Positions 1 to 64,000 of a stretch of 64,000 bases of DNA are shown here, in pieces. The position numbers and the translations under genes are program-made. Origin of the DNA: Sphingomonas sp. RIT328 (GTDB lineage Bacteria > Pseudomonadota > Alphaproteobacteria > Sphingomonadales > Sphingomonadaceae); assembly GCF_000632225.1 (NCBI RefSeq), contig NZ_JFYV01000045.1, positions 1 to 64,000 on the forward strand, read 5' to 3'. How positions within the stretch are numbered: the first letter of the stretch is position 1; each line of letters opens with the position of its first letter. The notes beneath the pieces are model-generated. The model was not told where the DNA came from and searched no databases. It saw only the letters and a list, made by a program, of their open reading frames with translations.

Positions 1-21
1 CGTCACCGCTGCGCGGCGCCC

Positions 22-40
22 CCTCCCCGCCCCGGGGAGG
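22..40 (-). terminator. Hairpin terminator after msrA
   Basis: A 7-bp perfect stem (CCTCCCC / GGGGAGG) with a 5-base loop lies 4 bases past the msrA stop codon. There is no clear U-run, so it is a weak or Rho-assisted terminator at best. Confidence 0.4.
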
Positions 41-44
41 AGAT

Positions 45-581
45 TTACGCCGCCGCCTTCGCCCGCGCCGCGAAGCTCTTGCGCAGCTTCTGCAACTTCG
101 GCGGGATCACCGCCATGCAATAGGGGTTCGACCGGCCCGAGGTCTCCCAATAATCCTGGTGGTAATCCTCCGCCGGATACCAGGTCGACATCGGCTCGAT
201 CGTGGTGACGATCGGCTTGGCCGAGTCCGCCTGCGCGCGCTCGATCGCGGCACGCATCTCGCTCTCCTGCGTCTCGTCCGCCGGGAACATCGCCGAACGA
301 TATTGCGTGCCGACGTCATTGCCCTGACGGTTGAGCTGCGTCGGATCGTGCGTCGCGAAGAAGATGTCGAGCAGGTCGCCGAGCTGCAATTGCGCCGGAT
401 CATAGCCGATGCGGATCGCCTCGGCATGGCCGGTGTCGCCGCCGCACACCTGGCGATAGGTCGGATCGGGCACCGACCCGCCGATATAGCCGCTCTCGAC
501 GCTCTCGACGCCGATCACGTCCTTGAACACCGCCTCGGTACACCAGAAGCAGCCGCCGGCCAGCGTCACATAGTCTGTCAT
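45..581 (-). CDS. msrA: Peptide-methionine (S)-S-oxide reductase MsrA
   Basis: Cytoplasmic repair enzyme that reduces methionine-S-sulfoxide in proteins, recycled by thioredoxin. The protein is 178 aa, normal for MsrA. The diagnostic GCFWC motif sits at residues 10-14, with Cys11 as nucleophile. Other family blocks visible are GYIGG, the HxE segment in TGHAEA, and [20 protein letters not shown] chose the ATG at 581 because AAGGAG lies 6 bases upstream; a GTG one codon earlier is also open. The gene is divergent from galE across 62 bp. Identity is secure. Confidence 0.96.
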
Positions 582-643
582 CACAGTCTCCTTTGCGCCG
601 ATGTAGGAACGCGGTAGGGCGCGCGGAAGACGGGAGACAGACG

Positions 644-1654
644 ATGGCGTTGCAGAACGGGTTGAACGGCAAGGTGATGGTGACCGGCGGCGCCGGCTAT
701 ATCGGCAGCCACGCGGTGCTGGCGCTGCTCGACGCGGGCTATGAGGTCGTCGTCGTCGACAATCTCGTCACCGGCTTCGACTGGGCGGTCGATCCGCGCG
801 CCACCCTGGTCACCGCGGCGATCGAGGACGAGGCGGTCGTCCGCGCCACGATCCGCGATCATCAAGTGCGCGCGATCATGCACTTCGCCGGATCGGTGGT
901 GGTGCCCGAATCGGTCAGCGACCCGCTCAAATATTATCGCAACAACACCGCCGCGACGCGCAGCCTGCTCGAAAGCGCGGTGGTCGAGGGTGTGCCGCAC
1001 TTCATCTTCTCCTCGACCGCGGCGACCTATGGCACGCCGGTCAAGGTGCCGGTGCAGGAGAACGACCCGACCGTGCCGATCAACCCCTATGGCATGTCGA
1101 AGCTGATGACCGAGGCGATGCTGCGCGACGTCGCCGCGGCGCATCCGATCAACTATTGCGCCTTGCGCTATTTCAACGTCGCCGGGGCCGATCCGCAGGG
1201 GCGTAGCGGCCAGTCGACGGTCGGCGCGACGCACCTCATCAAGATCGCGGTCGAGGCGGCGACCGGCAAGCGCGCCGCGGTGTCGGTGTTCGGCACCGAT
1301 TTCGACACGCCCGACGGCACCGGCGTGCGCGACTATATCCATGTCAGCGATCTGGCCGCGGCGCATGTCTCGGCGCTCGAACTGCTCGTCGCCGAGCCGA
1401 GCAAGAGCCACACGCTCAACGCCGGCTATAACCGCGGCTTCTCGGTCAACGAGGTGCTCGATGCGGTCGACCGCGTCACCAACATGACGATCGAGCGCCG
1501 CTACGAAGGCCGCCGCGCCGGCGACCCCGCCGCGCTCGTCGCCGACAACGCCGCGATCCTTGCCGCGCTGCCGTGGCGGCCCGAGCGCGACGATCTGGAG
1601 ACGATCGTCAAGGACGCATTGGCCTGGGAACGCAAGCTGGCCGAACGGGGGTAA
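644..1654 (+). CDS. galE: UDP-glucose 4-epimerase
   Basis: Interconverts UDP-glucose and UDP-galactose, feeding galactose use and surface polysaccharide synthesis. The extended short-chain dehydrogenase fold shows an N-terminal NAD-binding GGAGYIGSH motif, the FSSTAATYG segment with the catalytic Ser/Thr, and the YGMSK catalytic Tyr-x-x-x-Lys. The C-terminal half carries DYIHVSDLA, typical of GalE. The frame is open further upstream, but the ATG at 644 follows GGGAGACAG and gives a 336-aa protein of normal length that begins just before the Rossmann motif. Confidence 0.93.
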
Positions 1655-1817
1655 GACGCCCGCTACGGCTCGGGGCGGTTGCGGGCGGCGAGTGGTTCGC
1701 GCGCAAATCGGCTCGGTCGGAGTTTGGTTCGCGCGGAGGCGCGGAGGACGCAGAGGCGCGGAGATGTCGCGCCTGCGTCCGCCGCGGCCCGTCCCGACAG
1801 GCAGCCCTTTACACAAG

Positions 1818-1927
1818 CCTCCTCACCGCCCCGGCGAAGGCCGGGGCCCAGTTGGGCAAGCCGGTAAGTTATCACGAAGCTTCACCCAACTAGACCCCGG
1901 CCTCCGCCGGGGTGGTTCGTGAGGAGG
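1818..1927. repeat. REP-like imperfect palindrome
   Basis: A 110-bp imperfect inverted repeat. The left arm (about 1818-1857) contains CCCCGGCGAAGGCCGGGG followed by CCCAACTGG-type sequence, and the right arm (about 1885-1927) mirrors it with substitutions. Each arm is itself a GC-rich hairpin. It resembles the small dispersed palindromes scattered through Sphingomonas genomes; this is recalled, not searched. Confidence 0.7.
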
Positions 1928-2000
1928 CAAGGTGCTGGCCACCCCGGACGTTTGAAGACAGATCCTTCGGAATAGTCACTCCGACCATCCAAAGCACCAG

Positions 2001-2030
2001 TATTCCCGCGAAGGCGGAAATCCAGTGGCC
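2001..2030. repeat. Short REP-like unit
   Basis: The unit TTCCCGCGAAGGCGGAAA followed by TCCAGTGG has the same layout (small palindrome plus CCAGT tail) as one arm of the repeat at 1818-1927. It is probably a diverged single unit of the same family. Confidence 0.5.
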
Positions 2031-2440
2031 AAGCAGAACAACCGCTTGCGGCTCAGAAAATTGACTGCCTCCCGGCGTCGCTGGAGCCGTGATCATCTGC
2101 GACAAAGACCTAACAACCGCGTCGAGACAGCGCACCCAAACCCCCTCCCGCGCACCATCTCTGCGTCCTCCGCGCCTCCGCGCGACCCCAAACACCCGTT
2201 CCACCTGCCGCACCGGCAAAGACAGCACGATCCCGACCCCGAATAGGACCACCCCCACCACAAGCCCCGCACAACAAACCGGAACCACACCCCCCTGTCC
2301 TACCCCGCCGGTATCCGGTAGCGACACGGCCGCAACACCCGCTCTGTCTCATCGTCGAAGCCAAAGAAACGGAAACGATCACCCCGGATCGTTTCCATCG
2401 AGGTGTTCACCTTGTCCATGTTGCCCCAATCCGGCCACAG

Positions 2441-3112
2441 TCACCGCTCGCCGCCGATCGCCACCCGTGCCTTCGCCGTCGCGGTCCACCAGCCGAGCGC
2501 CCACAAGGTGCCAAAGCTCCACCCCGCGATCACGTCGCTCGGCCAGTGGACGCCGAGATAGACGCGGCTGCACCCGATCGCGCCGACCAGCAGCACCGCG
2601 ACGGCGAGCAGATAGCGGCGCGCGGCGCGGTCCGGCGTCACCTGCCCGGCGAGCGACGCCAGCGTCAGATAGACCACCGCGCTCGACGTCGCATGGCCGC
2701 TCGGGAAGCTGTAGCCGCTCGCATCGACCAGATGCGGCACCAGATCGGGGCGCGCGCGCAGCACCACGCCCTTGACCGCGTCGACCACCCAGCCGCCGGT
2801 CAGGCTGGCGAGCGCGGTGGCGAGCGCGGTCAGCCACAGCCGCTGGATCAGCAGGAAGCCCGCGACGATCACGACGATCACCGTCAGCACCACGCCGCCG
2901 CCGAGCGCGGTGATGTCGCCCGCCACCTTGGGCAGCCAGGCCGGGCCATGCCAGGCGCGCGCGCCGACGATGATCGCGCGATCGAAGGCGAAGGGATAGC
3001 GGCTGGTGGCGAAGGCGCCGATCAGCAGGATCAGCAGCCCGACCGCGATCAGCGCAAGACCGGCGAGCAGCGGCGGCAGGCGGCGGCCGCCCGAAGGATG
3101 AGGATCGGTCAT
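2441..3112 (-). CDS. PAP2-family membrane phosphatase
   Basis: Membrane phosphatase of the PAP2 / acid phosphatase superfamily, usually acting on lipid pyrophosphates or phosphatidic acid. All three signature blocks are present in order: KGVVLRARPD (K-x6-RP), YSFPSGHATSS (PSGH) and SRVYLGVHWPSDV (SR-x5-H-x3-D). Several hydrophobic segments flank them. I start at the ATG at 3112 (MTDPHPSGG), 223 aa; the open frame further upstream is low complexity. The substrate cannot be told from sequence. It lies 37 bp downstream of the permease gene and may be co-transcribed with it. Confidence 0.88.
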   Translation of the reverse strand: MTDPHPSGGRRLPPLLAGLALIAVGLLILLIGAFATSRYPFAFDRAIIVGARAWHGPAWLPKVAGDITALGGGVVLTVIVVIVAGFLLIQRLWLTALATALASLTGGWVVDAVKGVVLRARPDLVPHLVDASGYSFPSGHATSSAVVYLTLASLAGQVTPDRAARRYLLAVAVLLVGAIGCSRVYLGVHWPSDVIAGWSFGTLWALGWWTATAKARVAIGGER

Positions 3113-3149
3113 AGACCGACCCGAACGTGCGATCGCGCGCGCGGTGCCG

Positions 3150-4556
3150 TCAAGCGGTGGCGGCGGCAAGCCCGTGGCGGCGGCCGTAGCCGAGATAGAC
3201 GAGCAGGCCGATCGCATTCCAGCCGAGGAAGCGGACCAGCGTCGCCTGCGGCAGGCTGACGAGCAGATAGACGCAGCCGAGCACCGCCAGACTGCCGACG
3301 ACGAACGGCGCCGGGCAGCGGAACAGCCGCGGCTGCGCCGGCGCGGTCCGCCGCAGCACCATCATGCACGCCGCCACCGCGATGAAGGCGAGCAGGGTGC
3401 CGGCATTGGCGAGCTCGGCGATCTCGTCGAGGCGGAAGAACCCCGCGACCAGCGCGATCGACACGCCGGTCAGCAGCGTGATCCGCGCCGGCGCGCCGGT
3501 CCGCGGGCTGAGCGTCGCGAGACTGCGGGGCAGCAGGCCGTCACGCGCCATGACGAAGAAGATGCGGCTCTGCCCGTACATCATCACCAGGATCACCGAC
3601 GGCAGCGCGATTACCGCGGCGAGCGCGATCAGATGGGCGGCGAACGGCCGGTCGAGCGAGCGCAGCACCAGCGCCAGCGGCTCGCTCGAATGGGCGAGCG
3701 CGGTGAACGGCAGCGCCCCGACCGCGGCGACCGCGACCGCCATATAGATCAGCGTGCACGCGAGCATCGACCCGACGATGCCGATCGTCAGGTCCCGCCC
3801 CGGGTTCTTCGCCTCCTCGGCGGAGGTCGCGACCGCGTCGAACCCGTAGAAGGCGAAGAAGACGATCGCGGCGGCCGCCATCACCCCGCGCTTGGGGCCG
3901 CCGCTCTCCACCGAGGCGAAGCCATAGGGCATGAACGGGTGGAGGTGATCGGCGTTGAACGCGGGCAGCGCGAAGCCGACGAACACCGCCAGCGCGACCA
4001 GCTTGATCACCACCAGCAGGATGTTGAGCGTCGCGCTCTCGCGCGTGCCGAGCAGCAGCAGCCCCATCACGCCGAGCGCGACCAGCACCGCGGGCAGGTT
4101 GATCAGCCCGCCGCCATGCGGCCCGGCGAGGAGGAGCGCGGGAAGGTGCACTCTCGCCGATTCGATCCAGCCGACCAGATAGCCCGCCCAGCCGACCGCG
4201 ACGGTCGAACAGGCGAGCGAATATTCGAGGATCAGGCTCCATCCGACCACCCAGGCCACCGTCTCGCCGAGCGCGGCATAGCTGAACGTATAGGCGCTGC
4301 CCGCCGCGGGGATCATCGTCGCCAGCTCGGCATAAGCGAGCGCGGCGCAGGCGCAGACCGCACCGGCGATCGCAAAGGCGAGGATCACCGCGGGTCCCGC
4401 GCGCTCCGCCCCGACGCCGGTCAGCGTATAGATGCCGGTGCCGACGATCGCCCCCACCCCCAGTGCGATGAGATGCGGCCACGACAGCGTCTTGGCGAGC
4501 GCCTGCCCCGCCTGCTGGCGGACGACGGCGTCGAGGGATTTGCGCGGGCCGAGCAT
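3150..4556 (-). CDS. APC-family amino-acid permease
   Basis: Inner-membrane amino-acid transporter of the amino acid-polyamine-organocation superfamily, 468 aa with about 12 hydrophobic segments. The first membrane segment has the characteristic GVGAIVGTGIYTLTG motif (about residues 33-47). The layout is closest to cationic amino-acid transporter-like permeases. It is the last gene of the hydroxyproline operon, 31 bp after the GntR regulator, so uptake of hydroxyproline or a hydroxyproline peptide product is a reasonable guess from position; substrate is not shown by sequence. The start at 4556 is the first ATG (MLGPRKSL) of the family-like region. Confidence 0.88.
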   Translation of the reverse strand: MLGPRKSLDAVVRQQAGQALAKTLSWPHLIALGVGAIVGTGIYTLTGVGAERAGPAVILAFAIAGAVCACAALAYAELATMIPAAGSAYTFSYAALGETVAWVVGWSLILEYSLACSTVAVGWAGYLVGWIESARVHLPALLLAGPHGGGLINLPAVLVALGVMGLLLLGTRESATLNILLVVIKLVALAVFVGFALPAFNADHLHPFMPYGFASVESGGPKRGVMAAAAIVFFAFYGFDAVATSAEEAKNPGRDLTIGIVGSMLACTLIYMAVAVAAVGALPFTALAHSSEPLALVLRSLDRPFAAHLIALAAVIALPSVILVMMYGQSRIFFVMARDGLLPRSLATLSPRTGAPARITLLTGVSIALVAGFFRLDEIAELANAGTLLAFIAVAACMMVLRRTAPAQPRLFRCPAPFVVGSLAVLGCVYLLVSLPQATLVRFLGWNAIGLLVYLGYGRRHGLAAATA

Positions 4557-4587
4557 GAGCGATCCTCTCCTGTTATGATGATGGCAC

Positions 4588-5235
4588 CTAGCTGGCGCCG
4601 AATTGCTCCCGCAGGTCGGCGAGCGTCGCGCCGATATGCGCGGCGAGCAGGGCTTCGAGCCGCGCGCCGTCGCGGGCCAGGAACGCATCGAGCAGCGCGC
4701 GATGCTCCTGATGCGCGCGCGCGTCGCGCCCGGCGGGGGCGAGATGCGCGACGACATAGCGTTCGGCGAGGATCGACAGCCGCTCGACCAGTTGCGTGGT
4801 GAGCAGCCGGTCGCCCGGTCGCACCAGCGCGACGTGGAACTCGCGGTTGCGGATCGCCACCGCGGCGAGGTTGCTGCCCGCGGCGCAATCGAGCCGCTCG
4901 AACGCCTGCACCGCCGCGTCGCGCCCCGGCGGTCCGGCGACCTGCGCGGCATAGGCCGCGGCGGCGGGTTCGATCGCGAGGCGCAGCGCGTAGATCTCCT
5001 CCGCCTGCCCGGCGCAGAGGGCGCGCACCATATAGCCGCGATTGGCCTGGCTGGTCAGCAGCCCTTCCTGCTGCAACCGGCCGAGCGCCTCGCGCAGCGG
5101 GATCTTGCTGACGCCCAGCTCGGCGGCGAGCGCGTCCTGACGCAGCGGCGTCTCGGTCGGCAGCTCGCCGGTGATGATCCGTTCGCGGATGATCTCGAAC
5201 ACGCGTTCGGACAGGGTGCGGATGACGATGCTCAT
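4588..5235 (-). CDS. GntR-family (FCD/FadR type) transcriptional regulator
   Basis: A 215-aa one-component regulator. The N-terminal winged helix-turn-helix spans about residues 10-75 (RIITGELPTETPLRQDALAAELGVSKIPLREALGRL is its core region, read in pieces), and the rest is an all-helical FCD ligand domain with candidate metal-binding His/Asp residues. Regulators of this type commonly control hydroxyproline and other amino-acid catabolic operons. It sits between the epimerase and permease genes, and matching palindromes occur in both divergent promoters of the locus (7210-7221, 14864-14922), so it is the likely local regulator with a hydroxyproline intermediate as inducer. That role is inference. 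Confidence 0.9.
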   Translation of the reverse strand: MSIVIRTLSERVFEIIRERIITGELPTETPLRQDALAAELGVSKIPLREALGRLQQEGLLTSQANRGYMVRALCAGQAEEIYALRLAIEPAAAAYAAQVAGPPGRDAAVQAFERLDCAAGSNLAAVAIRNREFHVALVRPGDRLLTTQLVERLSILAERYVVAHLAPAGRDARAHQEHRALLDAFLARDGARLEALLAAHIGATLADLREQFGAS

Positions 5236-5257
5236 CGCGGCGCCGGCGGCAGCGCGA

Positions 5258-6256
5258 TCATGTCACCTGGAAACCTGCCCAGAAGGTGTCGGCGCGGTCG
5301 ATCCAGATCGTGTTGAAGCCGGTGGCGATCGCCGACCCCTCGATCGACGGGATGATCGCCGGCGTGTCGCCGAGCCGCGTCTCTGCCTCGACCCGCCCGG
5401 TAAAGCGGCTGCCGATATAGCTTTCGTGGACGAACCGGTCCCCGACGGCGAGCCGGCCGCCGGCATGGAGATGCGCGAGCCGCGCCGAGGTGCCGGTGCC
5501 GCACGGCGACCGGTCGATCGCCTTGTCGCCGTAGAAGACCGCGTTGCGCCCGTCGGCGCCCGCGCCGCGCGGTGCGTCCGCCCACAGCACGTGGCTGACG
5601 CCGCGGATCGTCGGATCGAGCGGATGGACCGGCTCGAACGCCTCCCGCACCGCCGCGCGCACCCGCCGGCTGAGCGCGATGATCCGGTCGGCGCCGAGGT
5701 CATCGAGCCCGGCATAGCCCCCCTGCGGCTCGACGATCGCATAATAATTGCCGCCATAGGCGACGTCGATCGACAGCGGCCCGATCCCCTCGACATCGAT
5801 CTTGATGCCCTGCGCCGCGACATAGGAGGGCACGTTGGTGATGCGCACCGCGGTCACCTTCTCGCCCGCCGTCTCATAGGCGATGTCGATCACCCCGGCG
5901 GGCACCTCGACGCGCAGTCGCCCCGGCGTCGCCGGCTGGATCAGCCCGTGTTCGAGCCCGAAGGTGACGATGCCGATCGTGCCGTGACCACACATCGGCA
6001 GGCAGCCGCTCGTCTCGATGAACAGGATGCCGATATCGGCGTCGGGCAGCGTCGGCGGATAGAGGAAGCCGCCCGACATCATGTCGTGCCCGCGCGGTTC
6101 GAAGCACAGGCCGGTGCGGATCCAGTCGAAGCGCGCCAGGAAATCCTGGCGCCGCTCCGACATCGACTGCCCGCGCAGCAGCGGTGCACCGCCGGCGACG
6201 AGGCGGACGGGATTGCCCGCGGTGTGGCCGTCGATGCAAAAGAAGGTGTGGCGCAC
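5258..6256 (-). CDS. 4-hydroxyproline 2-epimerase (proline racemase family)
   Basis: Converts trans-4-hydroxy-L-proline to cis-4-hydroxy-D-proline, the first step of bacterial hydroxyproline catabolism. The 332-aa protein has both catalytic cysteines of the epimerases: Cys89 in MCGHGT and Cys252 in SPCGTGTSA. In the related trans-3-hydroxyproline dehydratases the second cysteine is replaced by Thr, which argues against that activity. The GHDMMSGG segment is also family-typical. The start is a GTG at 6256, 9 bp after the deaminase stop codon. Neighbours encode the next two enzymes of the pathway. Confidence 0.92.
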   Translation of the reverse strand: MRHTFFCIDGHTAGNPVRLVAGGAPLLRGQSMSERRQDFLARFDWIRTGLCFEPRGHDMMSGGFLYPPTLPDADIGILFIETSGCLPMCGHGTIGIVTFGLEHGLIQPATPGRLRVEVPAGVIDIAYETAGEKVTAVRITNVPSYVAAQGIKIDVEGIGPLSIDVAYGGNYYAIVEPQGGYAGLDDLGADRIIALSRRVRAAVREAFEPVHPLDPTIRGVSHVLWADAPRGAGADGRNAVFYGDKAIDRSPCGTGTSARLAHLHAGGRLAVGDRFVHESYIGSRFTGRVEAETRLGDTPAIIPSIEGSAIATGFNTIWIDRADTFWAGFQVT

Positions 6257-6265
6257 CGCTCCGGC

Positions 6266-7180
6266 TCAGGCCGCCGCGGCGACGTCGAGCGACGGCCGCG
6301 TCGCCGCCGCCTGTTCGACCATCGCGATCACCTCGGCCCGGCGCGCGCCTTCCAGCACGTAACGCGGCGGCAGCACGCGCTCCGACCCGCGGCCCATCAC
6401 CTGCTCGGCAAGCTTGATCGACTGGACCAGATCATGTTCGGCATCGAGGTGGAGCAGCGGCATGAACCAGCGATAGATTTCCATCGCCTTGGCATGATCG
6501 CCGCGCTCGAACGCGCGCACCAGCTCGACCGATTCGCGCGGAAAGGCGTTGGTCAGGCCGGACACCCAGCCCTGCGCACCGAGATACAAGCCTTCGAGCG
6601 CGACGTCGTCGAGCCCGGCGAACAGCACGTAGCGGTCGCCGAATGCGTTGCGGAAGTCGGTGAAACGCCGCGTGTCGGGCGCGCTTTCCTTGACCGCGAC
6701 GATGTTCTTGACCGGCACGAGGGCGCTCAGCACCGCTTGGTCGATCACCGTCCGATAGGCGGGCGGATTGTTGTAGAGCATGATCGGCAGGCCGGTCTGG
6801 TCGGCGACGCCCTTGAAATGGTTCACCAGCTCATGCGGCTTGGGAACATAGACCATCGGCGGCAGCAGCATCAGCCCGTCCGCCCCCGCCTTCTCGGCGG
6901 CCTGCGCGTAACGGACGGCGCGGCGGGTGTCGTATTCCGACACGCCGGTGACCACCGGAACGCGCCCCGCCACCGCTTCGACGATCGCGCTCAGCGTCGT
7001 CACCTTCTCGTCGAAATCGAGCGAGTTATTCTCTCCGACGGTACCCAGCGCGATCACCCCGGTCACGCCGTCCTTGACGAGATCGTCGACGACGCGCTGC
7101 GTATCGGCCAGATCGATCGAAAGGTCCTCGCGCACCTGAGTCGTCACCGCGGGGAAGACCCCTTTCCACCCGATCGTCAT
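6266..7180 (-). CDS. DapA/HpaI-like aldolase family, probable pyrroline-4-hydroxy-2-carboxylate deaminase
   Basis: Member of the dihydrodipicolinate synthase / N-acetylneuraminate lyase family (304 aa, class I TIM barrel). The Schiff-base Lys164 lies in VAVKES, Tyr136 in LYNNP, and the substrate carboxylate loop is GTVGEN (46-51). In the hydroxyproline pathway the family member HypD deaminates and dehydrates pyrroline-4-hydroxy-2-carboxylate to 2-oxoglutarate semialdehyde. The neighbouring epimerase and FAD oxidase make this role more likely than lysine synthesis. It is the first gene of a leftward operon and shares a 66-bp divergent promoter region with the FAD oxidase. Confidence 0.85.
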   Translation of the reverse strand: MTIGWKGVFPAVTTQVREDLSIDLADTQRVVDDLVKDGVTGVIALGTVGENNSLDFDEKVTTLSAIVEAVAGRVPVVTGVSEYDTRRAVRYAQAAEKAGADGLMLLPPMVYVPKPHELVNHFKGVADQTGLPIMLYNNPPAYRTVIDQAVLSALVPVKNIVAVKESAPDTRRFTDFRNAFGDRYVLFAGLDDVALEGLYLGAQGWVSGLTNAFPRESVELVRAFERGDHAKAMEIYRWFMPLLHLDAEHDLVQSIKLAEQVMGRGSERVLPPRYVLEGARRAEVIAMVEQAAATRPSLDVAAAA

Positions 7181-7209
7181 CTAACAGCGTCCTTTATCAT
7201 TCGTGGAAT

Positions 7210-7221
7210 ATCGTATACCAA
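7210..7221. promoter_or_regulatory. Candidate GntR operator between deaminase and oxidase genes
   Basis: ATCGTATACCAA in the 66-bp gap between divergent genes matches the perfect palindrome ATCGTATACGAT at 14864-14875 in 9 of 12 positions. The position between two catabolic operons suits a repressor site. The binding protein is inferred to be the GntR regulator at 4588-5235. Confidence 0.55.
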
Positions 7222-7246
7222 AGTTGCGGAGCGCGGCAAGGACAAG

Positions 7247-8482
7247 ATGATGCAACGACAAGTCGCGGTGATCGGCGGGGGCGTGGTGGGGCTGGCGAGC
7301 GCGGTGCGGCTCGCCCGCGACGGTCATCGCGTCACCGTGTTCGATCATGATGATTCGCGACAAGCGCCGTCGTGGAACAACGCCGGCCATATCGCGATCG
7401 AGCAGGTCGAGCCGCTCGCCTCGCCCGCCTCGGTGCGCAGCGCGTGGCGGCGGCGTTTCGCGGCGGGCGGCGCGCTCGACCTGCCGCCGGCGATGGCGCG
7501 CGACTGGGTCGCCTTCCTGCCGCGCTATCTCGCCGCGAGCCGCCCGTCGCGCTTCCGCCACGGCAGCGCGGCGCTCGGCAGCCTGCTCGCCACCGCGATG
7601 CCGGCATGGCGACGGCTCGCCGCCTCGCTCGACACGCACGGCCTGCTGCGCGAGGACGGGCATCTCGTCGCCTGGTGCGATGCGCGCGCGGCGCAGGCCG
7701 GCGCCGCGGCGTGGCGACGGGCCGAAACCGGAGCGGTGACGGTCGCCGACGCCGGTGCCGAAGACCGCACCCGCATCGCCGCGGTCTGCGCGGTGCCGAT
7801 CGCAGGCGCGGTCCGCTTCACCGGCAGCGGCCAGATCGCCGACCTCTCCACGCTCGCCGATGCGCTCGAAGCCGCGCTCGAAAGCGCCGGCGGACGGATC
7901 GTCCGCGCCGCCGCGAACGTCGCCGTCCGTGATGGCCGGGCGACGATCGTCGGCCATGACGCCGACCTGGTGCTGGTCGCGGCGGGGATCGGCAGCGCGC
8001 CGCTGCTCGCCGCCGCCGGCGAGCCGGCACCGCTGATCGCCGAGCGCGGCTATCATATCCGTGCCGCCGCCGATCACTGGCCCGCCGATTGTCCGCCGAT
8101 CGTCTTCGAGGAACGCTCGATGATCGTCACCCGCTACGCCGATCGCGTCCAGGCGTCGGGCTTCGTCGAATTCGGCAATGCCGCCGCGCCGCCCGATCCG
8201 CGCAAATGGCAGCGGCTCGAAGCGCAGGTCCGGGCGCTCGGGCTGGCGATGGCACCGCCGTTCAGCCGCTGGATGGGCGCCCGCCCGACCCTGCCCGATT
8301 ATCTGCCGGCGATCGGCCGTTCGAAGCGCGTCGCCAATCTGGTCTACGCCTTCGGCCACCAGCATCTCGGCTTGACGCTCGCCGCGACGACGGGCGAGAT
8401 CGTCGCCGCGCTGATCGCGGATCGCCCCGCGCCGGTCGATTGCGCGCCCTTTTCCCTCGAACGTTTCGGAGCAAGACGATGA
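7247..8482 (+). CDS. FAD-dependent D-amino-acid (D-hydroxyproline) dehydrogenase
   Basis: A 411-aa DadA-like flavoprotein. The N-terminal Rossmann FAD motif VIGGGVVGLASA is at about residues 7-18, and the C-terminal GHQHLGLTLAATTG block is typical of D-amino-acid dehydrogenases. Beside a 4-hydroxyproline epimerase the likely substrate is cis-4-hydroxy-D-proline, oxidised to pyrroline-4-hydroxy-2-carboxylate. The start is the first of two tandem ATG codons at 7247; the same frame is open for 2 kb upstream, but that part is antisense to the catabolic genes and not coding. The stop codon overlaps the next start as ATGA. Confidence 0.88.
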   Translation: MMQRQVAVIGGGVVGLASAVRLARDGHRVTVFDHDDSRQAPSWNNAGHIAIEQVEPLASPASVRSAWRRRFAAGGALDLPPAMARDWVAFLPRYLAASRPSRFRHGSAALGSLLATAMPAWRRLAASLDTHGLLREDGHLVAWCDARAAQAGAAAWRRAETGAVTVADAGAEDRTRIAAVCAVPIAGAVRFTGSGQIADLSTLADALEAALESAGGRIVRAAANVAVRDGRATIVGHDADLVLVAAGIGSAPLLAAAGEPAPLIAERGYHIRAAADHWPADCPPIVFEERSMIVTRYADRVQASGFVEFGNAAAPPDPRKWQRLEAQVRALGLAMAPPFSRWMGARPTLPDYLPAIGRSKRVANLVYAFGHQHLGLTLAATTGEIVAALIADRPAPVDCAPFSLERFGARR

Positions 8483-9657
8483 CCATCGGCGGATCGACCG
8501 CAGCGGCGGAGCTCGCCACCCTTTCTGTCTGGTCCGATCCCGCGCCGGTGATCGGGGCGGGCGAGCGCAGCGATCGACTTGCCCGCGCCCGCGCGCTGAC
8601 CGCCGAACAGGGCGCCGATGCGCTGCTCGTCACCGCCGGCGCCTCGCTGCGCTACTTCACCGGCGTCGGCTGGTCGCCGACCGAGCGGCTGGTCGCGCTG
8701 CTGCTGCCGGTCGACGGCGAACCGATCGTGATCTGCCCGGCGTTCGAACGCGGCTCGCTGCTCGCCGAGCTCGAGATCGCCGCCGATCTGCGGCTGTGGG
8801 AAGAGGATGAGGATCCGCACGCGCTGGTCGTCCAGGCCTTGCCGGCGGGCGCGACGCTCGCGCTCGACCCGCTGTTGCCGTATGCGGCGGCGCGGCGGCT
8901 CGGCACCCGGCTCGTGCTTCAGGACGGGGCGACGATCATCGATGCGTTGCGGATGATCAAATCGCCCGCCGAGCTCGCGCTGATGGCCCAGGCCAAGGCG
9001 ATGACGCTCGAAGTCCAGCGCCGCGCCGCGCGCATCCTCGCCCCCGGCATCCGGGCCAGCGAAGTGAAGCGCTTCATCGACGACGCGCATCGCGCGCTCG
9101 GCGCGCCGGGATCGACCTTCTGTGCGGTGCAATTCGGCACCGCCACCGCCTTTCCGCATGGCCTGCCCGGCGATCAGCTGCTCGCCGAAGACCAATTGGT
9201 GCTGGTCGACACCGGCTGCGCGATCCACGGCTATCAGTCGGACATCACCCGCACCTATGCCTTCGGCCGCGTCGACGACGATATCCGCGCGACCTGGGCG
9301 CTGGAGAAGGAGGCGCAGGCCGCGGCCTTCGCCGCCGTGCGGCCCGGCGTGCCATGCGAGGCGGTCGACGCGGCGGCGCGGCGCGTGCTGGAGGGAGCGG
9401 GGCTCGGACCCGACTATCGCCTGCCCGGGCTGCCGCATCGCACCGGCCACGGCATCGGCCTGTCGATCCACGAACCCGCCTATCTGGTCCGCGGCGATAC
9501 CACGCCGCTGGCACCCGGCATGTGCTTCTCCAACGAGCCGATGATCGTCGTGCCCGACCGCTACGGCATCCGCCTGGAGGATCATTTCCACGTCACCGCC
9601 GACGGTGCGGCGTGGTTCACCGAACCGCAGCCGTCGATCGACCGCCCGTTCGATTGA
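8479..9657 (+). CDS. M24-family metallopeptidase (Xaa-Pro peptidase / prolidase type)
   Basis: A 392-aa pita-bread peptidase with an N-terminal creatinase-like domain and a C-terminal catalytic domain. All five metal ligands are visible in order: the Asp pair in LVDTGCAIHGYQSDITRTY, His in HRTGHGIGLSIHE, Glu in SNEPMIV and Glu in IRLEDHFHV. M24 enzymes of this kind cut bonds next to proline. No signal peptide is seen, so it is cytoplasmic. Translational coupling (ATGA) with the D-hydroxyproline oxidase suggests that it releases proline or hydroxyproline from imported peptides. Confidence 0.9.
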   Translation: MTIGGSTAAAELATLSVWSDPAPVIGAGERSDRLARARALTAEQGADALLVTAGASLRYFTGVGWSPTERLVALLLPVDGEPIVICPAFERGSLLAELEIAADLRLWEEDEDPHALVVQALPAGATLALDPLLPYAAARRLGTRLVLQDGATIIDALRMIKSPAELALMAQAKAMTLEVQRRAARILAPGIRASEVKRFIDDAHRALGAPGSTFCAVQFGTATAFPHGLPGDQLLAEDQLVLVDTGCAIHGYQSDITRTYAFGRVDDDIRATWALEKEAQAAAFAAVRPGVPCEAVDAAARRVLEGAGLGPDYRLPGLPHRTGHGIGLSIHEPAYLVRGDTTPLAPGMCFSNEPMIVVPDRYGIRLEDHFHVTADGAAWFTEPQPSIDRPFD

Positions 9658-9663
9658 GATGAC

Positions 9664-9697
9664 GGCGTGATCCTGCAACGCCGGGCAGGATCACGCC
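9664..9697. terminator. Bidirectional hairpin between convergent peptidase genes
   Basis: A perfect 13-bp stem (GGCGTGATCCTGC / GCAGGATCACGCC) with an 8-base loop lies in the 56-bp gap between the M24 peptidase and the DUF885 gene, which converge. It lacks a strong U-run but fits a shared terminator. Confidence 0.65.
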
Positions 9698-9713
9698 AGC
9701 CGTTCGACGGCTC

Positions 9714-11468
9714 TTATTTCTCCTCGTCGGGATACGGCCCCTTGCCGCCGGCCGCGATGAACGCGTCGATCCGCCGGTCGAGTTCGGGCATCGGCACCGA
9801 CCCGAGCGCCAGCACCGTGTCGTGGAAGGCCCGGATGTTGAAGCGCGGACCGAGCGCCGTCTCCGCCCGCCGCCGCGCCGCCTGGATCGCCAGTTCGCCG
9901 GTATAATAGCTCAGCGCCTGCCCCGGCCAGGCGATGTAGCGATCGACCTCGGTCTCGATCTCATGGTCGGCGAGTGCGGTATTGTCGCGCAGATAGGCCT
10001 GCGCCCGCTCGCGGCTCCAGCCCATCGCGTGGATACCGGTATCGACGACCAGCCGCGCGGCGCGCCACGACTGGTAGCTCAGCATGCCGAACAGGTCATA
10101 GGGGGTCTCATACATCCCCATCTCCTCGCCCAGCGCCTCGCAATAGAGCGCCCAGCCCTCGCCATAGACGGACAGATAGGTGTCGCGGCGGAAGGCGGGC
10201 AGGTCATGGTTCTCCGCCGCCAGCGGCATCTGGAAGGCATGGCCGGGCGCGCTTTCGTGCAGCGTCAGCGCCGGCAACGCGTAGAGCGCGCGCGACGGCA
10301 GGTCGTAGGTATTGACCAGATAGACACCCGGCCCGCCGCGACCGCTGGTATAGAAAGGCGCCAGATCGGCCGGCACCGGCTTGATCGCGAAGCGGGCGCG
10401 CGGCAGCCGCCCGAAATAGCGCGCCGCCTTGCCGTCGAACGTCTTGGCGATCCACGCGGCGCGATCGAGCAACGCTTGCGGCGTCTTGGCATAGAAGCGC
10501 GGATCATGGCGCAGCATCGCAAGGAAGGCCGGCAGATCACCGGTGAAGCCGACCGTCGTCATCACCTGCTGCATCCGCGCCCGGATGCGCGCCACCTCGG
10601 CAAGGCCGATCGCGTGGACCTGCTCGGGCGTCTGGCCGAGCGTCGTATATTCGGCGACCTTCGACTGATAATAGGCCTTGCCGTCCGGCAGGTCGTAGGC
10701 GGCGAGCCCGATGCGCGCACGGGGAATGTAATCGTCGCGCAGGAACGCGAGCAGGCGCTGGTGCGCCGGCACCACCGCGTCGCGGATCACCTTCAACGCC
10801 TCGGCCCGCAACGCCGCCTGCTGCGCCGCGGGCATGGTCGCCGGCATCGTCCGGAACGGCGTGAAGAAGGGCGATCCCTCGCCGGCGCCCGCCGTCACGA
10901 CCTGCGCGACGCCGATGTCGCGGCCGGTCAGCGTCACCCGCGGCGGCGTGAAGCCGCGCGCCAGTCCGGCGCGCATATTGGCGATATTCTGGTCAAAGTA
11001 GCGCGGCACGTCGCGCAGCATCGCCAGATAGCGCGTGTAATCCGCCGGCCGCGAAAAAGGCTCACGCGCCTGATCGGCAAGATCGCTCCAGAAGCTCGAG
11101 TCGGAGGTGAGCGGCTTCTCATAGTCACGGAAGCGCTGCTCGGCGAGCAAGGCGCGGATCTGCGCGGCATAGACACCATAGTCGAGCCGCGCCGCCGGCG
11201 ACAGATCGTCACGCCGGATCGCCGCGAGCGCCGCCGCCGTCTGCGTCCAGCGGGCGAGTTTGGCCGCCTGCGCCGCCGGGCCGACGTCGGGGAGGCCGCG
11301 AACGCTGTCCTTGTCATCGTCCTCGCTCGGCGGCTGTTGCAGTTTCCGCCAATTATATTCCCCGGTGTAGAGCGCGCGTAGCCGGGCATCTGCGTTCCCG
11401 GCGGGCGCTGCTGGGGCCGGGGCAGGCGCGATGAGCAGCGCCGCGGCGAGGATCAGCGCCACCGTCAT
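9714..11468 (-). CDS. Secreted DUF885-family zinc peptidase-like protein
   Basis: A 584-aa protein with an N-terminal signal peptide (hydrophobic run LILAAALLIAPAPAPAAPA). The DUF885 hallmark HESAPGH lies at residues 404-410 and gives an HExxxGH zinc site with a candidate catalytic Glu405. Family members are annotated as metallopeptidases with little biochemistry; some are known to act on short peptides. It is the third gene of an ATGA-coupled trio with the reductase and the GH127 enzyme. Periplasmic cleavage of deglycosylated hydroxyproline-rich peptides is the job suggested by context; that is inference. Confidence 0.82.
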   Translation of the reverse strand: MTVALILAAALLIAPAPAPAAPAGNADARLRALYTGEYNWRKLQQPPSEDDDKDSVRGLPDVGPAAQAAKLARWTQTAAALAAIRRDDLSPAARLDYGVYAAQIRALLAEQRFRDYEKPLTSDSSFWSDLADQAREPFSRPADYTRYLAMLRDVPRYFDQNIANMRAGLARGFTPPRVTLTGRDIGVAQVVTAGAGEGSPFFTPFRTMPATMPAAQQAALRAEALKVIRDAVVPAHQRLLAFLRDDYIPRARIGLAAYDLPDGKAYYQSKVAEYTTLGQTPEQVHAIGLAEVARIRARMQQVMTTVGFTGDLPAFLAMLRHDPRFYAKTPQALLDRAAWIAKTFDGKAARYFGRLPRARFAIKPVPADLAPFYTSGRGGPGVYLVNTYDLPSRALYALPALTLHESAPGHAFQMPLAAENHDLPAFRRDTYLSVYGEGWALYCEALGEEMGMYETPYDLFGMLSYQSWRAARLVVDTGIHAMGWSRERAQAYLRDNTALADHEIETEVDRYIAWPGQALSYYTGELAIQAARRRAETALGPRFNIRAFHDTVLALGSVPMPELDRRIDAFIAAGGKGPYPDEEK

Positions 11469-12487
11469 GCCGCCCCCCCGATCGCCATGATCTCGGCATG
11501 AAGCGCCGCGGGCACCACCACCCCCTCGGCCAGGCTGCGCGCCCGGGCGGCATAGCGGCGCGCCGAGGGCAGACGCGCGCCCTGCGCCTCGATCGCGGCG
11601 AACATCGCCTCGGCCCGGGCGAGATGCGCCGCGGTCTCCTCGCCGAGGAAGCCGGCGGGATCGATCGCGACGATCAGCTCGCCGCCGATCGGCGAACCGC
11701 CGCGGCCGCCGTCGCGCGCCAGCGATTCGCGGCTGGTCATATCGCCGATCAGAGGTCCGGCGAGCAGCTCGACCATCGCCGCCAGCGCCGACCCCTTGTG
11801 GCCGCCGAAGGTGCGCATCGCGCCGTCCAGCACCGCCTTGGCATCGGTGGTCGGCGCACCCTCGGCGTCATAGCCCCAATCCTCCGGTACCGGCAGCCCG
11901 GCGCGGCGGTGCAATTCGATTTCGCCACGCGCGACGACGCTGGTCGCGAAGTCGAAGACGAACGGCGCCTGCCCCGGTCGCGGCCAGCCGAAGGCGATCG
12001 GGTTGGTGCCGAACACCGGCTTGGTGCCGCCCGCCGGCGCCACCCAGGCGTGCGACGGCGTGACCGCAAGCGCGACGAGCCCCTGTTCCGCCAGCGCCTC
12101 GACCTCCGGCCACAGCGCCGCGAAATGCACGACATGGTTGAGCGCCAGCGCGGCGATACCATGCGTGCGCGCCGCCTCGACCAGCACCGGCAGCCCGTGT
12201 GCGAAGGCGAGCTGCGCGAAACCGCCGCCACCGTCGACGCGGACCAGCGCCTTGCCCGGACGGCTGACCACCGGCCGCGCGTCGGGCACGACGACGCCGG
12301 CGCGCACGCTCGCCGCGGCGACGAGCAGGCGGTAGATGCCGTGGCTGGCACAGCCGTCGCGTTCGCCCGCGACCATCGTCTCCGCCACCGCGTCGGCATG
12401 ATCCGCGGCGAGACCGACCGCCTTGAGCTTCGCCTGCGCCAGCGCGCGCAGCGCGGCGAGCGTCATCGTGATTCCGGAGTCGGTCAC
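11465..12487 (-). CDS. Malate/L-lactate dehydrogenase-superfamily reductase (pyrroline-2-carboxylate type)
   Basis: A 340-aa NAD(P)-dependent enzyme of the Ldh2/MDG1 superfamily, the family that holds Δ1-piperideine/pyrroline-2-carboxylate reductases as well as malate, ureidoglycolate and diketogulonate reductases. The CASHGIYRL motif, with the catalytic His, and the GGHKGSALA block are clear. In a hydroxyproline locus, reduction of pyrroline-2-carboxylate to L-proline (the exit of the trans-3-hydroxyproline route) is the best guess. No trans-3-hydroxyproline dehydratase is present in this window, so the substrate stays open. Both ends overlap the neighbours by ATGA. Confidence 0.85.
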   Translation of the reverse strand: MTDSGITMTLAALRALAQAKLKAVGLAADHADAVAETMVAGERDGCASHGIYRLLVAAASVRAGVVVPDARPVVSRPGKALVRVDGGGGFAQLAFAHGLPVLVEAARTHGIAALALNHVVHFAALWPEVEALAEQGLVALAVTPSHAWVAPAGGTKPVFGTNPIAFGWPRPGQAPFVFDFATSVVARGEIELHRRAGLPVPEDWGYDAEGAPTTDAKAVLDGAMRTFGGHKGSALAAMVELLAGPLIGDMTSRESLARDGGRGGSPIGGELIVAIDPAGFLGEETAAHLARAEAMFAAIEAQGARLPSARRYAARARSLAEGVVVPAALHAEIMAIGGAA

Positions 12488-14844
12488 AGCGTCTCTCCCG
12501 GCTTGGCGGTGTAGATGCGCAGGCCGAATACCGGCCCCGCACTGCTGCCGTTATGCGGCACGACGCGGATGCGGACCTTGCTCTTGCCGCGGGTCAGCGG
12601 TTCGGGAAGCGGATAGACGACGTCGAAGAAGCGCCCCGGATGATCGTTGGCGAGATGCTGTGTCGCCACCCTGACATTGTCGACGAGCAGGTCGAAGTCG
12701 CGCGGCCGTTCGTCGCCCCAATAAGTCGCCTGGAGCAGCAGCGGCCCCGGCCGCACCGCCATCGTGCATTCGAACCAGCCGCCCGAGCGGGCATCGCGCC
12801 CCGCCCGGCCGCGGTAGGTGAGCGGATAGGAGAGTTCGCTGGTCAGGCCGTGGTCGCGCTCGGGCTGCATCTCGCCAAGGTGCATGACGTCGACCGACCG
12901 TGCGGCGATATCGCGCAGCCGCGCCTGTTCGGCGGTGAACGCCGCCTCCTCGCGCCGCCATTCGGCATCGTCGAAGCGCCGGAAATAGACGGCGCTGCGG
13001 CGACGATATTGGCGGTAGAAGGGGACGATGTCGCGGTCCCCCGGTCGCAAAATGCCGCGCGTCGCGTAGCGCGCCGCCGTAGCATCGGTGGCGACGATGC
13101 CGGCGAGCAGATCGCTGCCGACCAACGCCGGGTCCGCCTGCGCCCACGGCGTCGTCGCCGGGCCGAGGTCGGCGGCAAGCACAAGCGGCCCTCGCACCAG
13201 CGCGACGGTGCGCGGATCGCCCGGCGCCGGCTCGAGCCGCAGGGCGAGCGGGAGTTCGATCGCGATCCGGTCGCCCGCGCGCCAGTGCCGCGTCACGATC
13301 GCATAGCCGCGGGCGCGGACGGGCGTTACCGCGGCGCCGTTGACGGTGACGCGCGCGCCCTCCCCCGCCCAGGCCGGGATGCGCAGCGCCACCGGGAAGC
13401 GCCCGGCGCGCAGCTTGGCGAAGGTCAGCGTCGCTTCGCCCTCGAACGGATAGCGCGTCGCCAGCGACACGGTCGCGCCGCGCGCCGCCCAGTCGGCATC
13501 GGCGGCGGTGTAGAGGTTGACGTAGAAGGTGCCGTCCGTCCCCTCCCAGAAGACGGAATCGCCATGTTTCGCGTGGCTCTCCATCCCCGATCCGACGCAG
13601 CACCAGAAGGCATCGTCGGCGGTGGTCGAATAGTCACGCGCCACGCCGCTCATCAGCGGCGTCATATAGGTGAAGCCACCCGTCGCCGGGTCCTGCTGCG
13701 CAAGCACATGATTGAGGTGCGCACGCTCGTAATAATCGAACAGGGCGCCGTCCGGCTGCCACGACCATAGCTGCCGAGTCAGCTTGAGCATGTTGTACGT
13801 GTTGCAATGTTCGCACGTCTGTTCGGTGATGTGATCGGCGATGGTGTCCGGCGCGGTGAAATATTCGCGGTCGGCGTTGCCGCCGATGACATAGGAATGA
13901 TGCGCGGTCACCGCGTTCCAGAAGGTGCGCGCCGCAGCCGCCGCGGCGGGATCGCCCGCCACCTCGTACAGCCGGGCGAGGCCGATCAGCTTGGGCACCT
14001 GCGTATTGGCATGGAGGTTGGCGAGCCGATCCTCTCCGCGCGCGAGCGGATCGAGCACCGTGTCGTCATGGATCAGCCGCGCCATGCGCAGCCAGCGGGC
14101 ATCGCCGGTGCGCGCATGGAGCTCGGCATAGCTTTCGTTGAGGCCGCCATATTCGCAGCCGAGCACCGTCTGCACCTGCGCCGGGGTCAGTGCCGCGAAG
14201 ACGCCGGCGATATAGCCGGCGAGCCCCTCCGCCACGCCGAGTGCGCGCGGATCCCCCCAGGTCTGATGGACGTCGAGCAGCCCGGCGAGCCACTTATGGA
14301 CGGTGTACAGCGGTGACCAGGAGCCGTTGAGATCGAACCCGCCCGAGGTGATCTCGCCACGCCGGATCTCGGCGAAGATCACTTCGCCATCGACGATCGT
14401 GCCGTCCTTGGTCTTGCGGCCGAGCGCGCCGACATAGCCGGTGCCGCGCGTCGCCTGTGCCAGCGCCAGCTCGCCGACGATATAGTCGGCGCGGCGGTGC
14501 AGCTCGGCATCGTGCGTCTGCTGCCAGGTGAGCGCCAGCGCGCTGAGATAATGGCCGAGCGTATGGCCGGCGATCGTATCGCTCTCCCAGCCGCCGTAGA
14601 TCGCCGCCTTCGGTGGCAGTCCCGCATAGAGCCGCACGTTGTGCAACAGCCGGTCGGGGTCGAGCCGCAGCAGATAGCGGTGATTGACCGCCACCGCCGT
14701 CGCCTGATCCGACGGATGCAGGCGGATCGCGGCCAGCGGCAAAGGGCGGGCCTGCGCCATGGGGGTCGGCATCGCCGCGGCGAACGTCCTGCCGGCGAAC
14801 GACAGTGCCGCGGTCCCCATCATCACCTCACGCCGCGACACCAT
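12484..14844 (-). CDS. GH127 beta-L-arabinofuranosidase, Tat-exported
   Basis: Removes non-reducing beta-L-arabinofuranose, in the founding enzyme HypBA1 from the oligoarabinosides on hydroxyproline of extensin. The 786-aa protein (DUF1680 fold) keeps the unusual active site: Glu345 and Cys347 in TCEHCNTYN and the tandem Cys415-Cys416 in FWCCVGSG. These match HypBA1 Glu338, Cys340, Cys417 and Cys418, three of which bind zinc with Cys417 as nucleophile. The N-terminus MVSRREVMMGTAALSFAG is a twin-arginine signal, so it folds with its metal before export. It shares a 141-bp divergent promoter region with the TonB receptor. Confidence 0.93.
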   Translation of the reverse strand: MVSRREVMMGTAALSFAGRTFAAAMPTPMAQARPLPLAAIRLHPSDQATAVAVNHRYLLRLDPDRLLHNVRLYAGLPPKAAIYGGWESDTIAGHTLGHYLSALALTWQQTHDAELHRRADYIVGELALAQATRGTGYVGALGRKTKDGTIVDGEVIFAEIRRGEITSGGFDLNGSWSPLYTVHKWLAGLLDVHQTWGDPRALGVAEGLAGYIAGVFAALTPAQVQTVLGCEYGGLNESYAELHARTGDARWLRMARLIHDDTVLDPLARGEDRLANLHANTQVPKLIGLARLYEVAGDPAAAAAARTFWNAVTAHHSYVIGGNADREYFTAPDTIADHITEQTCEHCNTYNMLKLTRQLWSWQPDGALFDYYERAHLNHVLAQQDPATGGFTYMTPLMSGVARDYSTTADDAFWCCVGSGMESHAKHGDSVFWEGTDGTFYVNLYTAADADWAARGATVSLATRYPFEGEATLTFAKLRAGRFPVALRIPAWAGEGARVTVNGAAVTPVRARGYAIVTRHWRAGDRIAIELPLALRLEPAPGDPRTVALVRGPLVLAADLGPATTPWAQADPALVGSDLLAGIVATDATAARYATRGILRPGDRDIVPFYRQYRRRSAVYFRRFDDAEWRREEAAFTAEQARLRDIAARSVDVMHLGEMQPERDHGLTSELSYPLTYRGRAGRDARSGGWFECTMAVRPGPLLLQATYWGDERPRDFDLLVDNVRVATQHLANDHPGRFFDVVYPLPEPLTRGKSKVRIRVVPHNGSSAGPVFGLRIYTAKPGETL

Positions 14845-14863
14845 CGCCCGCTCCTTCCGACTT

Positions 14864-14922
14864 ATCGTATACGATGGATATAGGAAATTTGCCAGCGACG
14901 CCAGACGGATATTGTATACCTT
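14864..14922. promoter_or_regulatory. Two candidate GntR operators in GH127 / TonB receptor promoter
   Basis: ATCGTATACGAT (14864-14875) is a perfect 12-base palindrome, and ATTGTATACCTT (14911-14922) is a close match, centred 47 bases apart on a plausible same-face spacing. The related site at 7210-7221 lies in the other divergent promoter of this locus. Together they suggest one regulator for all four transcripts. Confidence 0.6.
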
Positions 14923-14985
14923 ATTATTGACATGTATCGCTTGCTCGAATCAGCGACAGAAAGTTGCGATGAAAGGGGCGTCAGA

Positions 14986-17958
14986 ATGACTAAATTGCCT
15001 ACCGCATTACGTGTGTCCGCGGGTCTTGCCGCGCTCGCCTGCGCGCTCGTCAGCCACGCGGCGTCTGCGCAGATCGCCCCGGTACCGCAGGCCGATACCG
15101 GCGCCGCGACGCTGACCGACAAGCCCGATGCGGAGGCGAGCGAAGAGGTGGTGGTGACCGGCACCCGCATCCGCCGCCCCGATCTGATCAGCAACAGCCC
15201 GCTGACCACCGTCAACGCCCAGGAGCTCGCGCTGCAGGGCGCGACCAATGTCGAAAACGTCCTCAACCGGTTGCCGCAGTTCACCGCCGACGCCAACGAG
15301 AACGTCTCGAACGGGTCCGACGGCACTGCGAACGTCAACCTCCGCAATCTTGGCGCGAGCCGCGTGCTGACGCTGATCAACGGCCAGCGCATGCTGCCGA
15401 CCCAGGCGATCGACATCAATTTCGTCCCCTCGGCGGTCGTCGAGCGCATCGACGTCGCGACCGGCGGCGCCTCCGCGGTCTACGGCTCCGACGCGCTGTC
15501 GGGCGTGGTCAATTTCATCCTGCGCGACAAACTCGACGGCGTCCGCCTCGACGTCCAGTCGAGCGTCGCCGATCACACCAACGACAACAGCTTCCTGCGC
15601 TCGATCATCGGCGCGCGCGGCTATAGCAACGCGCCCGAACATGTCCGCGACGGCGGCAAGCAGGACGTCAACGCCGCGGTCGGCAAGACCTTCCTCGACG
15701 GGCGGCTCAACATCACCGCTTATGCGGGCTATCGCCATACCGATCCGGTGCTGCAATCGACCCGCGACGTGTCGGCCTGTGCGCTCAACAGCGCATCCAC
15801 CACCTTCACCTGCGGCGGGTCGAGCAACACGCCTTATGGCACCTTCACCCCGCTCGCCGGTCCGGCCGCGGGACAGAAGCTGACCAACAGCATCGACGGC
15901 AGCCGCACCTGGGTTCCCTATGTCAGCTCCGTCTATGCCTATAATTACGCGCCGCTGAACTATATCCAGCGCGCCGACGACCGCTACAATGCCGGCGCCT
16001 TCCTGCACCTCAAGATCGCCCCCGCCGCGGAAATCTACGGCAGCTTCATGTATATGAAGGACAAGAGCTTCTCGCAGGTCGCTCCCTCGGCGCTCTATTT
16101 CGGGCAGACCTATACGGTCACCTGCAACAACCCGCTGCTCAGCGCCAGCCAGGCGCAGACGCTGTGCGGCACTGCCGCCGGCACAGCGGCGACGCAGAAC
16201 ACGCTGATCGGCTACCGGCTCAGCGGCACCGGCGCGCTGCCACGGCGCGACAGCCTGCAACATGAGGATTTCCGGTCGATGGTCGGCGTCCGCGGCGATC
16301 TCGGCAGCGGGTTCCATTATGACGCCAGCGTACTGCGCTCGGTCGCGCATTACGACGAGACCTATCTGAACGACGTCAGCGTCGCCAAGGCGCAGCGCGC
16401 GCTGCTCGCCGTGCCCGACGGCAAGGGCGGTGCCGTCTGCCAGTCGGTGCTCGACGGAACGGATACGGCATGCGTTCCGGTCAACGTCTTCCAGGCCAAT
16501 GCGATCACCAGCGCCGCGGCCAATTACCTCTACGCCCCCAAGTCGACGCAGGGCCGCTATGCGCTCAGCGTCATCTCGGGCAGCGTCACCGGCGATCTCG
16601 GCGAATTCGGTATCACCAGTCCGTTCGCGCATGACGGCGTCGGCATCGTCCTCGGCGGCGAGCACCGTCGCGAGACCTTGCTGTTCACCGGAGACGAACT
16701 GGCGTTGGCGGCCGGCACGCAGAATTCGGACGGCATCATCGCGGTCAACGAAGGCTTCGGCGAAATCGAATTGCCGCTGGTGCAGGACAAGCCGTTCATC
16801 CGCGGCCTGACGCTCAACGGCGGCTTCCGCTACTCGTCCTATAAGAACCGGCAGGATTCCACCGGCTTCCGGTCGAGCTACAACGCCTTCACCTACAAGG
16901 GCGAACTCAGCTGGCAGGTGGTCGAGCCGCTGCGCCTGCGCGCCAGCTACAACCGCGCGATCCGCGCCCCCAATATCACCGAATTGTTCTCCAACCTGTC
17001 GCTCGGCAATGCCAATGCCACCGATCCCTGCGCCGGCGCGGCCCCGACCGCCTCGCTCGCCGCGTGCCAGCTCACCGGCGTCACCGCGGCGCAGTACAAC
17101 AATCGCCTCGTCATCGAATGTCCGGCCGATCAGTGCACCGGCCAGTTCGGCGGCAACCGCAACCTGAAGCCCGAAAAGGCCGACACCTATACCGCCGGCG
17201 CCGTCTTCGCGCCGAACGGCGGCCGGACCCTGTCGGTCTCGCTCGATTATTATCACATCAAGGTGGAGGACTATATCGGCAGCATCGATCTCAACACGAC
17301 GATCGGCCAATGCTTCTCGACCGGCAATCCCTTCTATTGCGGGCTGTTCCATCGCGACCCGCTGACCGGCTCGATCTTCGGCACCGGCTATGTCGTGTCG
17401 ACGACGCTCAACACCGGCTATCTGCAGACCTCGGGCCTCGACGTCACCGGGACGGTCGTCATCCGCCTCGGCAAGTTCGGCAAGATCGCCACCGATTTCG
17501 TCGGCACCTATCTGCTCCAGCAGATCACGCAGCCGCTGCCCGGCGGCGGCACCTATGACTGCAAGGGGCTGTTCGGCTATTCGTGCGGCCAGCCCAATCC
17601 GACCTGGCGGCACAATCTGCGCGTCACCTGGAGCCCCGACGACACGGTCAGCCTGTCGGCCAACTGGCGCTACCTCGACGCCACCCGCCTGTCGTCGACG
17701 TCGAGCAACAGCTTCCTGACCGGTGATGCCGACCCGATCGACGCGCGCATCCCCGCCTACAGCTATTTCGATCTTACCGCGGCGGTCGCGATCAACGACA
17801 ATCTGTCGCTGCGGCTGGGCGCGAACAATCTGCTCGACAAGAGCCCGCCGGCGCTGGCGTCGGGCGTGCTCAATCTCTTCGGCAACGGCAATACCTATCC
17901 CGGCGTCTATGATGTGCTGGGTCGGCGGATCTTCGCCGGCGCGACCATACGGTTCTAG
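14986..17958 (+). CDS. TonB-dependent outer-membrane receptor (glycopeptide candidate)
   Basis: A 990-aa TonB-dependent transporter: signal peptide ending at SHAASAQ, a plug domain opening at EEVVVTGTRIRR, then a beta barrel ending in a terminal aromatic residue (GATIRF). The plug blocks NVENVLNRLPQF and GASAVYGSDALSGVVNF are typical of the family. I start at the ATG at 14986, preceded by GAAAGG, rather than at the upstream in-frame ATG at 14932, which would put about 18 residues before the signal peptide. Context points to import of arabinosylated hydroxyproline peptides; no ligand can be read from sequence. Confidence 0.92.
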   Translation: MTKLPTALRVSAGLAALACALVSHAASAQIAPVPQADTGAATLTDKPDAEASEEVVVTGTRIRRPDLISNSPLTTVNAQELALQGATNVENVLNRLPQFTADANENVSNGSDGTANVNLRNLGASRVLTLINGQRMLPTQAIDINFVPSAVVERIDVATGGASAVYGSDALSGVVNFILRDKLDGVRLDVQSSVADHTNDNSFLRSIIGARGYSNAPEHVRDGGKQDVNAAVGKTFLDGRLNITAYAGYRHTDPVLQSTRDVSACALNSASTTFTCGGSSNTPYGTFTPLAGPAAGQKLTNSIDGSRTWVPYVSSVYAYNYAPLNYIQRADDRYNAGAFLHLKIAPAAEIYGSFMYMKDKSFSQVAPSALYFGQTYTVTCNNPLLSASQAQTLCGTAAGTAATQNTLIGYRLSGTGALPRRDSLQHEDFRSMVGVRGDLGSGFHYDASVLRSVAHYDETYLNDVSVAKAQRALLAVPDGKGGAVCQSVLDGTDTACVPVNVFQANAITSAAANYLYAPKSTQGRYALSVISGSVTGDLGEFGITSPFAHDGVGIVLGGEHRRETLLFTGDELALAAGTQNSDGIIAVNEGFGEIELPLVQDKPFIRGLTLNGGFRYSSYKNRQDSTGFRSSYNAFTYKGELSWQVVEPLRLRASYNRAIRAPNITELFSNLSLGNANATDPCAGAAPTASLAACQLTGVTAAQYNNRLVIECPADQCTGQFGGNRNLKPEKADTYTAGAVFAPNGGRTLSVSLDYYHIKVEDYIGSIDLNTTIGQCFSTGNPFYCGLFHRDPLTGSIFGTGYVVSTTLNTGYLQTSGLDVTGTVVIRLGKFGKIATDFVGTYLLQQITQPLPGGGTYDCKGLFGYSCGQPNPTWRHNLRVTWSPDDTVSLSANWRYLDATRLSSTSSNSFLTGDADPIDARIPAYSYFDLTAAVAINDNLSLRLGANNLLDKSPPALASGVLNLFGNGNTYPGVYDVLGRRIFAGATIRF

Positions 17959-17972
17959 GACGAAGGGCCCGG

Positions 17973-20666
17973 ATGTCGATCACCCGCCTGCCCGCGCTCG
18001 GCGCGCTGTTCCTCCTCGCCGGGGCGGCACCGGCGGTGCCGGTCACGCCATTCGCGATCGGCGCGCTGCACGGTACGCTGCGCGCCGACACGCAGACGCT
18101 GGCGCAGCTCTCCCCCGCCGGCGAGCCGGCCTTCAGCTTCGTGCCGACCGCGCGCGAGGCGGAGCGGTCGGGGGATGGCTATAATCACGTCGGGGATCTC
18201 GACCTGCGGCTGCGCGTCGCGGGCGGGACGTGGCGCGACTTCGGCTCGGCGCATCGCCGCCGGCCGATCGTCGCGCTGCCGACGCCGCGCGGCACGATCG
18301 CCGCGGCGGACATCACCGCGACGATGGGCGACGGCATGCCGCTCCTCGTCGAGCGCCGCTGGCAGATCGATCGCGGCGCGCTCGCCCTGCGCTTCCGGCT
18401 GACCAACCGCAGCGCGGCCGCGGTCGAGATCGGCGGGCTCGGCATGCCGATGGCCTTCGACAATATCATCACCGGACGCGACCTCGATCAGGCGCATGCG
18501 CAGGCGAGCTTCGCCGATCCCTATATCGGCCGCGACGCCGGTTATCTCCAGGTGACCCGGCTCAACGGCCAGGGTCCGGCGCTGCTCGTCCTGCCCGGCC
18601 GCGATACGCCGTTCGAGGCCTATGCCCCGCTCGCCGATGCCGCGCATGCGCCGGCGGACGCGGTGTTCACCGAAAAGACGCGCCGCGAACAGACGTTCGA
18701 GGGCTTTTACGACTGGCTCGTCCACTCGCGCGGGTTCGCCGAGCGCGAATGGCGCAACGCCGGTGGGCAATGGAATGCGCCGACCAGCCGCCTGCTCGCG
18801 CCGGGTGCGTCGCTGGAGGTCGGCGTCCGCTTCGTCGCCGCGCCGACGATCCGCGGCATCGAACCGACGCTGATCGCGCAGCGCCGCCCGGTCGCGATCG
18901 GCCTGCCCGGCTATGTCGTGCCGACCGAACAGAGCGCCAGCCTGTTCGTCCGCGCGCCGTCGCGCCTCACCGGCTTCGACAGCAGCCCGGCGGACGCGCT
19001 CGCCGTCCGGCGCGCGGGCAGCATCCACGGCTGGACGCGGCTGGCGATCCGCAGCCATGGCTATGGCCCGGCGCGGCTGACGCTCCATTATGCCGACGGG
19101 CAGCAGCAGACGGTCAGCTATTACGTCACCCGGCCGCTCGACACGACGATGGCGGCGCTCGGCCGGTTTGCGACGACGCGGCAATGGTATGAGGGCAAAG
19201 GCGATCCGTTCGGCCGCTCGCCCGCGATCCTCACCTATGACCACGAGGCGCAGCGGATCGTCGATGTCGAACCGCGCGTGTGGATCGCCGGGATGAGCGA
19301 CGAGGGCGGCGCGGGCAGCTGGGTCGCGGCGATGATGAAGCAGCTCGATCATCCCGATGCGGCCGAGGTCGCCAAGCTCGAGCGGCTCGTCGACGAAACA
19401 GTGGTCGGCCGCTTGCAGGTCGCCGACGGGCCGCATCGCGGCGGCGTGCGCAAGAGCCTGTTCTATTACGATCCCGCCCGCTTCCCGACGCTGTATCGCG
19501 ATCCGGCGGCGTGGAAGAGCTGGACGGCGTGGGATGCCAAACAGGCCGGCGATCTCGGCCGATCGTACAATTATCCGCATGTCGCGATCGGCCATTGGGT
19601 GCTCTACCGGCTGGCGCGCAACCATGTCGGCCTCGTCACGCGGCATGACTGGCGCTGGTATCTCGACTGGGCGCAGACGACGATCGTCGCGATGATGCGC
19701 GACGCGCCCTATTATACGCAATTCGGCCAGATGGAGGGCAACGTCTTCCTCGACATCCTCGCCGATCTGCGCCGCGAGGGGATGACCGCCGAAGCCGATC
19801 GGATCGAGGCGCTGATGCGCGCGCGAACCGACCATTGGGCAGGCCTGCGCTATCCGTTCGGCAGCGAGATGGCGTGGGATTCGACCGGCCAGCCCGAGGT
19901 TTACGACTGGCTGCGCCATTTCGGCTATGAGCGGCAGGCGGTGCAGACGCGTGAGGTGATCCTCGGCTATGATCCGACTCTGCCGAGCTGGGGCTATAAC
20001 GGCAATGCGCGCCGCTATTGGGACTTCCTCTACGGCGGCAAGACGGCGCGGATCGAGCGGCAGATCCACCATTACGGTTCGACCAACAATGCGCTGCCGC
20101 TGTTCGATTCATTCCGCCGCGATCCCACCGATCTGCATCTGCTGCGCGTCGCCTACGGCGGGCTGATGGGTGGGGTCACCAACATCGATCGCGATGGTTT
20201 TGCCTCCGCCGCCTTCCATGCCTGGCCCGACCGGATGCAATGGGATGCGTATAGCGGCGACTATGGCATGGGCTATTTCGCGCATGCCTATGCGGTGGCG
20301 AGCTATCTGGTCGACGACCCGACCTTCGGCTGGCTCGGCTTCGGCGGCGAGGTGACACAGGCCGCCGGCAGCGTGACGATCCGGCCGCGCGACGGCGCCC
20401 GCACGCGGCTCTTCATCGCCCCCGCCGGCCAGTGGATCACGCTCGCCGCCGGTCGGATCGCCGCGGCGCGCTACGCGCCGAAGACGGGAGCGATCACGCT
20501 GACGCTCGATCCCGCCGATGCCGCCACGCCCGCCGCGCGGCTGTTCGTCGCGCGCACCACGCCGGCCGGGCGGGACTATGCCGTCGCCGGCGGCACGGCG
20601 GAACGCGGCGGCGTCACGCTGCCGCTCGCAACGACGCCGGTCGAGGTGACGCTGCGCCCGCGCTGA
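17973..20666 (+). CDS. Secreted DUF5695-like large protein, possible glycoside hydrolase
   Basis: An 897-aa exported protein (signal peptide in the first 22 residues) with a beta-sandwich-like N-terminal half, an alpha-helical middle (about 430-780) rich in Trp and Tyr as in alpha/alpha-barrel sugar enzymes, and a short beta C-terminus. It resembles DUF5695 proteins, which are found in polysaccharide loci; I match that family from memory with moderate certainty. Conserved-looking stretches include NYPHVAIGHW, GQMEGNVF and HHYGSTNNALPLF. It follows the TonB receptor by 14 bp with a GAAGGG ribosome site, so the pair forms an operon. The activity is unknown. Confidence 0.7.
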   Translation: MSITRLPALGALFLLAGAAPAVPVTPFAIGALHGTLRADTQTLAQLSPAGEPAFSFVPTAREAERSGDGYNHVGDLDLRLRVAGGTWRDFGSAHRRRPIVALPTPRGTIAAADITATMGDGMPLLVERRWQIDRGALALRFRLTNRSAAAVEIGGLGMPMAFDNIITGRDLDQAHAQASFADPYIGRDAGYLQVTRLNGQGPALLVLPGRDTPFEAYAPLADAAHAPADAVFTEKTRREQTFEGFYDWLVHSRGFAEREWRNAGGQWNAPTSRLLAPGASLEVGVRFVAAPTIRGIEPTLIAQRRPVAIGLPGYVVPTEQSASLFVRAPSRLTGFDSSPADALAVRRAGSIHGWTRLAIRSHGYGPARLTLHYADGQQQTVSYYVTRPLDTTMAALGRFATTRQWYEGKGDPFGRSPAILTYDHEAQRIVDVEPRVWIAGMSDEGGAGSWVAAMMKQLDHPDAAEVAKLERLVDETVVGRLQVADGPHRGGVRKSLFYYDPARFPTLYRDPAAWKSWTAWDAKQAGDLGRSYNYPHVAIGHWVLYRLARNHVGLVTRHDWRWYLDWAQTTIVAMMRDAPYYTQFGQMEGNVFLDILADLRREGMTAEADRIEALMRARTDHWAGLRYPFGSEMAWDSTGQPEVYDWLRHFGYERQAVQTREVILGYDPTLPSWGYNGNARRYWDFLYGGKTARIERQIHHYGSTNNALPLFDSFRRDPTDLHLLRVAYGGLMGGVTNIDRDGFASAAFHAWPDRMQWDAYSGDYGMGYFAHAYAVASYLVDDPTFGWLGFGGEVTQAAGSVTIRPRDGARTRLFIAPAGQWITLAAGRIAAARYAPKTGAITLTLDPADAATPAARLFVARTTPAGRDYAVAGGTAERGGVTLPLATTPVEVTLRPR

Positions 20667-21662
20667 TCAACCGCCACGCAGCAACCGCATCACCAGATCG
20701 CGGATGCGGCTGCGGCTGGCCGGCTGACCATCGAGGATGCCATGTTTGGCAGGGGGCAGGAAATGCAGCGGATGCCGCTCCGGCCGGAAGACATAATGGT
20801 CGAACCATGCCCGCCACGCCGCCCGCTCCGCCGCGGGGCGTTCGGCGATCGCGAGCATCGCCAGCAGCATCGTCGTATAAGGCGCTTCGGGACCATCGGC
20901 GAAACCGTCCCACCAGTAATTGACCAGCACGTTGACCGGATCGGTCGCCTCGACCTGATGCCACCACAATTTGGGGACATAGAGTGCATCCCCGGGTTCG
21001 AGATCGACCAGCTCGGCGCGATCCCGCCAGCGCTCGAAACGCGGGAAGCGGGTATTGCCGGGCGGGCTGCCGACCGCGAGGCCGACCGGCTGGCCGGCCA
21101 TCGTATGGTCTATTGGTCCGACATATAGATCGCCGATCGCTTCCGGCGGATAGAGCGTGAAGCGGCGGCGGCCCGCTGCGACGCAGGCGACATTGTCCAT
21201 CGCATCGTAATGACAGGCGACGCTGGAGGCATGCCCGATCCAAACCCGCGGCGAGACGTCGGCCGGTACGAACGGCAGCCGCACCGCCGCCGCGATCCCC
21301 GGCAGATAGGTCTCGGCCGGCAAGGATCCCATGTACAGGCTCGGCCGGTCGGCCGCCTCGGCGGTCGCGACGATGCGGGTCAGCGCGTCGCGGAACGGCA
21401 CCATCTCGCGCGTGAAGTTGAACCCGGCGAGCGCCTCGTCATAGAAATAGCGCGCGCCGATCGCCGGGCGGCCGATGAACATTTCCGCCGACTGGCCGGC
21501 ATCCGCCGCCGACAGTGCCGCGATCACCGCCTCTCGCCCGCCGGCGAGCATCGGCCAATGGCGTGCGACGCCGCGCAGCACGACCGGCGCCCCCGCCGCG
21601 ACGACCTGCGACCGGAAGGCGGCGGGATCGGCGAGCGCCGCCGCCGGCGCCTCGGCGATCAT
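20667..21662 (-). CDS. Cupin-like (JmjC-type) protein of the TonB/SapC/halogenase cluster
   Basis: A 331-aa protein of the cupin-like / JmjC hydroxylase superfamily. The region WIGHASSVACHYDAMDNVACVAAGRR carries the HxD iron-binding pair (HYD), and the second strand set DALYVPKLWWHQVEA supplies the distal His. Such proteins recur beside SapC, tryptophan-halogenase-like flavoproteins and TonB receptors in Caulobacterales, Xanthomonadales and sphingomonads, but their substrate is unknown. It overlaps sapC by ATGA. Its stop codon abuts the stop of the convergent DUF5695 gene with no spacer. Confidence 0.85.
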   Translation of the reverse strand: MIAEAPAAALADPAAFRSQVVAAGAPVVLRGVARHWPMLAGGREAVIAALSAADAGQSAEMFIGRPAIGARYFYDEALAGFNFTREMVPFRDALTRIVATAEAADRPSLYMGSLPAETYLPGIAAAVRLPFVPADVSPRVWIGHASSVACHYDAMDNVACVAAGRRRFTLYPPEAIGDLYVGPIDHTMAGQPVGLAVGSPPGNTRFPRFERWRDRAELVDLEPGDALYVPKLWWHQVEATDPVNVLVNYWWDGFADGPEAPYTTMLLAMLAIAERPAAERAAWRAWFDHYVFRPERHPLHFLPPAKHGILDGQPASRSRIRDLVMRLLRGG

Positions 21663-22345
21663 CGCGCCGCCGCCGCGAGCCGATCGTTGTGGATCCGCCC
21701 GAGCGTGCGCAGATGCCGCACCGAAGTGGTCTGCGCATAAGCGAGTTGCAGGTCGCCCGCCCGGAACAGCGCCAGCGCCGCCTCGTCGGGCAGCGCGTGC
21801 AGCGCATCGAGGCTGATGGTGTAGAGGCCGTCGAGTTGCACGCTCTGGCCATTGTCGAACTGCATCGCGACGTCGATCGGTTCGAGCAGCCAGTGATCGA
21901 GCAGCCGCCGGATGAAGGCGTCGGTCGCGGCAAGACCCTGGTCGAGCGTGTGCAGCGCCTGCTGGACGCGCTTGAGCGCAGGCGTCGCCTCGCCGGTCGC
22001 TTCGAACAGCGCGGCGCCCTCGTCCTTTGCGAACGCGGCATGCTCGCGATCGATCACGACCTGCCCCTCGGCGATGAAGAACCCCTGTCGCTCGAGGTCC
22101 GCCGGCCGATAGTCGCGGAGCGCGCCATCCGCGCTCAGCAGATTGCGCCCAGGCTCCAGCCCCATCACCACACCGGCATAAAAGGCGCCGGTCTCGGGGT
22201 GTTTGGTGAACAGGATCGGATAATAAGGCGCCGCCTTGAGGAATTCGTCCGCGACGATCTGGGCGAAGTGGCGCGGGGTGTCGATCCGGCGCGACAGGCG
22301 CAGCGCGGCATGATCCGCGCGGTTCAACATCTGCCAGTCCGGCAT
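21659..22345 (-). CDS. SapC-family protein
   Basis: A 228-aa soluble protein with the SapC-family opening (DHAALRLSRR, followed by HFAQIVADEFLKAAPYYPILFTKHPETG) and the later GLYTISLDALHALPDEAALALF. SapC proteins are named after an S-layer accessory gene, but in this phylum they accompany TonB receptors in sugar loci with unproven function. I start at the ATG at 22345 because GGAGGGG lies just upstream; an ATG four codons earlier is also in frame. Co-transcribed with the cupin gene and divergent from the second TonB receptor. Confidence 0.85.
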   Translation of the reverse strand: MPDWQMLNRADHAALRLSRRIDTPRHFAQIVADEFLKAAPYYPILFTKHPETGAFYAGVVMGLEPGRNLLSADGALRDYRPADLERQGFFIAEGQVVIDREHAAFAKDEGAALFEATGEATPALKRVQQALHTLDQGLAATDAFIRRLLDHWLLEPIDVAMQFDNGQSVQLDGLYTISLDALHALPDEAALALFRAGDLQLAYAQTTSVRHLRTLGRIHNDRLAAAAR

Positions 22346-22366
22346 CGGCCCCTCCATCACCTTGCT

Positions 22367-22472
22367 TTTGGTAGCGCTGCAATTCGCACGATCCGTCGCC
22401 GATGCAAAGCGACGATCACTCTTACAAATGCTTGCAAATCCACACCGGCCCATTATTGTGAGCGCTACCGTT
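22367..22472. promoter_or_regulatory. Two LacI-type operator candidates between sapC and TonB receptor
   Basis: TTTGGTAGCGCTGC (22367-22380) and, in the opposite sense, GAGCGCTACCGTT (22460-22472) share the core GGTAGCGCT / AGCGCTACC. They lie about 90 bp apart in the 229-bp divergent promoter region. Related sites occur at 39673, 44725 and 44908. The core resembles the xylose-responsive palindrome I recall from Caulobacter. Confidence 0.55.
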
Positions 22473-22574
22473 CGAGATGGTTCCTGGCGTCGTGCCGGCG
22501 AATCGCGAAAGAAATGAACACGCGCCCACGCCCCCGCCAGAAGGGGTCATGCGCATCAGAAGAGGGGATGCCTA

Positions 22575-25500
22575 ATGTCTACGTCTACGCGCGCCCGTTG
22601 TGGAGCCCGCGGGTTCCGCCGGCTTCACGTTCTTGCCTGCGCCACCAGCCTCGCCGGTTTCGGCTGGGCTTCGCCCGCGCTGGCGCAGGACGGCAATCTG
22701 CAGAACAGCACGACCAGCCAGCCCGCCGCGCCGCAGCCTGCGGTGCCGTCGACCGCCAACACGACCACCGCGTCGGAGGCGGGCCAGCCTCAGGATGCCG
22801 CCACCGCGCAGGACGTGTCGCAGGGCAATAGCGCGGAAGGTCCCGGCGAGGATATCGTCGTCGTCGGTCTGCGCGGGTCGCTCCAGCGCAACCTCGACCT
22901 CAAGCGTACCTCGTCGGGCGTCGTCGACGTCATCTCCGCCGAGGACATCGGCAAATTCCCCGATTCGAACGTCGCCGCCTCGCTTCAGCGCCTGCCCGGC
23001 GTGTCGATCCAGCGCAACGGATCGCGCGGCGAGCCGACCGGCATCACCGTCCGCGGCTTCGGCGGCGACTTCAACACCACGCTGTACGACGGCCGCCGCA
23101 TCTCGACCGCGACCGGCGGTCGCCAGATCGACTTCTCGACCGTCGGCGTCGATTTCATCGGCCAGCTCAGTGTGCTTAAGACTCCCGACGTCTCGCTCGC
23201 ATCGAGCTCGATCGGCGCGACCGTCGACATCGCCTTCCCCAAGCCGTTCGACCATCCCGGCTTCCGCGTCGCCGCGACCGGTTCGGGATCGATCCAGGAT
23301 CGTTCGGGCAAGATCGTGCCGACCGGCGGCCTGCTGATCAGCAGCACCAACAAGGACGAGACGTTCGGCGTCCTCGCCGACGTCATCTACACCAAGCGTG
23401 ATACCGATACCAATCGTGTCTATGTGTCGGGTTGGCCCGGCGGCAACTACGCGCCCTGCCAGCTCGCCGGCTTCACCGGCACCTGCACGCCGACCGCGGA
23501 CACCAATTCGGCCGCCTACGCCACCGCGAGCAACCGACAGAATCTTCCGGGCTGGTTCCCGCAGCAATATGGCGCCGAGCAGCAGCGCGTGCAGGACGAG
23601 CGCGTCGATGCGCGCATCGCGCTGCAATATCATCCTTCCGATGATCTGATGCTGACGATCGACAACAACTTCTCGCGCCAGAAGATCACGCAGGAGAATT
23701 ACGCGTTCGGCGTCTGGTTCAGCCAGGGCTCGCTGCGCAACGTCACGCTCGATTCGAACGGCACCGCGACCGATTTTACCCAGACCGGCACGCCGACCGA
23801 TTTCACCGCCGCGCTCAACAAGCAGATCCTGCAGACCAACCAGACCGGCCTCAACGTCAAATATGACGCGACCAGCAACCTGACGCTGGAAGGCGACGTC
23901 GCTTACGCCAAGAGCTGGCTCAACCCCGGCAACGTCATCGGCAGCGCCAATGGCGACATCGGGTACGGCAATGCGCTGAGCAACAATTTGCGCTTCAGCG
24001 TGCTCGGCGACAGCAAGGATGCCTTCCCGACGATCAGCGGCTACGGTCCGGCGGGCAACTCTGCCGGCTGGGCGGATCAGTCACTGATCGGCAGCCACGT
24101 TACCGTCAACCAGACGCAGCACAATACCGACGAGCTCGTCCAGTTCCGCGGCAACGCCACCTGGAAGCAGGACAACGTCACCCTGAAGGCCGGCGGCCAA
24201 TATTATCAGGACACGTTCAACTTCCGCAATCAGAGCACCTTCACCAACAACTTCTGGCAGGCTTATGCCGGCTATGGTGCGCCGTCGGGCAGCACGACGG
24301 GCATCTCGCCGCTGCCGTCGAGCCTCTATCAGGGCTCGGTCAGCCTCAACAACTTCATCCCGGGCTTCAAGGGCAGCCTGCCGCCGTCGGTGTTCGTGTT
24401 CAGCCCGATCGCCTATCAGAATTACCTGACCAGCCTCGGCAACCCGTCGGCGACGACGGTGCCGGGCTTCAACTACGGCAGTGTCAACGGCTTCACGGGC
24501 ACATTCGACGAGGCAGTCGATCCGGGCAGTGTGCTGCGCGTCCGCGAGCGGACGTGGTCGCTGTATTTCAGCGCCAACTTCAAGACCGAGATCGGCAGCC
24601 TGCCGTTCACATTCAATGCAGGGTTACGCAACGAGGTGACAAACCTCGTGTCGACCGGTCAGGGCCGACTGCCGATCTACTTCCAAACAAGCATCGCCGA
24701 CCCGACGCTGCTGTCTATTCCTGCCGGCGGCAACGGCGTGCCTCCTGGCTACACCGCAGTACAAGCCAACACGGTAAGGAATTCCTACTCGTACCTCCTG
24801 CCAAGCGTGGATGCGAAGCTGGAACTGACCGACAATCTGATCCTGCGTATCGATGCATCGCGCACGCTGACCCGTCCGTCACTCAGCCTGCTCAATCCGG
24901 TGCTCAACGTCGGCAGCGGTCAGCGCGTCGGCGCGCTGTCGGCGAGCGGCGGCAACGCCACATTGAAACCCTATCTTGCCGATAATTTTGATCTTGGCGC
25001 TGAATGGTATTACCGTCGCAACTCCTATCTGGCGGTCAATTTCTTCCTCAAGAACGTCAGCAACTTCATCGTCGGCGGCGTGACGCGGCAGGCGATCAAC
25101 GGCGTGATCGACCCGACGACCGGCACGTTGGCGAGCTTCGCCGTGTCGCAGCAGGTCAATGGCCCCGACGCCACCGTGCGCGGCGTCGAATTGGCGCTGC
25201 AACAGGTGTTCGGCGATACCGGCTTCGGCTTCCAGGCCAATGCCACCTTCGTCAACACCAACCGGCCCTATGACAGCACCAACATCAGCCAGACCGGCTT
25301 CGCCGTCACCGGCCTCGCCAATTCGGCCAACTTCGTCGGCTTCTATGACAAGGGCGGTTTCCAGTTCCGCACCGCGGTCAACTGGCGCGACAAATATCTG
25401 CTCCAGTTCGGCCAAAACCAGAACACCGGTTCGTTCGGGTCGGAGCCGACCTTCGTCAACCAGAGCTTCCAGATCGATCTGACGACGAGCTACGACATCA

Positions 25501-25640
25501 GCAAGAACTTCAGCGTCTTTGGTGAGGCGCTTAACGTCAACAACAATCAACAGAGCACGCACGGCCGCTATTCCAACCAGCTGCTCGACGTGTTCGACTA
25601 TGGCCGCCGCTATACGGTCGGCGCACGCTACCGGTTCTGA
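22575..25640 (+). CDS. TonB-dependent receptor (TonB-Xanth-Caul type)
   Basis: A 1021-aa outer-membrane transporter: signal peptide ending at SPALAQ, a low-complexity linker (about 40-90), the TonB-box/plug start at GEDIVVVGLRGSLQRNLDLK, plug motifs DSNVAASLQRLPGVSI and VRGFGGDFNTTLYDGR, and a barrel ending with YTVGARYRF. The DSNVAASLQR signature is typical of the Xanthomonas/Caulobacter subfamily that imports oligosaccharides. It starts 7 bases after GAGGGG. Its neighbours are xylan-degrading enzymes, so xylo- or arabinoxylo-oligosaccharide import is likely; the ligand is inferred. Confidence 0.93.
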   Translation: MSTSTRARCGARGFRRLHVLACATSLAGFGWASPALAQDGNLQNSTTSQPAAPQPAVPSTANTTTASEAGQPQDAATAQDVSQGNSAEGPGEDIVVVGLRGSLQRNLDLKRTSSGVVDVISAEDIGKFPDSNVAASLQRLPGVSIQRNGSRGEPTGITVRGFGGDFNTTLYDGRRISTATGGRQIDFSTVGVDFIGQLSVLKTPDVSLASSSIGATVDIAFPKPFDHPGFRVAATGSGSIQDRSGKIVPTGGLLISSTNKDETFGVLADVIYTKRDTDTNRVYVSGWPGGNYAPCQLAGFTGTCTPTADTNSAAYATASNRQNLPGWFPQQYGAEQQRVQDERVDARIALQYHPSDDLMLTIDNNFSRQKITQENYAFGVWFSQGSLRNVTLDSNGTATDFTQTGTPTDFTAALNKQILQTNQTGLNVKYDATSNLTLEGDVAYAKSWLNPGNVIGSANGDIGYGNALSNNLRFSVLGDSKDAFPTISGYGPAGNSAGWADQSLIGSHVTVNQTQHNTDELVQFRGNATWKQDNVTLKAGGQYYQDTFNFRNQSTFTNNFWQAYAGYGAPSGSTTGISPLPSSLYQGSVSLNNFIPGFKGSLPPSVFVFSPIAYQNYLTSLGNPSATTVPGFNYGSVNGFTGTFDEAVDPGSVLRVRERTWSLYFSANFKTEIGSLPFTFNAGLRNEVTNLVSTGQGRLPIYFQTSIADPTLLSIPAGGNGVPPGYTAVQANTVRNSYSYLLPSVDAKLELTDNLILRIDASRTLTRPSLSLLNPVLNVGSGQRVGALSASGGNATLKPYLADNFDLGAEWYYRRNSYLAVNFFLKNVSNFIVGGVTRQAINGVIDPTTGTLASFAVSQQVNGPDATVRGVELALQQVFGDTGFGFQANATFVNTNRPYDSTNISQTGFAVTGLANSANFVGFYDKGGFQFRTAVNWRDKYLLQFGQNQNTGSFGSEPTFVNQSFQIDLTTSYDISKNFSVFGEALNVNNNQQSTHGRYSNQLLDVFDYGRRYTVGARYRF

Positions 25641-25651
25641 TCCTCTCCCCT

Positions 25652-25686
25652 GGGCGGGGCGCAACTTGCGCTCCGCCCGTTTTTTG
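25652..25686 (+). terminator. Rho-independent terminator after TonB receptor
   Basis: An 11-bp GC-rich stem (GGGCGGGGCGC / GCGCTCCGCCC, one G-T pair) with a 5-base loop is followed by TTTTTT. This is the best intrinsic terminator in the window, 12 bases past the receptor stop codon. It should let the receptor be expressed above the downstream genes. Confidence 0.85.
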
Positions 25687-25700
25687 CGAACATCAGGGCC

Positions 25701-27242
25701 ATGCATCCGATCAGGAACATCGTCATCGTCGGCGGCGGCACCGCCGGGTGGCTCACCGCCGGGGTGATTGCGGCGCGTCATCAGGGCCAGCGGCCGCACG
25801 GCTTTACCGTCACGCTGGTCGAATCGCCGAACGTCCCGATCATCGGCGTCGGCGAAGGCACCTGGCCGACGCTGCGCACCACGCTCAAACGCATGGGCGT
25901 CTCCGAAACCGAATTCTTCCGCCAGTGCGACGCGTCGTTCAAACAGGGCGCGCGCTTCAACCGCTGGACGACCGGCGCCGTCGACGACGGCTATTACCAT
26001 CCGCTGATGCTGCCGCAGCAATTCGGCAGCGTGAATCTTGCGCCGCACTGGCTCGCTGCGGGCGGGGACGACAGCTTCTGCGACATGGTCACGCCGCAGG
26101 GCCGGCTGTGCGACGAGGGCCTCGCCCCCAAGACGATGGCGACGCCCGAATATGAGGGGCAGGCGAATTATGCCTATCACCTCGACGCCGGCAAATTCTC
26201 CGCGTTTCTCCAGCGCCATTGCTGCGACACGCTCGGCGTCCGCCACGTCCTCGCCGACGTTACCGAGGTGCTCAAGGACGAGGGCGGCGACATCACGGGC
26301 CTGCGCACCGAACAGGGGATCGCCGTCGACGGGGATCTGTTCGTCGACTGCACCGGCTTTGCCGCATTGCTGATCGGCAAGGCGATGGACGTACCCTTCC
26401 GCAGCTGCGCCGACACCCTGTTCTGCGACACCGCGCTGGCGATCCAGGTCCCCTATGCACAGGCGGACGATCCGATCGCCAGCCACACCCTCTCGACCGC
26501 GCAATCCGCCGGCTGGATCTGGGACATCGGCCTGCCGACGCGGCGCGGCGTCGGCCATGTCTTCTCGAGCAGCCATATCGACGTCGATGCCGCCGAGCGT
26601 GAGCTGCGCGCCTATCTCGGCCCCGCCGGCGCCGATCTGCCGGTGCGCAGGCTGGCGATCCGTGCCGGTCATCGCGAACGGTTCTGGGAGCGCAACTGCG
26701 TCGCGGTCGGGCTGGCGGCGGGTTTCCTCGAACCGCTCGAAGCCTCGGCGATCGTGCTGATCGAATTGTCGGCGAAGATGATCGCCGAGCAACTGCCGCC
26801 GTGCCGCGAGGTGATGGACGTGGTCGCGCGCCGCTTCAACGAGACGACCCATTACCGCTGGGGCCGGATCATCGACTTCCTCAAGCTGCATTACGCCCTG
26901 ACCCGGCGCACCGATACTGACTTCTGGCGCGACAATGCCCGGCCCGAGACGATCCCGGACCGGCTGCGCGGGCTGATGGAGCTGTGGCAGCATCAGTCGC
27001 CGTGGCTGCACGACGAATTCGACCGCGCCGAAGAGGTGTTCCCCTCGGCGAGCTATCAATATGTCCTCTACGGCATGGGCGCGCGCAGCGCGGTGCTGCC
27101 CGGCACGATCGAGGGTGAGGCGGAGCTGGCACGGCGCGCGCGGCGCGAGAATGCCATGCAGACGCAGCGCATGGTCGCCAGCCTGCCGCGCCACCGTGAG
27201 CTGATCGAGCGGATCGTCCGTCACGGCCTGCAACCCATCTGA
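25701..27242 (+). CDS. Tryptophan 7-halogenase-like flavoprotein
   Basis: A 513-aa FAD-dependent protein of the tryptophan-halogenase family. GGGTAGW (residues 11-17) is the flavin signature, and Lys81 in SFKQGARF aligns with the catalytic Lys79 of PrnA. The WIWDIGLP segment stands in for the WxWxIP motif. No halogenated product is expected from this setting: the same family repeatedly accompanies SapC, cupin and TonB-receptor genes in carbohydrate loci, where its role is unproven. It follows the receptor terminator by 15 bp and precedes the acetylesterase by 17 bp. Confidence 0.88.
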   Translation: MHPIRNIVIVGGGTAGWLTAGVIAARHQGQRPHGFTVTLVESPNVPIIGVGEGTWPTLRTTLKRMGVSETEFFRQCDASFKQGARFNRWTTGAVDDGYYHPLMLPQQFGSVNLAPHWLAAGGDDSFCDMVTPQGRLCDEGLAPKTMATPEYEGQANYAYHLDAGKFSAFLQRHCCDTLGVRHVLADVTEVLKDEGGDITGLRTEQGIAVDGDLFVDCTGFAALLIGKAMDVPFRSCADTLFCDTALAIQVPYAQADDPIASHTLSTAQSAGWIWDIGLPTRRGVGHVFSSSHIDVDAAERELRAYLGPAGADLPVRRLAIRAGHRERFWERNCVAVGLAAGFLEPLEASAIVLIELSAKMIAEQLPPCREVMDVVARRFNETTHYRWGRIIDFLKLHYALTRRTDTDFWRDNARPETIPDRLRGLMELWQHQSPWLHDEFDRAEEVFPSASYQYVLYGMGARSAVLPGTIEGEAELARRARRENAMQTQRMVASLPRHRELIERIVRHGLQPI

Positions 27243-27259
27243 CCCCCGAAAGGCCCGCC

Positions 27260-29203
27260 ATGCGTCTTCTCGCCTCCGCCTCGTGCCTGATGCTCGCGCT
27301 CGGTCTGGCCACTACTGCCGCCGCGGCACCGCGGCTCGACGGGGTGCTCGCCGACCATGCGGTGATCCAACGCGATCAGCCGATCGACCTCAGCGGCGAT
27401 GCCGGCGCGGGCGAGACGGTGATGATCTCGCTCGCCGGCCATACCGTCACCGCCAAGGCGACGCGCGACGGGCGGTTCACCGCGCAGCTGCCGGCGCTGC
27501 CCGCCGGCGGCCCCTATGAACTGACCATCGCCGCGGCGAGCGGCGCGGCGGTGATCCGCGACATCCTGATCGGGGACGTCTACCTCTGCTCGGGCCAGAG
27601 CAACATGGAGCTCGCGGTTACCGATGCGCAGAAGCTGATCCCGGACGCGCATCCGCCGCTCGACGACCAGTTGCGGCTGCTCACCATCGCCAAGGTCGCC
27701 GCGCCCGCGCCGCTCGCCCGCCTGTCGCAGCCGCCGCGCTGGGTCGCCGCGGACAACACCAGCGCGCAGGGCTTTTCGGCGGCCTGTTTCTATATGGCGC
27801 AGGCGCTGCGCCGCACCGCCAAGGTGCCGATCGGTGCGATCCATTCGAGCTGGGGCGGATCGCGGATCAGCGCCTGGATGAGCGCGCCGGCCTTGCGCAG
27901 CGCCGGCATGGGCGCGGAGGCGGATCTGCTCGCGCTCTATGCCCGCGACCCCGCTGCCGCCGAACGTCGCGCCTCGGGCATCTGGGAGGATTGGTGGCGC
28001 GCCGGTTCGGGCGACGCGCGCGGCCGCGAACCGTGGCAGGCCGATGCCGCGCTCGACTGGCAGCCGGTGCCGGCGATGACCAATTTCGAAACCTGGGGCA
28101 TTCCTGCGCTCGCCGACTATAACGGCATGATCTGGTATCAGCGCACGATCGACGTCACCGCCGAACAGGCGCGCGGGGCGGCGACGCTGGTGCTCGGCAT
28201 GGTCGACGATGCCGATCGGACCTGGGTCAACGGCGTCGGAGTCGGCGGCAGCAGCCTCGCCGCGCAGTCACGCGTCTATGCGCTGCCCGCCGGCACGTTG
28301 AAGGCGGGGCGCAACGTCATCACCGTCAATGACGACGACGTCTATGCCTATGGCGGCATGACCGGCCCCGCGGACACGATGCGCGTCACCTTCGCCGATG
28401 GCTCCAGCGTGCCGATCGGCAGCGGCTGGCGCTATGCGATCGCCAAGCGTCTGCCCGGTGCCGCGCCGCGCGTGCCGTGGGACGACATCAATGGCGCCGG
28501 CACGCTGTACAATGCGATGATCGCGCCGCTGTCGCCGATGCATATCGCCGGCATCGCTTGGTATCAGGGCGAGTCCGACACCGGCATTCCCGGCTATGAC
28601 CGGCGTCTCTCCGCGCTGATCGCCGACTGGCGCCGTCGCTTCGCCAGCCCGCGCGCCGCCGCGGGCATCGTCCAGCTCGCCTCCTACGGCACGCCGGAGA
28701 TCGCGCCGTCCGACAGCGGCTGGGGCATCGTCCGCGATGCGCAGCGCCGCGTCGCCGCCGCCGACCCGCTTGCCGGCATCGCGGTGGCGCTCGACATCGG
28801 CGACGTGCTCGACATCCATCCCGGCGAAAAGCACGAGGTCGGCCAGCGGCTCGCGCGGGTGATGCGTGCGGCCGTCTATAAGGAAAGCATAGCCGCCTCC
28901 GGTCCGACGATCGCCGGGGCCCATGCGGCCGCGGGTGGCGGCGTCGCGCTACAATTCGCGGGCGTAACCGGTGCGCTGCACGCGCGGGGCGCCGATCGCG
29001 CGATCGGCTTCCAGCTGTGCGACGCGGCGCCCGGCAGCTGCCGCTATGCGAGCGGCACCGTGGCGGAGACGACGGTGACGCTGCCGGGGGACGGCAAGCC
29101 GGTGACGCGCGTCCGCTACGCCTGGGCCGATTCGCCGGCGACCAACCTCGCCGACGAGGCGCAATTGCCGGTCGGCACCTTCGAGGTGCCGGTAACACGA
29201 TAA
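27260..29203 (+). CDS. Secreted SGNH acetylesterase (SASA / CE20-like)
   Basis: A 647-aa exported esterase of the sialate O-acetylesterase superfamily. The catalytic Ser114 lies in SGQSNMEL, the second block is SSWGGSRISAW, the third WYQGESDTG and the Asp/His pair is in DIHPGEK. A beta-sandwich insert (about 280-380) separates the halves, as in CE20 xylan acetylesterases. The signal peptide covers the first 23 residues. In front of GH3 and GH27 genes, de-acetylation of xylan oligosaccharides is the likely job; sialic acid genes are absent. Confidence 0.85.
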   Translation: MRLLASASCLMLALGLATTAAAAPRLDGVLADHAVIQRDQPIDLSGDAGAGETVMISLAGHTVTAKATRDGRFTAQLPALPAGGPYELTIAAASGAAVIRDILIGDVYLCSGQSNMELAVTDAQKLIPDAHPPLDDQLRLLTIAKVAAPAPLARLSQPPRWVAADNTSAQGFSAACFYMAQALRRTAKVPIGAIHSSWGGSRISAWMSAPALRSAGMGAEADLLALYARDPAAAERRASGIWEDWWRAGSGDARGREPWQADAALDWQPVPAMTNFETWGIPALADYNGMIWYQRTIDVTAEQARGAATLVLGMVDDADRTWVNGVGVGGSSLAAQSRVYALPAGTLKAGRNVITVNDDDVYAYGGMTGPADTMRVTFADGSSVPIGSGWRYAIAKRLPGAAPRVPWDDINGAGTLYNAMIAPLSPMHIAGIAWYQGESDTGIPGYDRRLSALIADWRRRFASPRAAAGIVQLASYGTPEIAPSDSGWGIVRDAQRRVAAADPLAGIAVALDIGDVLDIHPGEKHEVGQRLARVMRAAVYKESIAASGPTIAGAHAAAGGGVALQFAGVTGALHARGADRAIGFQLCDAAPGSCRYASGTVAETTVTLPGDGKPVTRVRYAWADSPATNLADEAQLPVGTFEVPVTR

Positions 29204-29230
29204 GCGGCAAATGCCGCGACGGGAGAGACA

Positions 29231-31918
29231 ATGAAGGCGATCACCATGCGAGCGACGGCCCTAGCCACGGCGGGCGTCGCGCTCGCCCTCACCCCGGCGC
29301 TGGCCCGCGAATCCACGACGCCCGCCCAGACGCCGGCGCCGGCCGCGGCGCAAGGCGACGAGGCGATCCGCCTCGCCACCGCGACGGTCGCGCGCATGAC
29401 GATCGCCGAGAAGCTGCCGCAATTGCTCAACGTCGCGCCGGCGATCCCGCGGCTGCGCATCCCCGCCTATAATTGGTGGACGGAATCGCTCCACGGCGCA
29501 CTCGGCGCGCGCAACACCACCAACTTTCCCGAACCGATCGGCCTTGCCGCCAGCTTCGACGCGCCGCTCGTCCATGATGTCGCCGGCGCGATCTCGACCG
29601 AGGTGCGCGGCCTCCATACGCTCGCGCGCGAGACCGGCCGGGTCGGGCGGATCGGCAACGGACTCGACACCTGGTCGCCCAACATCAACATCTTTCGCGA
29701 TCCGCGCTGGGGGCGTGGACAGGAGACCTATGGCGAGGACCCGTTCCTCACCGCGACGATGGGCGTCGCCTTCGTCCGCGGCATGCAGGGGCCGAACCCC
29801 GATCGCCCGCAGGTGATCGCCACGCCCAAGCATTTCGCGGTACACAGCGGTCCCGAGGGCACGCGGCACGAGGCCAACGTCTTCGTGTCGCCGCACGATC
29901 TTGAGGACACCTATCTGCCCGCCTTCCGTGCCGCGATCGTCGACGGGCGTGCCGGATCGGTGATGTGCGCGTACAACCGTATCGATGGCCAGCCCGCCTG
30001 CGCGAGCGACCTGCTGCTCAAGGAGCATCTGCGCGGCGCCTGGGGTTTCACCGGCTATGTCGTCTCCGACTGCGACGCGGTGAAGGACATCGCCGACAAT
30101 CACAAATACGCCCCCGACAGCGCCACCGCGGTCGCCGCGGCGCTGCGCACCGGTGTCGACAGCGAGTGCAACAACGCCTCGACCGCCGATACCGCCGGTC
30201 TGGAGACCCGCTATCGCGAGGCGCTCGACCGCGGCCTGATCAGCGAGGGGGATGTCGATCAGGCGCTGATCCGCCTATTCGCCGCGCGCTACCGCAACGG
30301 CGATCTGCCCGGCCTGGCCGGCGCCCCCGCCGCGATCCCGACCGGCGCGATCGGCAGCCCTGCGCATCGCGCGCTCGCGCTCGCCGCCGCGGAACGATCG
30401 ATGGTGCTGCTCAAGAACGACGGCGTGCTGCCGCTGCGCAGCGGCGTCAAGGTGGCGGTGGTCGGGCCGCTCGGCGATGCGACGCGCGTGCTGCGCGGCA
30501 ATTATTCGTCGGGCCTGTCCGGGCCGCCGGTCTCGGTGCTCGAAGGCCTGCGCACCACGCTCGGCGCGAGCCAGGTGACGCTGGTGCCTTTCGGCGAGTC
30601 GATGACCGACGGTGACCGCGTGCCGACCAGCGCGTTGCGCACCCCCGACGGCAAGCCCGGCGTACTCGCCCGTTACTACAATCCGGCGACGCCGCTGCCG
30701 GCGCTGTTCGCCCCCGGGACGCGCGAGAAGACGATCGCCGCGGTCCGCTATCAGGCCAAGCCGGTGGTGACGCGGATCGAACCCGATGTCGGTGACCGCA
30801 ACCTCGACCTCGCGCGCGTCGCCGACGTCCATCGCACGGTGTTCACCGGCTTCCTCGTCCCGCCTGCGACCGGCCGCTACCGCGTCGGCCTGTCGGGGTC
30901 GGGCGGGACGCTCGAGCTCGACGGGCGGATCGTCTCGGATCGGACCAAGGCGCGCTGGAACGATCTGCCCGGCATGACCACGATCGAGCTGACCGCGGGC
31001 AAGCGCTATCCGTTCACTGTCACCGGCGGCGGCGGCGACCTCGTCTGGAAGCGCGTCTCGGCGACGCCCGACGCCGATCTCAAGCGCGCCGCCGCCGCAG
31101 CCGACGTGCTCGTCGCGGTGGTCGGCCTGACCTCGGACCTCGAAGCGGAAGAGACCGGGGTGACGATGCCGGGCTTCTCCGGCGGCGACAAGACGACGCT
31201 CGACCTGCCTGCCGACCAGCTGGCGATGCTCGACCAGGCGCGCGCCACCGGCAAGCCGATCGTCCTCGTCGCGATGAACGGCAGCCCGATCAACCTCGCC
31301 TGGGCGAAGGATCATGCCGCCGCGGTGCTGGAGGCCTGGTATCCCGGCGAGGCGGGGGGGCTTGCCGCCGCCAATATCCTGACCGGCCGCACCAATCCAT
31401 CGGGCCGGCTGCCGCTGACCTTCTACCGCAGCGTCGCCGACCTGCCGCCGTTCGGCGATTATGCGATGACCGGCCGGACCTATCGCTATTTCAAGGGCAC
31501 GCCGGTCTATCCCTTCGGCCACGGCCTCAGCTACACGCGCTTCGCCTTCGCGCCGCTCACCGTCACCCCCGCGCCGGGCGGGGCCGAGACCGGCCTCAGC
31601 GTCGCCACCCGCATCACCAACAGCGGCGAGCGCTCCGGGGAAGAGGTGGCGCAACTCTACCTCGACTTCCCGGATGCGCCCGGCGTGCCGCGCGTTGCGC
31701 TGCGCGGCTTCCAGCGCGTCGCGCTGCGCCCGGGCGAGGCGAAGGACGTGCGGTTCGACCTGTCGCCGCGCGATCTCAGCGCGGTGACGCCCGATGGCCG
31801 GCGGATGGTGATGGCGGGGCGCTACCGTGTCACCGTCGGCGCCAGCCAGCCGGGGACCGGCGTTCCCGGCCAGTCGGCCGCCTTCACCGCCCGTCAGTCC
31901 GCGGAGCTGCCGAAATGA
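29231..31918 (+). CDS. GH3 beta-xylosidase/glucosidase with PA14 insert
   Basis: An 895-aa secreted glycoside hydrolase family 3 enzyme. After a signal peptide (ends near LALTPALA) come the (beta/alpha)8 domain with the substrate block ATPKHFAVHSGPEG, and the nucleophile Asp280 in YVVSDCDAV. The second domain is interrupted by a PA14-like beta domain (about 477-600, GVLARYYNP to VWKRV), then continues with AVLEAWYPGEAGG and a C-terminal FnIII-like domain. NWWTESLHG near the N-terminus is typical of xylan 1,4-beta-xylosidases of this family. The stop overlaps the GH27 start as ATGA. Confidence 0.92.
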   Translation: MKAITMRATALATAGVALALTPALARESTTPAQTPAPAAAQGDEAIRLATATVARMTIAEKLPQLLNVAPAIPRLRIPAYNWWTESLHGALGARNTTNFPEPIGLAASFDAPLVHDVAGAISTEVRGLHTLARETGRVGRIGNGLDTWSPNINIFRDPRWGRGQETYGEDPFLTATMGVAFVRGMQGPNPDRPQVIATPKHFAVHSGPEGTRHEANVFVSPHDLEDTYLPAFRAAIVDGRAGSVMCAYNRIDGQPACASDLLLKEHLRGAWGFTGYVVSDCDAVKDIADNHKYAPDSATAVAAALRTGVDSECNNASTADTAGLETRYREALDRGLISEGDVDQALIRLFAARYRNGDLPGLAGAPAAIPTGAIGSPAHRALALAAAERSMVLLKNDGVLPLRSGVKVAVVGPLGDATRVLRGNYSSGLSGPPVSVLEGLRTTLGASQVTLVPFGESMTDGDRVPTSALRTPDGKPGVLARYYNPATPLPALFAPGTREKTIAAVRYQAKPVVTRIEPDVGDRNLDLARVADVHRTVFTGFLVPPATGRYRVGLSGSGGTLELDGRIVSDRTKARWNDLPGMTTIELTAGKRYPFTVTGGGGDLVWKRVSATPDADLKRAAAAADVLVAVVGLTSDLEAEETGVTMPGFSGGDKTTLDLPADQLAMLDQARATGKPIVLVAMNGSPINLAWAKDHAAAVLEAWYPGEAGGLAAANILTGRTNPSGRLPLTFYRSVADLPPFGDYAMTGRTYRYFKGTPVYPFGHGLSYTRFAFAPLTVTPAPGGAETGLSVATRITNSGERSGEEVAQLYLDFPDAPGVPRVALRGFQRVALRPGEAKDVRFDLSPRDLSAVTPDGRRMVMAGRYRVTVGASQPGTGVPGQSAAFTARQSAELPK

Positions 31919-33795
31919 TCCGCCGCCTCCTGCTCGCCGGCGCCGCGCTGGGGCTGTTCGCGACTCCGGCTCTCGCCGCCGATCCGCTCGCCGCCACCGG
32001 CCGATGGAGCGCCAATACCGACGGCAGCGCCCCGACGCCGCCGATGGGCTGGAACAGCTGGAATGCCTTCAACAGCGATGTCGACGAGGAGAAGGTGCTC
32101 GCCTCGGCCCAGGCGCTGCTCGACACCGGCCTCGTCAAGCTCGGCTATCGCTACGTCAACATCGACGACGGCTGGTGGCTCAAGCGTCGTCAGCCCGACG
32201 GGCGGATGCTGATCCGCACCGATCACTTCCCCTCCGCCGCGACGGGTCGCGACCCGAGCTTCCGCCCCTTCACCGACCGGCTGCACGCCATGGGGCTGAA
32301 GGCCGGCATCTATTCGGACATCGGCCGCAACAGCTGCGGCCAGATCTACACGCCCGATTTCAAGAACCAGCCCGAGGGCACCGTCGCCGAACGGGAGATC
32401 GGCCTGTACGGCCATATCGACCAGGACATCGCACTCTACTTCCGCGACTGGAACTTCGACTTCATCAAGGTCGATGCCTGCGGTATCCGCGGCCTGCCCG
32501 CCGATGCGCCGCGCGTCCGATCGGGCCTGTACCGGGCTCTGCCGCCGCTGGTCGACATGCAGTCGCTCGGCGGCTCCGACATCGCCGGCATCCGCGGCCT
32601 GTACCAGCAGGTCGGCGGCGCGATCCGCCGTTATGCGGGGGACCGGCCCTATGTCTTCTCGCTATGCCTTTGGGGTGCGGGCGACGTGCGCGCCTGGGGC
32701 AAGGACGTCGGCAACAGCTCGCGGACCAGCGACGATATCCAGCCGATCTGGACGCGGATGCTGACCAATTTCGACACGGTGACGCATCGCGCGCTATACG
32801 CGCACCCCGGTTCGTGGAATGATCCCGACATGCTGTTCGTCGGCACCGGCGACTTCGATACGGCGCATCCGGTCGAGGCACGCTCGCACTTCTCGCTCTG
32901 GGCGATGCTCAACGCGCCGCTGATCATCGGCTATGACCTGCGCAAGCTGACCCCCGAGCTGCTGACGATCTTCGGCAATGCCGATCTCGTCGCGCTCAAC
33001 CAGGATGCGGCGGGCAATCAGGCGGTACTCGCCTATGATTCCGACGACGTGCAGATCTTCGCCAAGACGCTGGCGGACGGCAGCAAGGGCGTCGCGATCT
33101 TCAACCGCACCGCCGCCCCGACCAGGGCGGTGCTCACCGCCGACCACCTCAAGCTGCTCCCCTCGGCCGACGTGCGGCTGCATGACCTGTGGAGCAAGGC
33201 CGACAGCCGCTTCCGCGGCGAGACGACGCTGACGCTCGCCCCGCACGAGACGCGCGTGTTCCGCGCCAGCGGCACGCGGCGGCTGGCGAACGGCCTCTAT
33301 CTTTCCGAACAGACCGGCCGGGTCAATCCGGCGGTCGACGGCGTGGCGACGCCACAGGCCGATCCCACCATCCATCATTCGCCGACGCCCTGGGGTGGCA
33401 CCCGCGGCACCGGCGACCATCCGCAATATGGCGGCTGGGGCGGTGCCGAGGCGGATCGTGCGCCTTATGGCAAGCTGATGCGCGTCGCCGGGCGGGAGTA
33501 TGACACCGGCATCGGCATCCTTGCCAATTCGCGGCTGGAGGTCCGCAACCAGGGCTTCACCCGCTTCAGCGCGCAGGTCGGCGTCAACGACTCCGGACAG
33601 AAGGCCGGCAAGGTCACGTTCGAGATATGGGGTGACGGGCGGTTGCTCGGCCGCTCGCCGGCGATGGCGTTCGGCACGCCGGCCGCTCCCATGCAGGCCG
33701 ACGTGCGCGGCGTGGCGATCGTCGAGCTGGTCGCGCGCGCCAGCGATGGCGCGATCCAGCCGGCAACCTGGGCCGAGGCCGCACTGTCCCGCTAA
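31915..33795 (+). CDS. GH27 alpha-galactosidase (or beta-L-arabinopyranosidase) with NPCBM domain
   Basis: A 626-aa secreted family 27 enzyme. The signal peptide ends at ALAA. PPMGWNSWNAF opens the catalytic barrel, YVNIDDGWW follows, the nucleophile Asp187 lies in FIKVDACG, and the acid/base Asp is in SWNDPDMLFVG. A beta domain follows, and residues about 480-626 form an NPCBM-like galactose-binding module (YDTGIGILANSRLEV). The family also holds beta-L-arabinopyranosidases, which sequence alone does not exclude. Last gene of the halogenase-esterase-GH3-GH27 operon. Confidence 0.92.
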   Translation: MIRRLLLAGAALGLFATPALAADPLAATGRWSANTDGSAPTPPMGWNSWNAFNSDVDEEKVLASAQALLDTGLVKLGYRYVNIDDGWWLKRRQPDGRMLIRTDHFPSAATGRDPSFRPFTDRLHAMGLKAGIYSDIGRNSCGQIYTPDFKNQPEGTVAEREIGLYGHIDQDIALYFRDWNFDFIKVDACGIRGLPADAPRVRSGLYRALPPLVDMQSLGGSDIAGIRGLYQQVGGAIRRYAGDRPYVFSLCLWGAGDVRAWGKDVGNSSRTSDDIQPIWTRMLTNFDTVTHRALYAHPGSWNDPDMLFVGTGDFDTAHPVEARSHFSLWAMLNAPLIIGYDLRKLTPELLTIFGNADLVALNQDAAGNQAVLAYDSDDVQIFAKTLADGSKGVAIFNRTAAPTRAVLTADHLKLLPSADVRLHDLWSKADSRFRGETTLTLAPHETRVFRASGTRRLANGLYLSEQTGRVNPAVDGVATPQADPTIHHSPTPWGGTRGTGDHPQYGGWGGAEADRAPYGKLMRVAGREYDTGIGILANSRLEVRNQGFTRFSAQVGVNDSGQKAGKVTFEIWGDGRLLGRSPAMAFGTPAAPMQADVRGVAIVELVARASDGAIQPATWAEAALSR

Positions 33796-33855
33796 GCACT
33801 ATGCCAATACCTTCCGCTTATTGACTTATCCTGTGATCCGCGCCTTGTCTGTCGG

Positions 33856-34623
33856 GTGGCCAGCGAAGATGAGACCGACGGGGCAGCCGTGCCCGCACCC
33901 GATCCGCGGACGCGGCGACCGGGCCGGCGTCTGCGCGGCGCGGTCGCCAACAAGCTCGGCATCGCCATCCTGTCGGGCGAGTATCGCCCCGGCGACGTGC
34001 TGACCGGCGAAATCGCCGCGGCGGAGGCGCTCGACGTCTCCCGCGGCGCCTATCGCGAGGCGGTGCAGGTGCTGACCGCTAAGGGGCTGGTCGAAAGCCG
34101 CCCCAAGACCGGCACGCACGTGCTGCCGCGCGAACGGTGGAACCTGCTCGACCCCGATGTGCTCGCCTGGGCCTTTGCCGGCGAGCCCGATCCACGGCTG
34201 ATCCGCAGCCTGTTCGAACTGCGGCTGGTGGTCGAGCCCGCCGCCGCCGCGCTGGCCGCCGATCGCCGCACGCGCGCGGATCTCAGCCGGATGGGCGAGG
34301 CGCTCAAGGGCATGCGCCGCCACACGCTGGCGACTCCGGAGGGCCGCGCCGCGGATCGCGACTTCCATGATGCGCTGCTGCACGCGACCGGCAATGATGC
34401 GATGATCGTGCTCGGCGCGTCGATCGGCGCGGCGGTGGCGTGGACGACGCAGTTCAAGCAGCGCACCCGCGCGCTGCCGCGCGACCCCATCCCCGACCAT
34501 GCGCGTGTCTATGACGCGGTCGCGGCCCGCGATATCGCCGGCGCGACCGCGGCGATGCAGGCGCTCGTCGACCTCGCGCTCAACGACACGCGCAGCGCGA
34601 TGCCCGCCGAAACGCGGGTCTGA
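33856..34623 (+). CDS. GntR-family (FCD type) regulator
   Basis: A 255-aa regulator starting at GTG (33856). After a charged, Pro-rich N-terminus the winged helix covers about residues 28-95, with EALDVSRGAYREAVQVL as recognition region, followed by an FCD all-helical ligand domain with LRLVVEPAAAALAA and DFHDALLHATGN. FCD regulators of this kind often sense sugar acids such as galactonate or glucuronate. It lies at the junction of the GH3/GH27 operon and the convergent GH43 operon, so a uronate or aldonate released from glucuronoarabinoxylan is a plausible ligand; that is inference. Confidence 0.88.
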   Translation: MASEDETDGAAVPAPDPRTRRPGRRLRGAVANKLGIAILSGEYRPGDVLTGEIAAAEALDVSRGAYREAVQVLTAKGLVESRPKTGTHVLPRERWNLLDPDVLAWAFAGEPDPRLIRSLFELRLVVEPAAAALAADRRTRADLSRMGEALKGMRRHTLATPEGRAADRDFHDALLHATGNDAMIVLGASIGAAVAWTTQFKQRTRALPRDPIPDHARVYDAVAARDIAGATAAMQALVDLALNDTRSAMPAETRV

Positions 34624-34629
34624 CGGTCG

Positions 34630-36192
34630 CTAGGGGCGCACCGGCCCGGCCGGCGCCAGCTTCGACAGGGTGAAGCCGTCGACGTCGATCCAGCCCCGGC
34701 TCGGCGCGGCGTTATAGCAGAACAGCGCATATTGCTCGCCCTGGAAGGTGCCCGTCCGCCACGCGAAGGCGAGCGGCACGTCACCGCCGAGCGCGGTCCA
34801 GCGCCGCCCGTCGAGGCTGTAGGCGAAGCGGCTGCGATCGGTGGTGAAGTCCATGTCGGTGCGCAGCCACAGCGCCTCGCTGCGCGGCAGAGCGGCGCTC
34901 GCCTGTGTCGTCGTGACCGCGCCCTCGACGCGATCCTCCGTGGTTTCCGCCAGCAATGTGGTCCGGCCGGCGGCATCGCGCGTCACCGTCAGATTGCCGC
35001 TATACTGGCCGAGCGTCCCGAAGCCGCAGCGGTCGCCCGCGGCGAGATGGCGGATGTCGAGCTTGACCTCGCCACGGCTTGCCGGCCCCTGCCCCTTCTG
35101 GGTCAGCGTGTTGCGCGCCGACCAGAAGCGCGGCGCCAGCGTCGGGCGCAGCCGCAGCCAGCCCGGCCGCTCGGTCAGCGACCAGCGCGCGGGATCGGGA
35201 TTGTGGTTCCACTGCCATTGCAGCCCGAGCCGCGGGGCGGTGAACGTATCTGAGGTGCCGGGCTCGGCGAAGCGGCCGCCGGGAATCGGCTTGGCGGCGC
35301 GGCGCGGCACGCGGCCGGGCGCGGATGGCGTGCCCCAGACGGGCCAGCCGTCCTGCCAGAACACCGGGCTCATGTTGGTCATCCGCCCGATCGCGCCGCT
35401 GTCTTCCATGACGAAGCCGAACCAGCGCCCGTCGGGCAGATCGACCAGCGCACCCTGATGGCCGCCGGTCTTGTCGTCGATCTGGTCGCGCGTCTCCCAC
35501 GGCCCGAACAGGCTGCGCGACCGCGACACGCTGAGCGCGAGCCGCGGCGGCAGCGCATTGAACAGATAATAATAGTCGCCGCGGCGGATGATCTTCGACC
35601 CTTCCGCCCCCTTGATATAGTGGATTCGCCGCGCGTCGGTGACATGCGCCAGCGCCGCATCGAGCGTCAGCAGCGTGATCGTGCCGTCGGCGGTGGAGGC
35701 GGTGGCGAGATAGGCGCGGCCGTCGGGCTCGATGAACAGGCCGGGATCGAACGCCTCGCGCTCCAGCTCGTGATAGCGCCACGGCCCGCGCACGTCCTTG
35801 GCATACCAGATGCGCGTCTTCTGCCCGACCGGCGTGTTGGCGAGATAATAGGTGCCGGCATGATAGCGCAGGCTCGAGGCGAAGAGCCCCTTGCGATAGG
35901 CGTTGCCGCCCTGAAGATCGTATTGCGGCAGGCCTTCCAGCCGATCGACGAGATGCGAGACGATCGTCCAGTTGATCAGGTCGCGGCTGTGCAGGATGGT
36001 GATCCCCGGCACGTTGGCGAAGGTGGTGCTCGCCATATAATAATCGGAGCCGACGCGGATCACGTCGGGATCGGGATAGTCCGCGTAAAGCACCGGGTTG
36101 CGGAAGCTGCCGTCGCCCTGATCCGAACGCCACACCTGCGCCGACGCCGCGCCGGCGATCAGCAGCGCCGCACCCAGCAGGCCGAGCCTCAT
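34630..36192 (-). CDS. GH43 beta-xylosidase/arabinofuranosidase with C-terminal beta-sandwich
   Basis: A 520-aa secreted GH43 enzyme: signal peptide MRLGLLGAALLIAGAASAQ, then a five-bladed propeller with the catalytic base Asp in ADYPDPDVIR, the pKa-tuning Asp in FDPGLFIEPDG and the acid Glu in KGAEGSKIIRRG. Residues about 320-520 form the DUF1349-like beta-sandwich common to GH43 xylosidases of the exo type. It is translated from an ATGA overlap with the esterase gene. Last gene of a four-gene leftward operon. Confidence 0.9.
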   Translation of the reverse strand: MRLGLLGAALLIAGAASAQVWRSDQGDGSFRNPVLYADYPDPDVIRVGSDYYMASTTFANVPGITILHSRDLINWTIVSHLVDRLEGLPQYDLQGGNAYRKGLFASSLRYHAGTYYLANTPVGQKTRIWYAKDVRGPWRYHELEREAFDPGLFIEPDGRAYLATASTADGTITLLTLDAALAHVTDARRIHYIKGAEGSKIIRRGDYYYLFNALPPRLALSVSRSRSLFGPWETRDQIDDKTGGHQGALVDLPDGRWFGFVMEDSGAIGRMTNMSPVFWQDGWPVWGTPSAPGRVPRRAAKPIPGGRFAEPGTSDTFTAPRLGLQWQWNHNPDPARWSLTERPGWLRLRPTLAPRFWSARNTLTQKGQGPASRGEVKLDIRHLAAGDRCGFGTLGQYSGNLTVTRDAAGRTTLLAETTEDRVEGAVTTTQASAALPRSEALWLRTDMDFTTDRSRFAYSLDGRRWTALGGDVPLAFAWRTGTFQGEQYALFCYNAAPSRGWIDVDGFTLSKLAPAGPVRP

Positions 36193-37247
36193 CGGCCGAA
36201 CGCCAGCGCCCGGCCGAAGAAGGGCAGCATCGCCCCCTGCACCCGCCCGGCGACGCCGCTGACGTGATCGCCCGGATAGACGGTGAAGCTGTTGGCGATA
36301 CCGTAGCGGTCGAGCCCGTCGTGCAGCCGCGCGGCATCGTCCTTCAACCCGTCACGATCGCCGACGTCGATCCCGATCGCGGCATACCGTTTGAGATTGC
36401 CGGCATATTGGTCGAGCATCGCGAGCGGCGCATTCGCCGCCCAGCGGGCCAGCACGTCGGGCTGCGAGACGCCGTCCTTGACCGGCAGGTCGAGGAACAA
36501 CGGCGGCGCCTTGGGATCGGGCGACCAGGCCGCCGCGGTGGCGAGCTGTGCCCGCAGCCCCCACGGCAGGCTCGCGCTGTCGGCGGGCGAGCGCAGCGCA
36601 CGGATCGTCGCCTCGGCCGCCGCATCGGTCTGGCCGAGCGCGCGGGTGGAGAGACAGCACGGGCTCATCATGTAGAGCGCGCCGAACGTCTCGGGATGCT
36701 TCATCCCGATCCGGGCGGTGCCGTATCCGCCCATCGAATGACCGGCGAGCCCGCGGCTGCGCCGGTCGGCGAGGGTGCGGTAATGGCCGTCGATATAGGC
36801 GACGAGATCGCGGGCGACGAACGTCTCGAAATCGCCGACCGTCACCGAACTCGAATAGAAGGAGCCGTTGTGCATCGTCTTGCTGTCGGGCAGCACGACG
36901 ATCATCTCGCGCGTGCCTTGCGCAAAGGCGCCCTCGATCGTCTGCGGCACATGGATCTCCTTGACCCATTGCTCGACGCCGATCGAATAGCCGTGCAGCG
37001 CATAGACGACCGGATAGCGCTGCTTGGGATGGCTGCGATAGCCGGGCGGCAGCACCACCAGCACCGCGCGATCGGCGCTGTTGCCCTCCAGATTGCCTTC
37101 GACGCTGGGCGCATGGACGGTGATCCGCTCGACCGTCACCGGCTTGGCGCCAGCAACCGGCGGGGGCGCGGGCGTCGCGACCTGCGCCGGGGCGGAGGCA
37201 GCGCCGAACAGCGCAAGCGCGGCGGCGAGCAGGGGAAGTCGGATCAT
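36189..37247 (-). CDS. Secreted CE1-type esterase (feruloyl/acetyl esterase candidate)
   Basis: A 352-aa alpha/beta hydrolase of the esterase D / CE1 kind. Signal peptide in the first 22 residues; the nucleophile Ser171 lies in GHSMGG, with YPVVYALHGYSIG as oxyanion region and YPGDHVSG carrying the likely catalytic His. Feruloyl and acetylxylan esterases are the usual members found between GH43 genes. I start at the ATG at 37247, 5 bases after GAGGA; the frame is open further upstream but overlaps the preceding gene. Substrate is inferred from context. Confidence 0.85.
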   Translation of the reverse strand: MIRLPLLAAALALFGAASAPAQVATPAPPPVAGAKPVTVERITVHAPSVEGNLEGNSADRAVLVVLPPGYRSHPKQRYPVVYALHGYSIGVEQWVKEIHVPQTIEGAFAQGTREMIVVLPDSKTMHNGSFYSSSVTVGDFETFVARDLVAYIDGHYRTLADRRSRGLAGHSMGGYGTARIGMKHPETFGALYMMSPCCLSTRALGQTDAAAEATIRALRSPADSASLPWGLRAQLATAAAWSPDPKAPPLFLDLPVKDGVSQPDVLARWAANAPLAMLDQYAGNLKRYAAIGIDVGDRDGLKDDAARLHDGLDRYGIANSFTVYPGDHVSGVAGRVQGAMLPFFGRALAFGR

Positions 37248-37267
37248 GCGAAGTCCTCGATTTGCGC

Positions 37268-38704
37268 TCATGGCCGTCGGAAGGTCCAGCGCCCGGCCGG
37301 GCTCGCCGGATCGAAGGCGGCGAGCGACGGCGTGCTCGCGCCGATCGCGACCAGCGCCAGGTCGCGGCGGCCGCCCGGCACCGTCTTGGGCTTGATGCGA
37401 TAGCTGCCGTCGGTCAGCTGGTCGATCTGCCACAATTGCTCGGCCGCGCCGGTGAAGACGGGCACCGCCTCCACCTCGCCCGCGGCGGTCGCGGCCAGCG
37501 CCCGCGTCGTGCCGGCGATGGTCAGCTTGTAATAGGGCGCGCCGAACCAGCCGCCCGCCCCGGCGACCGGCGTGACCGTCCAGAGCTGATGCGGCCGGAC
37601 CATATAATCGGCGAGGTCGACGCGGACCCGCCCCTGCGGCCAGCCGGCGCTGTCCTGCGCGAGGCTCTGGTCGGGCAGCGGCGCGACGGGATCGCTCGGC
37701 TTGGCCATGAAGCTCGCCCGCGCGTCGAACGGGATGCGGACGAAGTCGGTCGCGAGGCCGAGCGCATAGCCGCTGCGCTCCGAGGCGATCTCATAGGTGC
37801 CGGGCACGACATTCTCGCCCGCCACCGGCCAGCCGTCGCGCCACAGCAGCGGCTGGATGCCGAGCACGCTGCGCCCGCTGCGATCCATGTCCGCTTCGTA
37901 ATGCATCGAGAATTTCTCGACCCCGCCGTCGAGCTGGATGCGGCCGAAATGCCCCGGTCCGATCGACCGGCCGCGCGCGCTCACCACCAGCTTGCCGCCG
38001 CCGCGCAGCAACGGCACGCCCATATGATCGAGATACGGCCCGAGCGGACTGCGCGCCCGGCCGACGCGGATATGATAGGTGGAGTTCGGCCCGTCGCAGC
38101 AGGTGCCGTGCGTGCCGAGCAGGTAATACCAGCCGTCGCGATACATCATCGCGGTCGCTTCCATGTCGATCGCGACATCGACCGGTTGGTTGCCGGCGAC
38201 GCGCAGCCCGGTCTTCGGATCGAGCTCGACGATGCGGATCGGCCCGAAATAGGTGCCGTAGGTCAGCCACAGCCGCCCGTCGACGAGCAGGAAATCGGGA
38301 TCGATCGCGTCCGCGGTCTCGACCCCGTCGCTCGACGCGACGACGCCGACGTCGTGATAGCCGAAGCGCGGCGATTTGGGGTCGAGCGACAGCGTCCACA
38401 TGATCTTGACCTGGCTGGCGTGCCCCCCCGACATGCCGCCGCCGCCGACCGCATAGGCGACGTAATAGCGCTCGCCGATCTTGATGACGTCGGGCGCGAC
38501 GCCGCCGCCGGGGCGGACGGGCCCGCCATGCCACGTCCAGCCGTCGTCGGAGACGAGCCCGCCCTGCCGCGTCCCGAAGGTATACCAGCGGCCGTCCGAC
38601 AGCGTGACGGTGGAAGGATCGTGGATGAACGGCTCGCCCGCCAGCTGCGCGGCGGCCGGAGTGGCAGATGCGAGCGCGAGCAGCAGGGCGGCGGAACGGA
38701 TCAT
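37268..38704 (-). CDS. GH43-like arabinanase/xylosidase with C-terminal trefoil-like domain
   Basis: A 478-aa secreted five-bladed propeller. The catalytic set is FIHDPSTV (base), DAIDPDFL (pKa Asp) and DMEATAMMY (acid Glu), closest to the endo-arabinanase-like branch of GH43. The C-terminal 120 residues (from about 355) look like a ricin-type beta-trefoil carbohydrate-binding module, with QLWTV and QLWQID repeats. The ATG at 38704 starts directly at the signal peptide MIRSAALLLALASATPAAAQ. It lies 20 bp upstream of the esterase gene in the same operon. Confidence 0.85.
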   Translation of the reverse strand: MIRSAALLLALASATPAAAQLAGEPFIHDPSTVTLSDGRWYTFGTRQGGLVSDDGWTWHGGPVRPGGGVAPDVIKIGERYYVAYAVGGGGMSGGHASQVKIMWTLSLDPKSPRFGYHDVGVVASSDGVETADAIDPDFLLVDGRLWLTYGTYFGPIRIVELDPKTGLRVAGNQPVDVAIDMEATAMMYRDGWYYLLGTHGTCCDGPNSTYHIRVGRARSPLGPYLDHMGVPLLRGGGKLVVSARGRSIGPGHFGRIQLDGGVEKFSMHYEADMDRSGRSVLGIQPLLWRDGWPVAGENVVPGTYEIASERSGYALGLATDFVRIPFDARASFMAKPSDPVAPLPDQSLAQDSAGWPQGRVRVDLADYMVRPHQLWTVTPVAGAGGWFGAPYYKLTIAGTTRALAATAAGEVEAVPVFTGAAEQLWQIDQLTDGSYRIKPKTVPGGRRDLALVAIGASTPSLAAFDPASPAGRWTFRRP

Positions 38705-38720
38705 GGCGTCTCTCCCCGGA

Positions 38721-39503
38721 TCAGCGCAGCACGGTGGACAAAGCGGTGATCGGCTTGCCGTCCGCATCGAGGAAGCGGAGGCAGAAGTCGCTCAGCCCCG
38801 GGCCGTTGATCACCGCGCCACGGATGACGTTGCGGCCCTTGCGCAGCGTCAGCCGGTCCGACAGCACGTCGTCCATCACCATCCTCCGGTCGTTGAACAG
38901 GCCGACCGCCTCCTTGCCGTTGAGCCACCAGATCGACGCGGCGTTGGACCCCACCGCCATCCGCACGTCGCGCATCTCGCGCGGGGAATCGACCACGGTA
39001 TAGGCCCAGAAGATCACGCCATAGGTCGGCTTGCCGAGCCCCTGGGCGAGGTTGAACAGCTTGATGTCGAAGCTGTTCGAATCAAGCGCATGCCAGCGCA
39101 GCGGTTCGGCGGCGCGCACCGTATCGCCGTCGTGCGGCGTTGCGGTGAACTGGCCGGGGAAATAGTCGGTGGTGAGCGCGGTACGCACATAGCTGGCGGT
39201 GAAGCCGGCGTTGCTGCGATTGGGCTTGGTGATCGGTTCGAGCAACAGCCAGCGGCGCAGGAAGCCGTCACCGTCCGGCGTCGCGGGGGCCGCGGCGGCG
39301 GGCGTGAAATAGGGTGCGATCCCGGCTGCCGGAGCCGCCTGTTGCCCGGCGGATGCAGGCGTCGCACCGATCAGCAGCGCCGCCGTCGCTGTCGTCAGCC
39401 AATGCGGCAGCGACGCACGCATCTGCGATCCGCGAAGGGACAAGAATCGCCAGCGGAAGCGGCGATTACTCCGAGCGTCACGGTCGATGGGCATCGCGGT
39501 CAT
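38721..39503 (-). CDS. Secreted jelly-roll protein of unknown function
   Basis: About 230-260 aa, exported, first gene of the GH43/esterase operon. After the signal peptide (TTATAALLIGATPASAG) the mature protein opens with DGDGFLRRWLLLEPI and continues as a galactose-binding-like beta-sandwich (VIFWAYTVVDSP, ASIWWLNGKEAVGLFNDR, LRKGRNVIRGAVING). Similar domains are attached to acetylxylan esterases, and whole proteins are sometimes annotated that way, but no catalytic triad is visible. The start is uncertain: the ATG at 39503 lies only 2 bases after AGGAGGGG, 39494 is better spaced, and 39422 starts at the signal peptide. Confidence 0.7.
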   Translation of the reverse strand: MTAMPIDRDARSNRRFRWRFLSLRGSQMRASLPHWLTTATAALLIGATPASAGQQAAPAAGIAPYFTPAAAAPATPDGDGFLRRWLLLEPITKPNRSNAGFTASYVRTALTTDYFPGQFTATPHDGDTVRAAEPLRWHALDSNSFDIKLFNLAQGLGKPTYGVIFWAYTVVDSPREMRDVRMAVGSNAASIWWLNGKEAVGLFNDRRMVMDDVLSDRLTLRKGRNVIRGAVINGPGLSDFCLRFLDADGKPITALSTVLR

Positions 39504-39672
39504 CCCCTCCTGTCGTCACGCGGGCTGCAGTCTGCGATCGTCCGATCGCGCCGCCTCTGTCGTCCTGTGCGTGACGCGGAACCTATGCTGGTCACGCTAT
39601 CGTGTCTATCGGCTGCGACGCTATTTCTTGGAGTAATAGCCTTTTACCCCGACGCACTCGCTGGCGCGCGGC

Positions 39673-39690
39673 TTTGGTAGCGGTATAACT
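39673..39690. promoter_or_regulatory. LacI-type operator candidate upstream of GH43
   Basis: TTTGGTAGCGGTATAACT lies in the 236-bp divergent promoter region between the jelly-roll gene and the GH43 gene at 39740. It shares TTGGTAGCG with the sites at 22367 and 44908. Confidence 0.45.
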
Positions 39691-39739
39691 CGGGCAACGG
39701 CCGACGCATCCGGCGTCAGGACGATCGGGAGAGACGAGG

Positions 39740-41383
39740 ATGGCAAGACGAGCCATGGTTTTGGCGCTGGCGCTGGCCGGCAGCAGCGCGGCGATGGCAA
39801 GCGAGGCGCCGCGCTTCAGCCGTTTCACCTATCAGGGGCAATCGCAGGAGCAGGCGACACCGGCGGCAGGCGAATATCGCAACCCGATCCTGTCCGGCTA
39901 TTATCCCGATCCATCGGTGACGCGCGTCGGCGACGATTATTATCTGGTCAATTCATCCTTCGCGCACTTCCCCGGCCTGCCGGTCTTCCACTCGAAGGAT
40001 CTCGTCCACTGGACGCAGATCGGCAACGCGATCGACCGCCCCGGCCAGCTCGACTTCACCGGCCGCCGCACCTCGGAAGCCGTCTTCGCGCCCGACATCA
40101 CCTATCACGCCGGTACCTTCTACATCGTCAACACCTGCGTGTCGTGCAAAGGCAATTTCGTCATCACCGCGAAGAACCCGGCGGGGCCGTGGTCCGACCC
40201 GATCTGGCTGCCGTTCGAGGGGATCGATCCGTCGATCTATTGGGAGGGCGACCGCGCCTATATCGTCAACAACCGCGCCCCCGCCGAACCGCCGCGCTAC
40301 GAAGGCCATCGCGCCATCTGGGTGCAGGAATATGACTGGCGCGCCGGCAAGATGGTCGGCGAGAGCACGCAGCTGATCAACGGCGGCGTCGACATAGCCA
40401 AGAAGCCGGTGTGGATCGAAGGGCCGCACATCTTCCGCAAGGACGGCTATTATTATCTCACCGCGGCGGAGGGCGGCACCAGCGTCAACCATTCGCAGGT
40501 CGTGTTCCGCTCGCGCGCATTGCGCGGTCCGTATCAGCCGTTCGCGGGCAACCCGATCCTGACGCAGCGCGATCTCGATCCGGCCCGCCCCAATCCGATC
40601 ACCTCGGCCGGTCATGCCGAGCTGGTGCAGACGCAGACCGGCGACTGGTGGGCGACCTTCCTCGCGGTGCGGCCCTATCAGGGCAATTACTATAATATCG
40701 GGCGCGAGACCTTCCTGCTGCCGGTGACGTGGCGCGATGGCTGGCCGATCATCCTGCCGCACGGCCAGACGATCCCCTTCACCGCCGCCGCACCCCGGCT
40801 GCCGCAGCAGCGCCCGCCGGCGCTGCCGACCAGCGGCGACTTCGCCTATACCGACACCTTCGCCGGACCGAAGCTGGCGATGCAGTGGATCGGCGTGCGC
40901 ACGCCGCAGACGCCGGTCTATCATATCGACCGTCACGAACTGGTGCTCGACCGCGGCGCGGCGATGGGCGACCTCACCGGCGTGCCCGCCTTCGTCGCGC
41001 GCCGTCAGCAGCATCATAACGCGACGATCAGCACCACCGTCCGCTTCACCCCGGATGCCGATGGCGAACGCGCCGGCCTCGCGGCGATGCAGAGCGACCA
41101 GAACTTCCTGTTCTTCGGCATCACTCGCCTCGCCGGCAAGCCGATGGTCGCGCTCTATACCAGCGACAAGGGCGCCGAACGGCTCGTCGCCTCCGCCCCG
41201 CTCGCCGCGGCAGGCCCGGTGACGCTGACGATCCGCGCCACCGGCGGCACGATGGCCTTCGCCTATCAGGCGGGCGGCGCGACGCGGACGCTCGCCAGCG
41301 ACGTCGACGCGCGCTTCCTCAGCACCGAAGCGGCGGGCGGGTTCGTCGGCACGCTGATCGGCCCCTACGCCTTCCGGCGCTGA
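39740..41383 (+). CDS. GH43 beta-xylosidase/alpha-L-arabinofuranosidase
   Basis: A 547-aa secreted GH43 enzyme. The signal peptide ends at AAMASE. The propeller shows the base Asp in GYYPDPSVTR, the pKa Asp in EGIDPSIYW and the acid Glu in WIEGPHIFRKDG. Residues about 370-547 form the second beta-sandwich domain (DTFAGPKLAMQWIGVRTP onward) found in exo-acting xylosidases. It is monocistronic, ends at a bidirectional terminator and sits downstream of a LacI-type operator candidate, so it probably responds to the same sugar as the xylA operon. Confidence 0.91.
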   Translation: MARRAMVLALALAGSSAAMASEAPRFSRFTYQGQSQEQATPAAGEYRNPILSGYYPDPSVTRVGDDYYLVNSSFAHFPGLPVFHSKDLVHWTQIGNAIDRPGQLDFTGRRTSEAVFAPDITYHAGTFYIVNTCVSCKGNFVITAKNPAGPWSDPIWLPFEGIDPSIYWEGDRAYIVNNRAPAEPPRYEGHRAIWVQEYDWRAGKMVGESTQLINGGVDIAKKPVWIEGPHIFRKDGYYYLTAAEGGTSVNHSQVVFRSRALRGPYQPFAGNPILTQRDLDPARPNPITSAGHAELVQTQTGDWWATFLAVRPYQGNYYNIGRETFLLPVTWRDGWPIILPHGQTIPFTAAAPRLPQQRPPALPTSGDFAYTDTFAGPKLAMQWIGVRTPQTPVYHIDRHELVLDRGAAMGDLTGVPAFVARRQQHHNATISTTVRFTPDADGERAGLAAMQSDQNFLFFGITRLAGKPMVALYTSDKGAERLVASAPLAAAGPVTLTIRATGGTMAFAYQAGGATRTLASDVDARFLSTEAAGGFVGTLIGPYAFRR

Positions 41384-41425
41384 AACGAAGGGGGGCGGCC
41401 CCGCAGGACCGCCCCCCCGTTCGTT
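41384..41425. terminator. Bidirectional terminator between GH43 and sugar porter
   Basis: AACGAAGGGGGGCGG (41384-41398) pairs with CCGCCCCCCCGTTCGTT (41409-41425) with one bulge, giving a stem of about 15 bp that has A/T-rich outer pairs on both sides. It lies between the convergent genes and can serve both. Confidence 0.75.
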
Positions 41426-41440
41426 GCGATGACCGGCGGA

Positions 41441-42865
41441 TCAGCCCGCCATGTCCTCCAGTTCGCGACCCGCGGTTTCGTTGACCATCTTGCGGACGAA
41501 GAAGAACGACGCCGCCGCGAAGAAGGCGTAGCCGAAATAGGTCACCGACAGGCCCGGCGACACGGCCAGCGCCGGGAAGCTGACCGAGATCGCCGCATTG
41601 GCGATCCACTGCGCGAAGCCCGACACCGCAAGACCCGAGCCGCGGATCTGGTTCGGGAACATCTCGCCGAGCATCACCCACATCACCGGGCCCCAGCTGC
41701 CGTTGAAGAAGATGACGTAGAGGTTGGCGGCGATCAGCGCGATCATGCCGTTATGCCCCGGCAGCGAGACGGCGCCCGCCGCATCGGTGACCGCGGTCGA
41801 GAAGGCCCAGGCGACCACCGCCAGCGTCACCGCCATGCCCGCCGACCCGACGAGAAGCAGCGGCTTGCGGCCGATCTTGTCGACGGTCGCGATCGTGAAC
41901 AGACACGCCGCGATCGACAGCACGCCCGACAGGATGTTGATCTGCAACGCATTGTCTTCGGTGAAGCCGACAGCTTCCCACAGCACCGCGCCATAATAGA
42001 AGACGACGTTGATGCCGACGAGCTGCTGGAAGATGGCAAGGCCGATGCCCGCCCACAGGATGGGACGGATCTTGCCGGTGCGCTTGTCGCGCAGGTCCGA
42101 CAGCTTGGGCTTGTGGTGATCGGCGGCGAGCGAGTTGCGGATCTCGCCGACCTTGCGATCGGCCTCGGCCTTGCCGAACAGGCGGGTGAGCACGGTATGC
42201 GCCGCCTCTTCACGTCCCTTGGCCATCAGGAAGCGCGGGCTTTCCGGGATGACGAACAGCGCGACGAGATAGATCGCCGCCGGGATCGCCTGCAGCCAGA
42301 ACATCCAGCGCCACGCCGGATAGCCGAGCCAGAACGGCGCGGTCGAACCGCCGGCATAGCGGGCGAGGACGAAATTGGCGACGAACGCGCCGGTCAGGCC
42401 GGTGATGATCATCACCTGCTGCACGCTGGTCAGCCGGCCGCGGATCGAGGCGGGGGTGACTTCCGAGATGTAGACGGGCGAGATGACGCTCGCCGCACCG
42501 ACGCCGAGGCCGCCGATGATGCGCGCGAAGATGAAGATTTCCGACCCGCTCGCCGCGCCGGCAAGCAGCGCGCTGACCAGGAACAGCAGGGCGGCGAGCA
42601 TCATCACGTTGCGGCGGCCGATCGCATCGGCCATCCGCCCGGCGCCGAACGCGCCGATCGCCGAGCCGACCAGGATCGCGCCGACGTTGACGCCGATGCC
42701 GAGCCGGCCGAGCGCGAACGCTGCCTCCAGCCCCTTCTGGGTGCCGTTGATCACCCCCGAATCATAGCCGAACATGAAGCCGCCGATCGTCGCCACCGCG
42801 ACGATCGCGGCGATGAAGCCGTGATTCGTGGCGGTCCCCCCCGCCCCCCTTGCCATATCCGTCAT
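41441..42865 (-). CDS. MFS sugar porter (xylose/arabinose:H+ symporter type)
   Basis: A 474-aa major facilitator of the sugar porter family with 12 predicted membrane segments. Diagnostic motifs: GFMFGYDSGVINGTQ in helix 1, GRMADAIGRR in the loop after helix 2, and PESPRFLMAKGR after helix 6. The GSWGPVMWVMLGEMFP block precedes helix 11. This is the XylE/GalP type. I start at the ATG at 42865, 4 bases after AGGAGAG. It lies 41 bp downstream of the xylonate dehydratase gene in the same operon, which argues for pentose import. Confidence 0.9.
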   Translation of the reverse strand: MTDMARGAGGTATNHGFIAAIVAVATIGGFMFGYDSGVINGTQKGLEAAFALGRLGIGVNVGAILVGSAIGAFGAGRMADAIGRRNVMMLAALLFLVSALLAGAASGSEIFIFARIIGGLGVGAASVISPVYISEVTPASIRGRLTSVQQVMIITGLTGAFVANFVLARYAGGSTAPFWLGYPAWRWMFWLQAIPAAIYLVALFVIPESPRFLMAKGREEAAHTVLTRLFGKAEADRKVGEIRNSLAADHHKPKLSDLRDKRTGKIRPILWAGIGLAIFQQLVGINVVFYYGAVLWEAVGFTEDNALQINILSGVLSIAACLFTIATVDKIGRKPLLLVGSAGMAVTLAVVAWAFSTAVTDAAGAVSLPGHNGMIALIAANLYVIFFNGSWGPVMWVMLGEMFPNQIRGSGLAVSGFAQWIANAAISVSFPALAVSPGLSVTYFGYAFFAAASFFFVRKMVNETAGRELEDMAG

Positions 42866-42906
42866 CGTCTCTCCTGTGCCGGTCACCGCCGGCGAATGAA
42901 TGGACC

Positions 42907-44685
42907 TTAGTGGTTATGCCGTGGCGTACGCGCGGCGATACCCCGATATTTGAGTGCGAAGTCGAGGACGCCGCCCTGCCCGAGCTGGCCGGTCTTTTCC
43001 CGATACAGTTCCTCCCACGGCGTGTGGCTTTCGGCAATGGGGGGCGCATCACCGCCGCGCCGGATCGCGATCTCGGCCGCGTCGACCAGGGCGTCGCACC
43101 GTCCCGTATTGAGATCGACGCGGATCCTGTCGCCGGTCCGCAGCCAGGCGAGCCCGCTGCCGACCGCGCTTTCGGGGCTGGCGTTGAGGATCGACGGGCT
43201 GTCCGACGTGCCCGACTGCCGCCCGTCGCCGAGCGTCGGCAGCGTCAGGATACCGCGCTGGATGAGGTGATCGGGCGGCTGCATGTTCACCACCTCCGCC
43301 GATCCCGGCCAGCCGATCGGGCCGGCGCCTCGGATGACCAGCATCGAATTCTCGTCGATCCCGAGCGCGGGATCGTTGATGCGATGGTGGTAATCGTCCG
43401 ATCCCTCGAACACCACCGCCTTCGCCTCGAAGACGTTCTCGCGCCCCGGCACGGTGAGATAGCGGTCGCGGAAGGCGGGGGAGATCACGCTGGTCTTCAT
43501 GATCGCGAAGTCGAACAGATTGCCGGTCAGCACCAGGAACCCCGCCTGCTCCTTGAGCGGCTGGTCATAGGGCCGGATCACCTCGCGGTCGCTGGCGACG
43601 CGGCCGGCGCAATTCTCCGCGACGCTGCGGCCGGTGACGGTCAGGCAGTCGCCGTCGAGCTTGCCCGCGGCGAGCAGCTCGCTCATCACCGCCGGCACGC
43701 CGCCGGCGCGGTGGAAGCGTTCGCCGAGGAACCGCCCCGCCGGCTGGACGTCGACGATCAGCGGCAGGTCGTAGCCATGATCCATCCAGTCGCTGGCGCG
43801 CACCTCGATCCCGGCATGCGCCGCCATCGCCTGGATATGCGGCTGCGCGTTGGACGATCCGCCGATCGCGGTGACCAGGCGGATCGCGTTGAGGAAGCTT
43901 TCACGGCTGAGGATGCGCGACGGGCGCAGATCCTCATAGGCCATGTCGACGATGCGACGGCCGGTCTCATAGGCGATCTGGCCGCGCTCGCGATACGGGG
44001 CGGGAATCGCGGCGCAGCCGGGCAGCGACAGGCCGAGCACCTCGGCGACCGCATTCATCGTCGAGGCGGTGCCCATCGTGTTGCAATGGCCCGCCGAGGG
44101 CGCGCTGTCGGTGGCACGCTGGAGGAACTCCTCCTCGTCGATCTCGCCCGCGGCGAGCTTCCGGCGCGAGCGCCAGATGACGGTGCCCGAACCGACCAGC
44201 TCGCCTTCATGCCAGCCGTCGAGCATCGGCCCGCCCGACAGGACAATCGCCGGAATGTCGACGGTGGCGGCGGCCATGATCCCCGACGGCGTCGTCTTGT
44301 CGCATCCGGTGGTCAGCACCACCGCGTCGATCGGATAGCCGTACAGCGTCTCGACCAGACCGAGATAGGCGAGGTTGCGGTCGAGCGCCGCGGTCGGCCG
44401 ACGGCAGTTTTCGAAGATCGGATGGACCGGAAATTCGAGCGGGATGCCGCCCGCGTCGCGGATGCCGTCGCGCACCCGCCGCGCCAGGTCGAGGTGGATG
44501 CGGTTGCATGGGGAAAGGTCGCTGCCCGACTGGGCGATGCCGATGATCGGCCGGCCCGAGCGCAGTTCCGCCGGCGTCAGGCCATAATTCATGAAGCGTT
44601 CGAGGTAGAGCGCGGTCATGTCGGCGCGGGCCGGGTCGGCGAACCAGTCGCGCGAGCGGAAGGGACGGACCGGTTGGCGTGACAC
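42907..44685 (-). CDS. xylD: D-xylonate dehydratase (IlvD/EDD family)
   Basis: Dehydrates D-xylonate to 2-keto-3-deoxy-xylonate in the oxidative xylose routes. Starting from the GTG at 44685, preceded by GGAGAG, the protein is 592 aa and its iron-sulfur ligands fall at Cys60 (SPCNRIH), Cys128 (TGCDKTTP) and Cys201 (GHCNTMG), the numbering I recall for Caulobacter xylonate dehydratase. That agreement also supports the GTG start over an upstream ATG-type frame. L-arabinonate dehydratase is a close alternative. The gene is divergent from GH43-xylB-xylA across a region with two LacI-type sites. Confidence 0.85.
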   Translation of the reverse strand: MSRQPVRPFRSRDWFADPARADMTALYLERFMNYGLTPAELRSGRPIIGIAQSGSDLSPCNRIHLDLARRVRDGIRDAGGIPLEFPVHPIFENCRRPTAALDRNLAYLGLVETLYGYPIDAVVLTTGCDKTTPSGIMAAATVDIPAIVLSGGPMLDGWHEGELVGSGTVIWRSRRKLAAGEIDEEEFLQRATDSAPSAGHCNTMGTASTMNAVAEVLGLSLPGCAAIPAPYRERGQIAYETGRRIVDMAYEDLRPSRILSRESFLNAIRLVTAIGGSSNAQPHIQAMAAHAGIEVRASDWMDHGYDLPLIVDVQPAGRFLGERFHRAGGVPAVMSELLAAGKLDGDCLTVTGRSVAENCAGRVASDREVIRPYDQPLKEQAGFLVLTGNLFDFAIMKTSVISPAFRDRYLTVPGRENVFEAKAVVFEGSDDYHHRINDPALGIDENSMLVIRGAGPIGWPGSAEVVNMQPPDHLIQRGILTLPTLGDGRQSGTSDSPSILNASPESAVGSGLAWLRTGDRIRVDLNTGRCDALVDAAEIAIRRGGDAPPIAESHTPWEELYREKTGQLGQGGVLDFALKYRGIAARTPRHNH

Positions 44686-44724
44686 GCTATACTCTCCACC
44701 TGGGCGATGCACTCGCTCACCCCT

Positions 44725-44926
44725 GTTGGTATCGCTATCAGGCCAAGCCCGCACGTCAAGGCCGCAAACGGTCGTACCCGAGACGCCGACCTCCCCGCAA
44801 CCGGCGCAATCCCGTTTCGATACGATCGATCGACGATCGATGCGCGGGCACCGCCTCCGACATCGAAATCCCCGGCCCGAACCGCTTGCGGAAAATCGAT
44901 CGCCTGCATATGGTAGCGCTATCCCG
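44725..44926. promoter_or_regulatory. Two LacI-type operator candidates between xylD and GH43-xylBA
   Basis: GTTGGTATCGCTATCAG (44725-44741) and ATATGGTAGCGCTATCCCG (44908-44926) lie at the two sides of the 298-bp divergent promoter region, one near each start. Both fit TGGTAGCGCTA with few changes. The stretch between them has no gene. Confidence 0.55.
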
Positions 44927-44983
44927 CACTCGCGGCAGCTGCAGGCCTCGTCAGAAGGCCGTCATTAGGAAGGATCATCCGCC

Positions 44984-46078
44984 ATGAGGCTTCGCCTCGC
45001 ACTCTGCCTGACCGCCGCGACGATGGGCGCGACCGCCACGCTCGCCCTCGCGCAGGTCGCCAAGCCCGCCGCCAGCGAGCCGCGCAGCCCGGACGGCAAG
45101 CGCTATACCGCACAGCCGCTGGTCAAGAACCTCTATTTCGCCGATCCGTCAGCGCACGTCTTCAACGGCAAGCTCTACGTCTATCCCAGCCATGACGTCG
45201 ACGCGGGCATCCCGGACGACGATCTCGGCACGCAATATGCCATGCACGATTATCGCATCCTCAGCATGGATCGCCCCGGCGGTCCGGTGACGGTGCATCC
45301 GGTGGCGATCGACGTGAAGGACATCCCCTGGGCGTCGAAGCAGACCTGGGCGCCCGACGCGGCCTATAAGAACGGCACCTATTATCTGTACATCCCGGCG
45401 CGCGACAAGGACGGCGTGTTCCGCATCGGCGTCGCCACCGGCAAGTCGCCGACCGGCCCGTTCAAGGCCGAGCCGCAGCCGATCAAGGGCAGCTTCTCGA
45501 TCGACCCGGCGGTGTTCACCGACAGCGACGGCCAGAGCTATATGTATTTCGGCGGCATCTGGGGCGGCCAGTTGCAGCGCTGGACCACCGGCCGGTTCGA
45601 CCCCAATGCCGGCGACACCGACCTCAAGCAGGACGACAAGCCCGCGCTGTCGCCCAAGATCGCGCGCCTGACCCCCGACATGAAGCAGTTCGCCGAGGCG
45701 CCGCGCGACGTCGTCATCACCGACGAGACCGGCAAGCCGGTGCTCGGCGGCGACCATGATCGCCGCTTCTTCGAGGCGTCGTGGACGTTCAAGCGCGGCG
45801 GCAAATATTATTTCACCTATTCGACCGGCGACACCCATTACCTCAATTACGCGATCGGCACGTCGCCCTACGGCCCGTTCCGCTATACCGGTCATTTCCT
45901 GATGCCGGTGCAGGGCTGGACCTCGCACCATTCGATCGTCGAGTTCAAGGGCAAGTGGTGGCTGTTCTATCACGACACGCAATTGTCGAATAAGAACTAC
46001 CTCCGCTCGGCCAAGATGACCGAGCTGACGTTCAATAGCGACGGTACGATCCGTCCGATCAACCCGTTCAAGGACTAA
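44984..46078 (+). CDS. Secreted GH43 arabinofuranosidase/xylosidase
   Basis: A 364-aa single-domain GH43 enzyme with signal peptide MRLRLALCLTAATMGATATLALAQ (read in two parts at its Ala-rich cleavage region). The catalytic base Asp is in YFADPSAHVF, the pKa Asp in SIDPAVFTDSDG and the acid Glu in RFFEASWTF. It lacks the C-terminal beta-sandwich of the other GH43 proteins here, so its specificity may differ, for example toward arabinofuranosyl side chains. It is the first gene of the GH43-xylB-xylA operon, 7 bp ahead of xylB. Confidence 0.9.
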   Translation: MRLRLALCLTAATMGATATLALAQVAKPAASEPRSPDGKRYTAQPLVKNLYFADPSAHVFNGKLYVYPSHDVDAGIPDDDLGTQYAMHDYRILSMDRPGGPVTVHPVAIDVKDIPWASKQTWAPDAAYKNGTYYLYIPARDKDGVFRIGVATGKSPTGPFKAEPQPIKGSFSIDPAVFTDSDGQSYMYFGGIWGGQLQRWTTGRFDPNAGDTDLKQDDKPALSPKIARLTPDMKQFAEAPRDVVITDETGKPVLGGDHDRRFFEASWTFKRGGKYYFTYSTGDTHYLNYAIGTSPYGPFRYTGHFLMPVQGWTSHHSIVEFKGKWWLFYHDTQLSNKNYLRSAKMTELTFNSDGTIRPINPFKD

Positions 46079-46085
46079 GACCGGC

Positions 46086-47528
46086 ATGTTCCTCGGCATC
46101 GATATCGGCACGTCCGGCGTCAAGGCGGTGGTGCTCGATACGCACGGCAGCGTCGTCGGTCAGGGTACTGCCGCGCTGACCGTGCAGCGGCCGCAGCCGC
46201 TCTGGTCCGAACAGGATCCGGACGCCTGGTGGCAGGCGACCACCGCCGCGGTCCAGGCGATCGACCCGGACGTGCGGCGCGCGGTACGCGGCATCGGCCT
46301 CGCCGGGCAGATGCACGGCGCGACGCTGCTCGACGCGGACGACCAGCCGCTGCGCCCGGCGATCCTGTGGAACGATGGCCGCTCCTTCGCCGAATGCGCC
46401 GAGCTCGAGGCGGCGACGCCCGATTTCCACACGGTGGGCGGCAACCTCGTCATGCCGGGCTTCACCGCGCCCAAGCTGCAATGGGTCCGCCATCACGAGC
46501 CCGAGCTGTTCGATTCCGTCGCCACCGTGCTGCTGCCCAAGGACTATGTCCGGTTGCAGATGACCGGCGACAAGGTCTCGGACCTGTCCGATTCGGCGGG
46601 CACTCTGTGGCTCGACGTCGCCGGGCGGCGCTGGAGCGAGACGCTGCTCGCCGCCACCGGCCTGACCGAGGCGCAGATGCCGACGCTGGTCGAGGGCAGC
46701 GCGGCGACCGGCCGGCTGCGGCCCGAGATCGCCGAGCTGTGGGGCATGGCCGCGGTGCCGGTCGCCGGCGGCGGCGGCGACAATGCCGCGGGCGCGGCGG
46801 GCGTCGGCGCGGTGCGCGACGGCGATGCGTTGCTGTCGCTCGGCACGTCGGGCGTGATCTTCGTCGCCACCGATCGCTTCCGCCCCAATGTCGCGGGCGC
46901 GGTCCATGCCTTCTGCCACTGCCTGCCCGACATGTGGCACCAGATGGCCGTTCACCTGTCCGCCGCCTCGTGCATCGACTGGGTTGCCAGAATCACCGGC
47001 GCGGCGGGCGCCGCGGACCTGTTCGCGCGTGCCGAGCGCGCGGGGCCGGGTGCCGGACCGGAGCTGTTCCTCCCCTATCTCTCCGGTGAGCGCACCCCGC
47101 ACAATGACGCGCAGGTCCGCGGCGCCTTCCTCCGGCTCGACAATGACACCGGTCCCGACCGGCTCGCGCAGGCGGTGCTGGAAGGCGTCGGCTTCGCGCT
47201 CGCCGACGGCCTGCGCGTGCTGCGCGACGCCGGCACGACGATCGAGCGCCTGTCGGTGATCGGCGGCGGCGCCCGCTCGCGCTACTGGGGCGAGACGCTC
47301 GCCGCGGCGATGGACGTCGAGCTCGTCTACCTCCAGGGTGGCGAGGTCGGGCCGGCACTCGGCGCCGCGCGCCTCGCCCAGCTCGCCGTCGACGGCGGCA
47401 ATCCTGCCGAGGTCTGCGCCGCGCCGCCCGTCTCGCACGTCATCACGCCCGATCCGGCGCTCGTCGAGCGCCTTGCTCCCAAAGCCGCCGCCTTCCGCGA
47501 CGCATACACCCGCATAAGGACCCTCTAA
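46086..47528 (+). CDS. xylB: Xylulokinase
   Basis: Phosphorylates D-xylulose to xylulose 5-phosphate for the pentose phosphate pathway. A 480-aa FGGY-family kinase: N-terminal [15 protein letters not shown] phosphate loop, the xylulokinase motif [13 protein letters not shown], the [10 protein letters not shown] block with a catalytic-site Asp, and the C-terminal [11 protein letters not shown]. The stop codon shares one base with the xylA start (TAATG), so the two are translationally coupled. Confidence 0.95.
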
Positions 47529-48835
47529 TGGCCGACTTTTTCGCCGACATCCCGCAGATCCGGTACGAAGGACCGGACAGCGACAATGAACTCGCCTACC
47601 GCTTCTACGACAAGAACCGCGTCGTGCTCGGCAAGACGATGGAAGAGCATCTGCGCTTCGCCGCCTGCTTCTGGCACACCTTCTGCTGGCCGGGTTCCGA
47701 CGTGTTCGGCGGCGGCACCTTCAACCGCCCGTGGCACCGTGGCGCCAACGACAGCGCCGCCGCGGCGGAGAAGCGCGAGGTCGCGTTCGACTTCTTCCAG
47801 AAGCTCGACGTGCCCTTCTATTGCTTCCACGACGTCGACGTGATGGCCGATGCCGCCAATGTCGGCGAGCATCGCCGCTATTTCGCCGAAGCGGTCGACC
47901 ACCTCGAAAAGCTCCAGGCCTCGTCGGGCCGCAAGCTGCTCTGGGGCACCGCCAATCTGTTCAGCCACCCGCGCTTCGCCGCCGGCGGCGCGACCAACCC
48001 CGATCCCGAAGTCTATGCCTTCGGCGCGATGCAGGTGCGCGACGCGCTCGAAGCGACGCATCGCCTCGGCGGCCAGAACTACGTCCTGTGGGGCGGCCGC
48101 GAGGGCTATGAGACGCTGCTCAACACCGACATGAAGCGCGAGCTCGACAATTTCGGCCGCTTCCTCAGCCTCGTCGTCGAGCACAAGCACAAGATCGGCT
48201 TCACCGGCACGATCCTGATCGAACCGAAGCCGCACGAGCCGACCAAGCATCAGTATGACTTCGACACCGCGACGGTCTACGGCTTCCTCAAGCGCTACGG
48301 CCTCGAGAACGAGGTGCGCGTCAACATCGAGGCGAACCACGCGACGCTGTCGGGCCACACCTTCGAGCATGAGATCGCCACCGCCGGCGCGCTCGGCATC
48401 TTCGGGTCGATCGACGCCAACCGCGGCGATCCGCAGAACGGCTGGGACACCGATCAATTCCCCAATTCGGTCGACGAGCTGACGCTGGCGATGATCGAGA
48501 TCATCCGGGCGGGCGGCTTCACCACCGGCGGGTTCAACTTCGACGCCAAGGTGCGCCGCCAGTCGATCGACGCCGTCGATCTGTTCCACGGCCATGTCGG
48601 CGGCATCGACGTCGTCGCCAAGGGCCTGCTCAACGCCGCGGCGCTGATCGAGGACGGTCGTCTCGATGCCGCCAAGGAAGAGCGCTATGCCGGCTGGACG
48701 GGTGAGTTCGGCAACAAGATCGCCGGCCTCGACCTCGCCGGCATCGCCGATCTCGCGGTCGAGCAGAACATCGATCCGCAGCCGCGCTCGGGTCGTCAGG
48801 AGCGGCTGGAGAATCTGATCAACCGCTTCCGCTAA
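47528..48835 (+). CDS. xylA: Xylose isomerase
   Basis: Converts D-xylose to D-xylulose in the cytoplasm. A 435-aa class II isomerase: [10 protein letters not shown] carries the catalytic His/Asp pair, [14 protein letters not shown] and [16 protein letters not shown] the metal-binding Glu and His residues, [17 protein letters not shown] the second metal site, and FDAKVRRQS the conserved C-terminal Asp/Lys. Length and start are normal for the class. It ends before a strong hairpin, so it closes the operon. Confidence 0.97.
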
Positions 48836-48871
48836 GAGAAGGGGGCGGGGCGTTCGTCGCCCTGCCCGCGC

Positions 48872-48915
48872 CGCTTGCCCGTCAGGCCGGCCATGCCGCG
48901 CCTGACGGGCAAGCG
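48872..48915 (+). terminator. Strong hairpin after xylA
   Basis: A perfect 16-bp stem (CGCTTGCCCGTCAGGC / GCCTGACGGGCAAGCG) with a 12-base loop lies 36 bases past the xylA stop. No U-run follows, but the stem is the longest perfect one in the window and probably ends or stabilises the xylBA message. Confidence 0.65.
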
Positions 48916-49039
48916 CACCGAGGTCGCCGCCACGCCGATCAGCGGCGCACGCCCGCGGGACCGCATACCGACACCGGCGCCCCCAAGGGTCGCCATCCGG
49001 GACGCCGCAGACGGTGACCGGCGATTTGGGAGGATGACG

Positions 49040-49918
49040 ATGCGCCGAGCCTTTGCCCTCGCCGCGCTGCTCGCGACCGCGCCGCTACCGGCGCAGGATC
49101 CCGCGCCGCAGCCGCCGCCGCACTATACCACGATCCCGCTCTGGCCGGACGGTGCCCCCGGTGTCACCACGCGTCGCCGCGAGCCGGAGGTCGGCCGCGA
49201 CTATTGGGTGCGCAACATCCACGATCCCTCGCTGATCGCCTTTCCTGCCGATGCGAAGAAGCGCAACGGCGCGGCGATCGTCATCATGCCCGGCGGCGGC
49301 CATAAATTGCTCGTCTGGACCAACGAGGGCACCAAGGTCGCCACCGCGCTCAACCGCATGGGCATCACCGCCTTCGTGCTCAAATACCGGCTCGCCAACG
49401 AACCGGGCTCGACCTATTCGGTCGAGGGCGACGCCGCCGACGATGCGCGCCGCGCGATCCGCTGGGTCCGCGCGCATGCCGCCGATTACGGCATCGACCC
49501 GGCTCGAGTCGGCGCGATGGGCTTTTCCGCGGGCGGCGAGCTCGTCTCGCAGATCGCCGACAATCCCGAGCCCGCCGGTCGCCCGGTGCGCGACGCGATC
49601 GACCGGCTGCCCGCGCGGCCCGACTTCCAGGTGCTCGTCTTCCCGGGACCGCGCGGCATTCCCGCCAAAGCGATCGCCGCCGCGCCGCCCGCCTTCCTCG
49701 TCGCCGGCAGCCGCGATGCCTGCTGCGCCGCGCCGTCGGTCGCGCTGTACGAGCAGTTGCGCAAGGCCGGCGTCTCTGCCGAGCTGCACATGTACGCCGA
49801 CAGCGATCACGCCTTCAATCTCGACGAGTCGGACCGGATCTCGATCCTGCACTGGCCCGACCGGTTGAACGACTGGCTTGCCGACAGTGGCTGGCTGTCG
49901 CCACGCACCGCCAAATAA
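49040..49918 (+). CDS. Secreted alpha/beta-hydrolase esterase (xylan esterase type)
   Basis: A 292-aa exported hydrolase. Signal peptide MRRAFALAALLATAPLPAQ, oxyanion motif MPGGGH, nucleophile Ser163 in GFSAGGE and a C-terminal DSDHAFN with the catalytic His. This is the BD-FAE / acetyl esterase pattern seen in xylan loci. The ATG at 49040 follows GGGAGG by 6 bases; an ATG two codons earlier abuts the ribosome site, and the open frame before that is low complexity. First of two similar esterases. Confidence 0.82.
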   Translation: MRRAFALAALLATAPLPAQDPAPQPPPHYTTIPLWPDGAPGVTTRRREPEVGRDYWVRNIHDPSLIAFPADAKKRNGAAIVIMPGGGHKLLVWTNEGTKVATALNRMGITAFVLKYRLANEPGSTYSVEGDAADDARRAIRWVRAHAADYGIDPARVGAMGFSAGGELVSQIADNPEPAGRPVRDAIDRLPARPDFQVLVFPGPRGIPAKAIAAAPPAFLVAGSRDACCAAPSVALYEQLRKAGVSAELHMYADSDHAFNLDESDRISILHWPDRLNDWLADSGWLSPRTAK

Positions 49919-49942
49919 TCTAAATCATCGGGAGAGAGACGC

Positions 49943-50905
49943 ATGACGAAACGACTCCACGCCTTCGCCATCGCGCAATTGCTGCGCCCCCTCGCCATCG
50001 CCGGCACCGCGTGCGCGGCCGCGACGCTGCTCGCCGCGCCCGCGGCGGCGCAGGACGACAAGATGGTGCCGATCGCCATTCCGGCGCAGCCCAACGCGAT
50101 CACGCTCGCCACCGGCAAGCTGCCCGGCAATCCCGCGCCCGAGGCATGGCATCGCCAATATGGCAGCGTCTTCGCGCGCAACGTCACCGTCGCGACGCTC
50201 ACCCCCTTCCTGCCCGATCCCGGCAAGGCGAGCGGGGCGGCGGTGATCGTCGCGCCCGGCGGCGGCTTCCGCACGCTGTCGATGGAGAATGAGGGCTGGG
50301 ACGTGGCGCGCGCGCTCGCCGCCAAGGGCGTCGCCGCCTTTGTGCTCAAATACCGGCTCAACCCGACGCCGGCTGACATGCCCGGCTTCGAACGGTCGAT
50401 GACGGCGATGTTCACCCCCGGCGCCCGCCCGCCGCGGCCCAACGCCGGCGCGATGGCGGCGACCCTCGCGCCGCAGATCGCCGATGCGCGCGCCGCCTTC
50501 GCGCTGGTCCGCCAGCGGGCCGGTGAGTGGCATGTCGATGCCGACCGGATCGGCATGATCGGCTTTTCCGCCGGCGCGATGCTGACGATGGCGACGACGC
50601 TCGACGGCGGCGACGCCAAGCCCGCCTTCATCGGCAACATCTACGGCCCGCTCGCCGCGGTCACCGTGCCCGCCGACGCGCCGCCGATGTTCGTCGCGCT
50701 CGCCGCCGACGATCCCTTCTTCGGCAACGGCGGCTTCGGCCTGATCGACAGCTGGCGCACCGCCAAGCGGCCGGTCGAATTCCATCTGTTCGAACAGGGC
50801 GGCCACGGCTTCGGCATGTATCCCAAGACGACGACGAGCACCGGCTGGTTCGACGAATTCGCCCGCTGGATGGATATGCACGGCTGGCTCAAGCCGCGCG
50901 GCTGA
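49943..50905 (+). CDS. Secreted alpha/beta-hydrolase esterase, paralogue of the upstream gene
   Basis: A 320-aa exported hydrolase with the same order of motifs as its neighbour: signal peptide ending at APAAAQ, APGGGF oxyanion motif, nucleophile Ser209 in GFSAGAM and GGHGFGMYPK with the catalytic His. Residues 150-175 form an extra Pro-rich loop absent from the neighbour. It starts 24 bp after it with GGGAGAG upstream. Likely removes acetyl or feruloyl groups from xylan fragments. Confidence 0.84.
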   Translation: MTKRLHAFAIAQLLRPLAIAGTACAAATLLAAPAAAQDDKMVPIAIPAQPNAITLATGKLPGNPAPEAWHRQYGSVFARNVTVATLTPFLPDPGKASGAAVIVAPGGGFRTLSMENEGWDVARALAAKGVAAFVLKYRLNPTPADMPGFERSMTAMFTPGARPPRPNAGAMAATLAPQIADARAAFALVRQRAGEWHVDADRIGMIGFSAGAMLTMATTLDGGDAKPAFIGNIYGPLAAVTVPADAPPMFVALAADDPFFGNGGFGLIDSWRTAKRPVEFHLFEQGGHGFGMYPKTTTSTGWFDEFARWMDMHGWLKPRG

Positions 50906-50909
50906 ACGA

Positions 50910-50938
50910 CGGCGGGGCGGATCGCATCCGCCCCGCCG
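50910..50938 (+). terminator. GC-rich hairpin after the esterase pair
   Basis: CGGCGGGGCGGAT pairs perfectly with ATCCGCCCCGCCG around a 3-base loop, immediately after the second esterase stop. It marks the right edge of the polysaccharide locus. There is no U-run. Confidence 0.7.
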
Positions 50939-51013
50939 GGCTGCAACGAAGACCCGCGACGGCCGGATAAAAGATGGTTAAGGATGCGCCCTTCGTGACG
51001 AGAGGGATCGCGG

Positions 51014-52015
51014 GTGCAGACCGGTGCAGTGTCCGTCGCCATGGCGACCTTCAATGGCGAGCGGTTCCTCGCCGAGCAATTGCGCTCGCTGGCGCAGCAG
51101 GATCACCTTCCCGCCGAACTCGTCATCTGTGACGATCAGTCGACCGATCGCACCGCGGCGATCATCGCGGACTTTGCGCGCACCGCCCCCTTCCCCGTCC
51201 GCTTCCATCGCAACGAGACGCGGCTGCGCTTCTCCGACAATTTCATGAAGGCGATCGCGCTGTGCGAGAGCGACCATATCGCCTTCTGCGATCAGGACGA
51301 CGTCTGGCTGCCGGGCAAGATCGCCCGGTCGCTGGCAGCGATGACGGCGACGGGCGCGCTGATGTGCTCGCATCGCGTCGAGCTGATCGACGAGGCGGGC
51401 GCGCGGATCGGCACCTCGACCAACCTTTCGCGCCGTGCGCTGCTGGAGGGTGCGGGCTTCGAGCCGTGGGGCGTCTTCCTCGGCTTCACCTGCACGATCG
51501 ATCGCCGGTTGCTGCATCTGATCGATCCGGCGATGCGGCCGCACGACCTGATCGAATATGAGCGGCCGATGTCGCACGATCGCTGGTTCTACCTCGTCGC
51601 CGGCCTGTTCGGCAGCCTCTGCTATATCGACGAGCCGCTCGCGCTCTATCGCCAGCATGGCGCCAATGTCTTCGGCCGCACCCGCACGACGAAACTCCAT
51701 GGCCTCGCCAAGGCAGTGCGCAAATATCCGGCCTATATCCGGCAACGGGGGCGCATCGCCGCCGAGACCGCCAGCCTGCTGGCGCGGGTGCGCGATGCGA
51801 TCGCCTCGCCCGAGTTCGACGGCGCGGCGGAGCGCTGGTCGGGCGTCGCCGAATTCTATGCCGTGCGCGAGGCGGTCTTCAGCCAGCGGGCCCCGCTCAC
51901 GCGGCTGCGGCGGCTGTTCGCCGCCTATCGGCGCCAGCTCTACAGCCGCGGCTGGGGACGCGGCGGGCGGTCGCTGATCGTGCAGGATGCCATCGCCGCG
52001 ATCATCGCGCGTTAG
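51014..52015 (+). CDS. Family 2 glycosyltransferase
   Basis: A 333-aa cytoplasmic GT-A glycosyltransferase, probably for surface polysaccharide. The N-terminal VSVAMATFNGERFLAEQLRSL and LVICDDQSTDRT are typical of GT2, and FCDQDDVWLPGK supplies the metal-binding Asp motif (QDD in place of DxD). The start is a GTG at 51014 with GAGAGGG upstream; no ATG fits before the first beta strand. Donor and acceptor are unknown. It lies past the hairpin that ends the xylan locus and is probably unrelated to it. Confidence 0.88.
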   Translation: MQTGAVSVAMATFNGERFLAEQLRSLAQQDHLPAELVICDDQSTDRTAAIIADFARTAPFPVRFHRNETRLRFSDNFMKAIALCESDHIAFCDQDDVWLPGKIARSLAAMTATGALMCSHRVELIDEAGARIGTSTNLSRRALLEGAGFEPWGVFLGFTCTIDRRLLHLIDPAMRPHDLIEYERPMSHDRWFYLVAGLFGSLCYIDEPLALYRQHGANVFGRTRTTKLHGLAKAVRKYPAYIRQRGRIAAETASLLARVRDAIASPEFDGAAERWSGVAEFYAVREAVFSQRAPLTRLRRLFAAYRRQLYSRGWGRGGRSLIVQDAIAAIIAR

Positions 52016-52061
52016 CCCCGCCGGGTGGACGCGCCGAGCCGGGCACCCTAGGGGCGCGGCC

Positions 52062-52469
52062 ATGACAGGCTTCTCCCAGGCGCGCCTCGCGCCGATCACG
52101 CGGCTGCTGTTCTGGGCCGCCCTCGTCTTCGCGCTGGTCATGGCGCTGTCGCCGAAGCCGCCGATCACCGTCACGATGGTCGACAAATGGCAGCATATGT
52201 CGGCCTTCGGCACGCTGACGGTCTTCGCCTGCGCCGGCTGGCCGCAGGCGCGGCTGCTGCGCATCGCCGAGCGGCTGAGCTTCCTCGGCGCGATGATCGA
52301 ACTGGTCCAGTCAATCCCGATACTGCACCGCGACTGCGACATCATGGACTGGATCGCCGATACGGCGATCATCCTCGGCGTGGTCGCGGTGGTGGCGCTG
52401 GCGCGGCGCGGGCAGGCGCGGATTTTGTCACTGCGGCAAGATAGCTTTGTCACACAGGCCGTTCCGTGA
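52062..52469 (+). CDS. VanZ-like membrane protein
   Basis: A 135-aa protein with about four hydrophobic segments and the VanZ-family features DKWQHMSAFG and the distal HRDCDIMDWIADTAIILG. VanZ-like proteins are small membrane proteins of uncertain role. I start at the ATG at 52062. The last 15 codons overlap repeated TTTGTCAC motifs that could be the end of the adjacent mobile element, so the C-terminus (about RILSLRQDSFVTQAVP) may be encoded by transposon sequence. Confidence 0.78.
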   Translation: MTGFSQARLAPITRLLFWAALVFALVMALSPKPPITVTMVDKWQHMSAFGTLTVFACAGWPQARLLRIAERLSFLGAMIELVQSIPILHRDCDIMDWIADTAIILGVVAVVALARRGQARILSLRQDSFVTQAVP

Positions 52470-52617
52470 CCTGAGCGACTAAGACGTCGGCGAACATTGT
52501 TCGTCTCGTTCGCTTGCGCAATCTCGCGTGGTATCGGCGCGCGACGAGATCGACGAGATCTCAGGTTCGTCGATGCTGCCATGAGCAGCCCTGAAGATCT
52601 CAAAAAGAACGGTCGGC
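52425..52617. other. Junction between VanZ gene and Tn7-like element, candidate left end
   Basis: TTTGTCAC occurs at 52424-52431 and 52446-52453, 22 bases apart, the second facing GTGAC at 52465 to form an inverted pair. Tn7-like ends begin with TGT and carry several TnsB sites of about 20 bp, so TGTCACTGCGG at 52426 could be the end. Further in are CGAACATTGTTCG (52491-52503) and GACGAGATC twice in tandem (52542-52559). No matching opposite end was found, so the assignment is tentative. Confidence 0.35.
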
Positions 52618-54471
52618 TCAGGTCTCTTCGTAGACGACGGGGTCCACGAGATCGCGTTCCAGAAGGGATTGGCGGCTCCACCCCCCTCGGCACGTCGGGA
52701 GTCCGGACCGGCTCAGGACCGCAAGCGCGTAGCCGGCCGCCCACTCGTTTCTGGCGGCCACTTCGCCGAGGAAGGCGACCGTTGCCGCCAGCGAACGCAG
52801 CGCGCCGCGGTCGACGCGGTCGCCGCGCCCACCTCTGCTTTGCACGAACTCGTGCCCCCCCAGGGCATGTACCGTGGTGGCGAAACGAGTCCCGAGCACG
52901 TCCTGGGCGTCACGGAGTGAGACGTGCTGGAGGCGCAGTGGGTCTGAGGACATGTCTGGAAACGGTATGCGAAGTCTCGGCAGCCGGCGGGGGTCCACCC
53001 ATGCATCTCTCAACGACATGCTTTCGGAAAGATGGAACGGGAGTGAACCATTCAGCACCAGCTCCACGACAGGACCCCAGGGCCTCTCGCCGGCACGGCG
53101 GGCGAAGAGCTTGCGCAGCTTCACGTAATCCGACGGCACCCTCGTGGAGGACGCGGCTGCCTGCAAGGCCGCCTGGAGGCGGTTCAGGGACGACCGCTCT
53201 ATCTGCCTTCCCCGAAGGACGCTCACTCCGACGGCCTCCTCCACGACCAGTCGGTCCGCGCGTGCAAGCTGCCCTATCGCGTAGACCGGGACGTCGAGAC
53301 GGCTCGCCACGGTTCCGACGGGCATTGTGCCGTCGAGCCTTGCACGAAGGGCATCGACGTCTTCCGCGTCGTAGCGCGCTCGCACCCGCATGCGGCTCGG
53401 CAGGATCTCGCACCGAACCGCCTGCCTCTCGCGAAGCATCGTGAGCTGGGCCGACGACGTCAGAAGACGCCTGTTCGCTTCCGCCGTGGTGTAGTATCGC
53501 CACTTTCCGGCGCAAACGTGCACGGTCCGGCCGTCCAGATCGGGCAGCGCGTGTTCAAGGAGCCTGCCGGCCTCGCTTCCGGGAACGCCTCCCACCCAGC
53601 GCATTGCCCGTCGAAGGAACGCATAGGCATCCGGGTCGTCCGTCATCGCCTGCGCTCGTTCCTGAAAGCGGGCCTGGATGGCCTCCGGCCAACCGGACAG
53701 AAGGCGCATTCCCTCGCAGACGATCTCGGCGATCCGCTGCGGCTCCCCCTTCAAGGGAACTTCGAGCGGCCTCGCGTGACTGGTCGTCGTCAGGCAGGTC
53801 GCGGCTCGGGTCGCGACCGCGACGAGCGCGGTCCGCGAGAACCCGCGCAGGAACGGAGGCAGCGCAGCAACGGCCGTCGCCGCGACGGCACGGTTTCGAG
53901 CCATGAGCGCCGCGAACCTTCGGTAGTCCGAAGCCTTGGCGATGGGCAGCCCTGGTTCGCTGGATGGCGGCACGGGCTCTCCGCACGTCTCGCACGCTCC
54001 GATCCCTCGGGTGTGCCGCCAACCGAGCGGCCCGCACGTGGGACATGCCTCGACCAGCCGTTCCAGGCTTTCCGGACAATAGGGAAGCATCGTATTCAGC
54101 CAGGCGCTGCGGTGATACGCTTTGTCCCGCAGCGCCAGCGGCCCGATACGTCGGATCCGCCAGTTGAAGGATCCGCGCGGCATGATGAGGTTGGTATCGA
54201 CACCCACGCTGCGTCCGTCGGATGTCATGACTAGCGAAGCTAGCCTCGCAACGTCCGTGCGCATGACGGTCGCGAGCCGCTCCAGCGTCTCCGAGGAGGC
54301 CACTTGAATGTCTCCGGGTCTCGTCATCCGCAGTCCGGCGCCCTCCAGCCCGCTGACGACGTGACGGAGGCGGGTTTCCCGGCATGCCGCCGCGAAGGCT
54401 CCGACGAGGCTCTCGTCGCTTTCGGGATGGTAGGGGAAGCGCAGACGCTTGAGCGCAGCTTCCTTTTTCAT
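52618..54471 (-). CDS. tniQ: TniQ/TnsD-family target-selection protein
   Basis: A 617-aa TniQ-domain protein, the target-choosing subunit of Tn7-like transposition. The N-terminus FPYHPESDESLVGAF matches the TniQ opening, and a zinc ribbon follows with Cys143, Cys146, Cys160 and Cys163 (EACPTCG and ACETCG). The C-terminal 450 residues are larger than in minimal TniQ (about 400 aa total) and nearer to TnsD (508 aa), so they may bind a specific attachment site. I start at the ATG at 54471, 5 bases after GGAGG; it overlaps the tnsC stop as ATGA. It is closest to the element's left edge. Confidence 0.85.
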   Translation of the reverse strand: MKKEAALKRLRFPYHPESDESLVGAFAAACRETRLRHVVSGLEGAGLRMTRPGDIQVASSETLERLATVMRTDVARLASLVMTSDGRSVGVDTNLIMPRGSFNWRIRRIGPLALRDKAYHRSAWLNTMLPYCPESLERLVEACPTCGPLGWRHTRGIGACETCGEPVPPSSEPGLPIAKASDYRRFAALMARNRAVAATAVAALPPFLRGFSRTALVAVATRAATCLTTTSHARPLEVPLKGEPQRIAEIVCEGMRLLSGWPEAIQARFQERAQAMTDDPDAYAFLRRAMRWVGGVPGSEAGRLLEHALPDLDGRTVHVCAGKWRYYTTAEANRRLLTSSAQLTMLRERQAVRCEILPSRMRVRARYDAEDVDALRARLDGTMPVGTVASRLDVPVYAIGQLARADRLVVEEAVGVSVLRGRQIERSSLNRLQAALQAAASSTRVPSDYVKLRKLFARRAGERPWGPVVELVLNGSLPFHLSESMSLRDAWVDPRRLPRLRIPFPDMSSDPLRLQHVSLRDAQDVLGTRFATTVHALGGHEFVQSRGGRGDRVDRGALRSLAATVAFLGEVAARNEWAAGYALAVLSRSGLPTCRGGWSRQSLLERDLVDPVVYEET

Positions 54472-55463
54472 CGCATCCTCCTTGAGAAGGGATCGCGGGC
54501 AATCCACCCGAGGCCGATGGCGTAGTCGCGGGTGGCGACGCTGAGATCGTGTGGCTCGATCACAGGGGAGCCTCGCCGAAGCGCGTGCTGCGCCGCTTCG
54601 CCAACCAGACGGCACACGCGTCCGACGTGTCCGCCGCTGACTTGCGCTAGGGGAGTCCTTATTCCCGGTCTGCCTAGGCCGCTTACCCGGTCCATGATGC
54701 CGGACGCCGCCAGGACCGTGTCCAGCGCGTCGCAGAATTTAAGGAACAGCTTCTGGTCGGTTCCCGGCCGCGCGAAATCCAGCGGCTTCAGGGCCAGCGG
54801 CGTTCCAAGCCTCACCGCGAACGTCGGGTTCTTGGCGAAGAAGCTCTTGGCCTTTTCGTCCCCGATGAGGATGAGCGGGAGGACGCCGCGGTTGAGGAAG
54901 GTCTTCAGCCGGTCGGTGACCTGGTCCGCGTTCGTCGTCTTCCGATCGAGATGCTGGGCTTCGTCGCCGACGAGCGCCTCCACGCCGAGCCGGCGCGACA
55001 GGGTGACGATGCGATCCTCGAGATCGTCCGTCGTGGAGCGCGTGTCGTTCCAATGCTCATCCTTCAGCTTGAAGAGGACCTGGCGGTAGAACGAGGCGAT
55101 GGTGGTCGTCTTGTCGAGCTCGACGCAGACGATCTGGTAGGGGTTGGGCGACTGTCCCGCGTCCCGCCGCCTCGTCGCGGCCGTCTCGACGAGACGCTCG
55201 ATCATTCGGGACTTGCCGGCCCCGGAATGCTCCGAAAGACCACGTCCGTCGATCGGCCTCCCGAGCAGCGGAAGCATTGACAGGCTGTAGTCGAGAAGCT
55301 GATCGATCACGTCGCGTTGCGGCGCGTGCTCGATGTAGTTGCTCTTGAGGAACGGAGTGACCGCGGCGGCTCGGACGGCGCGCGTCCGATCGCCGAAGAC
55401 CGGTCGCGGATCGCCATGTCGGGGCGTCGGCGGGACACCATAGGGATCGGGGGAGGATTTCAT
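54468..55463 (-). CDS. tnsC: TnsC/TniB-family AAA+ ATPase
   Basis: A 331-aa regulator ATPase that links the target-selector TniQ to the TnsA/TnsB transposase. The Walker A region is SEHSGAGKS with Lys84 and Ser85; the usual first Gly is Glu here. Walker B is LVGDEAQHLD with Asp167 and Glu168, and a sensor-like LILIGDEKAKSFF follows. The N-terminal FLKSNYIEHAPQRDVIDQL precedes the ATPase core as in TniB. The start is the ATG at 55463, 6 bases after AAGGAGA. It overlaps both neighbours by ATGA. Confidence 0.9.
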   Translation of the reverse strand: MKSSPDPYGVPPTPRHGDPRPVFGDRTRAVRAAAVTPFLKSNYIEHAPQRDVIDQLLDYSLSMLPLLGRPIDGRGLSEHSGAGKSRMIERLVETAATRRRDAGQSPNPYQIVCVELDKTTTIASFYRQVLFKLKDEHWNDTRSTTDDLEDRIVTLSRRLGVEALVGDEAQHLDRKTTNADQVTDRLKTFLNRGVLPLILIGDEKAKSFFAKNPTFAVRLGTPLALKPLDFARPGTDQKLFLKFCDALDTVLAASGIMDRVSGLGRPGIRTPLAQVSGGHVGRVCRLVGEAAQHALRRGSPVIEPHDLSVATRDYAIGLGWIARDPFSRRMR

Positions 55464-57667
55464 CGGCCGTCTCCTTCGGAAGGTGCGTCTTCGTCCCAGT
55501 CGATGCCGTCGTCGGGGTCGTCAGCCTGATCGGCGATGAGTTCGTCGAGCCGCGTCCGCGGGTCGGGGCCCAGATCTGCGACCGGGCCGAAGCCGTCCGA
55601 GGCGGGGGCGGATGCGGCGTCCCCCGCGTCATCGACGTCTGCCGGCGTGCGCCGCTGCGACGGACCTCGGGGAACGTCCAGCCGGTCGTGGCCGGCAGGC
55701 TCCGAATAGCCGAGGAGGGCTTCGAAGTCGGTCAGGTCGGGATCGTCGGTCCTGATCGAGCCGGTGCGGGTCTCCACGGCGGCGAGCACGGCGGCGGCGC
55801 GCTTGGCGACGCCGTAGGAGCGGTTGTGGAGGTTCTCCCACTCCTTCTGGAGGGAGCGGCCACGTCGCAGTGCGCGCTCCTCGGCCGTCTGTGCGCCCGT
55901 CTCGCCCGACACTCTGCAGGACTGGTGGAACTTGTGCTCGTAGCGCGTGAGGAACTCGGTGTATTCGGGATCGTCGGACCAGAGCGTGACGAAGGCGTTG
56001 TTCGCCTGGTCGAAGACCTCGATGAAGTCGAGGTTCCAGTCGTACACGCGCAGCGAGACGGCTATTTTGGCCGTTCCCTGGAGGCGGGACGCAAAGGCCT
56101 GCGACGCCAGGTTTTCGGAAAGCAGTTTCGTGATGCCGGCGCGGTTCCACCTATAGCGGACGTTGTCGTACGTCACGCCGTCGGTGGTCAGGTGGCCGTC
56201 CACCGTCCGCGCGAGCTGTCGCTGGACGTCGGCCCTTCGCATTCGCCGAACGTACTCCGCGTCGATGAACTCGGCCATGATCTGGTTGGGGGTGCGGTCG
56301 CCGAGCGCTCCGTGGGCGGTATCGTTCCACAGGAGCCGTCGCTGCTCGTACTTCCGGGCGAAGCTCGCGCGGGTCATCGAGGCTTCCGCCAGGGGATCGC
56401 GCCTGATCGAGCGCTTCCTGCTCCGAGGAGAGAGCACCGTGCCCGGCTCGTTGTCGAACTGACCCTTCATCCACTTCCAGAATCCCTCCACTGGCGACTT
56501 GTCGTTCGGGGAGAATTTCCTGGCGAGTTCGACGCGGCGCATGACGTTCGCCAGATTGCCGAGCGCCGAGGGCGGCAGCAGGGCCTTGTCGTTGTCCCCC
56601 TTGAGGACGCCGATCCGTCCGAAGTTGAGGACGAGCTCGGGGTTCTCCGCCAAGGTGGCCTCGTCCAGGGTCGGCGGCAGAAGGGCGCCCATGAGCGCGT
56701 TCATCGACATCTCAGCGCGATAGGGCCCGGCGAAGGGACTGTTCGGAAAGGCGTAGAGCGAGCAGCCGTCGATCAGTCCGACTGCCTTCAGCTTCGCGCT
56801 CGGGATCCTGACGTCCGAGGAGTAGTGGACGACCTGCTCGAACTCGGTGCCGTCCAGGAAGACCATCTCGAACGGTCTGCTGACCGTGATGGTCTCGCCC
56901 GAGGCGACGAACGTCCTCTTGGCGTCGTGCCGCCCGAACTTGGAGGTCGTCGTCGCGAGGTTCTCGTTCGCGTTGATGCGGTTGACGATCGTCGTCTTGG
57001 AGGGCGGCGCCTCGCCCAGGCCCCTCACTCCCCGTTCCTTGAGGTCGGTCCAGGCGGCGACGACGAGCCCGACGGTCCCCATCTTCTTGAGCGAGGTGTC
57101 CGCGTAGAAGAGGGCCATCCCCTGCTGGACGAGACGATCGGCGACCGGCGCGAGAGGCGACCAGCCCTTCGGCCGACCGCTCCGGTTGCACATCGCGCCG
57201 ATGCGCCCGTCGTTGAGTTCGAGATTGTTCATCCATCGGATGACGGAGCGCCCGGAAGGCGCTCCGACGTCGTCCGGAACGAGCTTGCTGGCGAAGTCGC
57301 GAAGCCTGTCGGCGTTGCGCGGCATGCCCTCGATCAGAGCGCGCAGGGCGATGTCGTATTTGAGGACGCTCATGGGCTGCCTCGCGAGGCATGCGGCCTT
57401 GTCCAGGCCGAGGAAGCGGCCGGCCCACTCCGAGATCGTCTCCTGACCGGTCGCGCAGTCGACGAGCCGTCCGGCGAGGGATTCGACCAGGACCCACTGC
57501 ACCGTCGGGCGGACGCGGACGCCGTTCGCGAGGACGACGTGGAACTCCTCGTCGCTGCCTTCCACCAGGAAGCGGAGAACGAAGCCGTCGATCTCCTCGA
57601 CGAACGCGATCCGCACGCCACCGTGCTCGAAGACGGAGCCGACGGGCAGCCTGAGGTTGCTTGCCAT
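55460..57667 (-). CDS. tnsB: TnsB-family DDE transposase
   Basis: A 735-aa transposase that binds the element ends and joins the 3' strands to the target. The catalytic triad is Asp272 (VFLDGTEF), Asp358 (LKGDND) and Glu394 (SPVEGFWKWM), with the D-35-E spacing of the retroviral-integrase family. N-terminal helix-turn-helix segments (about 75-240) bind DNA, and a Mu-type beta-barrel domain follows the catalytic core (about 470-560). The acidic C-terminal tail (about 650-735) probably contacts TnsC. The ATG is directly joined to the tnsA stop codon (TAGATG). Confidence 0.93.
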   Translation of the reverse strand: MASNLRLPVGSVFEHGGVRIAFVEEIDGFVLRFLVEGSDEEFHVVLANGVRVRPTVQWVLVESLAGRLVDCATGQETISEWAGRFLGLDKAACLARQPMSVLKYDIALRALIEGMPRNADRLRDFASKLVPDDVGAPSGRSVIRWMNNLELNDGRIGAMCNRSGRPKGWSPLAPVADRLVQQGMALFYADTSLKKMGTVGLVVAAWTDLKERGVRGLGEAPPSKTTIVNRINANENLATTTSKFGRHDAKRTFVASGETITVSRPFEMVFLDGTEFEQVVHYSSDVRIPSAKLKAVGLIDGCSLYAFPNSPFAGPYRAEMSMNALMGALLPPTLDEATLAENPELVLNFGRIGVLKGDNDKALLPPSALGNLANVMRRVELARKFSPNDKSPVEGFWKWMKGQFDNEPGTVLSPRSRKRSIRRDPLAEASMTRASFARKYEQRRLLWNDTAHGALGDRTPNQIMAEFIDAEYVRRMRRADVQRQLARTVDGHLTTDGVTYDNVRYRWNRAGITKLLSENLASQAFASRLQGTAKIAVSLRVYDWNLDFIEVFDQANNAFVTLWSDDPEYTEFLTRYEHKFHQSCRVSGETGAQTAEERALRRGRSLQKEWENLHNRSYGVAKRAAAVLAAVETRTGSIRTDDPDLTDFEALLGYSEPAGHDRLDVPRGPSQRRTPADVDDAGDAASAPASDGFGPVADLGPDPRTRLDELIADQADDPDDGIDWDEDAPSEGDGR

Positions 57668-59005
57668 CTACGGCTTCCTTCCGGAGAAGCGGCCGAGGAC
57701 CTCGCGAAGGGCGTAGGGGACCACGGGGCGCGGAAGCGTCACGGGGGTATCGGCCGTGGGGCGCTTCGAGAGGTCGAAGCCGACGATCCGCCTGACGAGC
57801 ATGGCGTAGAGCTTGTCGCGCGCGCGCGCGCGCCTTCCTCCTAGCGCCGCGAGGACCGCGCCGTAGCGCGCGCACCCTCCCGTCGCCGTGACGACGTCGG
57901 TCACCGCCTGCACGTCGGCTTCCAGATCGAAGGGAATGAAGCGCGCCTCCATGGCTTCCGCCTGGGCCTCAAGCACCGGCTCCGTCCTGAAGGGCTCTCC
58001 GCTGATCCTCATGAGCGGCTCCAGACCCGCCGCCGCCAAGGCGAGGTCCATCCTGTCGAGCGGGCGGCGGACGCCCGGAGCGTCGAACCAGGCCTGGTTG
58101 GACTTGATCTCGCCGAAGCGGACGGCGTGGTTCCAGAGCTCGACGGCCACGTCCGGGTACTTGCGGACGATCAGGCCGTCCTTCCGCTTGAACACCATCT
58201 CCAGCGGCTGGAAGAGGATGGCGACGCAACGCGTGCTCATCTCCATGAACTCGGCGAACGCGGGCTCGTTCGGGCCCTCGAAGAACTGCACCCGCCTCGC
58301 CTTCGTCAGGTAGGAGCAGCTCGTGCCGTAGTCCTTGTCGTAGGTCATGCCGGTCCGAACGGATCCGAGGTCGTCCGCCGCCCTGATCTCGACGAGGGTC
58401 CAGTCGCGAGGATCCTTCCTTCCGTCCAAGCCACGTCCCCTCGCCAGCTTCTCCGGGATCGACATCGGCTGGTGGCGCGACGGGCGGCCCGAACGGCTCC
58501 AGGGACCGAGCCCCTCGGAGACGATCCGAGGCGCATGAGGATAGATGCAGGCGGCGTCTTCGTCTTCTTCGACCCTGGGCTTCGCCGCCGACGTCGCCCC
58601 CACGATGGCACGAGGGTCGCTGCGCCGGGACCTGCCGCCGTCACCGGGTGCCGACCGGCTCGACGCCGGGCCCGGTCGACCGGCGGACGGGTGCCGGAGG
58701 GCGGGCTCCGCCCTCTTCTTCCCGGCAGGGCGACCGACCTGCCTCGATATGCGCCGGCCGCTGAGGTAGTGCCGCTTTATCGTGTTTGACGGATCGGCGG
58801 GCCCGAAGCGGGCGACCGCTTCATCGTCATATCGCGCGGCGATGAAGCGCGCGATCGCCTTCTCGCCCTTGGCCACGCCTTCCGCTCGGAGCCGGCCGAC
58901 GATGAAGTCCATGCGGCGCTCGGCGCGCCCGGCATCGTCACGCGAGGAGGGATCGTCTGCAGTGGCCTTCTGCGCGGCCGGGTTCGACTGGTCGTCCTGG
59001 GGCAA
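57668..59005 (-). CDS. tnsA: TnsA-family endonuclease with long N-terminal extension
   Basis: A 445-aa protein whose C-terminal part carries the restriction-enzyme-like site of TnsA: Glu252 (FAEFMEM), Asp285 (RKYPDVAVEL) and Glu299-x-Lys301 (FGEIKSN). TnsA cuts the 5' strands at the element ends, giving cut-and-paste movement. Tn7 TnsA is 273 aa; here about 180 extra N-terminal residues hold a possible helix-turn-helix (35-90) and a Pro/Arg-rich linker (90-180). The start is TTG at 59005 with GGAG 6 bases upstream. The 283 bp ahead of it (59006-59288) show no gene I can support. Confidence 0.85.
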   Translation of the reverse strand: MPQDDQSNPAAQKATADDPSSRDDAGRAERRMDFIVGRLRAEGVAKGEKAIARFIAARYDDEAVARFGPADPSNTIKRHYLSGRRISRQVGRPAGKKRAEPALRHPSAGRPGPASSRSAPGDGGRSRRSDPRAIVGATSAAKPRVEEDEDAACIYPHAPRIVSEGLGPWSRSGRPSRHQPMSIPEKLARGRGLDGRKDPRDWTLVEIRAADDLGSVRTGMTYDKDYGTSCSYLTKARRVQFFEGPNEPAFAEFMEMSTRCVAILFQPLEMVFKRKDGLIVRKYPDVAVELWNHAVRFGEIKSNQAWFDAPGVRRPLDRMDLALAAAGLEPLMRISGEPFRTEPVLEAQAEAMEARFIPFDLEADVQAVTDVVTATGGCARYGAVLAALGGRRARARDKLYAMLVRRIVGFDLSKRPTADTPVTLPRPVVPYALREVLGRFSGRKP

Positions 59006-59288
59006 ATCGATCTCCAGTCTCGGTTACGTGTCGGTGGTCCCCGCCCGGCGCCCGTGCGAAACGCCCCAATAGGGGCCCTCTTCGTCCTGGTCTGGGGCGC
59101 TGCTCGTGGTTACAGATGCACCGGGAGGCGGTCGGATGTTCCGCCGAGCCGCACATCGATGGAAGGCGCGTCCGCGGTCCCTCGCCTGGGGCCCGCACCG
59201 CTGGCGCCGTCGCACGAGTGATGCGGGAACGTCGGGTCGCGATCGGCACCGGCCGTGCGTGCGTCGATGGACCATCGCCTCAGACCCG

Positions 59289-59840
59289 CTAGCGGACCAG
59301 CGGGTCGCCCTCCGGTATGCGGGTCGAGGTCGAACCAAGGCGGCCGTCGAACATCCTCGTGATGGCCGCAGGCTCCGCATCGGACCCCGGCACCGCGACC
59401 AGCCTGACCGGAGCCCGACGCTGGCCGATCCGACGCCCTTCAAGGGCGAAGACGTATCGACCGTCGCCCATGCGGCCGACGAGGGTCGCCGACATCTTGC
59501 CACGCCGCCGTTCGAGACGCTTCCGCCCCCAGTCTCGGATCGCCGACTTGAGGCAGACGGCCTGATACGGCGCGACGGCGTCGATGTCCGCCGCGACCCC
59601 GCCGGCGGCATCAACCTCCTTCGCCCGCTCGATTTTGAAGAAGGGTGCCGCGTCCTTGACGGCCACGGCCTCCACGCGGTTGTTCATGATCGTCTTCGTC
59701 GCGCCGGCTTCCGGCCATTCGATGGCTGCCGACCGGCATGGCGACGTCCGCGGAACCGCACCGGCGGCGCGCTCGGATGGATCGCTCCGAAGCCCTCGCA
59801 ACGCGTCCATCCTCGATTTGGCGTCATCGCTTCCATGCAT
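59289..59840 (-). CDS. Hypothetical protein upstream of tnsA
   Basis: A 183-aa protein I do not recognise. The N-terminal third is Arg/Ala-rich and may be misannotated; the rest (from TIMNNRVEAVAVKDAAPFF) has regular secondary structure and ends in a compact beta-rich stretch (LVGRMGDGRYVFALEGRR). It has an ATG start with GAGG 8 bases upstream, reads in the same direction as the tns operon, and lies directly below a TTGACA promoter element. It could be a small regulator or accessory factor of the element. Coding status is moderate. Confidence 0.5.
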   Translation of the reverse strand: MHGSDDAKSRMDALRGLRSDPSERAAGAVPRTSPCRSAAIEWPEAGATKTIMNNRVEAVAVKDAAPFFKIERAKEVDAAGGVAADIDAVAPYQAVCLKSAIRDWGRKRLERRRGKMSATLVGRMGDGRYVFALEGRRIGQRRAPVRLVAVPGSDAEPAAITRMFDGRLGSTSTRIPEGDPLVR

Positions 59841-59908
59841 CTTCTGACCTCGCGTCGTTCGTGGGCTGGGAACTGAACCGAAGTAGCAGTCCTACTCTTA
59901 TCGCTACC

Positions 59909-59937
59909 TAAATGATAATGGTTGCGAATTATGTCAA
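59909..59937 (-). promoter_or_regulatory. Candidate promoter for the tns operon, with AT-rich palindromic box
   Basis: On the minus strand TTGACA (59937-59932) is followed after 17 bases by CATTTA, a poor -10. The same interval holds AATGATAATGGTTGCGAATT (59911-59930), the only strongly AT-rich stretch near here and somewhat like a Fur box. It sits between the divergent 183-aa gene and the DDE-like gene at 60001. Confidence 0.4.
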
Positions 59938-60000
59938 GGGTGAGTCTGTGCGCACGATCCAGCGGGTGCATATGCGGCGTTCAAAGGCTATCGGTGCAGC

Positions 60001-61143
60001 ATGACGGGGGAGACGCACGCTTCGGACTTCGGCGACATCCCGACGCTCGACTGGCTAGGGGTGCTTCCTCACGAGCGGGCGTTGTGGGAGACGCTTGGAC
60101 CTGACGAGAGGGAGAAGGCACGCAGGAGGTTGGAAGCCGTTCTCGACCTGGAACGTGGCGGAGGCCGGTCGATGGCGGAAGCCGCGGCGGCGGTCGGCAT
60201 GGCTAGGAGCGCATTCTTTGCAATGCGCGATCGATGGCGTGCCGTCCCCAGCGTGCTAAGCCTCGGCATGGGACTGCAGCCGGTGAAGACGCGAGCGTCG
60301 AAGAGGGGCGCCGAGTTCAAGCAGGCCGTCGTGGAAGCCATAGAGGTTCAGCTGGCCGATCCTACGCTCGGCACCAACGACGTTTTGCGGTTGATCAAAG
60401 AACGGTTTCCGGTCGGCCTCGCCAAGACGACGGTTCTTGCGTGGATCGACGATGTTCGTCGTTCCAGCTCGACGGATCGGGTCGTCGGAAGGGAGCTCTC
60501 GCTAGACCTCAGCCTGATCGATCTCCTCGATCCAGGCGGCCTTCCCTATGCCGTCGTCTGTGTCGTGGACGTGGGCGCGCGGCTGGTGCTGGGGGCGGGA
60601 CTGCTCGAGCACGCCGCGGAGCACGCCTACGCGGCGGCGATCAGGGACGCCGATCGGCGCCTCGACGATCTTCCGTTGGGAATATTCGAAATCGCGCCGA
60701 AACTTCGAAGCTTCGACCTGCAACTTCCCTCCGGTACCGAAACCTCTCGCTTCGCCTTCGCTGCGGTTGCCAAGCTCCGCTTTGCGAACTGGATCTCCTA
60801 CCCCGACTTGTCGATAAGTCCCCACACCAAGCGCCCGCGCGGCAGGGCGCTTGCCAAGGCGACGGACGGCTGGCTGGGCGGCCTGAGGCTAGGTCGACCG
60901 CGTCGCCGATCCGACGCCAAGCGAGGAGACGGCTACGCGTCGGGTAACGGCGGGGAGGCGCGGACCAATAGTGCTCGCGGGGAACGTCGCGTGACGGCGG
61001 ACGCTGCGAAAGCTCTTCTGTCTGCGTCGATGGACGACTACGTAAAGGACGTGCGCGCCACGCTTGGACTCAGCGACGACGTCAGGGACCGGGCCGCGCG
61101 CGCCGTGCTGAGGAAGGTCCTTGGGATCACACGAACTCCGTAG
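60001..61143 (+). CDS. HTH-HTH-RNase-H-like protein, degenerate DDE transposase
   Basis: A 380-aa protein with a transposase-like layout. A first helix-turn-helix covers about 55-80 (AAAAVGMARSAFFAMRDRWR) and a second about 105-152 (FKQAVVEAIEVQLAD, then AKTTVLAWIDDVRR). An RNase-H-like sheet follows, with the first Asp169 in LSLDLSLID and LPYAVVCVVDVGARLVLG as strands 2-3. The second Asp and the Glu of the triad are not evident; HTKRPRGRALAKATDGW stands where integrases have the Glu. It has no clear ribosome site, is divergent from the tns operon and overlaps its convergent partner by 17 bp. Confidence 0.65.
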   Translation: MTGETHASDFGDIPTLDWLGVLPHERALWETLGPDEREKARRRLEAVLDLERGGGRSMAEAAAAVGMARSAFFAMRDRWRAVPSVLSLGMGLQPVKTRASKRGAEFKQAVVEAIEVQLADPTLGTNDVLRLIKERFPVGLAKTTVLAWIDDVRRSSSTDRVVGRELSLDLSLIDLLDPGGLPYAVVCVVDVGARLVLGAGLLEHAAEHAYAAAIRDADRRLDDLPLGIFEIAPKLRSFDLQLPSGTETSRFAFAAVAKLRFANWISYPDLSISPHTKRPRGRALAKATDGWLGGLRLGRPRRRSDAKRGDGYASGNGGEARTNSARGERRVTADAAKALLSASMDDYVKDVRATLGLSDDVRDRAARAVLRKVLGITRTP

Positions 61144-62305
61144 GCCTGCGATGACGCGGCCTTTCCGGCGGCATCTGCGCGAGCGCCGTTAGGCTCTTCA
61201 GCAGGAGAGGCAGCTTACCGCCTTCGACGACATGGAACGGAGCGGGCGTCCGCAATCCGTTGTGGACGGCGATCGCGTCTTCCATGGCCGATCTGGCGTC
61301 CCCCAGAACGAAGGGCTGCATCCTCCCCTCCCTCACCGTCTTGCCGATGGAGGCGGGTCGATGGGTATGCCGAGGACGGATCCGCACCTCCGAGATCGCG
61401 TCGCCGAACACCACGCGCGCGGCACCGATGGAGGGCACGGGCGCCGCGCTCCTTCCGATCCGCTCGACGCCGGCGGTGGCGAGGACGCCGAGAAGGTGGA
61501 GCCATCCCGGGGTCGCGTCGGCTGCCATCTCGAGGCGTACCCTAGCCCCGCCTTCAGCTTCCAAGGCCTGAAAAAGGACGCTGGCGGTGACTTGCGGATT
61601 AGGCCTCTGCATCGTCAGTTCATGTCCGACGACGAAACCGGACGGCATCAGGGCGGCGAACGTCAGGATCGGAAGGCGGCGGCGGCCGGCGTCGTCGAGA
61701 ACTGGCAGCGACACGGCGGTGTGATCGAGGACCAGGGAGGTCGGCGTGTCGCCGGCCATCGGGATCTCCTCGTGACGCCGTCGCATCAGCCTCGCCGCGA
61801 TCGTCTGGTCGGCCGGCCTCGGCCTTCCGATCTCCTCACACCTGTCGGCGACGGCACGGACGAGATCCGCCGGCCTCACCTGCAGGCCCATGCTGTCGAT
61901 CGCCTCGTCTATCGTCGTCTCCACGACGGGATCGATGCTCGGGTTCAGCCGGTGCGGCAGTCGGAAGGCATGCCGGGCGCCAGGCAGGGCCGCCGCCCGC
62001 CCGTGCTGACGCCATGCGGCCACCAGGCGCAGAGACCCCTGTATGCTGAGACCGAGTTCGTCGGCCAGCCGTCGGTCGTCGTCGAGGCTTGGTCTCGCTA
62101 TTTCAAGGTAGCGCCTGATCAGGCCGACCCTCCGGCGGATCTCCTCACGCCGAGACGGGAACACTCCCGTGAGATCCACTTCGTCCACCTGTATTCCTCC
62201 CAACGCAGAGCTTCCGCTCGCGAACAACTTCTCGTCATAGATGACGACCGGCGCGAGGACGGTCTGTCGGGCCTGTGTTGCGACCAGACTTCGAAAAGCC
62301 CCCAC
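61127..62305 (-). CDS. HTH-HTH-RNase-H-like protein, second degenerate DDE transposase
   Basis: About 392 aa from a GTG at 62305, 9 bases after GGGGGAG; a longer frame starts at TTG 62446, but its extra 47 residues are Arg-rich. The order of parts matches the gene at 60001: a helix-turn-helix near DELGLSIQGSLRLVAAWRQHG, a second near PADLVRAVADRCEEIGRPRP, then an RNase-H-like fold opening at LVLDHTAVSLPVLDD. A later Asp in EMAADATPGW may be the second catalytic residue. The final AIAVHNGLRTPAPF recalls the YN-x-RPH helix of integrases, but no third Glu is clear. Confidence 0.65.
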   Translation of the reverse strand: MGAFRSLVATQARQTVLAPVVIYDEKLFASGSSALGGIQVDEVDLTGVFPSRREEIRRRVGLIRRYLEIARPSLDDDRRLADELGLSIQGSLRLVAAWRQHGRAAALPGARHAFRLPHRLNPSIDPVVETTIDEAIDSMGLQVRPADLVRAVADRCEEIGRPRPADQTIAARLMRRRHEEIPMAGDTPTSLVLDHTAVSLPVLDDAGRRRLPILTFAALMPSGFVVGHELTMQRPNPQVTASVLFQALEAEGGARVRLEMAADATPGWLHLLGVLATAGVERIGRSAAPVPSIGAARVVFGDAISEVRIRPRHTHRPASIGKTVREGRMQPFVLGDARSAMEDAIAVHNGLRTPAPFHVVEGGKLPLLLKSLTALAQMPPERPRHRRPTEFV

Positions 62306-63032
62306 GCCGAATTGCTCCCCCGCCGACGACGGGCGGCCTCGATCGCGCTGCCGGCCGCCTCTCGGCCGAAGCCACGGTTTGGCGACGGCGCCACTTGAGG
62401 CGCAAGGCACCGCCGTCCGACCGATCGCATTCTCGCACGTCTTCAAGAGCGGCAGCGCGGGTCATCGTGCCTGAATCGGGGCAGAGGCGCGACGGGCCCG
62501 CCGACTGGCAGTTCGGATCGTCGCGATGATCACATCGGACACGCATGTGGCTCCTGCGGCGGCGGCTGCCTTGCGTTGGCTGAGCCGCTTGGACCGTACC
62601 TGCGATCTCGCGCATCGGCTTTCAATTGCTGCCCGGAGCCGTATGAGCGGCTTTGCGGAGCCTTCCGGCAGGGGCCAGCTCCGAATGGCTTCGCGCCGCT
62701 CGGCTGCGGCGCGGAAGTCGCTTTCAGCGCCACGGGCGGGTGCTCTCAATAATCGACGAAGGGCCCTTCGGGTCGCCTCGCCGCCAGCCGTCGACCGCAG
62801 GTCGACGTGTCGAATGTCGCCGGCGCGAGGACGGTCGCTACGTGTCCTGAGATACATCCACGCATACTGCGCAGCCGCGACTACATGGCCGGGTCCACCG
62901 GCGGCGGGAGTAGGCGGACAGGCGGTCGTCAGGGACGAAGCAGAACGGTGCCTCGCTCCGGGACCGATGAGCCGCACTAGTCTGCACGCCGTTGGGGGGC
63001 GGCGCGATGCGTCGCCATCGTGGGATATGCGC
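62306..63032. other. 727-bp stretch without a confident gene
   Basis: Open frames exist on both strands (62462-62977 minus, 62526 onward plus), but both translate to Arg/Ala-rich low-complexity sequence, and the plus-strand one runs antisense through the ArsR gene. I support neither. No repeat or RNA gene was seen here. Confidence 0.55.
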
Positions 63033-63314
63033 TCAGCCTTCGACCAACAGACGCGACAGGGCGACCACCCGCTCCGGCCTTGCCCGATAGATGAGGGAGC
63101 GGCTCCGGCGCTCCTGATCGACGACGCCGGCGGCGAGCAGGATCTTCAGGTGGTTGGAGAGCGTCGCCTTGTGCATGCCGATGCGGTCGCTGATCTCGCC
63201 CGCGGCCATGCCGTCGTCTCCGGCCTCGACGAGCATCCGGTATACCGTGAGACGCACGTCGTGGGCGAGAGCGGCAAGAGTGCTGACGGCCGGCTTGGTT
63301 TCCATGGTTTTCAT
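63033..63314 (-). CDS. ArsR-family transcriptional regulator
   Basis: A 93-aa winged-helix regulator. LAALAHDVRLTVYRMLVEAG opens the fold, GMAAGEISDRIGMHKATLSNHLKILLAAG is the helix-turn-helix, and RRSRSLIYRARPERVVALSRLL closes it. No metal-binding Cys cluster (such as ELCVCDL) is seen, so it is the non-metal type. The ATG at 63314 or three codons later (63305) are both possible; neither has a good ribosome site. It is divergent from the truncated gene at 63458, with an inverted repeat between them. Confidence 0.85.
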   Translation of the reverse strand: MKTMETKPAVSTLAALAHDVRLTVYRMLVEAGDDGMAAGEISDRIGMHKATLSNHLKILLAAGVVDQERRSRSLIYRARPERVVALSRLLVEG

Positions 63315-63374
63315 ATAATGAAACCGATTGGTGGCGGCAACGACGGATCGACGCACTGACGACAAAAGTTATTA

Positions 63375-63394
63375 TGATAGTTGTTGTATTATCA
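63375..63394. promoter_or_regulatory. Inverted repeat in ArsR / MbcA-like divergent promoter
   Basis: TGATA (63375-63379) and TATCA (63390-63394) form an inverted repeat around a 10-base AT-rich spacer, between the two divergent starts. It is the natural candidate site for the ArsR protein. Confidence 0.4.
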
Positions 63395-63457
63395 AACATA
63401 CACGACTATGTGGGCGTCGAGGCTAGCCCGCCGACGCGGGGGCCGAGGAGAACCATC

Positions 63458-64000
63458 ATGACGCTTCAGACCGTCGATGTCCCATGCGCCTTGCCAGGCC
63501 TCATGTCGCGCGAAGCCGGCCCGATCGCCGATCCGCTGGCCTGCGACCACCCGGACGACCTGGTCGTCCCAACCACCGCCCGACGCCTCCAGCGTCTCGC
63601 CATCGTCGCCGCCGACGTCGGCGCGCGGTTCGCCCGGGAGGCGATCCCCCACGATCCGGTGGCCTGGCTTCTCGCTCCGCGCGGCCTCTTCGGCGGCGCG
63701 TGCGCTCTCGACGCCTGCCAGGAGCGTGACGCCTTCGTCCGGGCGACCCTGCTCCACGGGCTATCGCTCGGACTGGACGCCGATGGCGACGACATCGACG
63801 CCCTGCTCGCCATGGAAGTGGACGACGATGAGGACGTCATGGGCGAGGAGACGCCGTCGCATGCCCCGCAGGCGTCGCGGGGTTCGGAGCGGCTGTTCAC
63901 CGGCACCGTCGAGGGTCGGGTGGGAGCGGGCGGCCGCTGCCTGCAGGCGTTCTGCGCGACGGTCGCCCCCGACGAGGAGGTATTCCGTCGGCGGCTCAGC
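63458..64000 (+). CDS. Partial gene, possible MbcA/ParS/Xre-type antitoxin-like domain
   Basis: An open frame of 181 codons runs off the window end, so the product is truncated here. It starts at ATG 63458, 7 bases after GAGGAG. Residues about 75-120 (VAWLLAPRGLFGGACALDACQERDAF, read in parts) resemble the C-terminal domain of MbcA/ParS antitoxins, and a long acidic run EVDDDEDVMGEE follows. The N-terminal TTARRLQRLAIVAADVG could be an Xre-like helix. Function is not assigned; the resemblance is weak. Confidence 0.55.
   Translation, partial: MTLQTVDVPCALPGLMSREAGPIADPLACDHPDDLVVPTTARRLQRLAIVAADVGARFAREAIPHDPVAWLLAPRGLFGGACALDACQERDAFVRATLLHGLSLGLDADGDDIDALLAMEVDDDEDVMGEETPSHAPQASRGSERLFTGTVEGRVGAGGRCLQAFCATVAPDEEVFRRRLS

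Follow-up and report, generated by a model that had tools for sequence, protein, structure and literature searches.

Hydroxyproline-rich glycoproteins (HRGPs) make up a large fraction of the protein of plant cell walls. Their bacterial deglycosylation is described for Xanthomonas euvesicatoria, in which XeHypBA1, a GH146 enzyme, takes arabinose directly off hydroxyproline (Hyp) and prefers Ara-Hyp, and a GH43 enzyme acts on Ara4-Hyp; the targets of this XeHypBA1/BA2/AA system are HRGPs such as extensin, and a (broken) prolyl-oligopeptidase-like gene lies nearby (PMC6085000). In Bifidobacterium longum, HypBA1/HypBA2/HypAA remove beta-arabinosides from HRGPs, and the GH146 enzyme Bll4HypBA1 acts on Araf-Hyp (PMC10850190, PMC7263609). 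Hydroxyproline catabolism is the subject of other reports: in HypR regulons a GntR regulator couples it to upstream protein breakdown, together with a TonB receptor, prolidases and a putative malate dehydrogenase, hypS (PMC5343134, PMC6608401), and in gene neighborhoods of the proline racemase superfamily HypE is found with DAAO, DHDPS, ALDH and MLD2 (PMC4113996). These papers are cited here from the accessible portions of their text. The locus described below resembles each of these systems in the features named. In the literature consulted here, the described bacterial HRGP-deglycosylating enzymes come without a hydroxyproline route; this locus would offer such a route.

Results

The window, a stretch of 64,000 nucleotides from Sphingomonas sp. 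RIT328 (contig NZ_JFYV01000045.1), carries the locus at positions 3150-20666 (Table 1). Pfam and NCBIfam profiles confirmed in place all genes named by the original prediction and identified two that were absent from it, those for Ldh_2 and DUF5695. Several ORFs of the window are shadow frames. The Ldh_2 gene overlaps both of its neighbors by 4 bp, and GH146, Ldh_2 and DUF885 therefore look like a single operon. When judged by eye, the N-terminus of DUF885 resembled a signal peptide and none was seen in the M24 peptidase. PDB 1wtj, one of the best matches of Ldh_2, is named as a ureidoglycolate dehydrogenase / delta1-piperideine-2-carboxylate reductase.

Table 1. Features of the locus, with coordinates in the window. 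Functions given as candidates are inferred.
Feature	Position	Strand	Basis or remark
APC amino-acid permease, candidate Hyp/Pro or short-peptide importer	3150..4556	-	Pfam AA_permease_2 1.5e-53; start MLGPRK at 4556
GntR/FCD regulator, candidate HypR-like repressor	4588..5235	-	Pfam FCD + GntR
4-hydroxyproline 2-epimerase (HypE)	5258..6256	-	NCBIfam PRK13971, both catalytic Cys
DHDPS-family enzyme, candidate Pyr4H2C deaminase (HypD)	6266..7180	-	Pfam DHDPS 1.9e-55
Operator TCGTATACCA, between deaminase and DadA genes	7211..7220	.	TNGTATACNA match
DadA-like FAD oxidoreductase, candidate cis-4-hydroxy-D-proline dehydrogenase	7247..8482	+	Pfam DAO 8.7e-44
M24 peptidase with creatinase/prolidase N-domain (Xaa-Pro type)	8479..9657	+	Pfam; 4-bp overlap with DadA
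DUF885 peptidase-like protein	9714..11468	-	Pfam 1.2e-151
Ldh_2 oxidoreductase, candidate proline-ketimine (pyrroline-2-carboxylate) reductase	11465..12487	-	Pfam; best PDB 1wtj/2cwf/2cwh 3e-69
GH146 beta-L-arabinofuranosidase (activity inferred), twin-arginine-like N-terminus	12484..14844	-	Pfam GH127_cat/GH127M/DUF6805; best PDB 5opj 7.6e-129
Operator TCGTATACGA, GH146/TonB-receptor divergent promoter	14865..14874	.	
Weaker second site TTGTATACCT, same GH146/TonB-receptor promoter	14912..14921	.	
TonB-dependent receptor, candidate outer-membrane glycopeptide/arabinoside importer	14932..17958	+	Pfam TonB barrel + Plug
DUF5695, candidate carbohydrate-active enzyme, distant PL27 relative	17973..20666	+	Pfam PF18951 1213 bits

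The glycosidase had been predicted to be a GH127 enzyme with the HypBA1 active-site set. The expected E-x-C...CC motif was present (E345, C347, C415 and C416, which we take to be the zinc/nucleophile residues), but the family was GH146 and not GH127. In a PDB sequence search the best solved match was GH146 BT0349 (5opj, E 7.6e-129), and the values for 8k7x (4.3e-48), GH127 4qjy (6.3e-26) and HypBA1 (3wre, 2.7e-10) were far weaker; the GH127/HypBA1 assignment was therefore rejected. Membership in GH146 is met by sequence kinship to the BT0349/XeHypBA1 type and by the cysteine motif. The N-terminal residues R4 and R5 were invariant across 14 aligned proteins, the window protein included. A FastTree phylogeny placed the window enzyme and GH146 proteins of Xanthomonadaceae in one supported clade (local support 99), and several of the latter sit in loci with GH43 and GH121, an arrangement like the published XeHypBA2-AA-BA1 set; it is on this gene layout that they are identified as XeHypBA1 orthologues. 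The reassignment favors the original interpretation of the locus, because the GH146 enzyme XeHypBA1 acts directly on Hyp-linked arabinose (PMC6085000).

Clade A was defined at 55% identity or more, after the genome survey had been seen, and the tree was made later. The tree gave warnings for long branches (L221 with L127) and uneven composition. Copies (L034, L038, L044, L045, L217), one sequence that was too short (L116) and two without a GH146 match (L223, L224) were left out, and near-identical rows such as L047/L049 were retained. Among the 55 clade-A loci a companion GH43 was present in 18 and a companion GH27 in 8, and both are absent from 3150-20666. The own genome has a HypAA-like GH43 on another contig (68% identity to the GH43 probe L041:4397-5971). 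GH121 was found in none of 199 family genomes, own included, at E 1e-20 in a search without a positive-control genome, which leaves the removal of Ara2 from Ara3-Hyp without a known enzyme here.

DUF5695 is a frequent partner of these loci, and its model matched in 8 of the 199 family genomes. In the literature searched, the name occurs in one paper, on fungal velvet regulators. A first structural model built from 7 sequences was discarded (pLDDT 58). The final AF2 model (pLDDT 90.1) has a beta-sandwich and a helical barrel, and aligned to PL27 BACCELL_00875 (5no8) with a Z of 34.0 and an rmsd of 3.1 over 643 residues; the N-terminal beta-sandwich and the helical barrel are common to both, whereas DUF5695 has a longer C-terminal part and is only ∼17% identical. 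PDB searches with DUF5695 alone or with a 7-row profile found no relative, and a 35-row profile found PL27 at E 6.5e-14. By fold and sequence profile, the modeled DUF5695 is a distant PL27 relative with no established catalytic activity. A GH121 fold was rejected, as both Foldseek and VIA-align rank PL27 first; the absence of GH121 6m5a among the best 50 structure matches listed excludes nothing. DUF5695 was found in none of 149 Xanthomonadaceae-group genomes in a search that likewise had no positive control. These two zero counts would fit a complementarity of DUF5695 and GH121, but that idea was not kept, as family is confounded with lineage and positive controls were lacking.

As DUF5695 is PL27-like, arabinogalactan-proteins (AGPs) are not excluded as the substrate. 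A PL27-kind DUF5695 would then uncap Rha-GlcA, GH146 would remove beta-1,3-Araf, and the hydroxyproline would come from the AGP backbone. The PL27 family frees Rha from gum arabic, an arabinogalactan-protein (PMC8377490, accessible text), the structural and profile matches to BACCELL_00875 point the same way, and GH146 Bll3HypBA1 acts on AGP (PMC10850190). Against this, the window enzyme clusters with the Xanthomonadaceae GH146 proteins, several of them from XeHypBA1-like loci, the companion GH43 and its counterpart there share 58-63% identity, no unsaturated-glucuronyl hydrolase family was found among the gap genes scanned, which cover only parts of the loci, and the identity to PL27 is low. 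We regard AGPs as a possible but rather doubtful target, and extensin as the favored, though inferred, one.

On the hydroxyproline side, the epimerase scored 537 bits against PRK13971 (cut-off 376), was the sole Pro_racemase match of its genome at E 0.001, and has both predicted cysteines, in MCGHG and SPCGTG. With the D-Hyp oxidase/dehydrogenase and deaminase families it meets the family set for conversion of trans-4-Hyp to alpha-ketoglutarate. No alpha-ketoglutarate semialdehyde (alpha-KGSA) dehydrogenase was found among the window genes scanned, and an ALDH probe had no match in the window; the rest of the genome was not covered. An ALDH is present in 8 of the 55 clade-A loci. A HypE-family gene occurs in 29 clade-A loci, and 27 of these are at least 60% identical; of the exceptions, L063 has both cysteines and L090 has Thr at the second position, so that its protein may be a dehydratase.

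The pathway through L-2-keto-3-deoxyarabonate dehydratase likewise yields alpha-KGSA. The DHDPS-family enzyme could thus be that dehydratase and belong to the sugar half, in a locus mainly for L-arabinose. S. paucimobilis-type loci, which have DHDPS in the GH146 locus and HypE and DadA elsewhere, would agree with this, as would a dihydroxy-acid dehydratase-family gene at 42907-44754, which is ∼36 kb away in the window and below the arabonate-dehydratase cut-off. Of the 38 HypE-type genes listed in interior positions, 32 had a DHDPS gene within 1.5 kb (29 of 35 once three duplicate locus entries are removed), some of them in regions without GH146, and the genes identified in 3150-20666 include no other L-arabinose step, although no dedicated search was made. 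Both observations make a role in L-arabinose breakdown improbable and speak for the deaminase.

The pairing of GH146 and epimerase is not confined to this genome, as the original prediction had required. Of the 199 family genomes, 15 (own included) carry this GH146 type, and in 13 of them the epimerase is at most 11 kb away from it. A full-length HypE-family gene was present in 15/15 genomes with the type and in 12/184 without it (Fisher p 1.3e-15, without correction for kinship). HypE, deaminase or DadA occurred in 35 of 55 clade-A loci versus 0 of 16 loci of clade B, the clade of the own-genome GH146 paralogue. The Xanthomonadaceae GH146 loci carry the sugar half, with no Hyp genes in the examined flanks of any of 16. 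All three genes were missing from the examined flank in 20 of the 55 clade-A loci, and in several of these cases the genome has HypE elsewhere. The 24 loci with HypE and deaminase gave 19 gene-order strings, some of which differ merely by genes beyond the examined flank, and the layout count was therefore restricted to GH146 and deaminase: all four relative layouts were seen (11, 8, 4 and 1). Clade-A loci contained matches of at least 60% to the APC permease (18/55), and matches to GntR (26/55), Ldh_2 (26/55) and DUF885 (42/55). The gap ORFs L056:2042, L217:6464, L089:7753, L228:7529 and L228:12119 had no Pfam family, and some may be shadow frames. Similar gene sets were found in a Caulobacter MAG, in Azospirillum-type genomes, and in one Granulicella and two Bacteroidota regions. 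The epimerase was present in one Bacteroidota locus, and the parts of that locus and of Granulicella are distant versions.

Each of the two divergent promoters of the window holds a palindromic, ATCGTATACGAT-like operator. Two TNGTATACNA matches were observed in the window against 0.08 expected; the bare hexamer GTATAC showed no clear whole-window enrichment (5 versus 1.96 expected, with 6 of 100 shuffles reaching 5). Within 250 bp upstream, the operator preceded GH146 in 38/55, the deaminase in 26/30 and DadA in 14/15 cases, compared with 2.5% of random windows, and in 24 of 30 loci GH146 and the deaminase gene were each preceded by it. No site fell inside detected genes (627 kb) and 107 fell outside (536 kb). 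The own-genome HypAA-like GH43 has a site ∼300 bp before the gene, and one own clade-B GH146 likewise carries one. The operator resembles the form TKGT/ACMA quoted for the FadR subfamily (PMC6608401, accessible text). A GntR/FCD regulator and a common palindrome before the hyp genes, as in a HypR regulon, are present, and the operator fits a GntR/FCD (HypR-like) regulon that would include plant-glycan enzymes; the regulator-operator match, binding, induction by Hyp and HypR orthology are inferred. The predicted co-regulation of both halves is thus upheld by sequence evidence, in the absence of expression data. It is very improbable that an arabinoside PUL and a Hyp/collagen-peptide catabolic cluster are two independent modules adjacent by chance: Hyp regions without this GH146 (L132-L151) and the Xanthomonadaceae GH146 loci without Hyp genes do exist, but the linkage is retained through four layouts, the site is common to both halves, the genome-level co-occurrence is complete, and the combination recurs with distant parts in a Granulicella locus and a Bacteroidota locus.

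Discussion

The gene families, their conserved linkage and the common site were observed. On this basis, and without bench data, we consider it quite probable that the locus serves the utilization of plant HRGPs, most likely of extensin-type arabinosylated Hyp peptides. Through the TonB receptor, glycopeptides would reach the periplasm, where GH146 would take the last beta-L-arabinofuranose off Hyp, DUF5695 might handle another part of the HRGP glycan and DUF885 may aid peptide cutting. The APC permease would transport Hyp, Pro or short peptides across, and M24 would split Xaa-Pro/Hyp bonds. Conversion of trans-4-Hyp to alpha-ketoglutarate semialdehyde would fall to HypE, the DadA-like oxidase and the DHDPS-family deaminase, with Ldh_2 probably converting pyrroline-2-carboxylate back to proline. 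The GntR/FCD HypR-like regulator would act on ATCGTATACGAT and govern both halves. The substrates, enzyme activities, compartments, regulator-operator match and flux of this scheme are inferred. The sequence of import, deglycosylation, peptide cutting and Hyp catabolism that had been proposed is supported by linkage and common site; its extensin substrate remains inferred, and its order changes, since the hydrolases look exported and sugar removal would precede inner-membrane import. A wider view, that a HypR-type regulon was rebuilt in several phyla for full extensin-type mineralization, with DUF5695 as a new CAZyme family replacing GH121 on Hyp-linked arabino-oligosaccharide, is tentative and rather unlikely to hold in full.

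The locus is conserved and apparently co-regulated. It would give a substrate to the Hyp catabolic clusters that sphingomonads and Caulobacterales carry, and makes the fate of deglycosylated HRGP testable. It also draws attention to DUF5695, a candidate enzyme family for which a high-confidence model is available. As originally supposed, no described cluster joining the two halves was found in the searchable open literature; most subscription papers lie outside it, and novelty is unproven. The one open-literature match on extensin/hydroxyproline utilization loci was a paper on gum arabic.

Among the known systems, X. euvesicatoria uses GH121, which was not found in the sphingomonad-family genomes (0/199, no positive control), and its XeHypBA2-AA operon is under HrpX (PMC6085000); conversely, DUF5695 (0/149 Xanthomonadaceae-group genomes) and Hyp genes (0/16 related flanks) were not found on that side. 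In B. longum, HypBA1 belongs to GH127, an ABC transporter is used, and Hyp catabolism is not mentioned in the accessible text (PMC10850190, PMC7263609). The term 'glycosid' does not occur in the main text of PMC5343134 or PMC6608401, nor do 'arabino' and 'glycosid' in that of PMC4113996. The HypR regulons, as far as the available text describes them, have collagen as the source, with collagenases and proline peptidases (PMC5343134, PMC6608401), whereas the window has plant-glycan enzymes, and new here is the palindromic operator common to the GH146 and Hyp halves.

Genes of the locus and identity of the glycosidase

All genes that the original prediction named at 3150-20666, as a single locus for the use of hydroxyproline-rich glycoproteins (HRGP), were found, while the Ldh_2 and DUF5695 genes had been overlooked. 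The 4-hydroxyproline epimerase (HypE) scored 537 bits against an NCBIfam cut-off of 376, retained both cysteines and was the sole Pro_racemase match of its genome at E 0.001. The closest entry to Ldh_2 was delta1-piperideine-2-carboxylate reductase. The adjoining region (20667-49918) is a large plant-polysaccharide region with genes for a cupin, a TonB receptor, a Trp-halogenase-like protein, SASA, GH3, a GH27-like protein, several GH43, esterase-like proteins, xylulokinase and xylose isomerase. A TniB-like ATPase gene at 54468-55463 is probably part of a transposon.

Operator sites and genes of the locus (genes in their order within 3150-20666)
Feature	Position	Strand	Remark
TCGTATACCA	7211-7220		deaminase/DadA divergent promoter
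TCGTATACGA	14865-14874		GH146/TonB receptor divergent promoter
TTGTATACCT	14912-14921		GH146/TonB receptor divergent promoter
APC permease	first	minus	
GntR/FCD regulator	second	minus	
4-hydroxyproline epimerase (HypE)	third	minus	
DHDPS-family enzyme (deaminase, candidate HypD)	fourth	minus	
DadA-like oxidase	fifth	plus	
M24 peptidase	sixth	plus	
DUF885	seventh	minus	4-bp overlap with Ldh_2
Ldh_2	eighth	minus	4-bp overlaps with DUF885 and glycosidase
PF07944 glycosidase (GH146)	ninth	minus	4-bp overlap with Ldh_2
TonB receptor	tenth	plus	
DUF5695	last	plus	

The glycosidase had been assigned to GH127 as a HypBA1-type enzyme. The E-x-C and CC motif is present, but the best match among solved structures was BT0349 (5opj, 7.6e-129) and HypBA1 (3wre) followed only at 2.7e-10; by sequence, the enzyme is a GH146. 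In a FastTree phylogeny of 113 proteins, the window GH146, the hydroxyproline (Hyp)-linked proteobacterial GH146 and those of Xanthomonadaceae formed one clade of 72 rows (local support 99). A separate clade of 16 rows (clade B, support 97) included the second GH146 of the same genome (G000:C34:5750-8041), which is ∼50% identical to the window enzyme. Twin arginines at the N-terminus were invariant in 14 of 14 aligned GH146 proteins, which suggests Tat export.

Some Xanthomonadaceae loci combined GH121, GH43, DUF6055, GH146 and a TonB receptor, an arrangement close to the published X. euvesicatoria set; the inferred orthology of the GH146 at these loci to XeHypBA1 rests on this layout. The GH121 of one such locus (L211) had HypBA2 (6m5a, 1.5e-207) as its best PDB match, and partners of the same size were present in L212, L213 and L216. 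PMC6085000 describes XeHypBA1 as a "GH127" that prefers Ara-Hyp and has only slight beta-Ara2 activity; it is classed as GH146 in PMC10850190. DUF6055-type proteins were seen at L211:6815-8518 and at three Novosphingobium-type GH146 loci (L058, L064, L065).

Linkage of GH146 to hydroxyproline genes

GH146 and Pro_racemase were both sought in one set of 199 genomes from the window's family. GH146 of the window type (clade A, 55% identity or more) was present in 15, the own genome included, and 13 of these had the epimerase within 11 kb, so that the predicted proximity extends beyond this genome. In the other two, the epimerase lay away from the GH146 locus (G083) or on a separate contig (G182; contigs of 65.6 and 3.4 kb). 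A full-scoring epimerase-family gene was found in 15/15 genomes with this GH146 type versus 12/184 without it (Fisher p 1.3e-15, not corrected for kinship).

Among 55 further clade-A loci (window excluded, Xanthomonadaceae group kept separate, only the retrieved flanks counted), the flanks contained HypE-family genes in 29, deaminase in 30, DadA in 18, M24 in 18, Ldh_2 in 26, DUF885 in 42, DUF5695 in 29, GH43 in 18 and GH27 in 8. None of these nine was found in the flanks of 16 clade-B loci, four of which had an ALDH. The 24 loci with both HypE and deaminase showed all four relative arrangements of GH146 and deaminase (11, 8, 4 and 1 loci) and 13 kinds of next-neighbor pairs around GH146; the gene set has therefore been rearranged and held together, and not merely inherited as a block.

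HypE, deaminase and DadA were all absent nearby in 20 of the 55 clade-A loci, and none was found in 16 Xanthomonadaceae-group loci. A genome-wide search of 29 genomes, mostly with a locus lacking the epimerase plus some clade-B controls, gave an epimerase match at E 1e-20 in 24, several just 34-43% identical. In S. paucimobilis-type genomes (L053, L056, L083, L100) deaminase and Ldh_2 remain with GH146 and HypE lies elsewhere, together with DadA and M24 at another locus as seen for L053 and L056. Laboratory sphingomonads that carry the GH146 locus include Sphingobium sp. SYK-6 (L086) and Sphingomonas paucimobilis NBRC 13935 (L053).

A shared operator site

The bare hexamer GTATAC was not clearly enriched in the window (5 versus 1.96 expected), and TNGTATACNA occurred twice in 64 kb versus 0.08 expected. 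Clade-A loci, the window now counted, were scanned for GTATAC with at least one matching flank no more than 250 bp upstream of a gene; the consensus was AATATCGTATACGATATT. The site preceded GH146 in 38/55 loci, deaminase in 26/30, DadA in 14/15 and DUF5695 in 8/26, against a background of 2.5% of random 280-bp windows. It preceded HypE in only 1/22, as expected for a downstream operon gene, and neither APC (0/17) nor GH43 (0/18). Where GH146 and deaminase were both present, 24 of 30 loci had the site before both, and in Hyp regions without this GH146 it preceded the deaminase in 12/14. Detected genes contained no sites (627 kb), versus 107 outside them (536 kb, unprobed genes included). Xanthomonadaceae-group GH146 had no upstream site (0/16; 1/16 under a looser match), and the only clade-B GH146 with one (1/14) was the own genome's copy. 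As TCGTATACGA lies ∼150 bp upstream of that copy (L050), the second GH146 could be a further member of this regulon. A HypAA-like GH43 on another contig of this genome (G000:C22:26126-27616, 68% identity) has an operator ∼300 bp upstream, with no further probe match within ∼9 kb on either side.

The operator resembles in form the FadR-subfamily TKGT/ACMA motif, as quoted in PMC6608401. Binding by the window GntR is inferred, without binding data. An extra GntR/FCD gene lies beside GH146 at L065:9144-9899, and like ORFs occur at six other loci. HypR regulons that serve Hyp have been described, and collagenases and prolidases are among their additional members (PMC5343134); 'glycosid' does not occur in the main text of that paper. 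Given the operator distribution and these regulons, the simplest reading would be that a Hyp regulon has recruited plant-glycan enzymes.

DUF5695 is distantly related to PL27

DUF5695 was found in 8 of the 199 family genomes, each one of the 15 with clade-A GH146. A model built from 35 sequences (pLDDT 90.1, pTM 0.91) had PL27 BACCELL_00875 (5no8) as its best fold match (Z 34.0, rmsd 3.1, 643 residues, 17% identity), and the DUF5695 profile found 5no8 at 6.5e-14. PL27 takes Rha off gum arabic via beta-elimination (PMC8377490); by this likeness DUF5695 could uncap an arabinogalactan-protein (AGP)-like glycan or have another activity on HRGP glycans. Searches of 149 Xanthomonadaceae-group genomes gave no DUF5695 match, and those of the 199 sphingomonad-family genomes gave none for GH121. 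Replacement of GH121 by DUF5695 would fit this mutual absence, which is confounded with lineage. In the Acetobacter malorum L085 genome (L164/L167) the DUF5695 matches are two abutting pieces of one 703-aa frame, and the middle part of the family model is missing.

Occurrence in other phyla

The Granulicella paludicola locus (L063) encoded HypE with both cysteines, DAO, a Pyr_redox/BFD protein, deaminase and ALDH, followed by GH127, GH146, DUF885, an APC-like permease, GH43 and an S9 peptidase. In a Verrucomicrobia MAG (L082/L233), S9, HypE, deaminase and ALDH were found beyond GH146; its close resemblance to Granulicella makes mis-binning or transfer possible. The GH146 proteins of the MAG and of two Granulicella (L063, L062) share 65-67% identity with their sphingomonad counterpart. 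This degree of identity hints at a recent interphylum transfer or, for the MAG, again at mis-binning.

Six DUF5695 regions were present in 198 Bacteroidota genomes. One (G678; L231, L221) contained a hybrid two-component regulator, a DadA-like protein (22%), HypE (59-63%), ALDH, deaminase, M1, M24, GH146 (36%), DUF5695, GH97 (in this sample at one locus) and a distant GH43. The others had GH146, DUF5695, deaminase and ALDH (L219), M24, a distant GH43, DUF5695, GH146, S9 and a distant permease (L220), or GH146 and DUF5695 (L222); in L223 and L224 DUF5695 alone matched among the probes.

Proposed function and comparison with known systems

In the proposed pathway, glycopeptides would probably enter through the TonB receptor, and GH146, DUF885 and DUF5695 would be exported and act in the periplasm. 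The permease and M24 would import and cleave Xaa-Hyp/Pro, and HypE, the DadA-like oxidase and the deaminase would lead to alpha-ketoglutarate semialdehyde, for which no dehydrogenase was identified among the window genes scanned. Ldh_2 probably uses proline ketimine, as do MLD2 neighbors of the proline racemase superfamily (PMC4113996). Extensin is the favored substrate on three grounds, namely an enzyme of the XeHypBA1 type, a GH43 in common with Xanthomonadaceae loci and the GH27 genes; AGPs remain possible. Extensin bears Ser-linked galactose, on which the GH27 genes could act, with a GH97 of unassigned specificity as a possible equivalent in one Bacteroidota locus.

The components and precedents of the locus are already known. 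No description was found in the literature searched of the glycan and Hyp halves under one operator, of their spread, or of the place of DUF5695 among them.
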